Shown: positions 1 through 64,000 of the stretch, piece after piece | Layout of the letters: every line of letters begins with the position of its first letter | How positions within the stretch are numbered: position 1 is the first letter of the stretch | Program-made: the position numbers and the translations under genes | DNA from: Corynebacterium sp. ACRPS | GTDB taxonomy: Bacteria > Actinomycetota > Actinomycetes > Mycobacteriales > Mycobacteriaceae | Assembly: GCF_022346005.1 (NCBI RefSeq) | Contig: NZ_JAKRMY010000006.1 | Coordinates: forward strand, 1-64,000 | Reading direction: 5' to 3' | DNA length: 64,000 nucleotides | The notes under the pieces: model-generated | The model's input: only the letters and a program-made list of their open reading frames with translations | What the model was told of the DNA's origin: nothing | Databases searched by the model: none

Positions 1-1
1 C

Positions 2-1075
2 CACAGCCCGCCGCCGCGCCCCGAGCCCGCGCCGCAGCCCGCTCCCACACCCGACCTGCTGGAATTGACGCCCGGCCTGCCCGATACCGCCGGCATCATC
101 ACCCCCGAATGGCGCGCCGCCTGGCGCGATGCCGCCGCCCAGCCGCTTTCCGATGCCCCTCCACTCCCCCACCACATAGCCAACCACCTGCGCCACATGC
201 GCGGGCTGCGGGTGGATCCGCGCCGCATCGTCGTTACCGCCGGTGCCCGCGATGGCCTAGCCTTAGTGCTGCGCACGCTCGGTACCGCGCTGCGCGTCGG
301 TGTCGAATCGCCCGGCTACCCCAGCCTGCGCCGCATCCCGCAGGCGCTTGGCCATGAGTTGGTGAACGTGCCCACCGATGCCGATGGCGTTACCGTTCCC
401 GATACCGACCTCGACGCGCTCATTGTCACCCCAAGCCACCAGTACCCGTATGGCGCCTCGCTGCCGGCCGAACGCCGCGCCGAACTCGTCGCCTGGGCCC
501 GCCAGCATGGCGCTTTACTCATCGAGGATGACTTCGATTCCGAGCTGCGCTACGTGGGTCAACCGCTGCCCGCGCTCGCCGCGCTCGCCCCAGAGCGCAC
601 CGTGTTGCTAGGTACGTTTTCCACCGTCATTTCGCCGTCCATCGCCTGCGGCTATGTGGTGGTCCCGGATGGGCTGCGCGGGGGCATCGACAAGCAGCGC
701 GAAATCTTTGGCCAGCCGGTCGGCACCATCCCACAGGCCGCGCTCGCCCATTACCTGGCAAGCGGGGCGCTGCGGCGCCACACCGGCCGCATGCGCCGGA
801 CCTATAAGCGCCGCCGCGACCTCGTGGCCGATGCCCTGGGCACTCTCCCCGGCGCGCGCCTGCTGCCCATCAACGGCGGCCTGCACGCGGTTTTGCTCTG
901 CGATCCGGCCATCGTCCCGCGCGCCGCCGCCCGCGGCATCAAGCTGACCCCGCTGCGCGAATACTGGGGCGGAGTGGACGCCGAAGACGGCGTCGTTTTA
1001 GGCTTTGGCCACCTAAGCGATGACGACCTGCGCCACAGCCTGAGCGCAGTCGCCGCAGCCCTGCGCGAGTGTTAG
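2..1075 (+). CDS. MocR/PdxR-type regulator, aminotransferase-like domain (5' partial)
   Basis: The reading frame is open from the left edge of the window, so the true start and the expected N-terminal GntR winged-helix domain lie outside. What is visible begins with a Pro-rich linker and continues as a fold-type I PLP aminotransferase domain, with the family motifs VTAGARDGL, SPGYPSLR, EDDFDSELRY and GTFSTVISPS. In the last motif the usual lysine of SKTL-type sequences is not evident, so PLP linkage is uncertain. MocR proteins normally use the aminotransferase domain as an effector sensor rather than an enzyme. A stand-alone aminotransferase is the alternative, but the Pro-rich linker before the domain favours MocR. 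Confidence 0.7.
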   Translation, partial: HSPPPRPEPAPQPAPTPDLLELTPGLPDTAGIITPEWRAAWRDAAAQPLSDAPPLPHHIANHLRHMRGLRVDPRRIVVTAGARDGLALVLRTLGTALRVGVESPGYPSLRRIPQALGHELVNVPTDADGVTVPDTDLDALIVTPSHQYPYGASLPAERRAELVAWARQHGALLIEDDFDSELRYVGQPLPALAALAPERTVLLGTFSTVISPSIACGYVVVPDGLRGGIDKQREIFGQPVGTIPQAALAHYLASGALRRHTGRMRRTYKRRRDLVADALGTLPGARLLPINGGLHAVLLCDPAIVPRAAARGIKLTPLREYWGGVDAEDGVVLGFGHLSDDDLRHSLSAVAAALREC

Positions 1076-1111
1076 CCTGAAATTAAATACCCCGCACAGA
1101 AAGGCGTAAGA

Positions 1112-1309
1112 ATGACGCTTGGCCCGCTCGAACTTCTGCTCATGCTCATCCCGCTAGCTATCTACATCGGACTTATAGCCGGTGTCATTTATTTAATCGT
1201 GCAGGTCGCGCGTAATTCCAATGATATTAAGCAAAATTCGCAGGCCATCGCGCAGCTTCGCGAGGCACAGAAAAACGGCCCCTCCGCTGGGCAGGGGCCG
1301 CATTCTTAA
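1112..1309 (+). CDS. Small single-pass membrane protein
   Basis: This 65-residue protein has one strong N-terminal membrane segment (about residues 5-30, LELLLMLIPLAIYIGLIAG and onward) followed by a polar, Asn/Gln-rich tail. A GAAAGG ribosome binding site lies about 8 nt before the ATG. It does not belong to a family I recognise. It follows the MocR-type gene closely on the same strand and its last codons overlap a hairpin that serves the convergent slipin gene. Function unknown. Confidence 0.6.
   Translation: MTLGPLELLLMLIPLAIYIGLIAGVIYLIVQVARNSNDIKQNSQAIAQLREAQKNGPSAGQGPHS
1271..1300 (-). terminator. Rho-independent terminator of the slipin gene
   Basis: A perfect 8-bp stem (CGGCCCCT / AGGGGCCG) lies just past the slipin stop. 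On the minus strand it is followed by five T. It overlaps the end of the convergent small membrane-protein gene. Confidence 0.8.
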
Positions 1310-1313
1310 ATGC

Positions 1314-2150
1314 CTAGTCCGCAGGCTTTTCCGTATTTACCACCTGCGAGAAGTTCTCGCTGAATTCCTTGAACCCCTTATTAAAGGTGCCCAGGTTTTC
1401 CATGAAGCCACCCATGATGTCTATGGGCAGCGGAAAAACGATGGTGGAGTTTTGGTCCGCGCCGAGCTCCAGCACCGTTTGTAGGTAGCGCAGCTGCAGC
1501 GCCGCCGGAGCCTTGCCCAGCTCCTCGGCGGCCTCGCGCAGCTCGCGGGAGGACTGCAGCTCACCGTGGGCCGAAATAACCTTGGCGCGGCGCTCGCGCT
1601 CCGCCTCCGCCTCGCGCGCCAGGGCGCGCTGCATCATCTCTGGGATCTCAACGTCCTTAATCTCTACGATGCGGGTCAGCACGCCCCACCGTTCAGTTTG
1701 GCCGTTGATGATCGCCGCCAGGTCCTCGTTGAGCTCCTCGCGGTGGGCCAACAGGTCATCGAGGCTCGCCCGCCCCAAGAGCGAACGCAGGGTGGTCTGG
1801 GCAATCTGCGAGGTGGCCACGGCGTAGTTTTCGACCTCGAGGACCGCCTTGCTCGAATCGGTGACCTCGAACATGACCACCGCATTCACGCGCACGGACA
1901 CGTTATCCTTAGTGATGATTTCCTGCGGCGGAATCGTCAGCGTCACCACACGCAAATCCACGCGCTCCAGCTTATCGATGCCCGGCAGCAAGAAATGCAG
2001 CCCCGGCTCCAGCATCGGCCGCAGGTGGCCAAAGCGGAAGGTCACGCCCCGCTCGTACTGCTTAATCACCTTGAGCGAGTAGGACAAAAATACCCCGATG
2101 AGGGCGATGATGATGCCGATGACGATCGGCCAGAATACGGGAGCGGACAC
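1314..2150 (-). CDS. Slipin / SPFH (band 7) family protein
   Basis: This 278-residue protein has an N-terminal membrane anchor (about residues 7-28) followed by a complete band 7 domain (QYERGVTFRFGHLRP, then TIPPQEIITKDNVSVRVNAVV) and a charged helical region rich in Ala, Glu and Arg (about 185-230). Slipins and stomatins form oligomeric scaffolds on the membrane. The GTG start immediately follows the TAA stop of the upstream gene, which suggests translational coupling in a norB operon. The usual NfeD partner is not present next to it. Confidence 0.85.
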   Translation of the reverse strand: MSAPVFWPIVIGIIIALIGVFLSYSLKVIKQYERGVTFRFGHLRPMLEPGLHFLLPGIDKLERVDLRVVTLTIPPQEIITKDNVSVRVNAVVMFEVTDSSKAVLEVENYAVATSQIAQTTLRSLLGRASLDDLLAHREELNEDLAAIINGQTERWGVLTRIVEIKDVEIPEMMQRALAREAEAERERRAKVISAHGELQSSRELREAAEELGKAPAALQLRYLQTVLELGADQNSTIVFPLPIDIMGGFMENLGTFNKGFKEFSENFSQVVNTEKPAD

Positions 2151-2795
2151 TTAGACTTCCCCTTCCAGTTCTTGACGCACCGAGCGATAGCGCGTGGATT
2201 TTCCGTACTTCGAACCATAGCGGTCAACCTGCGCTGCCAATTCCGCCTCGTGGTTATCCATCTCCGGCACCACCAGCTGCGGCGCGTTCGAGGAAGTATT
2301 CCACAGGTGCCGGGCCAGCGGGTACACGCCGAACCCGGTGATGATGAGTACCGTGGCCAGCGTCAACGCCACCTCCGAGGGCGAATGATAGCTAATCAGC
2401 GAGGCCAGCGGCAGCAGGTAGCCCATCGCCGCGACCGCCAGCGCGATGCCGCGGTGGAAGCGCCCCGAATCCGAGTGCGGCCACGGGTCCAATTGGCGCG
2501 TGACCTCCCGGCCATGGTGCGAGACCGTGCACTGTTGCTTGACTGGGCAGGTATTGCACACGGTCGGGTTCGCACGGTAGCGCATGACGCGGTTTTCCGG
2601 GTCGAAGCTGGAGGGCCAGAGCCAGTGATCTTCGGGGCATCGCCAAGCATCGTGGTCTTCCAAGTACCGGAACGTGCCGGATTGGTTGGACATGGTGCGG
2701 TTGGCGGTTTGTTGCGCGAGCAAGTCGAATACCCAGGCCACTGCGAGCAGGAAAAGCCCGTAGCACGCGGATAGTACGGTAAATGCACCCGGCAT
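2151..2795 (-). CDS. Membrane protein with a four-cysteine motif, linked to norB
   Basis: This 214-residue protein has one N-terminal membrane segment, a soluble part with the spaced cysteines CPEDHWLWP ... YRANPTVCNTCPVKQQC, and two further membrane segments (about residues 118-160). The Cys pattern looks like a zinc ribbon and resembles the ribbon in IS1182-type transposases, but there is no transposase domain. The ATG overlaps the norB stop as TAATG, so it is translationally coupled to the nitric oxide reductase. An assembly, sensing or metal role for NorB is an inference from context only. Confidence 0.65.
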   Translation of the reverse strand: MPGAFTVLSACYGLFLLAVAWVFDLLAQQTANRTMSNQSGTFRYLEDHDAWRCPEDHWLWPSSFDPENRVMRYRANPTVCNTCPVKQQCTVSHHGREVTRQLDPWPHSDSGRFHRGIALAVAAMGYLLPLASLISYHSPSEVALTLATVLIITGFGVYPLARHLWNTSSNAPQLVVPEMDNHEAELAAQVDRYGSKYGKSTRYRSVRQELEGEV

Positions 2796-5359
2796 TAGTC
2801 GTCCTTCTTATCCGAGCGGTAGGTACCGCCCCACTTGGTGCGCGATTCAAATTCCTGGCGCGGCGCGGTGGCGGAATCGCCGCGCTCGGCATCGGGATCT
2901 TCCTCCTCAACGAAGGCACCGCGCTCATCGATGTACCCGTAGCGCCGGCCCGTGGAGCTGCGCTTGTCGACGCGCCCCTTGCCGCCCGAAACCAGCCCCA
3001 CCGAGGAGCCCACGGGGACCTCGCCCGCGTGGTCGTCCTCGTCCGGGGTGATGATGCTAAACAGCGGGTTGGTTGGGTGTTCCTCCACCGTTGGGATCTC
3101 CTTTTTGTAAAGCACGCCGCGCAGCGCCATCCAGAGGAAGGGCAGGACGCCGAGGAGGAACATGACATCGCCAGGCAGGCGCAGCCATTCCATGATGAAG
3201 TTGCCGGGCTGGGTGATATAGCCCAGCGACCGCGCTTCCACGTAGCCCGATCCGACGGATTCGTAGAGCTGCATGATGCCAAGCGGCAGGAGCGAAATGA
3301 CCACCATCCACAGCAGGCCCAGGTTTTGCAGCCAGAAAGCCCAGCCCATGGCCTTATCGGACCACTTGTCCTTGGGGATGAGGTAGCGCAGCGCAAAGAC
3401 CGACAGGCCCACGGCGAGGAATCCGTAGACGCCCATCATCGCGCCGTGTGCGTGGTTGGCGGTAAGCGCCGTGCCGATTTCGTAGTAGGAGACGATGGGC
3501 AGGTTGACGAGGAAGCCGAAGATGCCCGCGCCCAAGAAGTTCCAGAAACCGACGGAGACGAGGAACATGACCGCCCAGCGGTGCGGGAAGGGGCGCTCGC
3601 CCGAGGCACGCTGGCGGGAGCCCAGCTGCATGAAGGTCCATGCTTCAACGGTCAACAGGGTCAGCGGCACGACCTCGGCGGCCGAGAAGAATGCGCCCAG
3701 GGCCATGTGCTCGACCGGGGTGCCCGAGAAGTACAGGTGGTGCATCGTGCCCAGCACGCCACCGGTGGAATAGAGGATGACGTCCAAGAAGATGATGCCT
3801 AGGGCGATCTTTTCGCGGACCACGCCGAGCAGGACGAAGACGTAGGCCACCATGACGGTGGTAAATAGCTCGAGGAAGTCCTCCACCCACAGGTGAACCA
3901 CCCAGAAGCGCCAGAACTCAGCGACGGAGATGTGGGTTTCCGATCCCGCCAGGTTGCCCACCGCGTAGAACGCTGGGATGGCCAGGCCGGCGTAGAAGAA
4001 GAGCCACGGCATATTGGACTTGTGTTCATTTTTCAGGCGGCCGCGCAGCTGGCGGTAGATGATGCCAATCCACACGAACATGCCGATGGTCAGCAGCACC
4101 TGGAAGAAGCGCGGCAGGTCCAGATACTCCCACTGCTGAGAAAAGAGCGTGCCCTCTTCGATGTAGCCCATGGTGGAAAGCCATTCAAAGGCCATGGAAC
4201 CAAAGACCACGACCGCGATGGCGCCGAGCAGGAACCATACGAGCCAATTCTGCTTCTTCGGTTCCTTCTTACCCACGAACGAGGCCAGGAAGATACCGGC
4301 TGCCAAGAGCCCGCCGGCGGTCCACAGGAGGGAGAGCTGCACGTGCCAGGTGCGCGAGACGTTATAGGGGAGGATTTCTTGCAGCGGTATGCCAAAGAAG
4401 CCGGTTAGCTCCGTGCGATAGTGCTGGCTGGCCGCACCCAGCAGCGCCTGAATCAAGAACAGCAACGCAATGACTAGGACGAACCAGGCCACCACCTTTT
4501 GCGACTTAGTCAGCCCGACCTCGCCCGGTTGCTTAAAGTCCAGGTTCGGCGCTTCTTCCGAATGCCAACCGATGGACTTGGACCACCGGCCGTAAATGGC
4601 AAAGATCAGGCCGGTACCGCCGATGAGCGCGATGAGCGAGAGCACCGACCACACCACGAGGTCCGCGGTCGGGCCGTTGTCCACGCGCGATTCCGCTGGC
4701 CAGTTATTGGTATAGGAATAGTCCTGGCCCGGACGCTCTGCCGCCGAAGCCCACGCGGTCCAGCCGAAGAAACCGACGAGGTTATTGATGTCTTGCTCAT
4801 CGGTAATAAAGTCCGACGGCAAGCCACTGTTGTGGGAATCCGGGCCAAAGTACTGCGCGTAGTAGTCCTTATTGGCCTCGAATGCCGAAATCTGGTTATC
4901 GGTCCACTCCAGTACGCCCGTTTCTTCGTCATAGCGGTTGGTGCGGAATTCTTCTACCACGGCTTCTTCGGGAGTGGCGGAGGAATCAACGAAATCGGGC
5001 ATACCATTCGCGTCGTTTTCCTCACGGGCATGGTCGAGGGCGCGGCGCAGGTACTCCGCCGTATAGTCTGGGCCCAAGTAGGCGCCGTGCCCCAGCACGG
5101 AGCCGTATTGCTGCAGGCCGCGGGCCTGGTACAGCGCCTGGCCGTTAGTGATTTCGTCCTTGGTGAGGACCGTTTCGCCCGTGGATTCGGAGACAATCTT
5201 TTCCGGCAACGGCATGGATGCGTCATAGGTGCGGTACGCCAAGAATCCCATGACCAAGAAGCCAAAGATCATCACGAGGGCGATGCCCTGCACCCACACG
5301 TTGCTCACCTTGAGGACCGGTTTCTTCCGGTCTTCAACCCCAGTCGTGGTGGTGGCCAT
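2795..5359 (-). CDS. norB: Quinol-dependent nitric oxide reductase (qNor)
   Basis: This 854-residue protein reduces NO to N2O with electrons from the quinol pool, usually for NO detoxification or denitrification. It carries the qNor N-terminal extension (a membrane segment, then a large extracytoplasmic part containing LYQARGLQQYGSVLGHGAYLG) fused to the 12-helix heme-copper oxidase core. Expected heme and FeB ligand histidines are visible in VVHLWVEDFLELF, HHLYFSGTPVEHMALG and NHAHGAMMG. A hydrophilic C-terminal tail of about 90 residues, longer than usual, extends beyond the last helix. An AAAGG ribosome binding site precedes the ATG. The downstream genes are coupled to it. Confidence 0.93.
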   Translation of the reverse strand: MATTTTGVEDRKKPVLKVSNVWVQGIALVMIFGFLVMGFLAYRTYDASMPLPEKIVSESTGETVLTKDEITNGQALYQARGLQQYGSVLGHGAYLGPDYTAEYLRRALDHAREENDANGMPDFVDSSATPEEAVVEEFRTNRYDEETGVLEWTDNQISAFEANKDYYAQYFGPDSHNSGLPSDFITDEQDINNLVGFFGWTAWASAAERPGQDYSYTNNWPAESRVDNGPTADLVVWSVLSLIALIGGTGLIFAIYGRWSKSIGWHSEEAPNLDFKQPGEVGLTKSQKVVAWFVLVIALLFLIQALLGAASQHYRTELTGFFGIPLQEILPYNVSRTWHVQLSLLWTAGGLLAAGIFLASFVGKKEPKKQNWLVWFLLGAIAVVVFGSMAFEWLSTMGYIEEGTLFSQQWEYLDLPRFFQVLLTIGMFVWIGIIYRQLRGRLKNEHKSNMPWLFFYAGLAIPAFYAVGNLAGSETHISVAEFWRFWVVHLWVEDFLELFTTVMVAYVFVLLGVVREKIALGIIFLDVILYSTGGVLGTMHHLYFSGTPVEHMALGAFFSAAEVVPLTLLTVEAWTFMQLGSRQRASGERPFPHRWAVMFLVSVGFWNFLGAGIFGFLVNLPIVSYYEIGTALTANHAHGAMMGVYGFLAVGLSVFALRYLIPKDKWSDKAMGWAFWLQNLGLLWMVVISLLPLGIMQLYESVGSGYVEARSLGYITQPGNFIMEWLRLPGDVMFLLGVLPFLWMALRGVLYKKEIPTVEEHPTNPLFSIITPDEDDHAGEVPVGSSVGLVSGGKGRVDKRSSTGRRYGYIDERGAFVEEEDPDAERGDSATAPRQEFESRTKWGGTYRSDKKDD

Positions 5360-5392
5360 AAAGTGTCCCTTTCACAGTTGTAGAGAGTTCGA

Positions 5393-5406
5393 CATACATC
5401 ATTATG
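5393..5406. promoter_or_regulatory. Inverted repeat CATA-N6-TATG upstream of norB
   Basis: A short inverted repeat (CATACATCATTATG) lies about 35 bp upstream of the norB start in its promoter region. It could be an operator for an NO-responsive regulator. It does not clearly match the NsrR or NorR consensus sequences, so the regulator is unknown. Confidence 0.3.
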
Positions 5407-5545
5407 AACGGGCAAAGCGGTGTTAAATAGTCGAACGGAGCACCTCTACCCCCATTCACCCTCATTAGACGGACCGCACGCGGTCACTATTGGAAAAATC
5501 GGTGCACCATATAGCCGGGTTCCGCCCCCAGAATGCCCACCCAGC

Positions 5546-5573
5546 TTGTTTACCCCCGGTTTTTCCGTAACAA
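5546..5573 (+). promoter_or_regulatory. Promoter of the 70-residue membrane protein (leaderless)
   Basis: A TTGTTT box and a TAACAA box are separated by 16 bp. The second box ends 7 nt before the ATG, which fits transcription starting at or next to the start codon. No ribosome binding site is visible. Confidence 0.45.
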
Positions 5574-5580
5574 TTAATGC

Positions 5581-5793
5581 ATGACATTCGCAGAGCACAC
5601 CAAGCGCAATTGGCTCATCACGTTCTTCGCCGCGATCTTCCTCGCCGCCATCGTCTGCATGATTTTCTTAAACGATCCGCACCGCACGATGGTGGTCGCC
5701 ATGGTCTTTATCGCCTCGGCAATCCTGCTCTTCGGCGCGATCCTCGGAATCTGGTACCTATTTCGCCGCAAGGACACCAAAGACCCGCAGTAG
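5581..5793 (+). CDS. Small two-helix membrane protein
   Basis: This 70-residue protein has two hydrophobic segments (about residues 11-30 and 38-60) and a basic C-terminal tail (RRKDTKDPQ). It diverges from norB. It does not match a family I can name. The region that follows, to 6045, holds no convincing gene: a short frame at 5845-5952 on the plus strand has coding-like third positions but no start signal, and may be a remnant. Confidence 0.6.
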   Translation: MTFAEHTKRNWLITFFAAIFLAAIVCMIFLNDPHRTMVVAMVFIASAILLFGAILGIWYLFRRKDTKDPQ

Positions 5794-5951
5794 TTAGGCT
5801 GGGCAGCTTCCCGAAGCCTGCGAGCAGCGGCGCCGCGATCACGATGCCCATCCATGACGCCGCGCTTTCCGATGTCGGCCGCCCCGCCTTCGACACCATG
5901 CTCACCAAAGCCGGAGTACAGGGCTATAAGCGGCTAAGCCCAAGCGATTAA

Positions 5952-5967
5952 TTTACCGCTTAGTCTA
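5952..5967. promoter_or_regulatory. McbR-like operator, copy 1, upstream of metY
   Basis: The sequence TTTACCGCTTAGTCTA has one perfect half of the McbR consensus (TAGAC-N6-GTCTA). A nearly identical element lies 66 bp downstream, and an inverted copy lies before metQ. The McbR assignment is by similarity and context. Confidence 0.5.
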
Positions 5968-6017
5968 TTTTTATTCTCCGACTACCCTGCGGTTTCGCGC
6001 CAGGGTGCTGTACGTTA

Positions 6018-6033
6018 CATACCGCTTGGTCTA
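6018..6033. promoter_or_regulatory. McbR-like operator, copy 2, overlapping the metY -10 box
   Basis: CATACCGCTTGGTCTA matches copy 1 at 13 of 14 positions over TACCGCTTRGTCTA. It overlaps the start of the TAGTCT box at 6032-6037, a position that suits repression. Confidence 0.55.
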
Positions 6034-6037
6034 GTCT
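6032..6037 (+). promoter_or_regulatory. metY -10 box, leaderless start
   Basis: TAGTCT ends 8 nt before the ATG at 6046 and no ribosome binding site is visible, so the transcript probably begins at the start codon. Confidence 0.5.
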
Positions 6038-6045
6038 TGCGTGGC

Positions 6046-7362
6046 ATGACGACGAAATACGATAACTCCAACGCAGACTGGTCCTTCGCTACCCGCTCCG
6101 TTCACGCAGGCCAAAACCTCGACGGCGCGCACAACTCCCGCAACGTGCCGATTTACCAAACTACCTCGTACGTCTTTGATGACGCCGAGCACGCGGCCAA
6201 CCGCTTTAACCTCTCCGATGCAGGCCCCATCTACACCCGCCTGACCAACCCAACGCAGGATGCGCTGGAAGAGCGCCTGGCCTCCCTTGAAGGCGGTGTG
6301 GCCGCCGTGGCCTTTGCCTCCGGCCAGGCCGCAGAGACCGCGGCCATTTTCAACCTCGCCTCGGCAGGCGATCACATCGTCACCTCCCCGCGCCTCTACG
6401 GCGGCACCTCCACCCTCTTTACCGTCACCCTCAAGCGGCTTGGCATCGACGTCACCCTCGTCGAAAACCCGGACGATCCTCAGTCCTGGCAGGACGCCGT
6501 GCAGCCTAATACCAAGGCCTTTTACGGCGAGACCTTTGGCAACCCGGTAGCCGATGTCCTCGACATCCCAGCCATCGCCGAGGTGGCCCACACTAACCAG
6601 GTCCCGCTCATCGTGGATAACACCATCGCCACCGCGGCGCTGGCCCGCCCGCTCGACTTGGGTGCGGACATCGTCGTGGTTTCGACCACGAAGTTCTACA
6701 CCGGCAACGGTTCCGCGGTGGGCGGCGCGATTATCGATGGCGGCTCCTTCGACTGGACCGTCGAGCGCGACGGCAAGCCAGTATTCCCCTACTTCGTCAC
6801 CCCGGACGAGGCCTACCACGGCCTAAAATACGCCGACCTCGGCGCCCCCGCCTTTGCACTCAAGGCCCGCGCCGGCCTGCTGCGCGATACCGGCGCCGCC
6901 ATTTCCCCATTCAATGCATGGCTGACGCTCAATGGCATTGAGACGGTAGGGCTGCGCATCGACAAGCACAATGCCAACGCCCAGGCCGTGGCCGAGTACC
7001 TGGAAGGCCACGCCAAGGTGACGAAGGTCAACTACGCCGGCCTGGATTCCTCGCCGTATAAGAAGATTAAGGAGAAGCTGGGTTACTCCTATACCGGCTC
7101 CGTGCTGTCCTTCGATATTGACGGCGGGCGCGAGGAAGCATGGGCGTTTATCGATGCCCTGAAACTCCACTCCAACCTCGCCAATATCGGCGATACCCGC
7201 TCGCTGGCGGTTCACCCGGCGACCACCACGCACTCGCAATCCGATGATGCCGCCCTGGCCGCGGCGGGTATTGCGCAGTCCACCATCCGTTTGTCCGTGG
7301 GCATTGAAGATATCGACGACATCATTGCTGACCTCGAACTGGGATTTAAAGCACTGGCATGA
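6046..7362 (+). CDS. metY: O-acetylhomoserine sulfhydrylase
   Basis: This 438-residue PLP enzyme converts O-acetylhomoserine and sulfide to homocysteine in methionine synthesis. It is full length for the Cys/Met metabolism PLP family, with YTRLTNPTQDALEERLA, the substrate-binding ASGQAAETAAI, and the PLP lysine region VVVSTTKFYTGNGS at about residue 207. I chose the ATG at 6046 over the in-frame TTG at 6037 because it sits the right distance from a TAGTCT box for a leaderless message. The stop overlaps the metX start as ATGA. Two McbR-like operators precede it, consistent with repression by sulfur status. Confidence 0.94.
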   Translation: MTTKYDNSNADWSFATRSVHAGQNLDGAHNSRNVPIYQTTSYVFDDAEHAANRFNLSDAGPIYTRLTNPTQDALEERLASLEGGVAAVAFASGQAAETAAIFNLASAGDHIVTSPRLYGGTSTLFTVTLKRLGIDVTLVENPDDPQSWQDAVQPNTKAFYGETFGNPVADVLDIPAIAEVAHTNQVPLIVDNTIATAALARPLDLGADIVVVSTTKFYTGNGSAVGGAIIDGGSFDWTVERDGKPVFPYFVTPDEAYHGLKYADLGAPAFALKARAGLLRDTGAAISPFNAWLTLNGIETVGLRIDKHNANAQAVAEYLEGHAKVTKVNYAGLDSSPYKKIKEKLGYSYTGSVLSFDIDGGREEAWAFIDALKLHSNLANIGDTRSLAVHPATTTHSQSDDAALAAAGIAQSTIRLSVGIEDIDDIIADLELGFKALA

Positions 7363-8465
7363 GCTGTATAAGTATCGGCGATTTTCGCACCGAAGCAGGC
7401 GCCACGCTTTCCGATGCCCACATCGCCTACCACCGCTTCGGCCATTTCCTCGGCGATCCGCACGGCGGAAATAACGTCATTTTGGTGGAACACGCGCTGA
7501 CCGGCAATGCCGATGTGGCCGAGTGGTGGTGTGATCTCATTGGCCCAGGCAAGGCGCTGGATACGACGAAGTGGTGCGTTATCGCCATGAACGCACTCGG
7601 CGGCTGCAATGGCTCCACCGGCCCCTCCTCCCCGCATGCGGATGGCCGCAGTTGGGGATCGCGCTTTCCGGCGCTATCCATTCGCGATTTGGTGGCCGCG
7701 GAGAAAAAGGCGCTAGAAGAGCTGGGGATAACGCGCGTGCATGCGATCATCGGTGGTTCCATGGGTGGAGCGCGCACCTTGGAATGGACGCTGATGTACC
7801 CGGATGCGGTCGATGCCGCGTGCGTTATTGCCGTCTCCGCGCGCGCCTCCGCGTGGCAGATTGGTATCCAGTCGGCGCAGATTTCCGCGATTGAACGCGA
7901 TCCCTTCTGGCACGGCGGCGACTATTATTCCTCCTCTCAGCGTCCCCGCGAGGGCCTGGCGGCGGCGCGGCGCATCGCGCACTTGACGTATCGCGGCGAG
8001 CAGGAAATCGATGAGCGCTTTGGCGTCCAAGCCCAAACCGGCGAAGAACCGCTGGGGCCCTACCGCCGGCACGACCAGCGCTTCGCTGTGAATTCCTACC
8101 TGGATTACCAGGGCTCGAAGCTGGCGGATCACTTCGATGCCGGTTCCTACGTCACGCTTACCGAGGCCCTCAACCGCCACGACATCGGCCGCGGCCGCGG
8201 CGGCCTGAACCGCGCTCTCGGTTCCTCGCAGGTACCGACCATGGTCGTGGGTGTTGACACGGACATCCTTTATCCCTACCACCAGCAGGAACACCTCTCG
8301 CGCAACTTGGGCAACCTGCTGGCCATGGCGAAGGTAGTCTCACCCGTTGGCCACGATGCATTCCTCACGGAATCGCGCCAGATGGACCGCATCCTGCGCA
8401 ACTTCCTCACCCTGTCCCAACCGCACCCGCTGGACGTGGACAGCACCATCGACTACGCCATCTAG
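7359..8465 (+). CDS. metX: Homoserine O-acetyltransferase
   Basis: This 368-residue alpha/beta-hydrolase-fold enzyme acetylates homoserine with acetyl-CoA, making the substrate of MetY. The nucleophile serine is in GGSMGGARTLEW, with the conserved NALGGCNGSTGPSS segment before it and the catalytic histidine in PVGHDAFL near the C terminus. Its ATG overlaps the metY stop by four bases, so the two are translationally coupled. Length is typical for the family. Confidence 0.95.
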   Translation: MSCISIGDFRTEAGATLSDAHIAYHRFGHFLGDPHGGNNVILVEHALTGNADVAEWWCDLIGPGKALDTTKWCVIAMNALGGCNGSTGPSSPHADGRSWGSRFPALSIRDLVAAEKKALEELGITRVHAIIGGSMGGARTLEWTLMYPDAVDAACVIAVSARASAWQIGIQSAQISAIERDPFWHGGDYYSSSQRPREGLAAARRIAHLTYRGEQEIDERFGVQAQTGEEPLGPYRRHDQRFAVNSYLDYQGSKLADHFDAGSYVTLTEALNRHDIGRGRGGLNRALGSSQVPTMVVGVDTDILYPYHQQEHLSRNLGNLLAMAKVVSPVGHDAFLTESRQMDRILRNFLTLSQPHPLDVDSTIDYAI

Positions 8466-8701
8466 CCGTCCCCGCCTGCGCACGGCCACTCGGCCCCAGA
8501 CACAGCTGCTTGCAGTGACAGGTGGTTCGGCGTGGCTGGGCGAGCAGCGCACGGGTGGCCATCGATCTGGCGCGCAGGTTTACGGTCGCGGGTGGTCCGG
8601 CACACGAACAGGACGCGGCGCGAGGCAGGCAGTGGCGGGGTCCGGATCGAGGGGCGCGATGTGTGGCTAGCCAGGACTCTTTACAAAAGGCATACAGAAG
8701 G
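8466..8701 (+). other. Region between metX and a distant terminator, no clear gene
   Basis: These 236 bp have no frame with a credible start and product. They end in a strong plus-strand hairpin terminator, so they are presumably transcribed, either as a long metX 3' UTR or as an independent small RNA. A decayed gene is also possible. Confidence 0.3.
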
Positions 8702-8750
8702 ATCGCCGAAGCGGCGCAGCATTTACTGCGCTGGCTTCGGCGATGTTTTT
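8702..8750 (+). terminator. Strong hairpin terminator facing the HNH gene
   Basis: The arms ATCGCCGAAGC and GCTTCGGCGAT pair, with an additional inner GCGCAG/CTGCGC pairing, and are followed by GTTTTT on the plus strand. The run overlaps the stop codon of the convergent HNH gene. Confidence 0.85.
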
Positions 8751-9717
8751 ATCGGGCCCAGGGCGGGCGCCACACGATTCCTTCGTGCGGGCGGCGCTCT
8801 AAGCGCCCACGACGGGGCGAGGCATTCGGGTCATCGTCGTTAACGGAGTTGTGGTACTTGCAGGCGATGGTCAGGTTCTCGGCATTGGTCTCGCCGCCGA
8901 GCAGCCACGGTTGCAGGTGGTGAACCTGGCATTCATCGGCCGGAATATGGCAATCGGGCCACGGGCACACCGGATTTTCCGCCATCGCCATCTGCCGCTG
9001 CTTCCAGGTGGCCAGCCGGCGCGTGTGGTACAGGTTCACGGGACCGGTGACGGGGTGGATGAGGGTGATGAGGCCGGCATCGGCAAGCGCGCGCTCCGCT
9101 AGCTGCGCACCGGTGATGGTGGCGCCGTTGGTCAGCTGCAGGGTGACCTCGTCCTCGCCGTGGGTGACCTTCACCATGTCATCCAGGGTTAGGACCACGT
9201 TGGTGGTGATGGTGGAGGTAGCCGCGCCCTCTGCAAAGACCCGGCGCGCATCGTCCACGGTGGAGACGTGGTTATTAATCTCGGCCACCAAGTCCGATTC
9301 CGCGGTGATGGTCAGCGTCCACAGGTCATCGGTGCGGCGGGTGAGCCGGACGCCCTCCGCGCGCTTCTGGGTGCGTTCCTCCTTGACGCGGCGGCGGGCG
9401 CGCTTTTCTATCTCGCTGGTAGAAACGTTGAGCCGGCACAGCTCCTCGCGCAGGGCCCACGCCGCGCGCTGGGTCTTCAGCTTCTGCGCGTGCACCTCAA
9501 TGATTTTCAGCGCATCGAGCGGGAGCGCGGTTTTGCGGGCGGCGCGCTGCTTGGCGCTAAACGATGTCCTACCAAAATACGTATCCGCCAAGCGCGCGAA
9601 TTCCGCGGCCTCTTTATCGCTGAAACCGCGGTCTACCAATTCGGCTTCGGATAGCCCGGCGCACTCCCCGATGAGCGCCATCGGGGAGTTTATCGCTGCG
9701 AGGTAATCCGAAATCAT
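8749..9717 (-). CDS. HNH endonuclease signature protein, DUF222/13E12 type
   Basis: This 322-residue protein has a helical DUF222-like N-terminal part and a C-terminal HNH module with CPWPDCHIPADECQVHHL, WLLGGETNAENLT and CKYHNSVNDDDPNASPRRGRL. Proteins of this type are multi-copy in actinobacteria, are often linked to mobile elements, and lack a settled role. I used the ATG at 9717 because it aligns with the start of a paralogue at 24780 and has a TAGGCT box exactly 7 nt upstream. The longer frame to 9822 adds non-homologous residues. It is convergent with metX. Confidence 0.8.
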   Translation of the reverse strand: MISDYLAAINSPMALIGECAGLSEAELVDRGFSDKEAAEFARLADTYFGRTSFSAKQRAARKTALPLDALKIIEVHAQKLKTQRAAWALREELCRLNVSTSEIEKRARRRVKEERTQKRAEGVRLTRRTDDLWTLTITAESDLVAEINNHVSTVDDARRVFAEGAATSTITTNVVLTLDDMVKVTHGEDEVTLQLTNGATITGAQLAERALADAGLITLIHPVTGPVNLYHTRRLATWKQRQMAMAENPVCPWPDCHIPADECQVHHLQPWLLGGETNAENLTIACKYHNSVNDDDPNASPRRGRLERRPHEGIVWRPPWAR

Positions 9718-9724
9718 GGCCCCG

Positions 9725-9730
9725 AGCCTA
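9725..9730 (-). promoter_or_regulatory. -10 box of the first HNH gene, leaderless start
   Basis: TAGGCT on the minus strand is separated from the ATG at 9717 by 7 nt. The same arrangement precedes its paralogue. Confidence 0.45.
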
Positions 9731-9832
9731 AACCGCAGGTAGCGGCGGGCGCGAGGCCAAGAGTGCTGCGGCTGTGGATAACCACGCGACACGCCGCAGA
9801 TTGGTGATACTGAAACAATCACCTGTGGATAA

Positions 9833-10147
9833 CTAGCTGCCCAGCGCGTCCACGGAGTAGGCGAGAAAGGCCATCAGCGCGCCGATGACGCCTGTAAACG
9901 TGGCATCGAAGCGGCGCGAGCGCACCGCCAGCACGCCGACGCGGCTCGAATCGCACGTCAGGCGCACCACCGTCAGCCACAGCAGCGCAAGCCCGAGCAA
10001 AAAGGTGGCCCTGCGCCAATACTCGAAAATGGCGTAGCCGCCGGACAGGGCCACCCCGGCGATGAAGAGCCCGATGGCCACCCACTGCACGGAGGCGGGC
10101 AGCGGGGACGGTGTCAGGTGCGCGTCGTGGGGATTGTCTAAATTCAC
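9833..10147 (-). CDS. DUF3017 family membrane protein
   Basis: This 104-residue protein has three predicted membrane segments (about residues 20-38, 46-63 and 82-100) and matches the small DUF3017 proteins that follow folD in actinobacteria. The GTG start overlaps the folD stop as GTGA, which implies translational coupling. The function is unknown. A basic loop, [14 protein letters not shown], lies between the last two segments. Confidence 0.8.
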
Positions 10148-10992
10148 GCCAGTTTTTCCGCGCGCTCAACGATGTTGCGTACCAAAAAGGCGCGCGTGAG
10201 CGGTCCGACGCCGCCTGGGTTGGGCGAGACGTACCCGGCCTTATCCCAGCAATCGGGGGCGATATCACCGGTGAGCTTGCCGTCGACGCGGGACACGCCG
10301 ACATCGAGAAGCGCGGCGCCTTCCTTAATCATGTCCGCGGTGAGCATGTGTGGCTGGCCGGCGGCGGCGATGACGATATCGGCATCGCGAGTTTCGGCGG
10401 CGAGATCCTTCGTGCCGGTGTGGCACAGGGTAACGGTGGAGTTCTCGCTGCGACGGGTGAGCATCAGGCCAATGGGGCGGCCGACGGTCACGCCGCGGCC
10501 GATGACGACGGTCTTGGCGCCGTTCAGCTCCACGCCGAAGCGGCGCAGCAGGTGCAAGCAGCCATTCGGGGTGCACGGCAGCGGGGCCTCCTCATTGAGC
10601 ACGAGCTTGCCCAGGTTGACCGGGTGGAGGCCATCGGCGTCCTTTTCGGGATCGATGCGCTCGAGGATGGCGTTTTCATCCAGGTGCTTGGGCAGCGGGA
10701 GCTGGACGATGTAGCCAGTGCAGGCGTCATCGGCATTGAGCTCATCGATAACCGCCTCAAGCTCTTCCTGCGAAATATCCGCCGGCAGGTCCTTGCGAAT
10801 GGAGTTGATGCCCAGCTTTTCGCAATCGCGGTGCTTCATCTTTACATAGGACTGGGAGCCTGGGTCCTCGCCCACCAGAACGGTGGCCAGGCCAGGGGTT
10901 ATCCCCTTATCCTTCAAGGCGGCCACGCGCTCGGCGAGGTCCGCAAAAATCTCGTCACGGTACAAGGTGCCATCTAGTTTGGTAGCGCTCAT
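10144..10992 (-). CDS. folD: Methylenetetrahydrofolate dehydrogenase/cyclohydrolase
   Basis: This 282-residue bifunctional enzyme interconverts 5,10-methylene-THF and 10-formyl-THF with NADP, supplying one-carbon units. Conserved signatures are present: [15 protein letters not shown] with the catalytic lysine, the substrate motif [11 protein letters not shown], the dinucleotide-binding [11 protein letters not shown], and NPGGVGPLT near the end. I prefer the ATG at 10992 (MSATKLDG) to the one at 11001 because TAGGAT ends 7 nt upstream of it. The gene diverges from trmL with only 23 bp between start codons. Confidence 0.94.
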
Positions 10993-10999
10993 AGCCCCC

Positions 11000-11005
11000 A
11001 TCCTA
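11000..11005 (-). promoter_or_regulatory. folD -10 box, leaderless start
   Basis: TAGGAT on the minus strand ends 7 nt before the folD ATG. It shares two base pairs with the -10 box of the divergent trmL promoter. Confidence 0.5.
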
Positions 11006-11009
11006 GACT
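11004..11009 (+). promoter_or_regulatory. trmL -10 box, leaderless start
   Basis: TAGACT ends 6 nt before the trmL ATG. It overlaps the oppositely directed folD -10 box by two bases, so the two promoters occupy the same DNA. Confidence 0.5.
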
Positions 11010-11015
11010 GAAGGC

Positions 11016-11486
11016 ATGAGCCAGCTGCACATCGTCTTTGATAATCCCGTCATTCCCACCAATACCGGCAATGCCATTCGCACCGCGGCGGTAACGGGCG
11101 CGAGCCTGCACCTGATTGAGCCACTGGGATTTAACTTTGACGATAAGCACTTGAAGCGCGCCGGGCTGGACTATCACGACCTGGCGGATGTGCAGATTCA
11201 TAAGGATTTCGACGCGTGCATGGAGGCGCTGCCCGGCGCGCGCGTTTTCGCGTTTACCACGCATACGGATAAGTGGTTTACGGAGGTCGACTACCAGGAT
11301 GGCGACGTGCTGCTCTTCGGCACGGAGCCGACAGGCCTGCCAGATGAGCATGTCAACCATCCGCGCATCACCGATCAGGTGCGCATTCCGATGGTCCCGG
11401 CTAGGCGCTCGATGAACCTCTCCAACTCCGCATCAACCGCGGTCTTTGAGGCCTGGCGCCAGCTGGGGTTTAAGGGAGCGGTGTAA
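11016..11486 (+). CDS. trmL: tRNA (cytidine/uridine-34-2'-O)-methyltransferase
   Basis: This 156-residue SPOUT methyltransferase is predicted to methylate the 2'-OH of the wobble nucleotide in tRNA-Leu. The length and motifs fit Trm[21 protein letters not shown] at the N terminus, [11 protein letters not shown] for AdoMet in the knot, and [22 protein letters not shown] at the C terminus. The start is apparently leaderless. Its end overlaps the convergent PH-domain gene by 17 bp. Confidence 0.9.
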
Positions 11487-12786
11487 GTTCTGGCAGGTCG
11501 CGGGAGCGCAGGCGGTTGAGGAGGGCGTGGGCATCGGCAAGCGCGAGGTTGCGCGCCGCCATCTTGACGGGCCCCTGCACGAGGTCGAGCTCCACCGTGG
11601 CCAGGCCGAATAGCTGGGAAATCGGGCCGCGGCGCAGGGTGAGCTCCTGAATGTGGCGCAGCTCGATGGCCTGGACGCGGCGGTTGAAGCGGCCGGCGCG
11701 CACGATGACGTAGTCGCCGGCCAGCGCGACGGTTTGCTGCCGGTAATCGATGGGCGAGACCCATTTGGCGCGCGCGGGCGAGGCGTAGGTCGGGGCGGCA
11801 TCGGCGGGCAGGAATTGCCGGGCTTGCTCGCGCTTGCCGACGGGCACGATCCGCGTCGACCCCGATCCCTCGCCGCTGGCCGTGCCACCGTAGCCGGCGA
11901 CCGACACGCGCGTTTCGTACCAGCCGAAGGGCCGCCACAGGAACGGCTGGGTGACCTGGACGGCGTGGATGCGCTCGAGGCGGATGTTTTGGCGGCGGCG
12001 ATCGGCAAGGCCGTAGGTGATATTGAGCACGTCATCATCAAGGCTGGCGGTGTAGCGCCACGAGGAGTCAATCACGTTCCAGGCGCGCGGGACAGTAGCC
12101 AAAAGGATGGGCAGCGTGATGGTCAGGGACATCGGCGTGACCACGAGGAAGATGAGGGCCGCAAGCAGGACGATCGTGGACGCGTGCAAGGCGGCCGCGG
12201 CCAGGGAACGCGCGATGGGGATTTCGGGGATGAGGACGTTGTCTTCCCCCTCGGCCAGCTGTTCCTCAGCTGGCCGCTCTTCAACTGGCTGCTCTCGCGG
12301 CTCACCGTGGACTCGGGAGAGGATTTCGGCGCGCAGGGCCTCGGCATCGCGCTTTGTCAGGAAGGCGATTTCGATGGCAGACGACTGCCCGCCGGCCGTT
12401 TCCACGCGCACGGCCGCGAGCCGAAAGAGGCGGGCGATAACGGGCTCGACGACGTCTACAGCCTGCGTGCGGTCATAGCGTGCCGTGCGCTGCTGCTTCG
12501 AAATAACCCCGCGGCGCAAGGTGAGTTCCTCCTCGCCCAGCTGGTAGCCCATCTGGCGCCACCACACGCCAGAGACGAGCCAGACCACCGCGCACACTGC
12601 GATGAACCCGGCCAGCGCGAGGCCAATATCGCGCAGGTCTGCCGCACTGTGTTCCCCGGTAACGAAGGCAAAGATTCCGCGCAGCGCCTCCATATTGACG
12701 TTTAAGGCAAATGCTGCGATGACGGCCAGGATGACCGACCACAGCCGCAGCAACGGGGTCAAGCGGTGGACGCGGTGGTACTTCAT
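11470..12786 (-). CDS. PH domain (bPH_2/DUF304) membrane protein, YdbT-like
   Basis: This 438-residue protein has several membrane segments (two near the N terminus, two around residues 200-240) and repeated bacterial PH-like modules, seen as QMGYQLGEEELTLRRGVISK, RYTASLDDDVLNITYGLADRR and ALAGDYVIVRAGRFNRR. The architecture matches Bacillus YdbT, whose partner YdbS is encoded upstream here as well. I start at MKYHRVHR because its ATG overlaps the stop of the upstream gene as ATGA; the longer frame adds a basic Pro-rich tract without homology. Function is not established. Confidence 0.85.
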   Translation of the reverse strand: MKYHRVHRLTPLLRLWSVILAVIAAFALNVNMEALRGIFAFVTGEHSAADLRDIGLALAGFIAVCAVVWLVSGVWWRQMGYQLGEEELTLRRGVISKQQRTARYDRTQAVDVVEPVIARLFRLAAVRVETAGGQSSAIEIAFLTKRDAEALRAEILSRVHGEPREQPVEERPAEEQLAEGEDNVLIPEIPIARSLAAAALHASTIVLLAALIFLVVTPMSLTITLPILLATVPRAWNVIDSSWRYTASLDDDVLNITYGLADRRRQNIRLERIHAVQVTQPFLWRPFGWYETRVSVAGYGGTASGEGSGSTRIVPVGKREQARQFLPADAAPTYASPARAKWVSPIDYRQQTVALAGDYVIVRAGRFNRRVQAIELRHIQELTLRRGPISQLFGLATVELDLVQGPVKMAARNLALADAHALLNRLRSRDLPELTPLP

Positions 12787-13244
12787 AGCCCGCTCATCCG
12801 TTCGCGGGCGTGGTGGGTGAGGCGGGTGCGGAGGGCATCGGCAAGCGGGGCTTCCAAACCCTTCACCGTGGCGTCCGTGGTTGCGGAGGCGGTGTGCAGC
12901 TGCAGCTCCTTGAGCCCGAAGGCGCGCTCGAGGGGGCCGGCGGTCACGTCCACGAACTGGATGCGGCCGTAGGGCACGACGGTGAAAGAATGCCACAGCT
13001 TGCCGCGCGTAATGAGCAGCTCATCGTCGGTTTCGCACCAGCCCATCCGGCGCACCTGGGCGGGGATGAGCCAAAGCAGCCAGAAAAAGAGGACGGCGAA
13101 GAGCCCCGCCGCCCAGTAGAACCACGGGGTCCACCAGTACCCTGCCGCTGCGGCCGCCGCGGCGAAGATAATCGTCCAGCCCAGGTGGCGGATGTAGCGC
13201 ACCTTAACCAAACGCGGCGAGACGGGGTTCATTTCTTCGCTCAT
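12783..13244 (-). CDS. PH domain membrane protein, YdbS-like
   Basis: This 153-residue protein has two adjacent membrane segments (about residues 24-65) followed by one bacterial PH domain (MGWCETDDELLITRGKLWHS, PYGRIQFVDVTAGPLERAFGL). It resembles YdbS and forms a coupled pair with the larger downstream protein. The start was set at MSEEMNPVSPR because upstream residues do not look coding. It diverges from the DUF2975 gene. Confidence 0.85.
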   Translation of the reverse strand: MSEEMNPVSPRLVKVRYIRHLGWTIIFAAAAAAAGYWWTPWFYWAAGLFAVLFFWLLWLIPAQVRRMGWCETDDELLITRGKLWHSFTVVPYGRIQFVDVTAGPLERAFGLKELQLHTASATTDATVKGLEAPLADALRTRLTHHARERMSGL

Positions 13245-13286
13245 AGCTATTGACAGTAGCAATCGAGCCCGCACTCTTGCGCAACT

Positions 13287-13334
13287 TATCGTTAATCGAT
13301 ATTATCGAATTACGACAACATCGAAAGTCGATAA
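13287..13334. promoter_or_regulatory. Array of TATCG(A) half sites before the DUF2975-XRE pair
   Basis: Two inverted repeats lie side by side: TATCG-TTAAT-CGATA (13287-13301) and TTATCGA (13302-13308) with TCGATAA (13328-13334). They sit between the divergent PH-domain and DUF2975 genes. Autoregulation by the XRE protein encoded downstream is the likely purpose but is not shown. Confidence 0.5.
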
Positions 13335-13356
13335 GGAGTCGACGGAAAGGATTGTC

Positions 13357-13905
13357 ACGACCACCCCACAGGCCACCTCTCAAGCTGAGCGCCGCGAAAT
13401 TAACGCGGCGGCCGCCTTCTGCCTGTTCACCATTGTCATCCTCGGCCCCACCTACCTTCGCGACCTTGTCACCGGACGCTTTTCCACCACACTGAGTGCG
13501 GCCATCCCGGAAGGCCTTAGCAAGCACAACCTCGACGGCGGGCCATTCTGGATGCTCACTGCGGGGCTCGTCGTCAAGATTGCAGGAATCTTGATTATCG
13601 CGTTCTTTGCCTACCGCTTGGTCAAACCAATGCTTCGTGGGCAGGTTTTCAATACGAAAAATATCCGCTTCCTTAATGGAATGACCTTTGGGATTTTCGT
13701 CTGGTTTATCGGACGCTTCCCACTCGAAGGGATGGGCAATAACTGGGCTTCCTCGCAGCTCGAAATTGACTGGTGGGCCAACCAGAGCGGATCCTCATTA
13801 GGCGAGCTTGCGCTGCCCTACCTTTTTGTCTGCACCCTCCAGCTCTTCTCAGTTGCCATCAAGCGCGGCAGCAAGCTCGAAGAGGAGGTTGAAGGCCTTG
13901 TCTGA
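13357..13905 (+). CDS. DUF2975 family membrane protein, apparent ACG start
   Basis: This protein of about 182 residues has four predicted membrane segments (around residues 20-35, 63-80, 103-118 and 155-170 of the frame) and the DUF2975 pattern of an integral membrane protein encoded just before a small XRE regulator. The frame is open and coding-like well upstream of its first ATG (13552). The best ribosome binding site, GGAAAGGA at 13344-13351, points to the ACG at 13357, followed by ACCACCCCA, which would read MTTPQ if ACG were ATG. Either ACG is used for initiation or an ATG was lost. The gene ends inside the start region of the regulator. Confidence 0.65.
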   Translation, partial: TTTPQATSQAERREINAAAAFCLFTIVILGPTYLRDLVTGRFSTTLSAAIPEGLSKHNLDGGPFWMLTAGLVVKIAGILIIAFFAYRLVKPMLRGQVFNTKNIRFLNGMTFGIFVWFIGRFPLEGMGNNWASSQLEIDWWANQSGSSLGELALPYLFVCTLQLFSVAIKRGSKLEEEVEGLV

Positions 13906-14116
13906 GGGGCAAGAACCCCAGGTGATCTGCCACCTCGACCGGATAATGGAGGAGCGCGGTATTACCGGAGCGGCGCTCGCCAAAGAGGTGGGCATCACCC
14001 CAGTTAACCTGTCCGTCCTGAAGAATAATCGCGCCAAGGCCGTGCGCTTTAACACCCTTGCGGCACTGTGTGCGGCGCTGGACTGCCAGCCGGGCGATAT
14101 TTTCGAAGTGGAATAG
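13898..14116 (+). CDS. Small XRE-family regulator (YozG-like)
   Basis: This 72-residue protein is a single helix-turn-helix domain: IMEERGITGAALAKEVGITP, NLSVLKNNRAKAVRF and ALCAALDCQPGDIFEVE are the helices of the compact YozG/HTH_26 type. A GAGGAGG ribosome binding site lies 9 nt before the TTG start at 13898, which overlaps the DUF2975 stop. DUF2975/YozG pairs are common; the membrane protein is thought to modulate the regulator. The repeated TATCG sites upstream are probable targets. Confidence 0.75.
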   Translation: MSEGQEPQVICHLDRIMEERGITGAALAKEVGITPVNLSVLKNNRAKAVRFNTLAALCAALDCQPGDIFEVE

Positions 14117-14141
14117 AAAACCTTGTCTTTACTTTGGGTTT

Positions 14142-14423
14142 ATGCAATATTCTGACCCATATCTCCAAAGAAAAAGCCCTCCGCACCCATCTATAACCTG
14201 GGTACGTGTGCTGCGCGCCGAGCGGGACATGTCGCGCGCCCAGCTGGCTGAGGCCATCAACGTCAACCCGCAGACCGTCGGCGCCCTCGAGCGCGGGGAC
14301 CACTCCCCCAGCCTGGACCTAGCCTTCCGCGTCTGCGAGGTCTTTGACCTCCCCGTGGAGGCTATCTTTTCCCGCCAGGAGCTTTCCCCGATGTCCACCG
14401 AAATCTATAGGAAGAACTCCTAA
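14142..14423 (+). CDS. Small XRE-family regulator (YgzD-like)
   Basis: This 93-residue protein carries one helix-turn-helix domain (VRVLRAERDMSRAQLAEAIN, TVGALERGDHSPSLDLAFRV, FDLPVEAIFS) of the short YgzD/YdzF-like class, with about 22 extra residues at the N terminus if the ATG at 14142 is used. No clear ribosome binding site precedes that ATG, and a later start near the domain is possible. It follows the YozG-like regulator after 25 bp on the same strand. Targets are unknown. Confidence 0.65.
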   Translation: MQYSDPYLQRKSPPHPSITWVRVLRAERDMSRAQLAEAINVNPQTVGALERGDHSPSLDLAFRVCEVFDLPVEAIFSRQELSPMSTEIYRKNS

Positions 14424-14536
14424 TGGCTAACTAGCTCACCGCAAGCGCCTAGTCCTGCCCGGCGAGCTTTTCCTCGGCCTGTCCACCGCATTTGGGCTGC
14501 AAATCTTCGGTGCGGAGCGGGTCGCAGCGCAGGAAA

Positions 14537-17500
14537 CTAGCGGAAATCGCGGGAGCCGCGGGAGAGGAAATCGCCAAAATCCAGCGGCTCAAGCTTGTCT
14601 GCAACCACGCTTACCGCGCCGGTGGCATTTTGCACGATGCCGCGGATGATAAGGGCGCGGGCGGTGCGGGCGAGCACCTTCTGCCGGGACCACAGCCCGG
14701 GCGAGACCATGACATTCATCAGGCCGGTTTCATCCTCCACGCCCAAAAAGGTCAGGCCGGAGGCGGTGCGCGGGCGCTGGCGGTGCGTAATGATGCCGGC
14801 GATGCGTACGCGTGTGCCATCGGGGACGTGGGGAAGGTGGGAGGAAGGCAGGACATCGCCAAGCGCGGCCCTGACTAACTCCATAGGCTGCTTATCGTGG
14901 GTGACGCCGGTGGCGGCGACATCGGTAGCCATTAGCTCGAAGGCCGACATGCCGGGCAGGTGCGGCGAGGCGAGCGCGGAGGTGCCCGGCAACATGCCCT
15001 CGCGCTCGGTGGCGGCGACGCCAGCCTGCCAAAGCGCTTGGCGACGCTCCAACCCCAAGCACTCCAGCGCCCCCGCCGTGGCCAGCGCCTCCACCTGCTC
15101 CACGCTGAGATCCGCCCGGCGCGACAGATCGGAGACGCCGCTAAAGGGCGCGGCGGCCTCCACGCGCTCGGCGGCCTTATCCCCCAGCCCCTTGATGAGG
15201 TTGAGGCCCAACCGGATCTCGCCGGTGGGCAGCGCCCTGGCCTGCGCGCCGGAGTCGTTGATACTCACTGGCAGCACGCGCACGCCGTGACGCCGGGCGT
15301 CCTGAATGAGCGACTGCGGCGAATAAAAGCCCATGGGCTGCGCGCGCAGCAAGCCCACGCAGAACTCCGCCGGGTAGTGATGTTTGAACCACGCGGAGAA
15401 ATACACCAGCGAGGCGAAGGACTGCGAGTGCGATTCCGGGAAACCGTAGGCGGCAAAGGCGGTGATCTTGGCCCAGAGCTTCTCCGCGACCTCGCCATCG
15501 ATGCCGTTGGTGGCGCGCAGTCCCTCGAAAAAGCGGCTGCGCAGCGCGGCCATCTTGGCCGGCGAGCGCTTCGAGCCCATGGCGCGGCGCAGGTCATCGG
15601 CCTCGGCGCCGGTAAAACCGGCGGCATCCACCGCAATCTGCATCAGCTGCTCTTGAAAGAGCGGGATCCCCAGGGTCTTACCCAGCGATTTCTCCAGCAC
15701 CGGGTGGTCATAGGTCACGGGCTCGAGGCCATCGCGCCGGCGCAGGTAGGGGTGCACGGAACCGCCCTGGATGGGGCCGGGGCGGATGAGCGCGACCTCC
15801 ACCACGAGGTCGAAGAAGCAGCGCGGTTTGAGCCGCGGCAGCGTGGCCAGCTGCGCGCGGGACTCCACTTGGAAGACGCCGACGGCATCGGCGCGGCAAA
15901 GCATGTCATAGACCGCGGGTTCGGCCAAGTCGAGCTCCCACAGGCGCACCTTGCGACCGGTGGTGGCGCGCACGGCATCGATCATGTGGTGCAGCGCCTC
16001 CAGCATGCCGAGGCCCAGCAGATCGAATTTCACCAGCCCGGCGGCGGCGCAATCGTCCTTATCCCATTGCAGCACGGAGCGGCCTTCCATTCGGGCCCAT
16101 TCCATCGGCACCACGTCCGCGATCGGCCGGTCACATAAAACCATGCCGCCGGAGTGGATGCCGAGGTGGCGCGGCTGGTCGAGGAATTGCTCGGCGAGTA
16201 AGGAGACATCGGCAGGCGGCTCAGCTATGCCCTTTGACCACGCATCGGCCGAGCCCTGCGGGTAGCCCAGCGCGCGGGCGGCGTCGCGGGTAGCCCCCTT
16301 GCGGCGGTAGGTAATGACGTTGGCAACCTGTGCTGCGCGGTCGCGGCCGTGGGTGCGATAGACGTACTGGATGACCTCCTCGCGCCGTCCAGATTCGATG
16401 TCGATGTCGATATCGGGCGGGCCATCGCGATCCGGCGACAGGAAGCGCTCGAAGAGCAGCTGCGCCGAAATGGGCTCGGCGTTGGTAATGCCCAGCGCGA
16501 AACAGACGGCGGAATTGGCCGCCGAGCCGCGCCCCTGGCAGAGGATATTTTCCTGGCGGCAAAAATCCACCAGGTCGCAGACGATGAGGAAGTAGCCCGG
16601 AAAGCCCAGCTGCTTGATGATGCCCAGCTCGTGCCGCATCTGCTTTTTCGCCTTGGCCTGTATTTCGGGCGGGCGCGAGGCGTAGCGCTTTTTACCGCGC
16701 CGCCACACCTCGTGTTCGAGCCAGCTCATCTCGGTGTGCCCCTCTGGGACGACAAAGTCCGGCAGGTTGGGCGCGAGGGCACCCCAGGTAAAGGAGCACT
16801 CGCGGGCAAGGCGCACGGTTTCGGCGATAAGCTCGGGCCGGCCGGGAAGCAACTGGGCCATCTGCTCGCCGGAGCGCATCCAGCCTGCGCCCATCGGGTG
16901 GGCATCCGGTGCGGCTTCCTCTAGGGATTGGCGGTGCGCCAAGGCGCGTTTGGCGGCGGCGAGCCGTACCTGGTCGCGCGTTGCTGCCGCAGGTCGAGCG
17001 GTTGCTATGGCGCGGAGATTATTGTACTTATCCAGGAAACTGTGGTGATCCGCATCTTCGGGAGACATTGTGCACGCATATTCGAGAACTATGCTGTCTA
17101 TTTTTATTCTTTCGAGAACGTGATCGATTTTTTGTATAGCCTCCCACCCCAGCAGGAAAAAGCACTCTTCCTCCAGCTCGCGCGCCACGGCATCTAGGGG
17201 CGGGTACGCGACACTCCCCTTCTCGCCGGCGTCCATCCGCGCGCGGGCAATAAGGCGCGAGAGGCGACGATAGCCTTCCGGCGTGCGCGCCAGCACGGTC
17301 ACTGGGGCCTCAGCGAGGGAAAGCTCCGCGCCATACATGGCCGGAAGGCCCGCTTTAGCTGCGGCTTCCGCAAATTTCATCAGGCCGTAGAAGCCATCCC
17401 GATCCACGACGGCCAACCCCTCGAGGCCAAGCTCTAGGGCGCGGGCGACCAGCTCTTCCGGCTCGGCGGCGCCATCGAGAAAACTATAGGAACTTACCGC

Positions 17501-17656
17501 ATGTAGCTCCGCAAAGGGCACAGCGGAGCGCCCGCGCTGGACGGGGTCATCGCCGCCGCCAAGGTGATGTACGGCGGCGGGCGCGGCGGTATCCTTGCCG
17601 GATAGTATCCTTTCTAAACGCGACCACGGTAGCGCCTTTCCACCATTAAATTTCAC
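14537..17656 (-). CDS. dnaE2: Error-prone DNA polymerase III alpha subunit
   Basis: This 1039-residue C-family polymerase does translesion synthesis and SOS mutagenesis with ImuA' and ImuB. In order it shows a PHP domain (FAELHAVSSYSFLDGA to about residue 270), the palm with GRGSAANSAVCFALGIT and the catalytic PPDIDIDIES at about residue 412, HIHS-type ITYRRKGATRDAARALGYP, a helix-hairpin-helix region and a C-terminal OB fold (RVRIAGIITHRQRPRTASG). The GTG start sits 7 nt after a TACCCT box with no ribosome binding site, and a LexA-like box lies in the promoter spacer. About 40 codons around 17030-17150 are markedly A+T-rich. Confidence 0.93.
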   Translation of the reverse strand: MKFNGGKALPWSRLERILSGKDTAAPAAVHHLGGGDDPVQRGRSAVPFAELHAVSSYSFLDGAAEPEELVARALELGLEGLAVVDRDGFYGLMKFAEAAAKAGLPAMYGAELSLAEAPVTVLARTPEGYRRLSRLIARARMDAGEKGSVAYPPLDAVARELEEECFFLLGWEAIQKIDHVLERIKIDSIVLEYACTMSPEDADHHSFLDKYNNLRAIATARPAAATRDQVRLAAAKRALAHRQSLEEAAPDAHPMGAGWMRSGEQMAQLLPGRPELIAETVRLARECSFTWGALAPNLPDFVVPEGHTEMSWLEHEVWRRGKKRYASRPPEIQAKAKKQMRHELGIIKQLGFPGYFLIVCDLVDFCRQENILCQGRGSAANSAVCFALGITNAEPISAQLLFERFLSPDRDGPPDIDIDIESGRREEVIQYVYRTHGRDRAAQVANVITYRRKGATRDAARALGYPQGSADAWSKGIAEPPADVSLLAEQFLDQPRHLGIHSGGMVLCDRPIADVVPMEWARMEGRSVLQWDKDDCAAAGLVKFDLLGLGMLEALHHMIDAVRATTGRKVRLWELDLAEPAVYDMLCRADAVGVFQVESRAQLATLPRLKPRCFFDLVVEVALIRPGPIQGGSVHPYLRRRDGLEPVTYDHPVLEKSLGKTLGIPLFQEQLMQIAVDAAGFTGAEADDLRRAMGSKRSPAKMAALRSRFFEGLRATNGIDGEVAEKLWAKITAFAAYGFPESHSQSFASLVYFSAWFKHHYPAEFCVGLLRAQPMGFYSPQSLIQDARRHGVRVLPVSINDSGAQARALPTGEIRLGLNLIKGLGDKAAERVEAAAPFSGVSDLSRRADLSVEQVEALATAGALECLGLERRQALWQAGVAATEREGMLPGTSALASPHLPGMSAFELMATDVAATGVTHDKQPMELVRAALGDVLPSSHLPHVPDGTRVRIAGIITHRQRPRTASGLTFLGVEDETGLMNVMVSPGLWSRQKVLARTARALIIRGIVQNATGAVSVVADKLEPLDFGDFLSRGSRDFR

Positions 17657-17663
17657 CCTTCAC

Positions 17664-17693
17664 AGGGTAGTGTCGAATCAGTGTTCTATACAA
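17664..17693 (-). promoter_or_regulatory. dnaE2 promoter (-35 TTGTAT, -10 TACCCT)
   Basis: The two boxes are 18 bp apart on the minus strand, and the -10 box ends 7 nt before the GTG start, which fits a leaderless message. Confidence 0.5.
17673..17688. promoter_or_regulatory. LexA (SOS) box in the dnaE2 promoter
   Basis: TCGAATCAGTGTTCTA matches the actinobacterial SOS consensus TCGAACRNNNGTTCGA in both half-site cores (CGAA and GTTC) with three mismatches. It lies between the -35 and -10 boxes, where bound LexA would block RNA polymerase. dnaE2 is LexA-controlled in related species. Confidence 0.6.
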
Positions 17694-17717
17694 CCCGGCG
17701 CGATGAGACGTGTTCAA

Positions 17718-17731
17718 TAGACAAAGCGGTT
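17718..17731. promoter_or_regulatory. McbR-like motif upstream of metQ
   Basis: TAGACAAAGCGGTT is the reverse complement of the two metY elements with 12 of 14 positions shared. It carries the TAGAC half of the McbR consensus. This links methionine uptake and synthesis to one regulator by sequence. Confidence 0.5.
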
Positions 17732-17792
17732 CGCTTATTGCTAGATTGCTAAACGGTCAATTTATTTAAACTCCTACATGTAAGGGGACCTC

Positions 17793-18656
17793 ATGCAGAT
17801 TCGTCGCGCAGCGGCCACTACCGCCGCCGTTACCGTCGCCGCCACTAGCCTCGTGGCCTGCTCCTCCGACGCAGATGATGACAAGACCATCGCCGTTGGC
17901 ACCACCGATGATGCAAAGCAGGCCTGGGTTGCCTTTGAGCAAGAAGCCAAGGACGCCGGCTACGACATCGACATCAAGTCCTTCTCGGATTACAACACCC
18001 CGAACCAGGCCCTGAACCAGGGCGAGCTGGATACCAATAACTTCCAGCACCTGAAGTTTCTGGCCGAGTACAACCACGGCAACGGCACCAACCTGGTGCC
18101 CATCGTTGCCACCGAAATCGTGCCGCTGGCGCTGTTCTGGAAGGGCCACGACTCTCTCGACGGCATCGAGGGCGAAGAAGTTGCCATCCCGAATGACTCC
18201 ACCAACCAGGGCCGCGCCATCAACGTGCTGGTCCAGGCTGGCCTTATCACCTTGAAGAAGGACGGGCTTATCACCCCGACCCCGCTGGACATCGATGAGA
18301 AGAAGTCCAAGGTCAAGGTCGTGCCGGTCGATGCCGCCCAGACCCCATCCGCACACGGCGAGGGCACCCCGGCGATTATCAATAACTCCTTCCTGGAGCG
18401 CGCCGGCATCGACCCGGCCACCGCCGTCTTCCAGGATGACCCGAACTCCGAAGAGGCAGAGCCTTATATCAACGTCTTCGCCGTTCGCGAGGAAGACGCC
18501 GATAACGAGGACATCAAGAAGCTCGCCGAGCTCTGGCACTCCGATGCGGTACAAAAGGGCGTCGACGAGGACTCCGCAGGCACCTCCGTCGAGGTCGAGC
18601 GCACCCCAGAAGAACTCCAGGAAATCCTGGACAAGCTCGAAGCAGATTTGGACTAA
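17793..18656 (+). CDS. metQ: Methionine ABC transporter, substrate-binding lipoprotein
   Basis: This 287-residue protein is the extracytoplasmic methionine receptor of the MetNIQ importer. It has a lipoprotein signal peptide with lipobox LVAC (Cys23) and the NlpA/MetQ fold: VGTTDDAKQAW, SFSDYNTPNQALNQGELDTNNFQH, VAIPNDSTNQGRAINVL and the C-terminal INVFAVREED. An AAGGGGA ribosome binding site precedes the ATG. A hairpin terminator separates it from metN, which would give more receptor than transporter. Confidence 0.93.
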   Translation: MQIRRAAATTAAVTVAATSLVACSSDADDDKTIAVGTTDDAKQAWVAFEQEAKDAGYDIDIKSFSDYNTPNQALNQGELDTNNFQHLKFLAEYNHGNGTNLVPIVATEIVPLALFWKGHDSLDGIEGEEVAIPNDSTNQGRAINVLVQAGLITLKKDGLITPTPLDIDEKKSKVKVVPVDAAQTPSAHGEGTPAIINNSFLERAGIDPATAVFQDDPNSEEAEPYINVFAVREEDADNEDIKKLAELWHSDAVQKGVDEDSAGTSVEVERTPEELQEILDKLEADLD

Positions 18657-18672
18657 TCACCCTTGCCTTCTA

Positions 18673-18701
18673 CCCCGCCGGTTTTCACCCCGGCGGGGTT
18701 T
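18673..18701 (+). terminator. Hairpin terminator/attenuator between metQ and metN
   Basis: A 9-bp stem CCCCGCCGG/CCGGCGGGG with an 8-nt loop is followed by TTT. It lies inside the metQNI operon, so it probably acts as a partial terminator. Confidence 0.7.
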
Positions 18702-18728
18702 GGCACTTCCCCGCTAAGGACGCAACCC

Positions 18729-19766
18729 GTGGCAGATTCCACCCAGAACGGCACTCGCATCGAGTTCCGCAATATCACCAAGGTCTTCCAGCAGAAAAAG
18801 GCCGAGGTCAAAGCTCTTGACGATGTCTCCTTGACCGTCGATTCCGGCGAAATCATCGGCATCATCGGCTACTCCGGCGCCGGCAAATCCACCCTGGTCC
18901 GCATGATCAACGGCCTGGACACGCCCACCTCCGGCGAATTGCTGCTCGATGGCCAAAATATCGTCGGCATGTCCGAAAAGAAGCTGCGCGGCATCCGCCG
19001 CAATATCGGCATGATCTTCCAGCAGTTTAACCTCATGAACTCCCGCACTGCGGCGGGCAATATTGAGTACCCGCTGCAGCTGCAGGGCATCGGCAAGCGC
19101 GAGCGCCAACAGCGCGTGCAGGAGCTGCTGGATTTCGTTGGACTGGGAGATAAGGGAAAAAGCTACCCGGAGCAGCTTTCCGGCGGCCAGAAGCAGCGCG
19201 TGGGCATCGCGCGCGCCTTGGCCACGAATCCGTCGCTGCTGCTTGCCGACGAAGCCACGTCCGCCCTCGACCCCACCACCACGCAGGAGGTCCTCGACCT
19301 GCTGCGCCGGGTGAATAAGGAGCTCGGCATCACCATCGTGGTCATCACCCACGAAATGGAGGTCGTGCGCTCCATCGCGGATAAGGTTGCGGTGATGGAA
19401 AATGGCCACGTCGTGGAGCAAGGCAGCGTCTACCAGGTCTTTTCCAATCCCCAGACCGCCGTGGCCGCCAAGTTCGTCGCCACCTCGTTGCGCAATGAGC
19501 CCGACGTGGTGGAAACCGATGACCTGCTTGCCCACGAAGGCCGCCTGTTTACCATCAACCTGACCGAGGAATCCGGCTTTTTCGGCGCCGCCGCCAAGCT
19601 GAAGGATGCGGGCGTATCCATCGCCGTCGTCCACGGCGGTATTACCACCTTGCAGCAGCACTCCTTTGGCAAGCTCACCGTGCGCTTGAGCGGCGACGAC
19701 GCCGCCATCGAAGAGTTCTACCGCGCCCTATCTGCCACCACTCAAATTGAGGAGATTGAACGATGA
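18729..19766 (+). CDS. metN: Methionine ABC transporter, ATP-binding protein
   Basis: This 345-residue ATPase powers methionine import. It shows Walker A GYSGAGKST, the Q-loop MIFQQFNLM, the signature LSGGQKQR, Walker B LLLADEATSALD and the switch histidine ITHEME. A C-terminal NIL/ACT-like domain (about residues 265-345) is the site where methionine inhibits transport in this family. The GTG at 18729 is chosen because AAGGA lies 8 nt upstream. Its end overlaps metI as ATGA. Confidence 0.94.
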   Translation: MADSTQNGTRIEFRNITKVFQQKKAEVKALDDVSLTVDSGEIIGIIGYSGAGKSTLVRMINGLDTPTSGELLLDGQNIVGMSEKKLRGIRRNIGMIFQQFNLMNSRTAAGNIEYPLQLQGIGKRERQQRVQELLDFVGLGDKGKSYPEQLSGGQKQRVGIARALATNPSLLLADEATSALDPTTTQEVLDLLRRVNKELGITIVVITHEMEVVRSIADKVAVMENGHVVEQGSVYQVFSNPQTAVAAKFVATSLRNEPDVVETDDLLAHEGRLFTINLTEESGFFGAAAKLKDAGVSIAVVHGGITTLQQHSFGKLTVRLSGDDAAIEEFYRALSATTQIEEIER

Positions 19767-20443
19767 ACGTCAACTATCTCGCCGCCGCCGACTGGGACCG
19801 CTTGGGCGGATCGCTTGTCGATGCCATCGTCGACACCCTCATCATGGTCTCGACCACCCTCGTCGTCGCCGGCATTCTGGGCCTAGGGCTCGGCATCTTG
19901 CTCTATACCGCCCGCCCGGGCGGCATCCTGCAGAATAAGGCCGTCTACCTGGTGGTCAACCTGCTGGTGAACTTCGTTCGTCCCATCCCGTTTATTATTT
20001 TGCTGGCGTTTGCGCAGCCGCTCACCGTCGCCGTGATGGGCGGGTCCATCGGCCGCGAGCCGGCCACCTTCGTGATGGTCATCGCCGCCACGTTCTCCGT
20101 AGCGCGCGTGGTGGAACAAAACCTCGTGGCCATCGACCCAGGCGTTATCGAGGCCGCCCGCGCCATGGGCGCTTCACCGTGGAAGATCATTACCTCCGTA
20201 ATCATTCCGGAGGCCCTCGGCCCGCTGATTCTGGGCTATACCTTCCTGTTTATCGCCATCGTGGATATGTCCGCCATGGCCGGCTACGTCGGCGGCGGCG
20301 GACTGGGTGACTTCGCCATCGTCTACGGCTACCGCGCCTTCGAGTGGGAAGTCACCGTCGTGGCCACGCTTATCATCATCGTGCTGGTGCAGGCCGCGCA
20401 GTTCTTCGGCAACTGGCTCTCCTCCAAGGTTATGCGCCGCTAA
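19763..20443 (+). CDS. metI: Methionine ABC transporter, permease
   Basis: This 226-residue integral membrane protein has five predicted membrane segments and the EAA loop EAARAMGASPWKIITSVIIPEAL, which contacts MetN. It is translationally coupled to metN and ends 14 bp inside the convergent sucrase/ferredoxin-like gene. Size and topology match MetI. Confidence 0.94.
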   Translation: MNVNYLAAADWDRLGGSLVDAIVDTLIMVSTTLVVAGILGLGLGILLYTARPGGILQNKAVYLVVNLLVNFVRPIPFIILLAFAQPLTVAVMGGSIGREPATFVMVIAATFSVARVVEQNLVAIDPGVIEAARAMGASPWKIITSVIIPEALGPLILGYTFLFIAIVDMSAMAGYVGGGGLGDFAIVYGYRAFEWEVTVVATLIIIVLVQAAQFFGNWLSSKVMRR

Positions 20444-21302
20444 TAAGCTCCACGCCCGTGGCTACAAGCGCCTTGCCGGTCTTGGGCGCGTCGCCGCAGG
20501 AAGAGACCACTCCTTCCACGGCGCGCTGCTCGAGCGTCACGCTCCACCGCCGGCCATCGGCATGCGTGACCACGGGGCCCTGTTTTTCGTCCTCTGCGTG
20601 GAGCTGGCCGTAGTAGAGGTCCTCGGAGTCATCGATAAGCTCGCGCGCTACCGCCAACTCCGCCACCTGGCCGCGCGGGCCGAAGATGCCGCGCCCGCGA
20701 TTGACCGGGTAGAAATACTTTCCTTGCGCCGCCGCCGCAATCATCTGCGCGGCGGCTTCTTTATTCATCCGGCCAAAGGAATAGGCCCAGGGCATGAGCA
20801 TGACCGAGGGCGCGAAGCGGTGCCCCTTCGTGTGCGAGGTTTCCCACACCATATCCGGGTAATCCTCCACCAGCTCCGCGGCGAGCGGCCGGCCCTTCAC
20901 GGCGCAGCACTTATCGCGCTTAGCATGGGTGCACACCAAAACCAGCGGCGTATCGAGGGTTCCTCCCCCGTTGCGGCCTGGCGCGGTGAGATCCAAATCC
21001 AGGATCTTTTCCGGGCCGGTCAAAAGGATCAATTCCATCACGCCCTGCTCGGCCCACACCAGGTAGCACCGGTGCATGGTGCCGATTTGGCGGCCATCGC
21101 GGCCGGGGCGACGAATCAATTGCAGCCCGGCCTGACCGTTGAGCTTTTCCTTCAGCTGGGCCGTGAGCTCCGGGCCAAAAGTATCGCCATCAAGCACATC
21201 GCGCGACCAGCCGCCGGGCCACTCAAAGAGGACAAACACGGACTCTTTTTTCGCCGTGCCGGGCAGCGGTTCCACCTGGTAATCTGAACAGAAATCGGTC
21301 AT
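20430..21302 (-). CDS. Sucrase/ferredoxin-like family protein
   Basis: This 290-residue protein belongs to the Suc_Fer-like family with a thioredoxin-like 2Fe-2S ferredoxin fold. The cysteine-bearing motifs are VLVCTHAKRDKCCAVKGRPL and the conserved HTKGHRFAPSVMLMPWAY. An electron-transfer role is expected from the fold, but no partner is evident. A TAGGCT box lies 7 nt before the ATG and there is no ribosome binding site. It diverges from the lipoprotein gene at 21413. Confidence 0.85.
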   Translation of the reverse strand: MTDFCSDYQVEPLPGTAKKESVFVLFEWPGGWSRDVLDGDTFGPELTAQLKEKLNGQAGLQLIRRPGRDGRQIGTMHRCYLVWAEQGVMELILLTGPEKILDLDLTAPGRNGGGTLDTPLVLVCTHAKRDKCCAVKGRPLAAELVEDYPDMVWETSHTKGHRFAPSVMLMPWAYSFGRMNKEAAAQMIAAAAQGKYFYPVNRGRGIFGPRGQVAELAVARELIDDSEDLYYGQLHAEDEKQGPVVTHADGRRWSVTLEQRAVEGVVSSCGDAPKTGKALVATGVELISGA

Positions 21303-21309
21303 GTACCCT

Positions 21310-21315
21310 AGCCTA
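21310..21315 (-). promoter_or_regulatory. -10 box of the sucrase/ferredoxin-like gene, leaderless start
   Basis: TAGGCT on the minus strand is 7 nt from the ATG at 21302. Confidence 0.5.
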
Positions 21316-21399
21316 ACCTGTCTGCAACTCAGCTCACATATTTGGCAACAATTCGGTCAAGATCTGCCCCCAACGATAGGCAGTAATTACTAGAAATTA

Positions 21400-21405
21400 T
21401 ACTCT
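21400..21405 (+). promoter_or_regulatory. -10 box of the AMIN-like lipoprotein gene, leaderless start
   Basis: TACTCT, overlapping TATACT at 21398-21403, ends 7 nt before the ATG at 21413. Confidence 0.5.
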
Positions 21406-21412
21406 AGTGGTC

Positions 21413-21970
21413 ATGTATAAAGCCCGCCTCTCGCTCCTGCTTGCCGCCGCAGCCTTCCTCACCGGCTGCAGCACCGAATCAGCGGATGACACCACCATGG
21501 CGGCCTCTGTGGGAAACTCGCACATCAACCCTCTGGGTGAGGCGGATATGAGCATGAAAACGCTGCGCCCTGAGGCCCCCTCAGAACTCGTGGTGACCAA
21601 GGTGCGCGTGGGCCAGCACGATGGTTTCGAGCGCGCCGTCTTCGAGCTTGAGGGCGAAGGCTCCCCGGGCTGGTTCGTGGATTATGCCGATAATCCCAAG
21701 CAGCAAGGCTCCGGCCAGCCCATCAACTATGCCGGCGATACCGCGCTCAATGTCAATATCGACGGCGTTGTCTATCCGTTTGAGGCGGGCATCGACGAGC
21801 CGCGCATCGGCATCGTCGAGGCACCTGCCGGTGGCGTTATTACCCAAGTGGTCAACGGCCGCACCTATGAGGGGCGCAGTCAGTTTGTCATCGGCATGAA
21901 CCAGCGCAAGCCTTATTCCGTACAGGTACTAGAAAATCCCACGCGCCTCGTGGTAGATATTCGCTCCTAA
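21413..21970 (+). CDS. AMIN-like domain lipoprotein
   Basis: This 185-residue secreted protein has a signal peptide with lipobox LTGC (Cys19), a short Ser/Thr-rich linker and a beta-rich domain with VTKVRVGQHDGFERAVFELEG and ENPTRLVVDIRS, typical of AMIN-like domains that associate with the cell envelope. No catalytic site is apparent. The ATG at 21413 fits the TACTCT box; the GTG at 21407 is less likely. It is convergent with imuB. Confidence 0.75.
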   Translation: MYKARLSLLLAAAAFLTGCSTESADDTTMAASVGNSHINPLGEADMSMKTLRPEAPSELVVTKVRVGQHDGFERAVFELEGEGSPGWFVDYADNPKQQGSGQPINYAGDTALNVNIDGVVYPFEAGIDEPRIGIVEAPAGGVITQVVNGRTYEGRSQFVIGMNQRKPYSVQVLENPTRLVVDIRS

Positions 21971-23499
21971 TACGTCGCCTCCACGCGCCAGCGCCCCTCT
22001 GACCACACCAAGAGCCAGGCGCGCTGGCGTTGCTCCCGCTCAGCCTGGCCCACAATTTGTAGCCGCGCCGCGTGCTGCGGCTTTTCGGTCCACCACTGCG
22101 TATCCACCGGCCACGGGCCAGCCCAGCCGATGACGCGGTAGCGGTGTGCGCCCCACCCGAGCGCCACGGGTACAGAGGATAGGAGGGCCTCGGCGGTGAC
22201 GATGACGTCCCGCGCGGCGGCATCGATAAGCCGAATGCGCGCGGCCGGGTGGTTCGGCCCACCGCCTAGGCGCGCGGGAAGCGGCGCGGGGAGCCTGCCC
22301 GGCCAGCTGCCTTGCGGCGTGGCATCGCGCTGCTCCCCATAGGGAACGTACTCGATACGCTCGGCCACCCCGCGGCCACCGGCGGCCCGCGGCTGCAAGA
22401 CGCGATCTATGCCCAACTGCGATTGCACGCGCGAAATTACCCGCTTGACTTGTTCCTGTGAGGCATCCCCGCCCCATAGGCCATCGGCCTGCGGCCTAGC
22501 TACCTCCACAGGCTCGAGCACCAGCCGCACGATCGCGGCACCGTCCTTGCCGCTCGAACGCGCCGCCGTAAGCCACCCATCCAGCTGCCAGCGCACCCGG
22601 TTCGCGGTCGCTTGCTCCGTCAACGCCTCGTGCGTGCGCCATACCCGGGCCACAGTTTCACCAGTGGCCAGCTCCGCCACCACGCGCAGGCGCACGCACA
22701 CCACTTCCGCTTCCGCCAACCGCACGTGCAGCTGCGCGGCCAAGTGCCGAGCCACGAATGCCGCCGCATCCACGCGCTCGATGGATTGCTCGCTGCTCAC
22801 GGACAGATCAGGCCGCGCCATTTCCGGGGACACGCGCTGGTCCGCCCGCGCGTGCGCCACCTCATGCGCGCGTTTTCCCTGCTGCCCAAACCGGGTAACC
22901 ACCTGCTTAAACGGCAGCGCCGCCACATCACCCAGCCGGCGCACGCCCAATTTCTGCAGCTGGGCCACAAACTCCGCAGAAAACCCCAGCGCGGCCTCCG
23001 CGGCTAAAACACTCACGGGCTGGGCAGCCAAGAAATCCCGCGACTCTCCCTCCGGCACCACCGCGCCTACCCCGCGGTGCCGAGCCGCGATGATGGCCGT
23101 GGCAATCTCGTCTGCCACACCAAGGGTGGAATCAAAACCGGCGTGCGCGGTGGCATCGGCAAGCATCTCCAACGCCTCCGGCCCGTGGTAGCGCAGCGCC
23201 GCCCCCGCATCCACGATGGCCAGGCCGGGCCGCAGCACCTCTACGGACGAGGCCACGGCATCCAAGCCCGCCGCAATCTCCGCGAAGGCCGCGCCGTCCC
23301 TATCCGGGTTCGCCTCCATCACCTTTACCTCAGGGCAAATCGCTTGGGCCTGGCGCAGGCGCATCCCGCGCCGAATGCCGGCCCGGCGCGCCGCGCTATC
23401 GCAGACCAGCACCGCATGATTGCGCGCAACCAGCACCGGCCCCGCCTGCGCAACCGCCTGAATGGGCCAATCCGGAAACCACACCGCAGCCACCCTCAT
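21967..23499 (-). CDS. imuB: ImuB, catalytically inactive Y-family polymerase homologue
   Basis: This 510-residue protein bridges DnaE2 to the beta clamp in the mutasome. It starts VAAVWFPDWPIQAVAQAG, so the acidic catalytic residues of active Y-family polymerases (DMDAF type) are missing, as in ImuB. The rest shows the thumb (FAAQLQKLGVRRLGDVAALP-like) and little finger. The clamp-binding motif region reads PQADGLWGG, with a weak match to the QLPLWG type. The ATG overlaps the imuA' stop as ATGA. It is convergent with the lipoprotein gene. Confidence 0.88.
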   Translation of the reverse strand: MRVAAVWFPDWPIQAVAQAGPVLVARNHAVLVCDSAARRAGIRRGMRLRQAQAICPEVKVMEANPDRDGAAFAEIAAGLDAVASSVEVLRPGLAIVDAGAALRYHGPEALEMLADATAHAGFDSTLGVADEIATAIIAARHRGVGAVVPEGESRDFLAAQPVSVLAAEAALGFSAEFVAQLQKLGVRRLGDVAALPFKQVVTRFGQQGKRAHEVAHARADQRVSPEMARPDLSVSSEQSIERVDAAAFVARHLAAQLHVRLAEAEVVCVRLRVVAELATGETVARVWRTHEALTEQATANRVRWQLDGWLTAARSSGKDGAAIVRLVLEPVEVARPQADGLWGGDASQEQVKRVISRVQSQLGIDRVLQPRAAGGRGVAERIEYVPYGEQRDATPQGSWPGRLPAPLPARLGGGPNHPAARIRLIDAAARDVIVTAEALLSSVPVALGWGAHRYRVIGWAGPWPVDTQWWTEKPQHAARLQIVGQAEREQRQRAWLLVWSEGRWRVEATY

Positions 23500-24158
23500 A
23501 CGGCCTCCAACCTGCGGGCTTCGCCCATGGTGAGACTGCCGCGCGCCGTGCCCTTTTTCGAGTCCACCGCAAGATCGATATCCACGCCGCGGATGCGCCC
23601 GCTGCCCTTGCCGATGCCCCGATACGTACTCACCTCCGCCCCAATGCGCACCGCGGTGCCCGGCAGCCGCGCACCCACGGTCAGCACCGCGGCCTGCCCG
23701 CCGCGGATCTTCGCCCACACCGGCCGCGCCTTGGCCGGGCTCAGCTCGCCGGGCGGGCCATGGTGGATAATAAGGTCCATGCCCTCTGCCAGCACGCTGG
23801 TTACTGCCCATGACTCCAGGCCCGGATCGGGGACGGTGACCACGTTATTGAGCTGCCCTATTTCGGCAACCTGTGCGAGAGAAAGATCCGGCCACCCCAC
23901 TATCCCCACATGGCCCCCGCGGGCCGTAAGATGGCAGATAAGCTCCACCACGAGCGCGGGACATTCCGCGCACGAGACCACCTTCCGCCGGGCGAGCCCA
24001 CCTGCGGGAAGTAGCCGCGCCAGCTGGGGAAGGGTGTCTACCAGCTCGTCTTCATCCTCCTGCTCCATCGCCTGCATGCGGGCGCGCAGCACCGCAACGC
24101 GGTCGGGCCTATCCAACCCTGCCACCGCTTTTTCCAGGCGAACGTTCGTTTGACTCAC
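23496..24158 (-). CDS. imuA': ImuA'-like mutasome protein
   Basis: This 220-residue RecA-like protein sits directly upstream of imuB and is coupled to it, the arrangement of imuA'-imuB cassettes. It has a hydrophobic RecA-fold core (HVGIVGWPDLSLAQVAEIG, GMDLIIHH) and no convincing Walker A motif, as expected for ImuA'. A start at GTG 24158 (VSQTNVRLEKA) is chosen because a CATACT box lies 6 nt upstream. A half SOS site GTTCGA is present at 24200-24205, but a complete LexA box was not found. Confidence 0.78.
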   Translation of the reverse strand: MSQTNVRLEKAVAGLDRPDRVAVLRARMQAMEQEDEDELVDTLPQLARLLPAGGLARRKVVSCAECPALVVELICHLTARGGHVGIVGWPDLSLAQVAEIGQLNNVVTVPDPGLESWAVTSVLAEGMDLIIHHGPPGELSPAKARPVWAKIRGGQAAVLTVGARLPGTAVRIGAEVSTYRGIGKGSGRIRGVDIDLAVDSKKGTARGSLTMGEARRLEAV

Positions 24159-24209
24159 CCATACAGTATGAACCCCCAACCGGACACATGCAACTGTATG
24201 TTCGAATGG

Positions 24210-24215
24210 TAGCCT
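24210..24215 (+). promoter_or_regulatory. -10 box of the gene at 24223, leaderless start
   Basis: TAGCCT ends 7 nt before the ATG at 24223. Confidence 0.45.
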
Positions 24216-24222
24216 TAAGCGC

Positions 24223-24642
24223 ATGAACCTGAACGAGGCCTACGGTGCTATGCGCGAGAATCCAACCCCCATCCCCACCCCGCCGTGGGTGCGCCTCGGA
24301 TCCTCCATCCTGCTCGGCGCCACCGTCGCGCTGCTGACCACCCGCACCCATTTCTTCGCCACCCTATCTGGGGCCGCGGTCTGCCTCGTGGCGGCCTTCG
24401 TCTTGGTCTTTGCCCACCCCTACCGCCGCGAGATGCGATCCTATGCCGACCGGCACGATGCCGATCTCATCCCCACCATCGCGCAGCTAGTCCCGCTGAT
24501 GATTCTATGGCTCCTCATCATGCTCGCGCCCATCCTAGGCCTGCCCGCGTGGGGCTCGGCGCTGGTGTGGGTTGCGGTCTCATGTATAAGTTTTATCGCC
24601 TTCCCCCACGTGGATGGCACGCGCCGGCTGGCCTTCGTCTAA
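24223..24642 (+). CDS. Hypothetical membrane protein
   Basis: This 139-residue protein has four predicted membrane segments (about residues 25-40, 46-65, 86-103 and 107-125) with a charged loop HPYRREMRSYADRHDADL between the second and third. It diverges from imuA' and has no family I recognise. A TAGCCT box lies 7 nt before the ATG. Confidence 0.6.
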   Translation: MNLNEAYGAMRENPTPIPTPPWVRLGSSILLGATVALLTTRTHFFATLSGAAVCLVAAFVLVFAHPYRREMRSYADRHDADLIPTIAQLVPLMILWLLIMLAPILGLPAWGSALVWVAVSCISFIAFPHVDGTRRLAFV

Positions 24643-24766
24643 TCCATGCGACACTGCGGGGACTTATCCACAGGATTTCCCCGAGTTTTCGCGCTGCGGA
24701 TCCGGGTTATCCACAGTTTGTGCCCTTGCGGTTGCCCTAGCAATTGAGCGCGGGCTGCTACCGCCC

Positions 24767-24772
24767 TAGCGT
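24767..24772 (+). promoter_or_regulatory. -10 box of the second HNH gene, leaderless start
   Basis: TAGCGT ends 7 nt before the ATG at 24780, the same arrangement as in the paralogue at 9717. Confidence 0.45.
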
Positions 24773-24779
24773 AGGCGGC

Positions 24780-25838
24780 ATGAACGCACTCGAGACCTAC
24801 CTCACCGCCCTCGCGCCCGGCATGGATATCATCGCCGCGTGCCGCGGTCTATCTGGGTCTGAGCTCATGGAGCGCGGCGCGCCCGATACCATCGCCGCCG
24901 ACCTGCTCCTTTTGTGCGAAAGCTACTACGGCCGCACCGCCTTTAGCCGGATGCAGCGCCGCGCCATTGCCGATGCCCGCACCAACGCCCACCCCATTGC
25001 CCTCCTCGCCGGCATCGAGCGCGTGGTTAATCGCGCGCCCAGCAAGAAGCAGGCGTGGGAGCTGCGCGCGGAATGCTGTGCGATGTCCGCGGAGATGAGC
25101 GCCATTATCAAACACGCCCGGCGCCGGGTGCGCGAGATGAAAAAGTCCACGGTCAGCCCCGGCGTGCGCACCTATCGGCGCCCCAATGACTACTGGACGC
25201 TCGCCATTACGGGTACCTCCCGCTTCATTGCGGATCTGCAGGGCGCGATTACGGCCGCCGATAAAAAGCCGCTGCAGGCGGTGGAAGATATCTTCTTCGG
25301 TACAGGCAGCGCCGCGCGTTCCACGGTGGTCACCAACGCCGTCGTGCCGCTGGAGAAATTCATTCGCATTCGCGATGGCCACGGCGACGACGTGCAGCTC
25401 GATCTCACCAATGGCGCGACCATGTCCGGAACCGAGTACCTGCGCCGCGTGCTTAACGATGCCGGCTATTCCGCCCCCGGCCTCAGCGGCAGCGGTGACG
25501 GTGAAACGGGCTATGTCACCCTCGTACATCCGGTGGAGGGGCCGGTCAACCTCTACCGCACGGCGCGCGTGGCCACCGATAAGCAGAGGATGATGGCGGC
25601 CGCGGAAAATCCGCGCTGCGCCTGGCCCGGATGCAATCAGCCGGCCGATTTATCCCAGGTCCACCACCTCACGGCCTGGAGCCGCGGTGGGGAGACCAAT
25701 ATGAACAACCTCGTCGTGTGCTGTGCTTACCACAACGGCATCAACGACGACGATCCCAATGCCCCGCCCCGGCGCGGGCGGCTAGAAAGAGTGGGCGGTC
25801 GCATCGTCTGGCGGCCACCGGTGACACCCCGTAACTAG
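24780..25838 (+). CDS. HNH endonuclease signature protein, DUF222/13E12 type
   Basis: This 352-residue protein is a paralogue of the one at 8749-9717, with the same order: helical N-terminal part (CRGLSGSELMERG), central ARRRVREM region, then the HNH module CAWPGCNQPADLSQVHHLTA, WSRGGETNMNNLV and YHNGINDDDPNAPPRRGRL. The two differ along most of their length, so this is not a recent duplication. Role unknown. The start is fixed by alignment with the paralogue and by the TAGCGT box. A bidirectional terminator separates it from guaA. Confidence 0.8.
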   Translation: MNALETYLTALAPGMDIIAACRGLSGSELMERGAPDTIAADLLLLCESYYGRTAFSRMQRRAIADARTNAHPIALLAGIERVVNRAPSKKQAWELRAECCAMSAEMSAIIKHARRRVREMKKSTVSPGVRTYRRPNDYWTLAITGTSRFIADLQGAITAADKKPLQAVEDIFFGTGSAARSTVVTNAVVPLEKFIRIRDGHGDDVQLDLTNGATMSGTEYLRRVLNDAGYSAPGLSGSGDGETGYVTLVHPVEGPVNLYRTARVATDKQRMMAAAENPRCAWPGCNQPADLSQVHHLTAWSRGGETNMNNLVVCCAYHNGINDDDPNAPPRRGRLERVGGRIVWRPPVTPRN

Positions 25839-25843
25839 CCGCA

Positions 25844-25894
25844 GGCATGCGAAAAGGCGCTCAAGCACTGAGCGCCTTCTACGCATGCCGTTTT
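25844..25894. terminator. Bidirectional terminator between the HNH gene and guaA
   Basis: An inner stem AAGGCGCTCA/TGAGCGCCTT is nested in an outer stem GGCATGCG/CGCATGCC, followed by TTTT on the plus strand. Confidence 0.85.
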
Positions 25895-25901
25895 GTGGTT
25901 T

Positions 25902-27476
25902 TTACTCCCACTCGATGGTTCCCGGTGGCTTGGAGGTGCAATCCAAGACCACGCGGTTGACGTCCTTAACCTCGTTGGTGATGCGGGTGGAGATCTTCTC
26001 TAGCACGTCATACGGCAAGCGGGTCCAGTCCGCGGTCATGGCATCCTCGGAAGATACCGGGCGCAGCACGATGGGGTGGCCGTAGGTGCGGCCATCGCCT
26101 TGGACGCCGACGGAGCGGACATCGGCAAGCAGCACGACCGGGCACTGCCAAATCTCCTCGTCCAAGCCGGCGTTGGTCAGCTCGGTGCGGGCAATCAGAT
26201 CCGCCTGGCGCAAGGTCTCGAGGCGATCCTCGGTAACCTCACCAATGATGCGGATGCCCAGGCCGGGGCCTGGGAAGGGCTGGCGGCCGACGATCTCTTC
26301 CGGCAGGCCCAACTCGCGGCCCACCGCGCGCACCTCGTCCTTAAAGAGTAGACGCAGCGGCTCGACGAGCTCGAACTCGACGTCATCTGGGAGGCCGCCG
26401 ACGTTATGGTGCGACTTAATATTGGCGGTACCGTCGCCGCCGCCGGATTCGACGACGTCCGGGTACAAGGTGCCTTGGACGAGGTAGTCGACGGTGGAGC
26501 CGGCGGGGGCATCGGCAAGCACGCCGGCCACGGCGCGCTCGAAGGAGCGAATGAACTCCGCACCGATAGCCTTGCGCTTTTCCTCGGGGTCGCTAACACC
26601 CGCCAGCTTCTTGAGGAAGGCCGAACGCTCGTCGGCAGTGACCAGCTTGGCGCCGGTCGAGGCCACGAAGTCAGTTTCGACCTGCTCGCGCTCGCCCGCG
26701 CGCAGCAGGCCGTGGTCGACGAAGACGCAGGTCAGGCGATCGCCGATGGCGCGCTGCACCAAGGCCGCGGCCACGGCAGAATCCACGCCGCCGGACAGGC
26801 CGCAAATAGCGCGGCCCTCCTCGCCTACTTGGGCGCGAATATCCGCGATGAGCTGCTCGGCGATATTATCGGCGGTCCAGTTTTGCTCCAGACCGGCAAT
26901 CTCCGTGAGGAAGCGGGTAAGCACTTCTTGGCCGTGCGGCGAGTGCAACACCTCTGGGTGGTACTGCACGCCGGCCATCTGCTTGGCCGGGCACTCCATC
27001 GCGGCGACGGGGGCGCCGGCGGAGGTAGCGGTTACGTCGAAGCCCTCGGGGGCGGCGGCGACGGCGTCGCCGTGGGACATCCACACCTTGTGCGTGGGCT
27101 CGAGGCCCTCGTGCAAGATGCCGCCCTTGACGTCGATATCGGTGCGGCCGTATTCACGCTCACCGGTAGACGATACGGTACCGCCGAGAATGTGGTTCAT
27201 GGCCTGGAATCCGTAGCAAATGCCGAAGACCGGAACGCCAAGCTCTAGCAGCTCAGGCTTGAGCGCCGGGGCGCCGTCGGCATAGACGGACGACGGGCCG
27301 CCGGACAAAATGAGCGCGGCGGGGTCCTTGGCTTTGATTTCCTCGATGGAGGCGGAGTTGGAAACAACCTCGGAGTAGATTTTGGCCTCGCGCACGCGGC
27401 GGGCAATGAGCTGCGCGTACTGAGCGCCAAAGTCCACGACGAGGACTGGGCGCAGGGTAGTATTTGGCTTAGTCAC
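25902..27476 (-). CDS. guaA: GMP synthase (glutamine-hydrolysing)
   Basis: This 524-residue enzyme aminates XMP to GMP. The glutamine amidotransferase domain (residues 1-200) has the nucleophile in [12 protein letters not shown] and the catalytic HPEVLHSP. The ATP-pyrophosphatase domain has [12 protein letters not shown], and the C terminus ends with the conserved [16 protein letters not shown] box lies 7 nt before the GTG start and no ribosome binding site is visible. It lies 191 bp downstream of guaB3; that gap holds no recognisable gene. Confidence 0.96.
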
Positions 27477-27483
27477 GCCCCAT

Positions 27484-27489
27484 AGTCTA
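27484..27489 (-). promoter_or_regulatory. guaA -10 box, leaderless start
   Basis: TAGACT on the minus strand ends 7 nt before the GTG at 27476. Confidence 0.5.
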
Positions 27490-27667
27490 ACCCATAGGCC
27501 CCGCGGCCCAGGAAGCGCTTACCTATGTGGGGCATTGCGGCGGCTTTCGCGCCGTGGGGCGCGGGCCGCACAGGCAACTCGCCATGCAAGGGGGGCGGGA
27601 GTGCAGCTGCGAGGGGCGCAGCGGTGCGGCGCGGGTCCCGCACGATGCGAGGCGCGCCGCGTGCTAC

Positions 27668-28819
27668 TTAATAGCGCACCGCGAGCTCGACCTTCTGGAA
27701 CGACTTCAGGTCGGTGTACCCACACTTTGCGAGGGCACGCCGCAGCGCACCCACAAGGTTGGTGCGGCCGAATGGCTCGCTTGATGGGCCATGCAGCACG
27801 GTTTCCAGGCTCGGCGCAGCCGCGGGTGCGGCATCGCCTGCGGTAAGAAAATCCACATCGAGGTCGGTATCGACGCCGGCGAACTGCGCATATCCGCGCG
27901 GGAACCGCGGGTGGCCTGCGGTAGCCGGCCAGTACCATCCCCTACCGCCTGCCTCTCGGGCCTGGGCGAGAAGGGGGCCGAGCGCGACGCTATCGGCACC
28001 GCAGGCAAAGGCCTTGGCGATGGTCCCGGAGTTATCGAATTCCGCATCCGCAATGATGTGCACGTAGCGACCTTCGGTCTCGTCGAGGTAGTCACGGCGG
28101 GCCGCGGCGGCATCGGCAATGGCGGTGGCCATGGCGGTATCGATGCCGACGGTTTCCGCGTTGGTCGTCACGCCCGCGCCCACGATGACGCCGGCCGCCC
28201 CTGTGCGCATTAGGTGCAGCGCCGTGGTGTAGTCCGCCACGCCACCGGCGATGACGGGCACTTCGAGCGAGCCGATAAATTCCTTCAGGTTCAGCGGCTC
28301 GCCGCCCGTGGCGACGTGCTCCGCGGACAGCAGCGTGCCCTGGATGAACAGTAACTCGGCCCCAGCCGCAATGGCCTTCGGCGCCATCTCGCGGGCATTT
28401 TGGGGCGAGACGCGCACGGCGACGGTCACACCGGACTCGCGCACTTGGGCAATGCGGGAGGCAAGGAGGGCATCGTCAAGCGGGGCGGCGTGCAATTCCT
28501 GGATGGTGGAGTTATCGCCCGGCTGGGAATAGATGCGTGCCAAGGCACCCTCAAGGTCCTCGTGGCGGCCCCACAACCCTTCGGCGTTGATGACGCCGAG
28601 CCCGCCCTGCTGGCCCATCTCGATGACGAACTCGGGCGTGGCGAGCGCATCGGTGGGGTGCGAAACGAAGGGGGTATCGAAGGTATAGGCATCGATATTC
28701 CACGTGGTATCCACGTCCTTGGACGAGCGCGTGCGGCGCTGGGGAACGATGGAGACCTGGTCTAAATCAAAGGTGCGGCGGGCCTCGCGGCCGATGCCGA
28801 TTTCGGCGTATTCACGCAT
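27668..28819 (-). CDS. guaB3: GuaB3 family IMP dehydrogenase-related protein
   Basis: This 383-residue TIM-barrel protein belongs to the actinobacterial GuaB3 family, which lies downstream of guaB2 and lacks CBS domains. Visible features are QVSIVPQRRTRSSKDVDTTW at the start, GAAGVIVGAGVTTNAETVGI in the barrel, and the C-terminal FQKVELAVRY. The active-site Cys loop of true IMP dehydrogenases is not evident, so its reaction is uncertain. The ATG has AGGA 5 nt before it, and 7 bp separate it from guaB2, so they form an operon. Confidence 0.88.
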   Translation of the reverse strand: MREYAEIGIGREARRTFDLDQVSIVPQRRTRSSKDVDTTWNIDAYTFDTPFVSHPTDALATPEFVIEMGQQGGLGVINAEGLWGRHEDLEGALARIYSQPGDNSTIQELHAAPLDDALLASRIAQVRESGVTVAVRVSPQNAREMAPKAIAAGAELLFIQGTLLSAEHVATGGEPLNLKEFIGSLEVPVIAGGVADYTTALHLMRTGAAGVIVGAGVTTNAETVGIDTAMATAIADAAAARRDYLDETEGRYVHIIADAEFDNSGTIAKAFACGADSVALGPLLAQAREAGGRGWYWPATAGHPRFPRGYAQFAGVDTDLDVDFLTAGDAAPAAAPSLETVLHGPSSEPFGRTNLVGALRRALAKCGYTDLKSFQKVELAVRY

Positions 28820-28826
28820 GTTTGTC

Positions 28827-30359
<1,533 letters not shown>

Positions 30360-30454
30360 TTAAACAGGTTCAGCGGCTACCCCAACTGTAGTGTGTGCCC
30401 GGCCAATGACACCATTCAGGCTAGGGGTTAATTGCCTTAAGCGGGCAAGTTCAA

Positions 30455-30460
30455 TAGGCT
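30455..30460 (+). promoter_or_regulatory. -10 box of the DUF5319 gene, leaderless start
   Basis: TAGGCT ends 7 nt before the GTG at 30468. Confidence 0.5.
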
Positions 30461-30467
30461 CGCAGGC

Positions 30468-30839
30468 GTGAACTTCTTCGCCAATATGCCCCGCGATCCT
30501 TTTGCAGACGATCCGAATGACCCCGCCTCCTTCCTGGAGGAGGACGAGCAGGTCATGCCGCTTTCCGATGAAGACCGCCTCGCCCTCATCCACGATCTCG
30601 CCCTGGTAGAGAAATTCGCAAGTGTGCTCGGCCCGCGCGGGATCGATGGCATCTTCTTCCTGTGTGAGGACTGCCAGGAAAACCACTTCTACGAGTGGGA
30701 TATTATGGCCGCCAATATGCGCGCAACGCTGGCGGGCGAGCTCGCCCCAGTGCACGAGCCTGGAGCAGAACCCGACCCGCGCCGCTACGTGCCGTGGGAC
30801 TACGCGCTAGGCTACTTGGACGGCCTCGAGGGCCGCTAG
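30468..30839 (+). CDS. DUF5319 family protein
   Basis: This 123-residue acidic protein is conserved in mycobacteria and corynebacteria between guaB2 and the sigD locus. It starts NFFANMPRDPFADDPNDPASFL and contains the conserved GIFFLCEDCQENHFYEWDI with a CxxC pair that may bind metal. No biochemical role is established. It diverges from guaB2 and converges with rsdA, 19 bp away. Confidence 0.8.
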   Translation: MNFFANMPRDPFADDPNDPASFLEEDEQVMPLSDEDRLALIHDLALVEKFASVLGPRGIDGIFFLCEDCQENHFYEWDIMAANMRATLAGELAPVHEPGAEPDPRRYVPWDYALGYLDGLEGR

Positions 30840-30858
30840 GGTTGTAGCACTGCCCTCG

Positions 30859-31617
30859 CTACTCGGCGCCCGCCCCCAACTGAATAGTTGTGGTGGGTGC
30901 TTCTTCGGGCTCGCGCGTCTCCGGCTGCGGATTCGCTGGCGCCTGCTCCGTTACCACCACGGTTGAGGTCTCGTACTGCGTTTCCGTTACGGTCTTCGGC
31001 GCTGGCTCAGGATTCTCCTGCGACTTTTGGCCCGGCGCGGTCTCGGTGGCGGTTTCCGTCACGGTTTTCGTCTTCGGGCGGGCAGGACGCTTCTTTTCGG
31101 CTTCTTCCTTGGCGGCGATGGCATTTTCTTCTTTGCCTTCAGCCTCTTCGAGCTTGGTGCGGGCTTCCTTCATAAGCTCGCGCGCACCTTCGATATCTCC
31201 CTCTGCCGCGCGGGATTCCATCTCATCTAAGGTGCCGGCCAACTCCACGTTGCGGGTCTCATCCGGCCTATCAAATACGCCAGAATTAACCATGACCCCG
31301 CCCGCACCGGCGAGGATGACTGTGGCGGCGGCCGCGCCGATAAGTCCATGCATCACGGGGCGATTGCGCCGGCGAGACCGCGCCTTATCGAGGCTGATGA
31401 CGGCCGGTTCTTCCTCTACCCCATCCACGCGCGGGGCTGGCGGCATCTGCTTATCGATGTCCCCCTTCAGCCCCAACAGCAGCCCAGCGAGCTCATCGCT
31501 GCCATTGGAGGGATCCTTGCCCTGCGACAGCTCGGTGAGGAATGCATCATCATCTACCAAGGGCTGGAGCTGCTCCGTCAGGTCATCGTTATTCTTTTTA
31601 GAATGCTTGGAGGCCAT
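30859..31617 (-). CDS. rsdA: Anti-sigma-D factor RsdA
   Basis: This 252-residue protein is expected to bind and restrain SigD. The N-terminal part (LTEQLQPLVDDDAFLTELSQG) is the sigma-binding region, followed by one membrane segment (about residues 88-110), a helical stretch rich in Glu, Lys and Ala, and a long Thr/Pro/Glu-rich extracytoplasmic tail. The topology fits a membrane anti-sigma factor controlled by regulated proteolysis. It lies directly downstream of sigD, as in Mycobacterium. Confidence 0.85.
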   Translation of the reverse strand: MASKHSKKNNDDLTEQLQPLVDDDAFLTELSQGKDPSNGSDELAGLLLGLKGDIDKQMPPAPRVDGVEEEPAVISLDKARSRRRNRPVMHGLIGAAAATVILAGAGGVMVNSGVFDRPDETRNVELAGTLDEMESRAAEGDIEGARELMKEARTKLEEAEGKEENAIAAKEEAEKKRPARPKTKTVTETATETAPGQKSQENPEPAPKTVTETQYETSTVVVTEQAPANPQPETREPEEAPTTTIQLGAGAE

Positions 31618-31682
31618 GATGGTTTCTGTCCTTCCTTCCTTTCTTAAGGTTTACGCGTGTCTCTAGAGCGGGGGTTGTGGCT

Positions 31683-32255
31683 TTAGCCCTCGGTGGCTAA
31701 TTGTTGCCCAAGGGCCTTTCGCAATTGTGCGAGAGCTCGGTGCTGTGCGACGCGAACCGCGCCCGGGGTAGACCCCACGATATCGGCGGTTTCTTCTGCC
31801 GAAAGCCCAACGAACACGCGCAAAATAACGATGTTTTTTGCCTTGTCACTTAAGGTATCGAGCAAGGCGCGCATTCTGTTACTACCATCATTTTCTAGCG
31901 CCCATTCCTCGGGAGTCGCCTCGTTTGCGGTGCTTTCTGGAAGCTCCTCGGCGGGCGTGGAGCGATCGCGGCCCATGGCGCGGTGGGCATCGGTTACCTT
32001 ATTAAAAGCGATGCCGTAGACATAGGCCATGAAGGGTCGGCCCTTATCTTCATAGGATTCGATAGATGTGGCGACGGCGAGGCAGATTTCTTGGGTCACG
32101 TCCTCCGCGGTGGGCTGGCGCCCGCCACCGATGCGCGCACGACAATAGCGCAGCACCTGCGGATGAATAATTTGCAGGATAGATTGCAGTGCGCGGCGGC
32201 TTCCACCAGCGGCCAGCGGAACGAGATCCGCTAGCTCTTTATCCTTATCGCTCAC
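31683..32255 (-). CDS. sigD: ECF sigma factor SigD
   Basis: This 190-residue sigma-70 family member has regions 2 (AEDVTQEICLAVATSIESYED, FMAYVYGIAFNKVTDAHR) and 4 (LSDKAKNIVILRVFVGLSAEETADIVGSTPGAVRVAQHRAL). In corynebacteria SigD controls cell-envelope (mycolate) genes. An AGAGGG ribosome binding site precedes the GTG. The anti-sigma gene rsdA follows, and a WhiB gene lies divergently upstream. Confidence 0.92.
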   Translation of the reverse strand: MSDKDKELADLVPLAAGGSRRALQSILQIIHPQVLRYCRARIGGGRQPTAEDVTQEICLAVATSIESYEDKGRPFMAYVYGIAFNKVTDAHRAMGRDRSTPAEELPESTANEATPEEWALENDGSNRMRALLDTLSDKAKNIVILRVFVGLSAEETADIVGSTPGAVRVAQHRALAQLRKALGQQLATEG

Positions 32256-32674
32256 GAGTGCACCCTCTGCAGACTATTAAATCGATATTCAACCATATTT
32301 CCTCTGGGGCAGGGAGTGCAAAGGGACAACTGCCTTGCACACCTCCGCCTCGGCACTGCCCTTGCTTGGCGATGCCCCAGCAAAGAAAACCCCACCAAGA
32401 AACCCGTGCCCAGCGGTTGTACCCGCTTTGAAGGCGGGTTTATGGCCCCTGCACAATAGAAAGAGGAAAATTCATAATTCGTTAACCTTAGCCATTATTG
32501 CAGGTAAATGGGCGCTAACGAGTCCCATAAATAGATACAATACCTAGAAGTTAAATACTAGTAACCCTTTGTTTACCAAGACGCGACACACTACAAATCG
32601 TTGCGGTTCGCGGATGACTCTCCACCGGCCGCCAGCGTAAGAATTCTCGTCCTGTTATAAGGAGCTTAAGAAAC
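32256..32674. other. Intergenic region between sigD and whcB (419 bp)
   Basis: No gene is visible. The half next to whcB is A+T-rich and probably holds its promoter. A hairpin ACCCGC-TTTGAAG-GCGGGT at 32421-32438 followed by TTTA could be an attenuator or the end of an unannotated transcript. Confidence 0.5.
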
Positions 32675-32971
32675 GTGTCTCAGTCCAAGTCTCTTCTCGG
32701 ACCTACTGCAGATGTATGGGATTGGCAGTTGCAAGGTGCGTGCCGCGGTGAAAACTCGGACGTGTTTTACCATCCAGACGGAGAGCGTGGCCGAGCCCGC
32801 GCCCAGCGCGAAAATCGCGCCAAGGCCATCTGCAATTCCTGCCCGGTTATCGAGCTCTGCCGCGAGCACGCCCTGCGTTCGGCCGAACCGTATGGCGTCT
32901 GGGGCGGCATGAGCGAGTCTGAGCGCGTGGTGGCGCTGCGCAAGCGTCGCCGCGAGACGGTCAACGCTTAA
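32675..32971 (+). CDS. whcB: WhiB family iron-sulfur regulator (WhiB3/WhcB type)
   Basis: This 98-residue protein has the four cluster-binding cysteines at 23, 53, 56 and 62 (QGACRGEN, ICNSCPVIELC), the GVWGGMSESER turn and a basic C-terminal segment RKRRRETVNA for DNA contact. WhiB proteins bind a 4Fe-4S cluster and act with the housekeeping sigma factor in redox and stress responses. Its position between sigD and groEL1 matches Mycobacterium whiB3 and Corynebacterium whcB; the orthologue name rests on this synteny. AAGGAG lies about 11 nt before the GTG. Confidence 0.88.
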   Translation: MSQSKSLLGPTADVWDWQLQGACRGENSDVFYHPDGERGRARAQRENRAKAICNSCPVIELCREHALRSAEPYGVWGGMSESERVVALRKRRRETVNA

Positions 32972-33041
32972 CCCAAAAATTAAGTTAGCGCGCAGAGCCC
33001 ACACACCGCGTTCGTGGCGGGCGGGAGTGCGGGGTTCCGAA

Positions 33042-33146
33042 TTATCCCTGCGTAGCAAGCGCCTGCTGCAAATAACGCCCTGTGAGGGACTCCTTCGAGC
33101 CCGCTAAGTCCTGGGGCGTGCCGCTAAAGACGAGGCAACCTCCAGC
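33042..33146 (-). pseudogene. Remnant of a UvrA-like C terminus
   Basis: Read on the minus strand, the last 35 codons before a TAA give AGGCLVFSGTPQDLAG followed by SKESLTGRYLQQALATQG, which is the conserved C-terminal end of UvrA-type excinuclease ATPases. The frame hits a stop just upstream and no other UvrA sequence is present, so this is a deletion remnant. It lies between whcB and groEL1. Confidence 0.65.
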
Positions 33147-33275
33147 TGAGGAGGACCCCTAAGCTTGGCGCCTTTTGTGAACTATCCTCTCTTCTGCTGC
33201 CGCTGGCGGCTAAAAAGGCCTACCGTGGCATCGCACGGGTTATGTGGTTCCCGCGTGCTTTACGTATAAGCCAGA

Positions 33276-33321
33276 AGCCCGCCGCAGCCTCCCCAATAAG
33301 GCGGGGAAGGCGCGGCGGGCT
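33276..33321 (-). terminator. Terminator downstream of groEL1
   Basis: A 10-bp stem AGCCCGCCGC/GCGGCGGGCT encloses a second inner stem (CCTCCCC / GGGGAAGG). It lies 25 bp past the groEL1 stop. Confidence 0.65.
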
Positions 33322-33345
33322 ATGGGGCTAGGTATAGCGCAGGAA

Positions 33346-34974
<1,629 letters not shown>

Positions 34975-35268
34975 CTACTTCTCGATGATGGCGAGGATGT
35001 CGCGCTGGCTCAGCAGCAAGTACTCTTCGCCGTCGTACTTCAGCTCGGTGCCGCCGTAGCGGGAGAAGACAACGGTGTCGCCTTCCTTAACGTCCATGGG
35101 GATGCGGTCATCGTCGTCTTCCCAGCGGCCCGGGCCGACGGCAATAACGGTTGCTTCCTGCGGCTTTTCCTTTGCCGAATCCGGGATAACCAGGCCGGAT
35201 GCGGTGGTGGATTCTGCTTCTACGATCTGTACGAGGACGCGGTCCTCAAGCGGCTTAATAGTTGCCAT
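34975..35268 (-). CDS. groES: Co-chaperonin GroES
   Basis: This 97-residue co-chaperonin starts [11 protein letters not shown] and has the mobile loop [20 protein letters not shown] and the roof segment. It caps the GroEL ring. It is first in the groES-groEL1 operon, with a CIRCE operator about 115 bp upstream. Confidence 0.97.
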
Positions 35269-35380
35269 GATGTTTCCTCCGTATTGTTCGTTTGCGCACC
35301 TTAATGGCGCGCGCGTGCCGGTTGTGGATGTCCAGCACAGCCGTCGTCGCGGGTGAACAACTGTGGGTCAAACAACCTGA

Positions 35381-35407
35381 TTAGCACTCTACCCTCGTGA
35401 CTGCTAA
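35381..35407. promoter_or_regulatory. CIRCE element (HrcA operator) upstream of groES
   Basis: TTAGCACTC, a 9-bp spacer, then GACTGCTAA: the CIRCE inverted repeat with one mismatch in the right arm. HrcA repression of groES-groEL1 is expected. Confidence 0.9.
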
Positions 35408-35444
35408 CCCTCAACAATGACGCGATCCCCGCTGCCGGACCGCG

Positions 35445-36701
35445 CTACGGCGCCAAGTGCGTCAGGGACACCACGTGTACTCCGCTCGGATGCCGAAAGC
35501 TCAGGTTTCCTCCCGTCACGATCATTAAGACGGGCGGGACCTCCCATTCAAAGCGCTCTGCGAAGGCCTGCAAATTGCTTGCCGCCTTCTCAATGATCTC
35601 TTGGCTTTGCCCCAATTTAATTTCTACGAAAACGGTCCTGCCTGCCAGCTCAAATACCGCATCTACTTCCAGCCCAGATGCGTCACGGGCGTGAAAAATA
35701 CGCTTTCCACTTAACACCGCTAAGTCGTGGACTACTTGGGATTCAAAAAGCTGCCCGGCAAAGGCAAGGTTGCGCAGCAACTTGTCTGGGGACGCGTCCA
35801 CGGCAGCAGCGGCCAACGCCGGATCCGCCAGATGCCTCTTCGGTGCCGTTCGCAGACTAGCCCGCGAGCGCAGATGAGACGACCACGCCAGCTGTTCTTC
35901 CACGATGAAGATGCGCTGCAACGCAGCAAGGTACTCGCTGACCGTAGCCCTTTGCGCGCCAATATCGGCAGCAATAGAAGAAATGGACTGTTCTGTGGCT
36001 ACCCCACGGGCAAGCGAACGAATAAGTGTCGTTACTTTTACCGGATCCCTTCGCACACCATCGGCGGCATTAATATCCACGTGGGCCACAGTATCGATAT
36101 AACTGCGCAGATTCTCCTGCGCCGCCTCAACGGAATAATTCCGGTTTGCGGGCCAGCCGCCATGCGCCATGCGCGTAATGACCCCTGCAACATCCACGAC
36201 CGTTTCCCCATTCGACTGCGGGGATTCCTGAGCTACCAATTCGGCTAATGATACTGCGCCATTAGAATGCCCCGACTCATAAAAACTGAAGGTCTTCATC
36301 CGCAGCCTGGCTATGCGCCCCGCACCCGAGTGCCTGGATTGTTCCTCCATTGGCGCAGTCGACCCAGTAAGAATGAACTGCCCAGGCGCTTGCCGACGGT
36401 CAATCTCATGCCGCACCAAGTTCCACAACTGCGGTTTTTCTTGCCACTCATCAAAAACTCGCGGCGTATCCCCCTCCAACGCCAAATCCGGGACGGTGCT
36501 GAGCTGCATGTCGAGGTTTAAATCCGTATCCACCTGGACAAGACTGCCCGCAATTTGCCGAGCGGTCGCGGATTTCCCACAGCCCTTTGGGCCTTCTATC
36601 AACACTCCACCGGATCGCTGCAGGGCTCCATGAAGCCGCGAATCCTCTACTCGCGGGAGATAAAAATAGCCTTCTTGACCAGTCATTTTAAACCCATCCA
36701 T
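35445..36701 (-). CDS. AAA_14 ATPase with DUF4143
   Basis: This 418-residue protein has an AAA_14 P-loop domain (GVLIEGPKGCGKSATARQ as Walker A, PRVFDEWQEKPQLWN as Walker B, FILTGSTAP as sensor 1) and a C-terminal DUF4143 domain with a winged helix (IAADIGAQRATVSEYLAALQ) and a nuclease-like core (EVDAVFELAGRTVFVEIKLG). The family is widespread and laterally transferred, and its role is unknown. The ATG used lies inside the last unit of a 23-bp repeat array. A second ATG at 36686 has a GGATGGG sequence 6 nt upstream and may be the real start. Base composition is lower in G+C than its neighbours, which suggests transfer. Confidence 0.85.
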   Translation of the reverse strand: MDGFKMTGQEGYFYLPRVEDSRLHGALQRSGGVLIEGPKGCGKSATARQIAGSLVQVDTDLNLDMQLSTVPDLALEGDTPRVFDEWQEKPQLWNLVRHEIDRRQAPGQFILTGSTAPMEEQSRHSGAGRIARLRMKTFSFYESGHSNGAVSLAELVAQESPQSNGETVVDVAGVITRMAHGGWPANRNYSVEAAQENLRSYIDTVAHVDINAADGVRRDPVKVTTLIRSLARGVATEQSISSIAADIGAQRATVSEYLAALQRIFIVEEQLAWSSHLRSRASLRTAPKRHLADPALAAAAVDASPDKLLRNLAFAGQLFESQVVHDLAVLSGKRIFHARDASGLEVDAVFELAGRTVFVEIKLGQSQEIIEKAASNLQAFAERFEWEVPPVLMIVTGGNLSFRHPSGVHVVSLTHLAP

Positions 36702-36812
36702 CAGTTTGAGTGCGTTCTACCCATCAGAATATCAGAGTTTCACCCATCAGTTTGAGTGCGTTCTACCCATCAGAATATCGGCGATCCATCCATCAGTTTG
36801 TACGGATCTGGG
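36698..36812. repeat. Five-unit 23-bp iteron array before the DUF4143 gene
   Basis: The heptamer CCATCAG occurs at 36698, 36721, 36744, 36767 and 36790, exactly 23 bp apart. Units 1 and 3 are identical over 23 bp (CCATCAGTTTGAGTGCGTTC and on), and units 2 and 4 share CCATCAGAATATC, so the array alternates two unit types. The array begins at the end of the ABC permease gene and finishes over the start codon of the ATPase. Confidence 0.85.
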
Positions 36813-38052
36813 CGGTTGAGCGCAGGAATCCCGCGAGAATGAGCTTGACCGCACACAGCGCAAGAAACATGGCGCCAAAAATTAGACCGAATGGCGCCCA
36901 CCACACTCCGGCAAGCCCCTCCCACAGCGCGCTCATCCCGGAATAGAAATCGGGATGCAACAGGTGGTTGAGCAGCGCGACCACCGTCACGCTCAAGGTG
37001 ATGACTATGGCCGCGGCAGTAATGGTCAGGCAGAAGGCCTCGCCCACCTGCACCCGCGCCCACGCCACCGGCGCGGCGCCGGCCAATCGCAGGCCGCGCA
37101 CATCGCTGGCGATGCGCGAGCGCATGATGAGTGAGGTCAACACCGCACCAACGATGCTTGGGGCAACGACTGGGCCGAGGAATGCCGCGAAGACTCGCCC
37201 CGATGACAGGGTGTCGAGGCTGTCCGTACCTTTGAGCATCATCACCCCAGAGCCCACCGCCACGATCAGGCCGCCGAGCAGCACCCACGGCACGATATGA
37301 GGCACGGAAAAGCGGCGGCGCACCCGCACGTTGGCCCCGGCGATGCCGCACAAGCGCGTCCATTGGTCCACGGCGGGCATCAGCCACGGCGTCATGAGTG
37401 CAACCAGGATGACCAGCCCCATAGAGGCGGCGAGGCTATCGCCCGGATCCTCTATCTGCAGGCAGCCGTAGACGGCACCGCCTACCAAACCAACGGCAAC
37501 AAGGCAGCGCAGCACTACCCACACCGGGCGCGGTTCCACCCGCGGGCGAAAGACCCGGCGCAGCGGTATGAGGGCACCGCAGACCGCCGATGCCACGCAG
37601 ACGGATACGGCGATGCGGATGACCAGCGGGGTAATGGCCAACTCCGGCATGGGAATCCCGTCGCTGCGAAAGGCCGCGGCCATGGGGTCGACCAATAGGC
37701 GCGCCGGGAAGGTCCCGATGAGCGCCGCGATAGCGCTCACGGCACTCACCTGCCCCACGATGAAGCTATTGATCATCCACCCAGGCATGCCGATCATGCG
37801 CCACGAACGGTACACGGGTTCGCGCTCCTCAATGATCAGCCGCATCTGGGACAACGTGATCAACACAACGGCGCAGACCGCCATGCCCAGCACGGTGCCG
37901 CCGAGCGGCCCAGTGGGATCTTCGTCCGCGTCCGAGGTGGCCACCAGCATCGATACCGCCAGCGCGCACGCGGCCGAGGAAACCACCATGGTTAGCGCCA
38001 CGGCAAGCCATGAGAGCCAATTGCTTTGTAAGTCCTTAAGCCACACCAGCAT
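36793..38052 (-). CDS. ABC exporter permease, FtsX-like
   Basis: This 419-residue membrane protein has roughly ten predicted membrane segments, in line with FtsX/MacB-type permeases used for antimicrobial peptide or lipid export. The start at MLVWLKDLQSNW is supported by AGGAGG 6 nt upstream and overlaps the ATPase gene by 17 bp. Its stop codon falls in the fifth repeat of the iteron array. It sits next to a divergent two-component system, a common arrangement for inducible resistance exporters. Confidence 0.8.
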   Translation of the reverse strand: MLVWLKDLQSNWLSWLAVALTMVVSSAACALAVSMLVATSDADEDPTGPLGGTVLGMAVCAVVLITLSQMRLIIEEREPVYRSWRMIGMPGWMINSFIVGQVSAVSAIAALIGTFPARLLVDPMAAAFRSDGIPMPELAITPLVIRIAVSVCVASAVCGALIPLRRVFRPRVEPRPVWVVLRCLVAVGLVGGAVYGCLQIEDPGDSLAASMGLVILVALMTPWLMPAVDQWTRLCGIAGANVRVRRRFSVPHIVPWVLLGGLIVAVGSGVMMLKGTDSLDTLSSGRVFAAFLGPVVAPSIVGAVLTSLIMRSRIASDVRGLRLAGAAPVAWARVQVGEAFCLTITAAAIVITLSVTVVALLNHLLHPDFYSGMSALWEGLAGVWWAPFGLIFGAMFLALCAVKLILAGFLRSTAQIRTN

Positions 38053-38641
38053 GGTTGGCCTCCTGGAGCTCAATGATGCGGTCGGCGGCCTCTGCGGCGA
38101 GGTGCGAGTGGGTCACCATGACCACCGCGGCCCCACCCCGTGCGGCGGTGCGGAGGTGGGTGAGGACGAGCTGGGCGGTGGCATCGTCAAGCGCGCCCGT
38201 GGGCTCATCAGCAAAGATATACGGCGCACCGGCCAGCAAGGCGCGCGCAACGGCGACGCGCTGCTGCTGACCGCCGGACAGCTGCGCGGGCAGGCGGCGC
38301 TCCAGCCCGTCAAGCCCCAAAGACTCGAAGGTCTTCTGCACCGCGTCCCGGGTGCAGCGCCGGCCGGAAAAGTGCGCGGTCAACGTGGCATTTTTGCGGG
38401 CGTTGAGCGATTCCAGCAGGTTATAGTCCTGGAATACGAAGGCGCGCTCTGTGCGGGCCGGCGCGTTGACCGTGCCGGAACTGGGCTTATCCAGCCCGGA
38501 TAGCAGGTTCAACAGCGTGGTCTTGCCGCTGCCGGATGGCCCCATAATCGCGACAAATTCCCCCGGCTCGATGCTTAGGTCCACCTCGGCGAGTGCGGTA
38601 TGGCTGCCGTAGCGCTTGCTCAGATTTTGTGCTTTTAACAT
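38036..38641 (-). CDS. ABC exporter ATP-binding protein (LolD/MacB type)
   Basis: This 201-residue ATPase shows Walker A GPSGSGKTTL, the Q-loop FVFQDYNLLESL, signature LSGGQQQRVAVARAL and Walker B YIFADEPTGALD, typical of the MacB/BceA class. The start is uncertain: ATG 38641 (MLKAQNL) aligns best with the family, and ATG 38650 is an alternative. It pairs with the overlapping permease and diverges from the sensor kinase. Confidence 0.88.
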   Translation of the reverse strand: MLKAQNLSKRYGSHTALAEVDLSIEPGEFVAIMGPSGSGKTTLLNLLSGLDKPSSGTVNAPARTERAFVFQDYNLLESLNARKNATLTAHFSGRRCTRDAVQKTFESLGLDGLERRLPAQLSGGQQQRVAVARALLAGAPYIFADEPTGALDDATAQLVLTHLRTAARGGAAVVMVTHSHLAAEAADRIIELQEANHAGVA

Positions 38642-38739
38642 GCCTTCCATTCCACCGGCCGTGCCCCGCACGCGCGATGGGGAAGGCTGCCCGAAAAATG
38701 GTGGGGCTAGCTCTACTGCCACCACCCCGGCGCGGCGGC

Positions 38740-38745
38740 TAGGCT
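38740..38745 (+). promoter_or_regulatory. -10 box of the sensor kinase gene, leaderless start
   Basis: TAGGCT ends 8 nt before the ATG at 38754. Confidence 0.45.
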
Positions 38746-38753
38746 GAACGGAT

Positions 38754-39950
38754 ATGCGAACTGTCAAGGCCAACGGGTGGAGCCTCGTCCTCGGAATACT
38801 TGCCCTTCCGGGACTGGTGATTTCGGTGCTCATGCTGCCGTGGATTCCGCTGGTAGCCCGCGCCGCGGAGTTTATCGGCCGTTTTGGTGCGAAGTGGATG
38901 GGCGTTGATATTCCCCCACGGCGGGCCAACCGTTGGTTTGATTGGCAGCAGTTTTATCACCTTTTACTGCAGCTTCTTATTTGCGTGGCCTGCTTTGCCA
39001 ACTGGGTCTCTGTCGGTTTTGTCGCGGGCGTACTGGTTATCGCGCCGTTTATTCCGCAGGCCGAGTTCAACGTCGGCGAGTGGACCACCGATAATCGCCC
39101 ATTGATTTTTGTCGTGTGCTGGCTCGCGGCCGCCGTGCTCTTCGTCCTACTGGTGGTGCTCAACCGCCTGCTGGTCAAGGCCTCCATTTCCCTCACCCGG
39201 CTCGCCCTGAGCCCCTCTGCCCAGGAGTTGGCGGCCTCGCGCGCCACGCTTATTGATGCCTTTTCGGGTGAGCGCCGCCGCATCGAGCGCGAGCTCCACG
39301 ATGGCCCCCAGCAGTACCTCACCGCGCTCAAGCTCAACCTGGCCGCGGCAAAACTCCAGTCCCCGCCCGAGGCTCAGCAGGCGCTTGCCGATGCCGAACA
39401 TAACGCCACCCAAGCCCTATCCGCCCTGCGCGCTACCGTGCGCGGCCTTGCGCCACAAGTGCTTTTCGATGACGGCCTCATCCCTGCCCTCGATGAGCTC
39501 TTGGCCCACAGCGGGCTCGACGCGGAACTGCACGTCGAAGGCGCGGAGCGATCGATTGGGGAAACCACGGCGCTGCTGGCCTACCACGCGGTAGCAGAGG
39601 CGCTGACCAACGCCTCCACCCACGGCGCGGCCACCGCCGCCACCGTGTCCATCTGTTTTGGCGACGATCTTCGCCTCAGGGTCCGCGATAACGGCACCGG
39701 TGGCCTCTCTACAGGAGGGGGCCCTAGCGCGTCTAGCACCGCGCATTCCCGTGTCGGTGCTGATACCAGCGCCGACGCGACTGCCGGCACGGACACCAGA
39801 AAGACCGCGGGAACGACTGGGGGCACTGGCCTGGCCGGGCTGCGCGAGCGGGCCGCGGCGCTCGGCGGCAGCGTCGACTTCTCCCCCGCGCACGCAGAAG
39901 GACAAGGAGCAACCTTAACCATGTCACTACCGCTGAAGGAGGCCCGATGA
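38754..39950 (+). CDS. Sensor histidine kinase, HisKA_3 (NarL-partner) type
   Basis: This 398-residue kinase has membrane segments near residues 12-35, 70-100 and 115-140, then the dimerisation helix with the phosphorylated histidine (RRRIERELHDGPQQYLTALK, His182) and a C-terminal ATPase domain with RVRDNGTGG and GGTGLAGLRERAAALGG. A Ser/Thr/Ala-rich insert of about 35 residues splits the ATPase domain. It overlaps the regulator gene as ATGA and diverges from the ABC exporter, its likely target. Confidence 0.9.
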   Translation: MRTVKANGWSLVLGILALPGLVISVLMLPWIPLVARAAEFIGRFGAKWMGVDIPPRRANRWFDWQQFYHLLLQLLICVACFANWVSVGFVAGVLVIAPFIPQAEFNVGEWTTDNRPLIFVVCWLAAAVLFVLLVVLNRLLVKASISLTRLALSPSAQELAASRATLIDAFSGERRRIERELHDGPQQYLTALKLNLAAAKLQSPPEAQQALADAEHNATQALSALRATVRGLAPQVLFDDGLIPALDELLAHSGLDAELHVEGAERSIGETTALLAYHAVAEALTNASTHGAATAATVSICFGDDLRLRVRDNGTGGLSTGGGPSASSTAHSRVGADTSADATAGTDTRKTAGTTGGTGLAGLRERAAALGGSVDFSPAHAEGQGATLTMSLPLKEAR

Positions 39951-40582
39951 AACTCTTATTGGCAGAAGATTCTGCCCTCTTGCGCGCCGGGCTGGAGCAG
40001 CTGTTAACGACACTGGGCCATAGCGTGACCGCCGTCAACGATGCGGAGAAATTGCGCGCCTGCGCGGACAGCGATGACTTCGATCTGATCATTAGCGATG
40101 TCCGCATGCCGCCCACCATGAGCGATGATGGGCTGCGCGCCGTGCACGATGTGCGTGCGGCAGACCCGTCGCAACCGGTGGTGGTGCTCAGCCAATACGT
40201 GGCGGCAAGCTACTTGGACCGGCTTTTAGAGCACGGCGGATTCGGCTACCTGCTCAAGGAGCGCGTATCCGATGTGGACGAATTCGTACGCACCCTAGAA
40301 GAAGTGGCGGGCGGTGGCACCGTGGTCGATCCAGAAGTGGTCACCGCCCTGCTCTCCGCGCGGCGCACGGGGCTGAGCCAATTAACCGCCCGCGAACGCG
40401 AGGTTTTGGGGCTTATGGCGCAGGGCTTGAGCAATCAAGAGATCGAAGGCAAGCTGGTCTTAACCGCCGGGGCGGTAAGCAAGCACGTCTCCAATGTTTT
40501 TCTCAAGCTCGGGTTTCGGCCAGAAGACGCCAATCGCCGCGTCAAGGCCGTGCTAATGTGGCTGCGCCACACCGAGAGCTAA
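39947..40582 (+). CDS. Response regulator, LuxR/NarL family
   Basis: This 211-residue regulator has a receiver domain with phosphoacceptor Asp51 (LIISDVRMP) and conserved Lys in LLKERV, followed by a LuxR-type helix-turn-helix (LTAREREVLGLMAQGLSNQEIE, AVSKHVSNVFLKLG). It is coupled to the kinase. It probably controls the adjacent ABC exporter in response to cell-envelope stress; the signal is unknown. Confidence 0.92.
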   Translation: MKLLLAEDSALLRAGLEQLLTTLGHSVTAVNDAEKLRACADSDDFDLIISDVRMPPTMSDDGLRAVHDVRAADPSQPVVVLSQYVAASYLDRLLEHGGFGYLLKERVSDVDEFVRTLEEVAGGGTVVDPEVVTALLSARRTGLSQLTAREREVLGLMAQGLSNQEIEGKLVLTAGAVSKHVSNVFLKLGFRPEDANRRVKAVLMWLRHTES

Positions 40583-40593
40583 AGGAGGGGTGC

Positions 40594-41022
40594 TTACGCG
40601 CTCTTCGTGGAGTTAATGACCGCCGCGCGCCAGAGCGTGTACTCGTCAGGAAAATCCTCGCGGTAGTTTTTCACCGCGCGGATGCCGTGCTCGACGGAAG
40701 CGATGACCTCATCGATGGAGTCCTCCTCGCCCTCTGCATCCACGAAGATGACCGGGCCGCTAATAGCGCGGATGGGATCCTGCAAAAAGGCGGAGTTTCC
40801 AGTGTCCGCGGCATTGCGCGCTAGGGATGCTACCGGGTTGGGCTCGGCGCCTTCCTGCTTGGCTTCTGGGTTATAGAGCGCGGCGTAGGTCGTGCCGTCA
40901 TCTTGAAAGACGACGGAGACGCGATCCTCGGTGGTGCCGCCCAAGAACTGGTTGGCGTGTTCTAATTCGAACTCGATTTTGCGGCGAGTGAGATCGGGGT
41001 TGACGAGGAAACCAACGGTCAT
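40594..41022 (-). CDS. Conserved hypothetical protein
   Basis: This 142-residue soluble acidic protein (TVGFLVNPDLTRRKIEFELE at the start) has no signal peptide, membrane segment or domain I recognise. An AAAGGAG ribosome binding site precedes the ATG. It converges with the response regulator gene, 11 bp away, and lies upstream of nothing on its strand within the exporter block. Confidence 0.65.
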   Translation of the reverse strand: MTVGFLVNPDLTRRKIEFELEHANQFLGGTTEDRVSVVFQDDGTTYAALYNPEAKQEGAEPNPVASLARNAADTGNSAFLQDPIRAISGPVIFVDAEGEEDSIDEVIASVEHGIRAVKNYREDFPDEYTLWRAAVINSTKSA

Positions 41023-41086
41023 GAGAGAAAGCTCCTTTAAAGCGGAGAAGGCGTGAACTCGTTAAAGGTTACCGCCGCTTCCCCCA

Positions 41087-41101
41087 CCTCGCAGTGCGAG
41101 G
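41087..41101 (-). terminator. Small hairpin after tsaD
   Basis: CCTCGCAGTGCGAGG forms a 7-bp stem just past the tsaD stop. It lacks a T run, so it is a weak or factor-dependent terminator. Confidence 0.4.
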
Positions 41102-41111
41102 AAGAAGAACT

Positions 41112-42155
41112 TTAGGTTAACTGCGGCTCTTCCACGTCCAGTTGCGTATCGGTGCCAATACCCAGGCTCGACGGTGCAGCCCTCTCATGAATGAGCTGGG
41201 CGCCAAGGGCGGCAATCATCACGCCGTTATCGGTGCACAGGTTAAACCGCGGCACGCGCAGCTCCACACCAGCGGCGTCGCAGCGCTCGGCGGCTAGCTC
41301 CCGCAGCCGGGAATTGGCCACCACGCCGCCACCGAGCAGGAGCACCTTCGCCCCGGTATCCTCGCAGGCGCGAATGGCCTTGGCGGTGAGCACATCGGCC
41401 ACGGCCTCTTGGAACGAGGCGCATACATCCTCCACGGAGATGGTCTCGCCGGCCTTTTCGGCGCGCTCCACATAGCGCGCAACGGAGGTCTTCAATCCCG
41501 AGAAGGAAAAATCATGCCGGTGCTCGCCGCGCAGGTCCTCGGCGCGCGACATGCCGCGCGGGAAATCGATGGTGGGTTTTCCGCGGGCGGCCAGCTTATC
41601 GATGACCGGCCCACCCGGGTAACCCAGCCCTAGGAGGCGGGAGACTTTGTCGTAGGCCTCACCGGCGGCATCGTCAAGCGTGGAGCCCAACTCGCGCATG
41701 GGCTTTCCCACGGCCTCGACCTCGAGCAGCTGGGTATGCCCGCCGGAGACCAGCAGCGCGACCGAGTGCGGCAGGCTCTCGCCCTCGAGGTTGGCCACGG
41801 CCACGTGGCCGCCGAGGTGATTGACGCCATAAAAGGGCACGCCCCACGCGGCGGCATAAGCCTTGGCAGCGGAAGCGCCGACGAGCAGGGCGCCGGCCAG
41901 GCCCGGGCCCACGGTGGCGGCAATGGCATCGGGCTTATCGATGCCCGCCTCATCCAACGCCGCCCGCATCACCTGCGGCATGGCCTCCAGGTGCGCGCGG
42001 GAGGCGATTTCTGGCACGACGCCGCCAAAGCGCGCGTGCTGCTGCATCGACGAAGCAACGGCATTGGCGATAATCTCCATGTGGCCGTTCTGATCTAGCT
42101 CGACGATGCCCACCCCGGTCTCATCGCAGGAGGACTCGATGCCCATGACCTTCAT
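41112..42155 (-). CDS. tsaD: tRNA t6A threonylcarbamoyltransferase
   Basis: This 347-residue Kae1/Gcp protein transfers the threonylcarbamoyl group to A37 of ANN-decoding tRNAs with TsaB and TsaE. It has the ASKHA start [15 protein letters not shown], metal-binding histidines in [16 protein letters not shown] and NHLGGHVAV, and [11 protein letters not shown] at the nucleotide site. The ATG overlaps the rimI stop as TAATG, so it is last in a coupled operon. Confidence 0.95.
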
Positions 42156-42676
42156 TACTGCTCCTTTGCTTCGCGCTGGCTTGCTTGTGGCGACTGGCTG
42201 GCGCGCACCATGACGTGCGCATCCGCGCCGGAGGGCTGGTAATAATTGCGGCGGATTCCCTCGATACTAAAGCCATAGCGACGGTATAGCTCGATGGCGG
42301 GATCGTTTCCCACCCGCACCTCTAAAAAGATGGGCGCGCTTTTTAAGTCCGCGATATAGCAAATATTGTGCATCATCATGCGCGCGATGCCGCGGCGCTG
42401 GGCCTTAGGATCGACGCCGATGGTATGAATTTCAAACTCTGGATCTGCGGCTGGACCCATCATGCCGATGCCGGCATAGCCCAAGAGGACCGGCTCCTCG
42501 TCGCCTTCTGAGGCTGCGGGATCGAGGGTGCCTTCCACCCCGAGGTAAAAGTTGAAGGGCTGGGCCATTTCTTGCTCAAATACCGATTCCGTCCACGGGG
42601 TTTCACCGGGAAATAGCACCTTTTCCAGCTCGGCGCAGCGCGGGGCATCGGCGGGGGTGAGCTCGCGGAGGTTCAC
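42155..42676 (-). CDS. rimI: Ribosomal protein S18-alanine N-acetyltransferase
   Basis: This 173-residue GNAT enzyme acetylates protein N termini. The acetyl-CoA motif [15 protein letters not shown] and the substrate-site [21 protein letters not shown] are clear. The GTG start overlaps tsaB as GTGA, and the gene overlaps tsaD by one base, the conserved tsaB-rimI-tsaD arrangement of actinobacteria. Confidence 0.92.
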
Positions 42677-43347
42677 AGGCGCACCTCTGGAATGGCCGCA
42701 GAAAGCTGCTGCTTTTTGGGCGGGACCGCATCGGGGCGACGCAGGTACCTGGGCACGAACGGCGCCGGATCCGCGTCAAGCCGCGCGACGGCCACCAGGC
42801 CCTCGGCGGTGGGTGCGGCCTCGCTGCGTGGCAGCGCGGCGAGTTCTTCCGGCAGCTGGTCGGCCAGCTTCTCAGGGATTACCACCTGCGCGATATCCTG
42901 CACAGAAAGCTCCCCCGGCTTCGATACGTCTGGGCCAGCCAGGCGTTGCCCCGCGCGGTAGGTGGCCCAATAAATTTCCTTGCGGCGGGCATCGGTGGCG
43001 ACCAGCGCCGCGTCCTTTTCCTCGGCCCCCGCTAACGCGGCGTGCGCGATGGCATCGTGGGTGCAGACGCCGTGGAGGGGGATGGAGAGGGCATCGGCAA
43101 GCGCCTGCGCCGTGGCCATGCCGACGCGCAAGCCGGTAAAGGGGCCAGGGCCCACGCCCGCCACGATGGCATCGAGGTTGCCGAGCTCCAGGCCGGCCTC
43201 GCTCATCACCTCGAGGATGGTGGGCATGAGCCGTTCATTATGCGCGCGCGTATCGGCCAGAACGCGCTGCGTCAGCTGCCCAGACTCGGTGTCGACTACC
43301 CCGGTGACCAGGGCGGTCGTCGCCGTATCGATGGCCAGGACGCGCAT
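42673..43347 (-). CDS. tsaB: tRNA t6A biosynthesis protein TsaB
   Basis: This 224-residue paralogue of TsaD acts as its scaffold in the t6A complex. It begins VLAIDTATTALVTGVVD and contains the conserved GPGPFTGLRVGMATAQALADAL. I set the start at 43347 because the ATG overlaps the upstream stop as TAATG. Confidence 0.93.
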   Translation of the reverse strand: MRVLAIDTATTALVTGVVDTESGQLTQRVLADTRAHNERLMPTILEVMSEAGLELGNLDAIVAGVGPGPFTGLRVGMATAQALADALSIPLHGVCTHDAIAHAALAGAEEKDAALVATDARRKEIYWATYRAGQRLAGPDVSKPGELSVQDIAQVVIPEKLADQLPEELAALPRSEAAPTAEGLVAVARLDADPAPFVPRYLRRPDAVPPKKQQLSAAIPEVRL

Positions 43348-43856
43348 TAGCCGACCAGCTTCCACACGCCGTCTTCGCTCTGGAAGGCCAGCGGCTGGGA
43401 GCCCTGAACCAGCGGAACCCCGCCGTCTAGGCCGTGGCCCTGCTGCTCCATGGCCTTAACCTGCGCATTGATCGTTTCGCAGACCTCAACCTCGGAGGAA
43501 TCCAGTTCCTCTACATAGGGATCGACGCTGTGGCCCAGCGCCATGACGTAGCTCTTGCCCTCAGGAACGACGCCGTCCTCAAAGGTGATGTCATCAGGGT
43601 TCGGGGCGGCTTCCTTGACCTTGTCTTCCGCCATGCCCGGGCAGATGAAGCCGATGGCGCTGTAGTCCGCGCCGTAGACATCAGAAGGAATGAGCGACAT
43701 TACCTCAAGGTTCCGCGGGGCATGCTGCAAGGTGTTGGTGAGGTTGCCCTCCAGGGAATCCTCATCACGCAGGGTAGCCCCTGCAACGAGCACCATCATC
43801 ACAATGATAAATAGCGCGATAATGGTCGTGGTTAGGTTGCGAGCAAATTTAGTCAT
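43347..43856 (-). CDS. Hypothetical membrane-anchored protein
   Basis: This 169-residue protein has one N-terminal membrane segment (about residues 9-28) and an extracytoplasmic acidic domain with two cysteines (FICPGM and VEVCETI) that could form a disulfide. Its stop overlaps the tsaB start, so it is first in the tsaB-rimI-tsaD operon. I do not recognise a family. Two palindromic operator-like sites lie upstream. Confidence 0.65.
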   Translation of the reverse strand: MTKFARNLTTTIIALFIIVMMVLVAGATLRDEDSLEGNLTNTLQHAPRNLEVMSLIPSDVYGADYSAIGFICPGMAEDKVKEAAPNPDDITFEDGVVPEGKSYVMALGHSVDPYVEELDSSEVEVCETINAQVKAMEQQGHGLDGGVPLVQGSQPLAFQSEDGVWKLVG

Positions 43857-43956
43857 GGGGTGAGTAACGCTCCTCGGGTCAAGGGGGTCCTATATGTACA
43901 TATGGTGAAGTGATTGTCAGTTCTATTACCGAGGCTACTCGGCGGCCAACAAGCAC

Positions 43957-44006
43957 TCACCCACTGGGTAGTGCCTGCCAGTGTAGGCGGCTTACCCAGT
44001 GGGTGA
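43957..44006. promoter_or_regulatory. Paired palindromes ACCCAnTGGGT upstream of the tsaB operon
   Basis: A perfect 14-bp inverted repeat (TCACCCACTGGGTA at 43957-43970, its complement at 43993-44006) has arms that are themselves palindromes (ACCCA-C-TGGGT). The centres are 35 bp apart. The pair could be two operators or a hairpin at the end of the antiporter gene. Confidence 0.6.
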
Positions 44007-44030
44007 ATAATTAGCGCGGGACATACGGGG

Positions 44031-45620
44031 CTAAAGCAATAACAATAGCAGCACCTGAGCGGCGATAATCTTGCCAATGATGGTGGTTGGATACACCGTT
44101 GCCCAGCCGCGCCCGGCAAGCTCCGTACCGGTTTGGCCCCGGATATAAGCAAACACGGCAGGGTTCGTGGTCATGCCGGCCGCACAGCCCATGGCCTCGT
44201 CCCACTTCAAGCGCAGCACCAGCATGCCGATGACCCCGATGAGGATGGCCGATACCAAGGTAATGATAAAGCCAACGCCGATGATGGTCAGCGAGGACGG
44301 ATCCGTCAGCGCATCGCGGAACGATGCGCCTGCCGATGTCCCCACGCCCGCCAGGAAGAGCGTCAGCCCCAGGTTCGAAAGTGTTTCCCTGGTATGGAAG
44401 GGCATCTGCCAATTGATGGGGCCGGTGCGGTTCAGGTAGCCGAGGAATAGGCCGACCACGACGGGGCCGCCGCCAAAGCCCAGCTGCAGGGTCGATCCTC
44501 CCGGCATGGGGATGGGGATAAGGCCCAGCAACATACCCAAGGTCAAACCGATGGACATGGATAAGAGGTCAGCGTTGCCAAGCGCCGATTCGGAATCGCC
44601 CAAGTACTTGCGCACTTCGCGCACGTGGTGCGAGCTACAGACCACGCGCACGCGGTCGGAGTAATTCAACACCATATCCGGGTGCGGGACCGCATCGCTA
44701 TCGCCCTTGCGCACACGCGCGATGATAAAACCGTGCTCGAGCGCATCGATATCGCGGATGCGCTTGCCAGCAACCTTGGGGTTGGACACGGTCACGCGCT
44801 TATACTGCAAGCCAGCCTCGGGGGTGAGCTCGACGGGATATTCCTCACCGAGCACCTCAATAGCGCCGGCGACGTCCTTCTCGGAGCCATTAATAAGGAA
44901 TGCTTCGCCCTTGCGCAAGGGCATATCCGGGTGCGCCAGGCGGTGGTGCTCCATATCGGAGATCTCGCGGGTGGCCACCACGGTGTACCCGGTGACGCGG
45001 TACAGGTGCCCTGCCGTATCCGGGAAGTCTTTGGTCAACCGCACGCCTTTAGCCACCAGCGGGGCGGGAATCATCCCCTCTTCTTTGGCATCCGCCTCGT
45101 GGTCTACCTTCAGGATCTTCGCGCCGATGGCGGCGACTAGGATCGCACCGATGACCGCGCCCGGGTAAGCCAGCGAATAGCCGACGACCGGGGTGGAGTT
45201 GCCCAGCATATCCACCACCGCCGCCATACCTGGGGTGGACGAAAGCGAACCGGCAAACATACCGGCGGCTACATCGGTATCGAGGCCAAAGACGCGGATG
45301 AGTCCAAAGCCCAGGCCCACGAGCAGGACCAACATACCGAGCATAAAGACGGTCAGTTTCCAGCCACGGGTAGCAAATTCGCGGACGAACGACGGCCCGA
45401 AGTTCAGGCCAATGGCATAGACAAAGATGGCCAAGCCGAATTGATACACCAGCGGTGGAATCTGGATATCCGGGTTGGCGGTAGAAAGCCCGAGGGCCAC
45501 GAACATCGCTGCCGCAGCGCCAAGAGAGATGCCAAAAAATTTGATTTTACCGATGGCCAAACCAATGGCCATGATGGCAAAAAGGGCGAGCAGAGGACTA
45601 GAGGCTAGGAGATCTAACAC
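44031..45620 (-). CDS. AspT/YidE/YbjL-type antiporter
   Basis: This 529-residue transporter has two membrane halves of about five segments each flanking a cytoplasmic part with two TrkA_C (RCK_C) domains (DTAGHLYRVTGYTVVATREI, RVTVSNPKVAGKRIRDID), as in the aspartate:alanine exchanger family. The halves carry the duplicated signature GLNFGPSF and GTSAGASF. The substrate cannot be assigned from sequence. A GTG start is used. It separates tsaE-alr from the tsaB operon. Confidence 0.85.
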   Translation of the reverse strand: MLDLLASSPLLALFAIMAIGLAIGKIKFFGISLGAAAAMFVALGLSTANPDIQIPPLVYQFGLAIFVYAIGLNFGPSFVREFATRGWKLTVFMLGMLVLLVGLGFGLIRVFGLDTDVAAGMFAGSLSSTPGMAAVVDMLGNSTPVVGYSLAYPGAVIGAILVAAIGAKILKVDHEADAKEEGMIPAPLVAKGVRLTKDFPDTAGHLYRVTGYTVVATREISDMEHHRLAHPDMPLRKGEAFLINGSEKDVAGAIEVLGEEYPVELTPEAGLQYKRVTVSNPKVAGKRIRDIDALEHGFIIARVRKGDSDAVPHPDMVLNYSDRVRVVCSSHHVREVRKYLGDSESALGNADLLSMSIGLTLGMLLGLIPIPMPGGSTLQLGFGGGPVVVGLFLGYLNRTGPINWQMPFHTRETLSNLGLTLFLAGVGTSAGASFRDALTDPSSLTIIGVGFIITLVSAILIGVIGMLVLRLKWDEAMGCAAGMTTNPAVFAYIRGQTGTELAGRGWATVYPTTIIGKIIAAQVLLLLLL

Positions 45621-45708
45621 CCTTTAAGGATCCCGCACCTTAAATACCTAAAGCAACTTGACGTCCTAAGATATCCATCACTTATACCTTCAAATTAATG
45701 AGACCTAC

Positions 45709-46209
45709 CTAATCATTGTGGCGCCACGACCAGCTAACGCGCCGCACGTCCTCATCGGCACCGGCAAACTCCGCCGGTTCGCGGTCGATGCTGATAAAGA
45801 GGTATCTATCTGCAATCTGTTCGATGAGGCCGCCGCCCCATTCGGCGACGACGACGGCATCGGCAAGCTCGGTGTCCAAGTCCAAGGCATCCAGCTCCCC
45901 CAAGGGATCGCCGGAATTGGCCCCGCCCTCATCCAAGAGGCGGTACGCATCCACGTGCACCAAGTCCGGTCCCCCAACCCGGGAGCGGTGCACGCGGGCA
46001 ATAACAAACGTGGGCGAGGTAATCCGGCCCTTGACCTGCATGCCCTGGGCTATGCCTTGGGTGAAGGTGGTTTTGCCCGCACCCAATGGGCCATCCAAGA
46101 TGACGACATCGCCGGCTTCCAGCGCGGCGCCCAGTTCCTTGCCGCAGGCGTGGGTTTGTTCCACCGTTGCCAGATCGCGGGTTCCAGACTCCGGAAAATT
46201 ACTGTGCAT
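45709..46209 (-). CDS. tsaE: tRNA t6A biosynthesis ATPase
   Basis: This 166-residue P-loop ATPase energises the TsaB-TsaD complex. Walker A is LGAGKTTFTQGIAQGM, followed by ITSPTFVIARVH and the conserved LVHVDAYRLLD and AVVVAEWGGG. It overlaps alr by 11 bp, as is typical of actinobacteria. Confidence 0.94.
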   Translation of the reverse strand: MHSNFPESGTRDLATVEQTHACGKELGAALEAGDVVILDGPLGAGKTTFTQGIAQGMQVKGRITSPTFVIARVHRSRVGGPDLVHVDAYRLLDEGGANSGDPLGELDALDLDTELADAVVVAEWGGGLIEQIADRYLFISIDREPAEFAGADEDVRRVSWSWRHND

Positions 46210-47296
46210 CGGCCCCTCCTATGTATTCGCGTTCGGTGCGGCCGGTGGGCCGGCACACCACTTCATAGTTGATGGTGCCCACGGCATCAGCAAGCTCGGT
46301 GGCAGACATGCCGCCCTGGCCAAAGATGGTGGCCTCATCACCGGAGGCAATGCCGTGTGGATTTTCTCCTAGATCCACCACAATTTGGTCCATGCACACC
46401 CGGCCTACCTGGGGATAGAGCCGCCCGCCGATGCCCACCTGAAGGTGGCCCTGGTACGCCCGCGGCAGGCCATCGGCATAGCCACAATCCACCGTGGCCA
46501 GGAAACCTGGCTTATCCGCGCTCCACGTGCGCCCGTAGCTGGTAGCTTCGCCCTTTTCGATGGGCTTGAGCCCGAAGACATTTCCGGACCAGGTCATTGC
46601 CGGACGCAGGCCATGGTCCCGCCCAGCGATGGGCTCGAGCCCGTAGCACGCGAGACCGACGCGCACCTGGTCAAAGTGCGCCGATGGGCGCGAGAGCGTG
46701 GCTGGTGAGTTGGCCAAATGATTGACCGGGCACTCCAGCCCAGCCGCGTGCGCCGCATCCAGGGCGCGCCGAAACTCTTCTTCCTGGGCGTCATTATGGG
46801 CGTTATCCGGATCGTCCGCGCAAGCAAAGTGGGACATGAGGCCTAGGACGGTGATATGCGGGGCATCCCGCAGCAGTGCAAAGACCTCATCCCAGTCCGC
46901 CTTATCCACCCCAGAGCGGTGCATTCCGGTTTCGACCTTGATATAGACCTCGGCGGGAATTTCCGCTTCCACCAGCTTCCGCGCCTGCGCCGGGGAATTG
47001 ACCGCAATCTGGATGCCAGAGGCTAGGGCCTCTTCTAGCACCTGATCCGTCTGCCAGATCCATGCCGCGATGGGTGAGTCCACCCCCATGCGCCGCAGCC
47101 GCACTGCTTCTGTCAGCGTGGCGACGCCAATGGAATCCGCCCCTGCTTCCAGCATCACGGGCACGACCCTTTCTACCCCGTGCCCGTAAGCATCCGCCTT
47201 CACCACGCACATCAGCTTGACGTCCGGGCCGATCTTCTCCTTAATCAGCCGCACATTATGCGCGATGGCAGCAAGGTCAATTGTGGTTTTCAGCAT
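46199..47296 (-). CDS. alr: Alanine racemase
   Basis: This 365-residue PLP enzyme makes D-alanine for peptidoglycan. The PLP lysine is in VVKADAYGHGVERV, the second catalytic base region is around YADGLPRAYQG, and NHLANSPATLS and RVCMDQIVVDLG are conserved. The family length is normal. A CACAAT box lies about 6 nt before the ATG, so it may also be leaderless. Confidence 0.95.
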   Translation of the reverse strand: MLKTTIDLAAIAHNVRLIKEKIGPDVKLMCVVKADAYGHGVERVVPVMLEAGADSIGVATLTEAVRLRRMGVDSPIAAWIWQTDQVLEEALASGIQIAVNSPAQARKLVEAEIPAEVYIKVETGMHRSGVDKADWDEVFALLRDAPHITVLGLMSHFACADDPDNAHNDAQEEEFRRALDAAHAAGLECPVNHLANSPATLSRPSAHFDQVRVGLACYGLEPIAGRDHGLRPAMTWSGNVFGLKPIEKGEATSYGRTWSADKPGFLATVDCGYADGLPRAYQGHLQVGIGGRLYPQVGRVCMDQIVVDLGENPHGIASGDEATIFGQGGMSATELADAVGTINYEVVCRPTGRTEREYIGGADAQ

Positions 47297-47351
47297 GCCA
47301 CTATTGTGCCACTTTCCACCCGCGCGCTGAATTTACTGCAGATATGCACAA

Positions 47352-47392
47352 GACCCCTCTCCCACCTGTGCAAAAAGGACGAGAAAGGGGTC
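47352..47392 (-). terminator. Possible terminator after glmS
   Basis: Arms GACCCCT and AGGGGTC enclose a loop with a run of A/T. It lies 16 bp past the glmS stop on the minus strand. The T run is poor. Confidence 0.4.
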
Positions 47393-47407
47393 AGAACCGC
47401 CGGAAGA

Positions 47408-49279
47408 TTATTCCACGGTCACGGACTTGGCCAGGTTGCGCGGCTGGTCAACGTCATAGCCCTTGGACTTTGCCACGTGCGCGGCAAAGATCTGCAGAGG
47501 CACCGTAGCAAGGAGCGGCTGCATCAACGTCGGTGCCTTAGGCACGCGGATGACGTGGTTAGCGTAATCCTCTACCGCGGTATCGCCTTCTTCTGCGATC
47601 ACGATGGTGATGGCACCGCGGGCGCGGATTTCCTGGATATTGGATACCACCTTGGAGTGCAGCGAATCGCGCCCGCGCGGGGAGGGGACGATGACAAAGA
47701 CCGGCTGGCCCTCCTCAATCAGCGCGATCGGGCCGTGCTTGAGCTCGCCTGCGGCAAAGCCCTCTGCGTGCAGGTAGGCGATCTCCTTGAGCTTCAGCGC
47801 ACCTTCAAGGGCAACCGGGAAGCCCACGTGGCGGCCCAAAAAGAGCACGGATTCCGCATCCTTCATGGAGTTAGCCAGGCCGGCTACCTGCTGTTCTTCA
47901 TCGATGACGCTTTGTACCTTATCCGGCATATTGCGCAGCTCAGCAAGAACCCCCTGAATTTCATCAGAGAACATATTGCCGCGCAGCTGTGCCAGGTACA
48001 GGCCCAGCAGGTAGGTCGCGGTAATCTGCGCCAAGAAAGCCTTGGTTGAGGCCACCGCGATTTCGGGACCCGCGTGGGTGTAGAGCGCCGCATCGGATTC
48101 GCGCGGAATGGACGAGCCCTGCGTATTGCAGATGGCGATGACCTTCGCTCCCTGCTGGCGGGCGTGGCGCACGGCCATCAGGGTATCCATGGTCTCGCCG
48201 GACTGGGACAAGGCCACGACCAAGGTCTTCTCGTTGACGATCGGATCGCGGTAGCGGAACTCGTGGGCGAGCTCGACCTCGGTGGGGATGCGGCACCAGT
48301 GCTCGATGGCGTACCGCGCCACATGGCCGGCATAGGCCGCCGTGCCGCAGGCGATCACGATGATCTTATCGATGGACTTTAAGACCGATTCATCGATGCG
48401 CAAGTCATCCAAGGTCAGCTGGCCCTGCTCATCAAAGCGGCCCAACAGGGTATCGCGCACGGCGGCGGGCTGATCGTGGATTTCCTTTTCCATGAAGGAA
48501 TCGAAACCGCCCTTTTCAGCGGCGGCCGCATCCCATTTGATCTCAAAGGACTTGCCCTCGGTGGGGTTGCCGTCGTAGTCAGTAATGACGACATCGTCAG
48601 CAGTGATGGTGACCACCTGGTCATTGTCCATTTCCACTGCGGACTTGGTGTAGTCAATAAAGCCCGAGACGTCAGAGCCCAAGAAGTTCTCGCCCTCGCC
48701 CAAGCCGATGACCAGGGGCGAATCGCGGCGGGCGGCAACGATGCGATCCGGCTGGTCAGCGTGAATGGCCAGCAGGGTAAACGCACCGTCGAGGCGCTGG
48801 GCGGTCAGCTGCATTGCCTTGGTGAGATCCCCTGCGGCGTCGTTGTGGAAAACATCACCAAGCAAGGCCGCGGCAACTTCGGTATCGGTTTCAGAAACGA
48901 AGTTATAGCCCTTGTTCAACAGCTCGGTGCGCAGCTCCGCGAAGTTTTCGATGATGCCGTTGTGCACCACGGCCAGCTTGCCGCCGTCAACGACGTGCGG
49001 GTGCGCATTGAGATCGGTCGGACCACCGTGGGTGGCCCAACGGGTGTGCCCGATTCCCAACACGGAATCCTTCAGCGGACGGGCTGCGATCTCATCATCC
49101 AAGGCAGCAACCTTGCCCGCCTTCTTCCGCCAGCTAATCTCCCCATCGGCGTACATCGCCACACCAGCGGAGTCATAGCCGCGGTATTCCAGTCTGTGCA
49201 GACCTTCCACGACTACATCCAGAGCGAAGTATTCGCGGTCACCGCTAGCGTGACCAACATATCCAACAATTCCACACAT
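47408..49279 (-). CDS. glmS: Glutamine-fructose-6-phosphate aminotransferase
   Basis: This 623-residue enzyme makes glucosamine-6-phosphate for peptidoglycan. Cleavage of Met exposes the nucleophile Cys in MCGIVGYVG. The N-terminal amidotransferase domain has GHTRWATHGGP, and two SIS domains follow (ALSQSGETMDTLMA; VPSPRGRDSLHSKV). The C terminus LAKSVTVE is the conserved tail. I start at MCGIVGY because the amidase needs Cys at position 2. No glmS ribozyme was seen upstream. Confidence 0.96.
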   Translation of the reverse strand: MCGIVGYVGHASGDREYFALDVVVEGLHRLEYRGYDSAGVAMYADGEISWRKKAGKVAALDDEIAARPLKDSVLGIGHTRWATHGGPTDLNAHPHVVDGGKLAVVHNGIIENFAELRTELLNKGYNFVSETDTEVAAALLGDVFHNDAAGDLTKAMQLTAQRLDGAFTLLAIHADQPDRIVAARRDSPLVIGLGEGENFLGSDVSGFIDYTKSAVEMDNDQVVTITADDVVITDYDGNPTEGKSFEIKWDAAAAEKGGFDSFMEKEIHDQPAAVRDTLLGRFDEQGQLTLDDLRIDESVLKSIDKIIVIACGTAAYAGHVARYAIEHWCRIPTEVELAHEFRYRDPIVNEKTLVVALSQSGETMDTLMAVRHARQQGAKVIAICNTQGSSIPRESDAALYTHAGPEIAVASTKAFLAQITATYLLGLYLAQLRGNMFSDEIQGVLAELRNMPDKVQSVIDEEQQVAGLANSMKDAESVLFLGRHVGFPVALEGALKLKEIAYLHAEGFAAGELKHGPIALIEEGQPVFVIVPSPRGRDSLHSKVVSNIQEIRARGAITIVIAEEGDTAVEDYANHVIRVPKAPTLMQPLLATVPLQIFAAHVAKSKGYDVDQPRNLAKSVTVE

Positions 49280-49460
49280 AAAAAGGAATCCTACCTCATT
49301 GGTCAACACGAACCGGGGGTTGGACCAAGGGCCTGTTATTTATGGCCGCATACTAATTCGGGCCGTTTATAGTTACTGAAAACTGGCCTGCACACCGCTA
49401 GTTTTCGCGCCCTCGGTGGGCAACCCTCCCGCGCCGCAACTGACCGAGTTGTGGGAGAAG

Positions 49461-49490
49461 AAGGGGCATCGGCAAGCAGCCGCGCCCCTT
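49461..49490 (-). terminator. Terminator of the FAD/Fe-S oxidoreductase gene
   Basis: A 7-bp stem AAGGGGC/GCCCCTT lies just past the stop. The loop carries an exact copy of the over-represented 12-mer GCATCGGCAAGC (49466-49477). On the minus strand CTTCTTC follows. Confidence 0.55.
49466..49477 (+). repeat. Intergenic copy of the 12-mer GCATCGGCAAGC
   Basis: An exact copy outside any gene, in the loop of a terminator hairpin. Ten other exact copies are in the window; see the finding on this oligomer. Confidence 0.6.
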
Positions 49491-49503
49491 CCCTTCCGGA
49501 CCG

Positions 49504-52308
49504 TTAGCGGGTAGCGCGCTCCAGCATCTCCAAGACGTGGTGATAATCCTCGCCGGTGGCGCGGGTCATGCCCAGCTCACACGTGCGGTTAGTAGAGGCG
49601 TGATACTGCGCGCCCAGCTCCGTGACCTGGGCGGCCTCAGCGCGGGTGGCGGACTCCGTGAGCTCCGGGTGGAGCATGCCGCGGTCGCCGGCATAACCAC
49701 AGCAATTCCAGGCCGTGGGGATGTGCACCTCCGAGGCCGCGGCCCGGGCGACCTTTTCAACATCGCCCATCATGCCGAGCTGGAACGCCGAACAGGTTGG
49801 GTGAATCGTCATAGAATCCACCGGCTGGGTGGTCTCGAGGCGCGGTAGCAGCGTATCGGCAGTAAAGCTCAGCGCATCGATGACGGTAATGCCAATGGAT
49901 TCCAGCATCTCCTGAAAGCCCGCGGTACAGCTGGAAGCATCCACGATCACGGGCAGGCGGGCGTTATCTGTGGCCTCCATGATGCTCTCGCGCACGCGCT
50001 GCTCCATGATGTCGTGGCCCTTGCGCATGCCCTTTGAGGACCATGGCGTTCCGCAGCAGAGCTTCTCGATGCCCCTGGGCACCTCCAGCGCGATCCCCGC
50101 CCTCTCCAAGACGGTAATGAAGGCCTCCGTGGCACCCATGCCCTCACCTTGCGGGGCGAACATGGAGTTTACGCAGGCTGGAAGATAGATTCCCGCGGTC
50201 TCTGCATAGCGATCTCCCACGCGCCCGGCCAAACGCTCGCGGGACTTGCCACCCTTGCCTAGCTCCGGCTGGTATCCGGGCACGGTATCGGGGCCGACGA
50301 GCGAGCGGGCCACATCGGTGACCTTCGTGACCAACTGCGCCGGCAACATGTGCGCGCCGGTGAGCGCCGTTGCGGCACCGCGGCTGGTGAACTGCCAATT
50401 CTTGGCGGCAGTAAACCAGACCTTTTCTTCGGCGGCCCCGGCATTCTCGTGGCGCAGCTTCTTGATGAATTTACCGGTATCAATGCCCACTGGGCAGGCG
50501 GTTAAACACATAGAATCCACGGCGCACGTATCGATGCCCATGTACTCATAAGCCTCATCGAGTTCTGCAACCAAGTGCGTATCGCCGCTTTCTTGCGCCC
50601 GCTGGCGGGCACGGCGCACCACGATGCGCTGGCGCGGGGTCAAGGTGAGGTCCCTCGACGGGCAGACCGGCTCGCAATAGCCGCACTCAACGCACGGGTC
50701 GATTTCCTCTTCCACCGTGGGGTTGAGCTTGATATTCGTAATGTGCGCATCGGGGTCATCGTCCAGAATCACACCCGGGTTCATCGTGCCAGCGGGATCG
50801 CAGGCGCGCTTGAGCAGCTGCATGACCTCGTAGAGCTCATCGCCGTACTGGCGGCGCACATACGGGGCCATGGCGCGGCCGGTGCCGTGTTCGGCCTTGA
50901 GGTTTCCCTCTGCCGAAAGCACCAAGTCCACCATTTCCTCATTGAAGTTGTTATAGCGACCAATGGCGCTATCGCCTTCGAAGCGGTCCGTTAGAAGGAA
51001 GTGGATATTGCCGTCTTTCGCGTGGCCGAAAATGACCGCATCGTCGTAAGAATAGCGGGTAAAAAGCTCCTGCAAGGAGGAACAAGTATCGGCCAAATCG
51101 CCCACCGGCACCACAACGTCTTCCAATAGCGCCGTGGTTCCGGAGGGCCTCGCTTCTGCCACCTGGGCATACAGGCCCTTGCGGAAGTTCCACGCGGCGG
51201 TGCGGGTGGGAATATCGGCAGAAAATTCCGCCGGTGATTGCAGGTCCAATTCGCGCAATAGGGACGAGCCCTTGTGTTCTTTTTCCCGCAGCTCTTCTTT
51301 GTCATCGGATTGGTACTCGATGAGCAGCGCGGCCTGCGAATCCACATCGAAGCCGGTAATGGCCTGCGGGACCTTATCGAATCCTTGGCCCACGCGAATG
51401 GAGGCAGAATCCATCAGCTCCAGGGTGGCGGCACCGGTATCCACCAGGGAAGGTAACGCCTTCGTAGCGGCGGAGAGATCGTTAAAGACCGCCACAGTGG
51501 TCGTCGTGAGGGCTGAGATGTGCACGGTGCGAAAGACCGCTTCCGCGATAAACGCCAAGGTTCCTTCGGAGCCAACCAAGAGGTGTTCAAAGAGCTTGAC
51601 GGGGCTATCAAAATCCAGGAAGGAATTAAGCCCGTAGCCCATCGTATTTTTCAGCTTGAAGTGGCGGCGGATGATATCTACTGATTCCTGGTTATCGCGC
51701 ACGCGGCGCTGCAGGCGGGTCAGCGTATCCACCAGCTCGGGTTCTTGTGCTTGGAATTGCCGGTCCGCATCCGCGTCCGCGGTATTGATCACCGTGCCGG
51801 AAGGCAAGACAAAGGTCAGCGATTCCAAGGTGTTATAGGTATTGAACTCGGTGCCGCAGGCCATGCCGGAGGAATTATTCGCCACCACGCCGCCGATGGT
51901 GCAGGCCGCCTCGCTCGCCGGGTCCGGGCCGAGCTTGCGGTTGCGCAGCCCCAAAAGCGCATTGACTTGGCGCACGGTCGCCCCTGGCTGCACGCGTACC
52001 CGCTTGCCGTCATCGAGGACTTCTATGCCCCGGAAATGCTTGCGCACATCCACTAAGTAACCCTCGCCGGAGGCCTGACCTGCCAGGGAGGTACCGCCCG
52101 AGCGCAAGGTCACCGGAATACCTTGCTGCCGCCCCGCCTTGAAAATGGCGGCCACGTGTTCTGCCGAACGCGCTTCAATAACGGCCTTCGGGGTGTAGAG
52201 GTAGTGCGAGGCATCGGAGGCATAGGCCACTCGGTCGATGATGCCGGTCTTTACCTCCGGTCCATCCTGCGGAAACAATTGGTCGATCGTGAGGGTGCCG
52301 GTAGTCAT
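49504..52308 (-). CDS. FAD-linked and 4Fe-4S oxidoreductase, D-lactate dehydrogenase type
   Basis: This 934-residue fusion has an N-terminal FAD-binding PCMH domain (VTLRSGGTSLAGQASGEG, TIGGVVANNSSGM), a FAD-oxidase C-terminal domain with EHGTGRAMAPYV, then two 4Fe-4S motifs (CVECGYCEPVCPS, CAVDSMCLTACPVG) and two CCG domains (CCGTPWSSKGM, WNCCGYAGDRGM). The GlcD-GlpC-like layout matches membrane-associated D-lactate or D-2-hydroxyacid dehydrogenases feeding the quinone pool. The exact substrate is not settled by sequence. The ATG at 52308 has AGGCAGG about 9 nt upstream. Confidence 0.87.
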   Translation of the reverse strand: MTTGTLTIDQLFPQDGPEVKTGIIDRVAYASDASHYLYTPKAVIEARSAEHVAAIFKAGRQQGIPVTLRSGGTSLAGQASGEGYLVDVRKHFRGIEVLDDGKRVRVQPGATVRQVNALLGLRNRKLGPDPASEAACTIGGVVANNSSGMACGTEFNTYNTLESLTFVLPSGTVINTADADADRQFQAQEPELVDTLTRLQRRVRDNQESVDIIRRHFKLKNTMGYGLNSFLDFDSPVKLFEHLLVGSEGTLAFIAEAVFRTVHISALTTTTVAVFNDLSAATKALPSLVDTGAATLELMDSASIRVGQGFDKVPQAITGFDVDSQAALLIEYQSDDKEELREKEHKGSSLLRELDLQSPAEFSADIPTRTAAWNFRKGLYAQVAEARPSGTTALLEDVVVPVGDLADTCSSLQELFTRYSYDDAVIFGHAKDGNIHFLLTDRFEGDSAIGRYNNFNEEMVDLVLSAEGNLKAEHGTGRAMAPYVRRQYGDELYEVMQLLKRACDPAGTMNPGVILDDDPDAHITNIKLNPTVEEEIDPCVECGYCEPVCPSRDLTLTPRQRIVVRRARQRAQESGDTHLVAELDEAYEYMGIDTCAVDSMCLTACPVGIDTGKFIKKLRHENAGAAEEKVWFTAAKNWQFTSRGAATALTGAHMLPAQLVTKVTDVARSLVGPDTVPGYQPELGKGGKSRERLAGRVGDRYAETAGIYLPACVNSMFAPQGEGMGATEAFITVLERAGIALEVPRGIEKLCCGTPWSSKGMRKGHDIMEQRVRESIMEATDNARLPVIVDASSCTAGFQEMLESIGITVIDALSFTADTLLPRLETTQPVDSMTIHPTCSAFQLGMMGDVEKVARAAASEVHIPTAWNCCGYAGDRGMLHPELTESATRAEAAQVTELGAQYHASTNRTCELGMTRATGEDYHHVLEMLERATR

Positions 52309-52497
52309 ATGCGGCGACCTGCCTTCCCAGAGAAGCATAGAAAATGTTACCTAGTGCACATTTTCGCCTGGTTTCTCGACAGTGCGCAAGTAAGGCAACC
52401 CATAGAACTTCGGTGCCGCGCACCCCTTTTGGCCTCCCCGAATCCCCCGCATGTGCCACTCGCCACCCCTTGCCACCAGCACGGGGTGATCTTCATC

Positions 52498-52503
52498 TAT
52501 CCT
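52498..52503 (+). promoter_or_regulatory. -10 box of the hydrolase-fold gene, leaderless start
   Basis: TATCCT ends 7 nt before the GTG at 52511. Confidence 0.5.
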
Positions 52504-52510
52504 AGAATGC

Positions 52511-53344
52511 GTGTCTGCGAATTTGAAGAAACACTTAGGAACGTTATCGAAGCGTGGCCGCAACCGCGTGCTGGTTGGCGACCTCGATTATGCGGGTATT
52601 ACCGGCAAAGTTTATACCCCTGCGGAAGGCCAAGGCCTGCCCGCCGTCGCCTTTGGCCACGATTGGATGCACAAAATCAAGGATTACCACGCCACGCTGC
52701 GCCACCTCGCCAGCTGGGGCATCGTCGTGGTCGCCCCCAATTCTGAGACCGGCATGTTCCCCGATCACCGCAACCTGTCTGCAGACATGGAATCTGCGTT
52801 GCAGATCGCCGCTGGGGTGAAGCTGGGCACCGGCAATATCACCGTATCGCCGGGCAAGCTCGGCATGGTAGGCCACGGCATGGGCGGCGGCACCGCGGTA
52901 CTGGGCGCGGTCGATAACCCGAAGGTCAAGGCCGTCGCCGCGATTTATCCCGCCGTGACCGCCCCGTCCGCCGTCGAGGCCGCCCGCAGCCTCGATACGC
53001 CGGGCCTAGTCATTGGCTCTGGGCGTGATGACATTTTCAATGCCGGAAACCCCGCCAAGCTGGCCTATAACTGGCGCGGCCAGGTGGCCTATCGGGCCAT
53101 CGATAAGGGCACGCAGGCCGGTTTTAGCGAAGATCGCTTCCGCAAATTGGCTATCGGTTCCGGCGCCTTCCAATCCGGCCCCACCGAAATCGCCCGCGGC
53201 CTCGTCACCGGTTTCTTGCTCTCCACCCTCGCCGGCGAGTCCGCCTATGACGGCTTTGCGGATCCTGAGGCGAGCGCGAAGAAGGTAGAAAGCTTTATCG
53301 GCGATGACCTAGCCGAGCGCGCCGGCGTTGCCCTCGATGACTAA
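52511..53344 (+). CDS. Alpha/beta-hydrolase-fold protein with nucleophile replaced by Gly
   Basis: This 277-residue protein has the dienelactone-hydrolase/chlorophyllase-like fold: GKVYTPAEGQGLPAVAFGHD at the oxyanion strand, SWGIVVVAPNSETG, then the nucleophile elbow, which reads GMVGHGMGGG instead of GHSMGG. The usual catalytic serine is glycine. The acid and histidine positions are also not obvious (LVIGSGRDDIFN; the C terminus has no clear His). It may be a non-catalytic binding protein. The GTG start is leaderless. It diverges from the FAD/Fe-S gene. Confidence 0.8.
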   Translation: MSANLKKHLGTLSKRGRNRVLVGDLDYAGITGKVYTPAEGQGLPAVAFGHDWMHKIKDYHATLRHLASWGIVVVAPNSETGMFPDHRNLSADMESALQIAAGVKLGTGNITVSPGKLGMVGHGMGGGTAVLGAVDNPKVKAVAAIYPAVTAPSAVEAARSLDTPGLVIGSGRDDIFNAGNPAKLAYNWRGQVAYRAIDKGTQAGFSEDRFRKLAIGSGAFQSGPTEIARGLVTGFLLSTLAGESAYDGFADPEASAKKVESFIGDDLAERAGVALDD

Positions 53345-53366
53345 AAGCTAATCCGCTGAACTAGGC

Positions 53367-53645
53367 CTATCCACGTCGCAGCACAGATTTCACCTGCCCC
53401 GATGCGTTATTGACACGCGTTGGGGCAGCACTATTTCGGCGCCACGTTCCAGCAGCTGCTTGCCGATGCCCCACCGCATCACCGTCTCTTCCCCCACGCT
53501 GCTCATTTTTGGCCTGCTGTACGGCCTTGGCCGTGGACTTTTCTAGCTCGTCTTGGGCCTTCGCCAGGCTTTTTTCAAATTCCAACATGCGTCGCGCGGT
53601 GCGCTCGCGAAACCCCTGCGCGAATTCTGCAAAATCGTTATTCAT
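53367..53645 (-). CDS. Small helical protein, third gene of the ESX-linked cassette (probable frameshift)
   Basis: The first 46 residues (NNDFAEFAQGFRERTARRML and following, to AVQQAK) form an amphipathic, coiled-coil-like helix rich in Glu, Lys and Ala. The ATG overlaps the stop of the 576-residue gene as TAATG. After an AAAAA run at 53506-53510 the current frame changes to poor codons (AGA, GGA, AGT). A second frame, 53390-53506, starting at ATG 53506 and running through GEETVMRWGIGKQLLERGAE, keeps G/C-rich third positions. A one-base insertion in the A run, programmed slippage, or two genes would explain this. Function unknown. Confidence 0.5.
   Translation of the reverse strand: MNNDFAEFAQGFRERTARRMLEFEKSLAKAQDELEKSTAKAVQQAKNEQRGGRDGDAVGHRQAAAGTWRRNSAAPTRVNNASGQVKSVLRRG
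53458..53469 (-). repeat. Copy of the 12-mer GCATCGGCAAGC, minus orientation
   Basis: One of only two exact copies in the minus orientation. It lies in the frame-shifted part of the small helical gene. Confidence 0.5.
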
Positions 53646-55375
53646 TACCACTGCCCTGCCTTTCGTGCAGTCACGGATGGTTCATCTGAGCTTGGCTCTG
53701 GTGCAGGCTCGGGGGCCGGAGCAGGTGCCGGTGGCTGTTCAGGTTCCGGTGCTGGTGCGGGCTCAGGTTGAAGCTGCGGCTCTGGCGCAGGTGCACCAGC
53801 TCCAGCGGCTTCTGCTGCCTGCAGGTGCTGTACCTTTTCTGGAGGCGGGGCCGGTTCTTCCACCTGGGAAAGCTCCGGAGGTGGCTCAATTGTTCCTTCT
53901 TCCGGGCACAGTTCAGGCGCGGGCTCGGGTTCCGGTTCTGGTTCTGGCTCAGGGCAAGGTTCTGGTTCAGGCTCCGGTGCGGGCTCGGGTTCCGGTTCAG
54001 GCGCAGGTTCCGGTTCCGGTTCCGGCTCTGGGCAATCTGCATCGGCGATATTTTCCAGGCACTCCGCAGCGCCCTCAATGATGAGGCCTACACCTACCAA
54101 AGCGATTCCTGCACCGACGATTCCCAAGCTGCCGCTGCAGGAGGACTCGATGTCACAGGCCGCATCATCTTCCACGGCAGCCGGTGTTGTTGCTTCTTCT
54201 TCGCATTCAGAATCTTCCGGCACAGGCTCAGGTACTGGGTCCTGTTCAGGCTGCAGTGCGGGCTGTTCCGGTTGTTCTGGTGGGCAGTCTTGTGGTTTGG
54301 GTTCCGGCTCAGGATCCGGTTCCGCGTGCGCCGGGGTGGTCGTGGACTCGTTCTGTCGAGGCGGCTCGTTTACGAAACCGCGGCACTGTTGGCACTGGCA
54401 CCCGGAAGGGTGCTGCTCAGGTGCGGGTTCAGGAGCCGGCTTCGGAGCCGGTCCTGGTTTCGGCTCCGGTTGCGGCTCGGGAGCTGGTTTCGGCTCGGGT
54501 GAGGGTTGTGGTTGCGGTGCCGGTTTCGGATCTGGCTTCGGCTCTGGGGTCGGCTCTGGCATCGGTTCCGGATTGGGCGGGCACTCAGCGGTGGATGCGG
54601 GTTGCGTCGGCTGCGCTGGCTGTGGCGGGGTGGAGTCGGCGCCGCCTCCGCCATCGGGCATCGGGCGCGTGGGAGCTGGCGTATCTGGGCACTTTTCCAC
54701 TGGCGGTGGGCAAGAATCCTCCTCGGCCTCTGCCGGCTCGGGGCATTCCTCAGGAAGAGGCCGCTCGCAGACGCATTCGCAGCGGGATTCAAACTCGTCG
54801 TAACAGGATTCAATGGCATCATCGCGGTCCCGGCACGTGCTGGCGATGGAGTCATTGGTGTCATCGATGATCTTCGCACCAATGGTGGAGACGATGGGAA
54901 TAATGAACTTGGCCAGCGGGTGCCTGGTGGCCACCATGGACAAGATATTGAGCAGCGGGATGACCGCGGAAATCAGCTCGGTGAGTGCGGTGTCGGAGGT
55001 ATCGACGACATCGGAAATAGCGCCCGAGCATTGCTTGGCAGAGTCAGTAAGCTGCTTGCTTTCATCGCGGTGGATATCAAAGTCTTTTTGAATGCCGGTC
55101 AGGTGCTCGCGCAAGGTGCCGTTTGCAAAATCGGAGTCGTCAGTGCGCAGGAAATCCGCAAGCCCCTTTCCACCACCGTGCGGAAGATTGCCGCCCACCG
55201 CGGAAATGGTATGGCGCAGAATGTTTTGTGGGGCGATTCCATCTACCGCGCTGATGAGCTCACTCAGAAGCCCCAAGGGCATGCTGGGGCCGGAGTAATT
55301 TCCCAGGCATGCCAATTGGAACTGCGAAATGGCGGCGGAATAATCCCCTAAAAGCGATTTAGTCAGCGCACTCAT
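53645..55375 (-). CDS. Cys- and Pro/Glu-rich modular protein of the ESX-linked cassette
   Basis: This 576-residue protein has an Ala/Ser/Leu-rich helical N-terminal domain (about 1-165) ending in a hydrophobic stretch ([18 protein letters not shown]), a Cys cluster (about 180-235: [28 protein letters not shown]), a long PEPKP-type repeat (about 255-330), another Cys pair group (GCQCQQC), a predicted membrane segment ([18 protein letters not shown], about 418-436), and more PEPEPEP repeats before a basic end. It is coupled by TAATG to genes on both sides. The shape resembles surface or T7SS-linked proteins, but no known toxin domain is visible. Confidence 0.75.
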
Positions 55376-55689
55376 TAGTCCACTGCCTTTCCGCTTTCTC
55401 CTGCAAAGGAGCGGCTAAAGCCGGCATCGTACGTGGCGAATGCGCGCATCTGATCGTGTGCTGCCTGGCCTGTGGCAGAGATATTGTCTAAGCGCCACGT
55501 TCCATTGTCATGAATGCGCGCGAGGATGCTTCGTATGCGCTCGCCGTGGCCGGAAAAATTCCGCCCAGCCGCGGCAACGGGAAAGTCTGGAACATCGGCG
55601 CGGTGGGCTTGGCGCTGTTCATCGTTGGCGCTTATAGCTTGTTGTAGTGCGGACATCGCCTCTGCGGGGCGAAGAAAAACCTCAGACAT
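55375..55689 (-). CDS. WXG100/EspC-like small protein of the ESX-linked cassette
   Basis: This 104-residue protein has two helical segments ([40 protein letters not shown] and [19 protein letters not shown]) in the size range of ESX substrates and EspC-like proteins, whose C-terminal pattern of a Tyr and acidic residue before FA is similar. The classical WxG turn is not clear, so membership is tentative. It is the first gene of the coupled cassette and lies upstream of the Pro/Glu-rich gene, as helper proteins often do for larger T7SS substrates. Confidence 0.6.
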
Positions 55690-55785
55690 CGGTATAAATC
55701 CCCAAATCCATATGCGGTAAGTGTGCTCACTTTCATTGGACTGGGGTTTATACCAAATGGTTCCCGGTACTTCTTATTTTCCTGC

Positions 55786-57129
55786 CTATACCGAGGCGAC
55801 GACGGCAGAAAGCCTACCAGCTACCTTGCGGGCGTGTTCTTCTTCGGCCGCTTCTACCATGACGCGGAACAGCTCTTCGGTACCAGAGGGGCGAAGCAGG
55901 ACGCGGCCGGTTTCCCCGAGCTCTTCTTCTGCCTCCACGATGGCCTGCTTGACCTCGGCAGAATCCATGATCGCGGCCTTATTGGACACCGGAACGTTGA
56001 TGAGCACCTGCGGCAATACGGTCATCACGGAGGCCAATTCCTTCAGGCTCTTTCCGGACTTGGCCATACGCGCCATGATGGAAAGACCGGTGAGGGTGCC
56101 ATCGCCGGTAGTGGAGTCATCGGGAAGCACGACGTGCCCGGATTGCTCGCCGCCCAAGGAGAAATCGCCGCGGTGGAGCTCTTCGAGCACATAACGATCG
56201 CCCACCGCCGCGTGGCGGACCTCAATGCCTTGCTCCTCCATGGCAAGCGTCAGGCCCAAATTGGACATGACCGTGGCCACGAGCGTGTTAAAGCGCAGGT
56301 CATTGTCTTCCTTCATCCCTACCGCGAGCAAGGCCATGATCTGATCGCCATCAACCACGTTGCCTTCGGCATCGACGGCGAGGCAGCGGTCCGCATCGCC
56401 ATCGTGGGCAAGACCCAAATCGGCACCATGCTCGAGCACCGCTGCCTGGGCTTTTTCGATATGGGTAGAGCCACAATTTTCGTTGATATTAAAGGCATTT
56501 GGCCGGTGGTAAATCGGGATGACCTCAGCGCCTGCTGCTTCATAGGCGCTCGGAGCAACCTTCGAGGCCGCGCCATTGGCCGTATCCACAACCACCTTGA
56601 TGCCGCTCAAGTCAGTGGAGACGACCTCCTTCAGGTGCGCTAGATAGCGCTCACGCCCATCGGGCGCCTCCGAGATAATGCGGCCCAGCTTGGTGCCCGT
56701 CGGGCCCTCCTCAACGAGGTTATCCATAGCGGCCTGAATCTTATCTTCCACACTATCCGGCAGCTTCTTGCCGCCAGCGGAGAAGAACTTAATGCCGTTA
56801 TCTGGCATCGGGTTATGGGAGGCAGAGATCATCACGCCGAGATCCGCACCATAATCATCCGTCAAAAAGGCGATAGCTGGGGTAGGAAGCACACCCACGC
56901 GCACAACGTCCACGCCGCGCGACGCCAAGCCGGCGGCGATGGCGGCATCGAGCATCTCGCCCGATACGCGGGGGTCACGGCCGATGATTGCCAATGGGCG
57001 GCGCTCATAAGACTCGCGCTGCGCAGTAAAGACCTCCGCCGCCGCTTGTCCCAGCGTCAAGGCCAAAATGGGAGTCAGCTTTTTATTCGCGAGGCCGCGA
57101 ACTCCATCGGTTCCAAATAGTCGAGTCAT
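55786..57129 (-). CDS. glmM: Phosphoglucosamine mutase
   Basis: This 447-residue enzyme converts glucosamine-6-P to glucosamine-1-P for UDP-GlcNAc. It starts [11 protein letters not shown], with the phosphoserine loop [19 protein letters not shown], the metal-binding [13 protein letters not shown] and the sugar-binding [10 protein letters not shown], and ends with [15 protein letters not shown]. The ATG at 57129 is 7 nt from a CATAAT box. Length is typical. Confidence 0.96.
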
Positions 57130-57136
57130 GAAAACA

Positions 57137-57142
57137 ATTATG
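57137..57142 (-). promoter_or_regulatory. glmM -10 box, leaderless start
   Basis: CATAAT on the minus strand ends 7 nt before the ATG at 57129. Confidence 0.5.
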
Positions 57143-57324
57143 CCCTGTAAGTCCCACCCGTTGCATGTTTGGGGCATCGACAAGCGAGCTAATTAGGTAA
57201 CCAACATCACGAAAAATGTCCTTGTGATGAAAAGCAAAATTTGCTTAAAGTAGTACTTTTTGGCATTTATATGAAATTATTAGCTAGGTTATACTTCACT
57301 CTTTTGCCTTAGAGAGGATCAACG

Positions 57325-59250
57325 ATGAACGAACCTAGATCTTCAGGTGACAAGTCACCTGAAACTACCTCGCAGAAGGCACGGTCAGCCATTGCGAAAG
57401 CCGCTTCTGGGGAACGCGCTATTCATCCAGCCCTCATTCCCGGAGTAAGTGTCGAAAACACCCGCGCCGATTTTAAGACCAATAAAACGGTCTTTGCGGT
57501 GGCGTTGGCATCAACCTTTGCCGTTATCCTGTGGGCCATCATCGCCCCAGATAATCTGGCTAGCACAGGAAGTACCATGCGGGCGTGGGTCGTCCAAAAC
57601 TTTGGATGGCTATTTACGATCATCATGATTGCCACCACGGCATTCCTGCTGACGATCGCTATCGCCCCAACCGGCAAAATTAAGCTCGGCGCCGATGATT
57701 CCAAGCCCGATTTCTCCCGCAACGCATGGATCGCCATGCTCTTTGCCGCTGGTATGGGAATCGGCCTGGTCTTCTACGGCCCGATGGAGCCGCTTGCCCT
57801 ATTCTTGACTCCCCCGCCGTATCTTTCCGGCGTCGAATCCGGCAGCCAGGAGGCCATCCTTCCGGCCTTTGCCCAAGCAGTACTTCACCACGCTACGTTG
57901 CCGTGGATGATCTTTGCACTGGTGGGCGGCGCGCTTGCCTATGCCGCTTATCGACGCGGCCGTATCCCGCTTATTTCCTCGCTCTTTGAACCCCTCATTA
58001 CGGATTCGAATAACCGGGTATTTGGAAAGATCGTCGATATCTTCGCGGTTTTGGTCACCCTCTTCGGCACGGCTACCTCCCTGGGTATCGGTGCGCTGCA
58101 GATCCGCACGGGTACCTCGATCCTTACCGGCAAGCCTTTAGAGGGCAACGGAATCATGGTGGTGATCATTACGATCCTCACCATCCTTTTCATTCTTTCC
58201 GCGATGTCCGGCATCAAGCGCGGCATCCGCATCCTGTCCAATATCAACATGGGCTTGGTCATCGGCCTCGCGGTCTTCGTTCTCATCACTGGGCCGACGC
58301 TCTACATCCTGGATCTGATTCCCGCCTCCCTGCTGCAGTTTTTCAAGCACTTCGAAGACATGATGTCCCTGTCCGCCTCCCAGGGTGAACCAGAAAAGGA
58401 ATTCGTCACCGCATGGACCATGCTGTACTGGGCGTGGTGGATTTCTTGGTCGCCCTTCGTCGGTATGTTTATTGCGAAGATTTCCCGCGGGCGCACCATT
58501 CGCGAATTCGTCTTCGTCATCATGCTCGTGCCTACCACCCTGTCGCTTTTCTGGTACGTCATCTTTGGTGCCACGGCTATCAAGACTCACCTGGATGGAG
58601 ACGGAATCGAGATTGAAGGTTCCGGCGAGAATGTGATGTTCGATCTCATGAGATCGCTGCCGCTATCTAGCATCACCACGGTCATCGTCCTCCTCGCTGT
58701 GGTCGTCTTCTTCAATACGGCTGCTGACTCCGCTACCAACGTCATGGGCTCCATGTCCCAATCAGGCCGACCAATTCCCTCGACGTCGATTTCCGTTATT
58801 TGGGGCGTTGCCCTAGGTGGCATTTCCTTGTCCCTGCTGCTCATCGCCGGCAAGGATGCCCTGAGCGGCCTGCAGTCCATCATGGTCTCCAGTTCGCTGC
58901 CGTTTACCTTCATCCTCATCGGCATCATGGTGGCGTGGGGCAAGGACTTGGCACGCGACCCTGCAATACTGCGCAGGAAATACGCCCATGCCGCCATTGA
59001 GCGCGGCACCCACTTGGGCCTCCAAGAACACAACGGTGACTTCGTATTCAGCTCTTCCGCCGTTCCAGAAGCCCACGGTGCCGGGGCAGAAATTGAAAAC
59101 GATGACCCGTACCTCCACGAGTGGTACACCATCAACGCATCGGATGAATACCTCGCAGAGCAGGCAGCCCTCCGCGAAGAGCGCCGCGCCGAGCTCAAGA
59201 ACTTTGCAAAGAAGAAAACCGAGGACAAGGCCGCAGAAGACGATGAGTAA
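57325..59250 (+). CDS. BCCT family compatible-solute transporter
   Basis: This 641-residue sodium-coupled importer has 12 predicted membrane segments flanked by hydrophilic N- and C-terminal extensions (about 60 and 95 residues). The family core WTMLYWAWWISWSPFVGMFI, then ISRGRTIREFV, and GMGIGLVFYGPMEP is clear. The long charged C-terminal tail resembles the osmosensing tail of corynebacterial BetP, EctP and LcoP. The substrate (betaine, ectoine, proline or carnitine) is not determined. AGAGGA lies 6 nt before the ATG, and the upstream region is A+T-rich with TATACT at 57290-57295. Confidence 0.92.
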   Translation: MNEPRSSGDKSPETTSQKARSAIAKAASGERAIHPALIPGVSVENTRADFKTNKTVFAVALASTFAVILWAIIAPDNLASTGSTMRAWVVQNFGWLFTIIMIATTAFLLTIAIAPTGKIKLGADDSKPDFSRNAWIAMLFAAGMGIGLVFYGPMEPLALFLTPPPYLSGVESGSQEAILPAFAQAVLHHATLPWMIFALVGGALAYAAYRRGRIPLISSLFEPLITDSNNRVFGKIVDIFAVLVTLFGTATSLGIGALQIRTGTSILTGKPLEGNGIMVVIITILTILFILSAMSGIKRGIRILSNINMGLVIGLAVFVLITGPTLYILDLIPASLLQFFKHFEDMMSLSASQGEPEKEFVTAWTMLYWAWWISWSPFVGMFIAKISRGRTIREFVFVIMLVPTTLSLFWYVIFGATAIKTHLDGDGIEIEGSGENVMFDLMRSLPLSSITTVIVLLAVVVFFNTAADSATNVMGSMSQSGRPIPSTSISVIWGVALGGISLSLLLIAGKDALSGLQSIMVSSSLPFTFILIGIMVAWGKDLARDPAILRRKYAHAAIERGTHLGLQEHNGDFVFSSSAVPEAHGAGAEIENDDPYLHEWYTINASDEYLAEQAALREERRAELKNFAKKKTEDKAAEDDE

Positions 59251-59300
59251 TCTCTCCGCCTAACCGGACCTCTCCCCTAGGCCCTAGGCCCTCGGTCCCT

Positions 59301-59356
59301 AGCCCGTCTCCATCGCACTGCGCATTAGCGCTTCCCGCGATGAGAGGCGGGCTTTT
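59301..59356 (+). terminator. Terminator of the BCCT transporter gene
   Basis: The arms AGCCCGTCTCCATCGC and GCGATGAGAGGCGGGCT pair with small bulges and are followed by TTTT. Confidence 0.75.
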
Positions 59357-59490
59357 CTCTGTTCCTACAGTCCGTGGTGCGCTGCGGCGTGAGGGCGCTT
59401 CATCGCGCCCTCGACTGAGCGCTTATGCCTCACGCACGGCTAAGCCTCAAGAGGCTGGCCAAGCGGGGTTTGGCCGGCCCAATCGGAGGG

Positions 59491-59501
59491 GCATCGGCAA
59501 G
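59491..59501 (+). repeat. Intergenic near-copy of the 12-mer
   Basis: GCATCGGCAAG (11 of 12 positions), preceded by GGG as at 49463. It lies just past the rpsI terminator. Confidence 0.45.
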
Positions 59502-59502
59502 A

Positions 59503-59550
59503 GCGATAAAACGACAAAGCCGCCGCCTCCCAGAATGGGGAAGCAGCGGC
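59503..59550 (-). terminator. Terminator of rplM-rpsI
   Basis: On the minus strand a GC-rich stem (GCCGCTGCTTCCCC with TGGGAGGCGGCGGC) is followed by TTTGTCGTTTT. Confidence 0.8.
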
Positions 59551-59585
59551 AGTGTACGGCGCTTGCGCGCGCAGTAGAAGCGAGA

Positions 59586-60128
59586 TTAACGCTTGGAGTA
59601 CTGCGGTGCGCGACGTGCCTTGTGCAGACCAGCCTTCTTACGCTCAACTGCACGAGCGTCACGGGTGAGCAAACCAGCCTTCTTCAAGGTGGAGCGATCA
59701 GCCGGGTTGTAGATGTTGAGCGCACGAGCGATAGCCAGGCGCAGGGCGCCGGACTGACCGGTCGGGCCACCACCGTTAACGGTGACCTTCAGGTCAAACT
59801 GGTTCTCGCGGTCCAGCAGGGTCAGCGGGGTGAGGATGTCCTGCTGGTGCAGCTTGTTCGGGAAGTACTCAGCGAACTCGCGGCCGTTGACCACGATCTG
59901 GCCGGAGCCAGCAACGAGGCGAACGCGAGCGACGGCGCGCTTACGGCGACCGACGGTCTGAATTGGGCCCTCGTGAACCGGAGCAGCGGCCTCAACCTCT
60001 GCCTCGGTCTCAGGGTTGGCGCTAGCCAACGAATCACCGATGGTGTTGGTGAACTCTTCGGTAGCGGCGCTTGCTGCAGCGATGTCAGCAGCCTCGGCTA
60101 CATTGTTGTCGATGTTCTGCTCAGCCAT
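59586..60128 (-). CDS. rpsI: 30S ribosomal protein S9
   Basis: This 180-residue protein carries the S9 domain ([17 protein letters not shown], then [19 protein letters not shown], ending RRAPQYSKR) behind an acidic, Ala/Glu-rich N-terminal extension of about 58 residues, which is common in actinobacterial S9. The last basic residues reach the P-site tRNA. The ATG overlaps the rplM stop as TAATG. Confidence 0.97.
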
Positions 60129-60571
60129 TACTGTGCCACCTGCTTAAACTCGAAGGTTTCCGGCTTCTGACCGGCGTACGGGTGCTCATCGCCTACGAAG
60201 ACGTGCAGCTTCTTGATGGAAGCGCGGGAGAGCTTGTTGTGCGGCATCATGCCGGCAACAGATTCTTCGATAACGCGGACCGGGTTGGCGTCCAAAGACT
60301 GACCCAGGGTCATGGACTTCAGACCGCCCGGGTAACCGGAGTGGCGGTAGCGCAATTCGCGGTCGCGCTTGTTGGAAGAAACGTGAATCTTGTCAGCGTT
60401 GATGATGATGACGTGGTCACCGGTGTCAACGTTGGGTGCGAACTGTGGCTTGTGCTTGCCGCGCAGCAGGTCTGCCACGGTGGAAGCAAGCTTGCCCAGC
60501 ACCACGTCAGTAGCATCGATGACGTACCACTTGCGGGTGATGTCACCGCTCTTTGGGTGGAAAGTAGACAA
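60128..60571 (-). CDS. rplM: 50S ribosomal protein L13
   Basis: This 147-residue protein has the L13 hallmarks [17 protein letters not shown] and [12 protein letters not shown]. The start is a TTG at 60571 (STFHPKSGD) with a perfect AAGGAG 5-6 nt upstream; the longer frame to 60697 has no homology. It is coupled to rpsI in the standard operon. Confidence 0.96.
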
Positions 60572-60739
60572 AATGACTCCTTGAAAGTCTGTCTCGGAAC
60601 TGCCGGCCAGCGCTAAGCATCCATTCGCTTCCCAACAGCGGCCGGTGGAGACCTGCGGGAAGCGCTTCGCCAGCTGCTTGCCGACGAGCGAACACATAGG
60701 GCTACAACTTTAGCCGCTACCGGAGTAAAAGACCAAAAC

Positions 60740-60777
60740 GCCGAAACCGGCACCTTCCAGGAAGAAAAGGTACCGGT
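60740..60777 (-). terminator. Terminator of the ESX-4-like operon
   Basis: The arms ACCGGTACCTT and AAGGTGCCGGT (one mismatch) are followed on the minus strand by TTCGGCGTTTT. Confidence 0.65.
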
Positions 60778-60810
60778 AAAAGAGGTTCTATGTGGCAGTT
60801 TGTGTAAGTG

Positions 60811-60890
60811 GCGCGGTAGGGGACGGCGGCTGCGTTCGCCTCCTGCCAGATGGATACGGGCACGGGCACCGCCCGACTCCCCTACTGCGC
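60811..60890. repeat. Long inverted repeat downstream of esxT
   Basis: GCGCGGTAGGGGA at 60811-60823 pairs with TCCCCTACTGCGC at 60878-60890 (12 of 13), with more GC-rich pairing inside. It lies 40 bp past the esxT stop. Confidence 0.5.
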
Positions 60891-60929
60891 TTTAAAGAAG
60901 CAGGCTAGATAGATGCTGCCAAGGGTGCG

Positions 60930-61217
60930 TTAGCCCCAGCTAGCGGCGGCGCGGCGGTTGACATCGCTCATGGCGTCATTGCCCTGGGACACGGTCTTGG
61001 AGATGGTTGCCAGCACGGTATTGAGTTCCTGCGCTGCCTTATCCCACTTGGCCTGGGCCTGGTTATAGGCCACTGCGGATTCACCTTCCCAGGTGCTCAC
61101 CATGGGCTGCAGGCGGGATTTGAGGTCGGCCAAGGTGCTGTTGATGCGGCCGGAGGTGGCGTTGATATCGGCTGCGGCAGAAGAGATGGCGCCGAATTGG
61201 TACTTGATCTCGGACAT
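60930..61217 (-). CDS. esxT: WXG100 protein, ESX-4 type (EsxT-like)
   Basis: This 95-residue helical hairpin protein has the WxG-type turn (VSTWEGESAVAYNQAQAKWD) in the middle, as in the ESAT-6/CFP-10 family secreted by type VII systems. It is last in the operon, after EsxU-like, Rv3446c-like and eccC, the order of mycobacterial ESX-4. The symbol rests on this synteny. Confidence 0.88.
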   Translation of the reverse strand: MSEIKYQFGAISSAAADINATSGRINSTLADLKSRLQPMVSTWEGESAVAYNQAQAKWDKAAQELNTVLATISKTVSQGNDAMSDVNRRAAASWG

Positions 61218-61261
61218 GTCGAAAATGCTTCCTTTCGAATTTGCTGGTGGAGGTGACTGGG

Positions 61262-61576
61262 TTACAGGGCGAGGCCGCCGCCAACATTGGAGAAGGCCTG
61301 GGTGTTTTCGGCTTCGACGTTGTCGAAGTTGTGGGCATTGCTGCGAATGTTTTCAGAAATCGAGGTCAATGCCTCGCGCAGTTGCTGCGCGGAGGTGTTG
61401 TAGCGCTGCATCAAGTTATCGAATGAAACCTGCGCCTGGCCGGCCCAGCTGCCGCGGACAGAATCAACGACACCCTGCAGACGGGTGAGCTCGCCTTGGA
61501 CCTCGTCATTGGTGTTATCGACGCGGCCGGCGGTGGAGACCATGACATCGGCTTGTGTCTTAAAAGTCTGAGACAT
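61262..61576 (-). CDS. esxU: WXG100 protein, ESX-4 type (EsxU-like)
   Basis: This 104-residue WXG100 protein has the turn RGSWAGQAQVSFDNLMQRY and a C-terminal extension with the FDNVE pattern similar to the YxxxD/E export signal. It probably forms a heterodimer with the neighbouring EsxT-like protein. An AAGGAGGGG ribosome binding site precedes the ATG. Confidence 0.88.
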   Translation of the reverse strand: MSQTFKTQADVMVSTAGRVDNTNDEVQGELTRLQGVVDSVRGSWAGQAQVSFDNLMQRYNTSAQQLREALTSISENIRSNAHNFDNVEAENTQAFSNVGGGLAL

Positions 61577-61709
61577 AACAGTGCGCCCCTCCTTAGGGCG
61601 GGAAGAGATGTTGAGTGTGATTTCCCCCGAAAAAGCTTCTGTGCTTTCTCACCGTTATTGGACTGTGCTCAGACCCATTTGGTTCCCGGGATGTTAAAAA
61701 CTTTTCTGT

Positions 61710-62924
61710 TTATTTCTTGCTCAGGGATTCGGTGGCCATCCGGCACGCGGCTTTTTGCACGGCATTAGCGTTATGCCGGGTATGGCACCCCACCGACATG
61801 TGGTGGCCGGTATCTTCCCATATGGTCCATTCCACTACGGAGCCATCGCCGGGGTCTTCTACATAGTGCAAACGCCCCGCGTCCTCAGATACATCGCGCA
61901 GTTCTGGATCCTTATCCACCTGGGCTTTGATTTCATCAAAGAGCGCCCTGGCTGGAACGTTGAAAAGCGAGTCCGCCGCTAAGAGAATCCTTAGATCAGG
62001 GTCTTCTCCTGTAGCGGTCACCAGGCCTTCCTCCACAGTGGCCTGAAATCCGGTGGGAAGGACGACGGACAGCCCTTCGATATCAAGGCGCTTTTCGCCT
62101 GGGTTGAGCTCGCCATCACCGCCCGCGTCGCCAGCCGCGTCCGCGTTGTCATCGCTGCCACCACCAGATTCGTCCGTCGGCACGGAATCGGCGGCGCTCG
62201 CAGCGGTGGCACTTCCAGCGGTGGTGACCGCCTCGCCGTCTTCCTCATCATTGGACGCATTCGCGCCCATGGCCCACCACGAGGCGCCGACGACGGCGAG
62301 GATCACCACGACGATCGCGACGTGGAACATGTCGATGGCACCTATCCAGCCGCGCAGCTTATCGGCCCACCGGGTGCCCGTTCCTCTCTCCTTTCCTGCT
62401 CGCTTTCCAGTTCCGGTTCCGGTTCCGGTTCCGGTGCCAGTCTCGGTTTCCATTCCCGATTCCGCGCGTTCCATGGATATATCCATCTGGGCTGTGGGCG
62501 CGGATTCTGAAGCGTCTGCAAGAGCCGCCGAAGCCGATGCAGGCACTGTTTCCTGCGCCCCTGCCTCGCCCGCAACCGATTCAGCCTCTCGTACTGGAGT
62601 TGATTCCGGTGCGGGCGTTGCGTCCTGCTGCCGCACGCGGGCGCCAGCTACATCGAGTTGTCGGGTCAGGATGGTGACGGCCTCGCGGGAGACGGCGGTG
62701 CCAGAGGGATCCGCGATGACGGATACGTCCACGTCCGGCCAGGCGGATCCAGCGATCTTCGCAATCTGGTCCATGACGTGGCCTAAGGCCTTGCCTTCTA
62801 CGATGCCTGTTCCGGCGAGATCGTAGCGGTACACGGTTTCTGGGCCTTCAAAGATGGTGGCCGCATCCATGACGGTCACCGTAATCGTTGCCGTTGGTGC
62901 GGAGATAGGCGTTTCTGTAGACAT
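61710..62924 (-). CDS. Type VII secretion-associated protein, Rv3446c family
   Basis: This 404-residue protein has an N-terminal domain of about 95 residues (ATITVTVMDAATIFEGPETV), a low-complexity Ala/Glu and Thr/Gly linker (a TGTGTGTG run near 155-175), one membrane segment (about 203-226), an acidic Asp/Gly-rich spacer, and a C-terminal extracytoplasmic domain of about 125 residues. The layout and position match the Rv3446c (TIGR03931) family of ESX-4 loci. The ATG directly follows the eccC stop. Its molecular role is not known. Confidence 0.85.
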   Translation of the reverse strand: MSTETPISAPTATITVTVMDAATIFEGPETVYRYDLAGTGIVEGKALGHVMDQIAKIAGSAWPDVDVSVIADPSGTAVSREAVTILTRQLDVAGARVRQQDATPAPESTPVREAESVAGEAGAQETVPASASAALADASESAPTAQMDISMERAESGMETETGTGTGTGTGTGKRAGKERGTGTRWADKLRGWIGAIDMFHVAIVVVILAVVGASWWAMGANASNDEEDGEAVTTAGSATAASAADSVPTDESGGGSDDNADAAGDAGGDGELNPGEKRLDIEGLSVVLPTGFQATVEEGLVTATGEDPDLRILLAADSLFNVPARALFDEIKAQVDKDPELRDVSEDAGRLHYVEDPGDGSVVEWTIWEDTGHHMSVGCHTRHNANAVQKAACRMATESLSKK

Positions 62925-64000
62925 TTATTCTTCTCCTTCCCCGTAAACCACCTGGGCGATTCCCAAGTTTTCGCCGCGGATGCTCCATTGCCCGCGCCCA
63001 GGCGGCTGGTGGCTGGGCTTGAGCCCGAAGATGGTGCCTTCATCGCGGTCGGCATCGAAAAGCAGGAATGCGGGTTGCAGGTCGCGCACCGCGGAAAAGA
63101 ACTGACCGAACAGCGCCCGGCCGATGCCGCCGGATTTTCGGGCGATGACCATGTGCAAGCCGATGTCCCGCGCGTGCGGCAAGAGATCGATCAAGGGCGC
63201 GAGGGCGATATCGCTGACCAAGTCCGCATCATCTACCACCACGTAAATATCCGGGCCCGCCCACCAATCGCGGGCGGCGAGCTGCTCTGGGGTGATATCC
63301 GGTCCCGGCAAGCGTTGTTCCAGCGTGCGAACGGTATTGACGATTTCCTCCTGCGCACTGGATTGCGTTGCGGCATAGGCCGCCACCATGTCCTGATCCA
63401 GCGTGCCCAGATGGGCGCGGCGCTGATCGATGACCACCAGTCGCGCCGCCTCGCGCGGAAGGCGGCTAATCCCGCGCATGACCTGCGCCAAGAAGTTGGA
63501 CTTGCCGCAGCCTTGGGCGCCGATGGCAACCAGGTGTGGTTCGCGCTCCGGATTCCAGGCCAAGGTGGAAAGGTCGCGCCCGCCGATGCCCCACGGGATG
63601 CCGCCAGTGGGGGCTTCGCCATGGGCAGCCAGCGCCTCTGGGGTCAGGACCGCGGGCAACATCTTCAGCTGCGGGGCGGGAACGGCGTTAGCATGCACGC
63701 GGCAGATATGGGCAATATCTTGATTCGAGGTGTGCGCGAGCAGCATATTTTCGCCGGCCTGTGTCAGCCCCCTGCCCGGAGCGCTGGGCAGTTTTTGCTG
63801 CAGCTTGCGGTCAATAAGCGAATCGAGCGCCTCACCTAAGCGCAGCTCGAGGCGGTTTGCGATGAGATCCCTAATCGCCGGGCGCATCGTGGTCCACCGG
63901 GAGGTGGCGATGACGACGTGTACGTTGGCGGAGGCGCCGTCCGCAACGATATCCGTGATGGATTCGGCTATATCCTCAAACTCCGCATTGGATGGGCCGA
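62925..64000 (-). CDS. eccC: Type VII secretion ATPase EccC (5' part outside window)
   Basis: The visible 358 codons are the C-terminal part of an FtsK/SpoIIIE-type EccC ATPase, the motor of ESX secretion; the frame is open through the right edge. RPAIRDLIANRLELRLGEA is the typical end of one ATPase domain, and the final domain has Walker A GAQGCGKSN, RLVVIDQRRAHLG and the Walker B-like YVVVDDADLV. The family has three such domains, so at least two are outside. Confidence 0.93.
   Translation of the reverse strand, partial: GPSNAEFEDIAESITDIVADGASANVHVVIATSRWTTMRPAIRDLIANRLELRLGEALDSLIDRKLQQKLPSAPGRGLTQAGENMLLAHTSNQDIAHICRVHANAVPAPQLKMLPAVLTPEALAAHGEAPTGGIPWGIGGRDLSTLAWNPEREPHLVAIGAQGCGKSNFLAQVMRGISRLPREAARLVVIDQRRAHLGTLDQDMVAAYAATQSSAQEEIVNTVRTLEQRLPGPDITPEQLAARDWWAGPDIYVVVDDADLVSDIALAPLIDLLPHARDIGLHMVIARKSGGIGRALFGQFFSAVRDLQPAFLLFDADRDEGTIFGLKPSHQPPGRGQWSIRGENLGIAQVVYGEGEE

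Follow-up and report, generated by a model that had tools for sequence, protein, structure and literature searches.

Chromosome-wide short motifs that are read by one protein are known from KOPS and Chi, and most sites of the Chi type are short and show an orientation bias. Uptake-sequence biology is, to our knowledge, known from two Gram-negative families. The uptake sequences (USS) of Pasteurellaceae are present in hundreds to more than 1,000 copies accompanied by many near-copies, with a strict core, a weaker flank and a mostly genic location. Within genes one USS orientation is favoured, according to the available part of the source (PMC2346458). The neisserial DNA uptake sequence (DUS) was described as a short over-represented motif of genic and intergenic DNA, the species dialects of which have a small core that does not vary (PMC3630211, available part). 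In the actinobacterium Micrococcus luteus, tad genes were found to be required for transformation, and the term 'uptake sequence' does not occur in the accessible portion of that paper (PMC4322843).

The motif described here, from a Corynebacterium genome near C. tuberculostearicum (the host genome), resembles the neisserial DUS in being short, over-represented and both genic and intergenic, with dialects around a common core. Unlike the neisserial dialects, which share CTG, those of Corynebacterium share GC[A/G]TCG..AAGC, and exact copies number 200–393 rather than the thousands given in the available part of PMC3630211. Inverted pairs, common at neisserial terminators, are rare here, a difference that is not taken as defining; the candidate apparatus is a tad/Flp pilus in place of a pilus with ComP, and the role in uptake is a putative one. 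The motif shares with the USS its many copies and near-copies, strict core, weaker flank and mostly genic location, but the sequence is unrelated and the host belongs to another phylum; its flank is G-rich on the 5' side, and in a form found in genomes G010 and G015 the DNA to the 3' side is rich in A. Similarly to M. luteus (PMC4322843, accessible portion), the host genome carries both tad and comEA/comEC loci, whereas M. luteus needs two tad clusters and the host genome gave one T2SSE match. Unlike KOPS and Chi, the motif is without polarity or orientation bias.

Copies in the window

The window, that is, the whole stretch of 64,000 nucleotides that was analysed, contains exactly 11 exact copies of a 12-mer, nine on the plus and two on the minus strand, as counted in the preliminary description. 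The positions listed there were largely right, with small slips for the 12-mer (45854 for 45857, 28459 for 28470, 38182 for 38181 and 57173 for 57174). With up to one mismatch, 29 matches to the 12-mer were found, against a mean of 1.16 and a largest value of 4 in 100 shuffles. An extra 5' G precedes all 11 exact copies in the window and 200 of the 204 in the genome, and the 13-mer GGCATCGGCAAGC describes the motif better; its exact copies are as follows (LADA, Leu-Ala-Asp-Ala).

9076..9088, plus: exact GGCATCGGCAAGC, antisense LADA in gene 8749-9717 (minus)
11530..11542, plus: exact motif, antisense LADA in gene 11470-12786 (minus)
12834..12846, plus: exact motif, antisense LADA in gene 12783-13244 (minus)
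19086..19098, plus: exact motif, sense Gly-Ile-Gly-Lys in gene 18729-19766 (plus), metN-like ABC ATPase
23152..23164, plus: exact motif, antisense LADA in gene 21967-23364 (minus)
26508..26520, plus: exact motif, antisense LADA in gene 25902-27476 (minus)
39383..39395, minus: exact motif, antisense LADA in gene 38817-39950 (plus)
43090..43102, plus: exact motif, antisense LADA in gene 42673-43347 (minus); GGCGTCGGCAAGC at the orthologous site in L005-L008
45856..45868, plus: exact motif, antisense LADA in gene 45709-46209 (minus); not retained in L005-L008
49465..49477, plus: exact motif, intergenic, 26 bases away from gene 49504-52338 (minus) and within a predicted hairpin rich in GC
53458..53470, minus: exact motif between the larger ORFs 52568-53344 (plus) and 53645-55375 (minus), overlain by the smaller ORF 53410-54081

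The antisense LADA frame is the main one, as had been described, and so is the exception at 19086..19098, which lies in a gene whose product is similar to a methionine ABC transporter ATP-binding protein. The site at 49465 is kept in L001-L004 and reads GGCGTCGGCAAGC in C. tuberculostearicum SK141 (L004), while that at 53458 is kept in L001-L004 and L007, with GGCGTCGGCAAGC in L004 and L007 and GACGTCGGCAAGC in L005, L006 and L008. The variants and one near copy are the following.

145..157, minus: variant GGCATCGGAAAGC
683..695, plus: variant GGCATCGACAAGC
1970..1982, minus: variant GGCATCGATAAGC
2636..2648, plus: variant GGCATCGCCAAGC
7406..7418, minus: variant GGCATCGGAAAGC
19813..19825, minus: variant GGCATCGACAAGC
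22219..22231, plus: variant GGCATCGATAAGC
25451..25463, minus: variant GGCATCGTTAAGC
28469..28481, plus: variant GGCATCGTCAAGC, antisense frame
29595..29607, plus: variant GGCATCGACAAGC, antisense frame
32364..32376, minus: variant GGCATCGCCAAGC, intergenic by our own gene calls
34318..34330, plus: variant GGCATCGTCAAGC, antisense frame
38180..38192, plus: variant GGCATCGTCAAGC, antisense frame
41667..41679, plus: variant GGCATCGTCAAGC; GGCGTCGTCAAGC at the orthologous place in L007 and L008
41933..41945, minus: variant GGCATCGATAAGC, sense Gly-Ile-Asp-Lys; A retained in L005-L008, no dialect switch
50061..50073, minus: variant GGCATCGAGAAGC, sense Gly-Ile-Glu-Lys; A retained in L001-L008, no dialect switch (one core change in L003)
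57173..57185, plus: variant GGCATCGACAAGC, located at the start of gene 55786-57129/57183 (minus) or upstream of it; L001 and L002 have GGCATCGGCAAGC here, and the site is not retained in L005 and L006
59491..59502, plus: near copy GCATCGGCAAGA, one mismatch, between genes 57325-59250 (plus) and 59586-60128 (minus), overlapped by ORF 59340-60170 (plus)
63051..63063, plus: variant GGCATCGAAAAGC; GGCGTCGAAAAGC in L004 and L008

Three sites had been called intergenic. The claim holds for 49466, over which no ORF of at least 120 amino acids runs, and is uncertain for the other two: 57173 coincides with, or closely precedes, a gene start that is itself uncertain, and 59491 counts as intergenic only provided that ORF 59340-60170, which overlaps it, is no real gene. 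The site at 53458, absent from that earlier list, lies between larger ORFs and is spanned by the smaller ORF 53410-54081, which starts with TTG. An Rfam scan of the window gave no match at the gathering score, and a tRNA search of the window found none.

Abundance, orientation and dialects

The host genome was found to hold 204 copies, 102 per strand, against none of the reversed control. In a sample of 464 kb with 368 genes, 200 shuffles that keep the proteins and the codon usage of each gene gave a mean of 1.3 exact copies (maximum 4), compared with 32 observed; for GGCATCGNNAAGC the values were 83 observed against a mean of 4.2 (maximum 10). L-x-D-A peptides in this sample were encoded as CTT-NNC-GAT-GCC in 74 of 143 cases, with about 2.6 expected, and CTT, the Leu codon of the motif, is yet a minor one (12%). 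The LADA frame accounted for 28 of the 35 exact copies in the sample, the others lying in other frames or between genes, and the LADA tetrapeptide was four times commoner than composition predicts. The motif is a DNA-level one and not a by-product of codons or dipeptides. In the 464 kb sample neither of the two refuting conditions named in the preliminary description held: the null that keeps proteins and codon usage was exceeded about 25-fold, and 3 of the 35 exact copies lay in about 68 kb called intergenic, while control words gave 0 exact copies in the entire sample.

Matches of at least 11 of 13 bases numbered 285 in the 464 kb, compared with 7–19 for nine control words, and their spacing was approximately random (CV 1.03). 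Opposite-strand pairs within 60 bases were found three times among the 285 sites; inverted pairs are thus rare, and single sites can fall inside predicted hairpins. Site density was 0.47/kb in the genes of lowest codon score versus 0.67–0.74 elsewhere, and it also climbed with GC content (0.33 to 1.04/kb). In the complete genome G006, the 95 sites of a longer form were distributed as 21 plus and 26 minus in the first half and 20 plus and 28 minus in the second (Fisher p = 0.84, with the origin assumed at coordinate 0), and there is no replication polarity in this, the one complete genome tested.

Across the genus, the unit can be written GGC[A/G]TCG-NN-AAGC, preceded by a flank rich in G; the core has 10 fixed bases and one purine, and there is further flank. 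At least 100 copies of the unit were found in 72 of 101 Corynebacterium genomes, and about a fifth (22 of 101) were motif-poor, with no more than 31 copies. The pattern GGCRTCGNNAAGC occurred 28,536 times in the 101 genomes (14,267 forward and 14,269 reverse) and its reversed pattern 762 times, while the exact G-form was at control level in 149 genomes from other genera of the order. The dialects, chiefly GGCATCG or GGCGTCG, differ by species. The exact A-form reached 200–393 copies per genome in 3 of the 61 Corynebacterium genomes searched and the G-form up to 231 in others; the A:G ratio at the dialect base was 110:9 in the host genome and 2:18 in a C. tuberculostearicum genome (G104). The NN preference varies as well, GC being preferred in the host and AT being frequent in G029 among the matches listed. 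Genomes G010 and G015 probably carry a more distant dialect form, and the G015 word was also found outside the motif-poor genomes (20 copies in G019 and 21 in G144). A de novo word search in samples of 100–120 kb from G014, G039 and G132, which are possibly too small, showed no clear dialect.

At orthologous sites in the G-dialect genome G005, the core was retained in 28 of 49 cases compared with a background of 11.5% (p ~2e-14). The 24 core-kept A sites comprised 21 with A->G, two with A->A and one with A->T, and the switch in 21 of 23 cases exceeded the GAT->GAC background of 0.373 (p ~1e-7). Two sites outside the larger ORFs also switched dialect; 41933, 50061 and two sites of the G005 comparison did not. 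Indels were present at 5 of the 49 sites, and the other alignments were gapless with point changes. One base changing in concert at about 20 orthologous sites in 168 kb marks a diverging DNA-recognition system, whatever the reader protein.

A putative uptake sequence and its alternatives

The 12-mer is probably part of a recognition sequence, GGGGGC[A/G]TCG-(GC preferred here)-AAGC, that acts like a DNA uptake sequence, and among the three analogies drawn in the preliminary description this one fits best. A diverging DNA-binding factor would best explain the dialects: from the findings above we infer that a single factor reads the motif and that its preference has drifted between species. By a further step, this factor may belong to a DNA-uptake apparatus formed by a tad/Flp pilus with ComEA-ComEC. 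Cells would take up kin DNA bearing the motif, alleles that carry it would spread by homologous recombination (molecular drive), and the motif would persist, under coding constraint, mostly at places where the opposite strand reads Leu-x-Asp-Ala. The prospects are about evenly balanced for the broader proposal of a genus-wide Corynebacterium uptake-sequence system that has two clear dialects and probably a third. Sequence-specific recognition would then fall to the tad/Flp pilus or to a protein associated with it, and a change of dialect would hinder gene exchange between close species. Such a system would, as far as we know, be the first in Gram-positive bacteria. If true, many species of Corynebacterium, with common skin commensals probably among them, would select kin DNA by sequence and be naturally transformable; the motif would offer a practical tag for genetic work, and the origin of uptake motifs and dialects could be studied in a second independent case beyond the two Gram-negative families.

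The host genome contains a comEA-comEC-holA locus and a tadZ-tadA-tadB-tadC-flp-tadE-like locus. ComEC was found in 101 of 101 Corynebacterium genomes and a TadA-type ATPase above the cut-off in 97. An uptake apparatus is thus present, but this counts for little because ComEC occurs in all 101 genomes; both proteins are found in motif-poor genomes too, so the machinery alone does not predict the motif. At least 100 copies were present in 67 of 75 genomes with a 'strong' TadA score versus 3 of 22 with a 'weak' one (raw counts confounded with phylogeny, the cut having been set after the scores were seen, and four genomes without a scored TadA excluded). Exceptions were G008, G047 and G112, with weak scores despite 254–414 motifs, G021 (582 motifs), with only the first 172 residues of TadA, and G123 (725 motifs, 90% complete), with no TadA match. 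This association is not relied on because of the post hoc cut, phylogeny and these exceptions. TadZ, TadC, a 107-amino-acid TadE-like protein, ComEA and ComEC showed 71–75% identity between A- and G-dialect species, compared with 86–96% for topA, lepA, holA, rpsT and crp; the comparison of tad and com proteins between dialects singled out no receptor candidate.

In the literature search, no uptake or transformation experiment on the motif and no report of natural transformation in these species was found, and a search on DNA uptake sequences with Corynebacterium returned nothing on Corynebacterium, judged by titles. None of the papers searched contains the 13-mer as such; the 12-mer appears in two and the reverse complement of the 13-mer in one, all of them on other subjects by title. 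The accessible part of a study on the C. tuberculostearicum complex, in which recombined sites were filtered out, contains none of the words 'competence', 'pili' or 'tad' (PMC9927478); the words 'tad locus' occur in the accessible part of a paper on C. ulceribovis (PMC4572677). With a view to possible depletion of the motif in foreign DNA, plasmid records were searched with positions 1-25000 of the window; 35 matched, with none from Corynebacterium among the best 30 of the 35, and further plasmid and phage record queries gave no match.

A Chi-like recombination hotspot, read by the helicase-nuclease of double-strand-break repair and with dialects that follow changes of the enzyme, is an unlikely alternative. 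The chromosome-wide, intragenic and orthologously conserved sites with their concerted change would suit the site of one protein, but the strands are equal and replication polarity is absent, so the orientation expected of Chi is lacking; the core is also long (10 fixed bases, a purine and flank), and repair helicases are widespread, yet beyond the genus the exact G-form does not rise above control level. It seems improbable, too, that the motif is bound by a protein that associates with the nucleoid or organises the chromosome. The hundreds of sites, spaced almost at random and present on both strands, are consistent with such a protein, whereas one organising macrodomains would cluster its sites; G006 shows no polarity, and 22 motif-poor genomes among 101 would be odd for a housekeeping site.

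A KOPS-like polarity or segregation motif for FtsK, suggested by the 9:2 bias within the window, is very improbable and is refuted by strand counts as far as these genomes go: the bias is local, since the copies genome-wide are 102 plus and 102 minus, it tracks gene direction within the window, and the two halves of G006 do not differ in strand distribution. The preliminary description was right about a DNA-level motif with intergenic copies; its comparison with chromosome-polarity motifs (KOPS, Chi) is not upheld. Repeated insertion of a mobile element, with the motif as its footprint, would account for a repeated and species-patchy sequence and is equally hard to credit, being refuted by the alignments, in which orthologous sites are mostly gapless and the core is present in both species at 28 of 49 sites. 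The least probable reading, a by-product of common Leu-Ala-Asp-Ala in preferred codons, agrees with the prevailing frame and the abundance of LADA but is refuted by the synonymous null; the minor CTT codon, the copies in other frames and between genes, and an Asp codon that switches between species above background also speak against it. A second repeat word in the host genome, GGTGAGCGCGAAGGG, first noted beside the motif, was set aside as a separate hairpin element.

Abundance, reading frame and strand of the motif

The preliminary description had counted 11 exact copies of GCATCGGCAAGC in the window (9 plus, 2 minus), and this was confirmed; with up to one mismatch the number rose to 29, against a mean of 1.16 and a largest value of 4 in 100 dinucleotide shuffles. 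The whole genome (2.40 Mb, 47 contigs) was found to hold 204 copies, 102 per strand, and no copy of the reversed control word. A 464 kb sample of it (the window plus further stretches) contained 285 words fitting GGCATCGGCAAGC at 11 or more of 13 positions, with 7–19 for nine control words, and 200 kb of the motif-rich genome G053 contained 128 (controls 1–8). Site spacing was near random in both (CV 1.03 and 1.01, respectively). A protein search assigned the genome to Corynebacterium, the closest named records being Corynebacterium sp. (97–98% over 944 residues), followed by C. tuberculostearicum SK141 and others (84–85%). The 13-mer was absent from the literature searched, to which bioRxiv preprints and most subscription journals do not belong (novelty unproven), and its reverse complement was found there in a single paper, on chicken cartilage cells judging by title. 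No report of uptake sequences in Corynebacterium was found in the same literature.

Codon usage was weighed as an origin by synonymous shuffling within genes (368 genes of the 464 kb sample, 200 shuffles), using our own simple gene caller (about 85% coding). The 12-mer was seen 32 times, against a mean of 1.3 and a maximum of 4, far above the codon-matched null proposed earlier, and this origin was rejected on that ground. Similarly, GGCATCGNNAAGC was seen 83 times (shuffle mean 4.2, maximum 10), and CTT-NNC-GAT-GCC encoded 74 of 143 L-x-D-A peptides in the sample, with an expectation of about 2.6. Of the 35 exact 13-mers in the sample, 3 lay in intergenic DNA, a label as approximate as the gene calls; among the rest, 28 had the antisense Leu-Ala-Asp-Ala (LADA) frame and 4 had another.

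Within the window, the frames described earlier were borne out: 8 of the 9 copies inside called genes were antisense in the LADA frame, and the remaining one was sense, encoding Gly-Ile-Gly-Lys. Minus-strand genes hosted 7 of the 9 plus copies, so the 9:2 bias follows local gene direction. The suggestion that it marks chromosome polarity failed, given the 102:102 genome count and the lack of a replichore effect in the complete genome G006, where the 95 matches to a longer word, GGGC[A/G]TCGGCAAGC[A/G], fell as 21+/26− and 20+/28− in the two halves (p = 0.84, origin assumed at coordinate 0); the strongest split among the rotations tried was 13+/28− versus 28+/26−. In G053, the ten intergenic copies had a longer consensus in common, approximately AGGGGGCATCGGCAAGCTA. 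Among G053 copies picked by match to the 13-mer, the G directly 5' was kept in 43% of LADA-frame copies versus 86% of others, so the flank is shaped by coding constraint. A GC-rich hairpin predicted where gene 49504-52338 ends contains the copy at 49465.

Distribution and dialects

At least one copy of GGC[A/G]TCGNNAAGC was present in all 101 Corynebacterium genomes, with at least 100 in 72 (largest 743) and 31 or fewer in 22; the summed counts were 14,267 forward and 14,269 reverse, and the reversed control gave 0 to 17 per genome. The exact A-form was plentiful in 3 of 61 Corynebacterium genomes (200, 203 and 393), and the G-form, GCGTCGGCAAGC, reached 231, 223 and 198 in others. In 149 same-order genomes outside Corynebacterium, GGCGTCGGCAAGC stayed at control level (0–9), and the A-form did not exceed 6 in 40 of these. 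Motif-poor G015 held 44 copies of GTGGCGTCGAGAA, also found 20–21 times in motif-rich G019 and G144, and motif-poor G010 was enriched in TGGCGTCG followed by A-rich DNA; both words are probably a related form of the motif. De novo word searches in G014, G039 and G132 gave nothing clear.

The dialect base (A:G, genome samples) was 110:9 in this genome, 78:2 in G053 and 2:18 in C. tuberculostearicum G104. In line with these counts, at orthologous sites around the window (41667, 43090, 49465, 53458 and 63051) the motif was kept but with G in place of this genome's A, each in at least one of the C. tuberculostearicum-type loci L004–L008. Sites 41933 and 50061 kept A; these are sense-frame sites, where G would change Ile to Val. 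The motif was not kept at 45856 and 57173. In a larger comparison, 167,816 of 292,337 bases could be aligned with the complete genome G005, at 78% identity. Of the 49 sites of this genome so covered, 28 had an intact core, 7 one core change, 9 more changes and 5 an indel; such a core was retained in 11.5% of 47,394 frame-matched background windows (p about 2e-14). The intact sites comprised 21 A→G, 2 A→A, 1 A→T and 4 G→G. The change needed in the LADA frame, Asp GAT→GAC, had a background of 509/1,364 (0.373), against which 21/23, with the A→T site omitted and frames pooled, gave p about 1e-7. Inside motifs only, 21 of 24 conserved Asp GAT codons became GAC; overall Asp GAT usage differed only from 0.56 here to 0.45 in G104 (samples). 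The concerted change is most naturally read as the work of one trans-acting reader whose preference has shifted.

A possible role in DNA uptake

Pasteurellaceae uptake sequences show many near-copies, occurrence on both strands, origin by point mutation and dialects around a core. They and the uptake sequences of Neisseriaceae (PMC3630211) are the known motifs with which the motif shares these features. This genome carries a comEA-comEC-holA locus (ComEC matched by PF03772). It also has a tad locus whose products, named by resemblance, are TadZ, TadA, TadB, TadC, one Flp-type pilin and two TadE-like proteins, the TadA-type ATPase being matched by PF00437. In Micrococcus luteus, transformation needs tad genes, and many actinobacteria combine these with ComEA/ComEC (PMC4322843). 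Because of these features, loci and precedent, a function as a DNA uptake sequence is plausible. A Chi-like or a nucleoid role appears less probable. Opposite-strand inverted motif pairs were rare in the genome sample.

ComEC was present in all 101 Corynebacterium genomes and TadA scored over the cut-off in 97, motif-poor genomes included. TadA score correlated with G-form count (Spearman 0.56, 97 genomes, kinship ignored, A-form counts added for three); a weak/strong TadA cut, picked after the scores were seen, separated motif counts further, with G008, G047, G112, G021 and G123 as exceptions to the association. Comparison of tad and com proteins across species singled out no receptor candidate. 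Short ComEC frames (443–481 aa) were observed in G000 (the window's genome), G006, G053, G004, G005, G052, G122 and G141, all motif-rich, and frames of 654–879 aa in motif-poor G010, G015, G033 and G039; the exceptions were G056 (722 aa) and G019 (741 aa), both rich in the motif. A link between ComEC form and motif is possible.

L089:9042-10454, ComEC open frame

Other repeats

G000:C11:112663-226233 (L014-L020), hairpin element in the window's genome
G006:C1:855269-1146240, hairpin element in G006
Window 36694-36800, tandem repeat, 46-base unit, 2.3 copies, 88% matches
Window 53922-54026 and 62405-62448, low-complexity GGTTCC/TTCCGG-type short tandem repeats

The second repeat is a hairpin element, CCCTTCGCGCTCACC-(about 35 variable bases)-GGTGAGCGCGAAGGG. 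In G006 (2.47 Mb) the arm of this element, GTGAGCGCGAAGG, occurs 26 times, always inside one 0.29 Mb stretch that may lie near the replication terminus; in the window's genome 21 of the 22 arm copies lay in one contig. The arm was found 21 times in G104, 17 in G105, once in G053 and not in G001 or G056. A variant of the main motif was seen in the loop of two hairpin elements.
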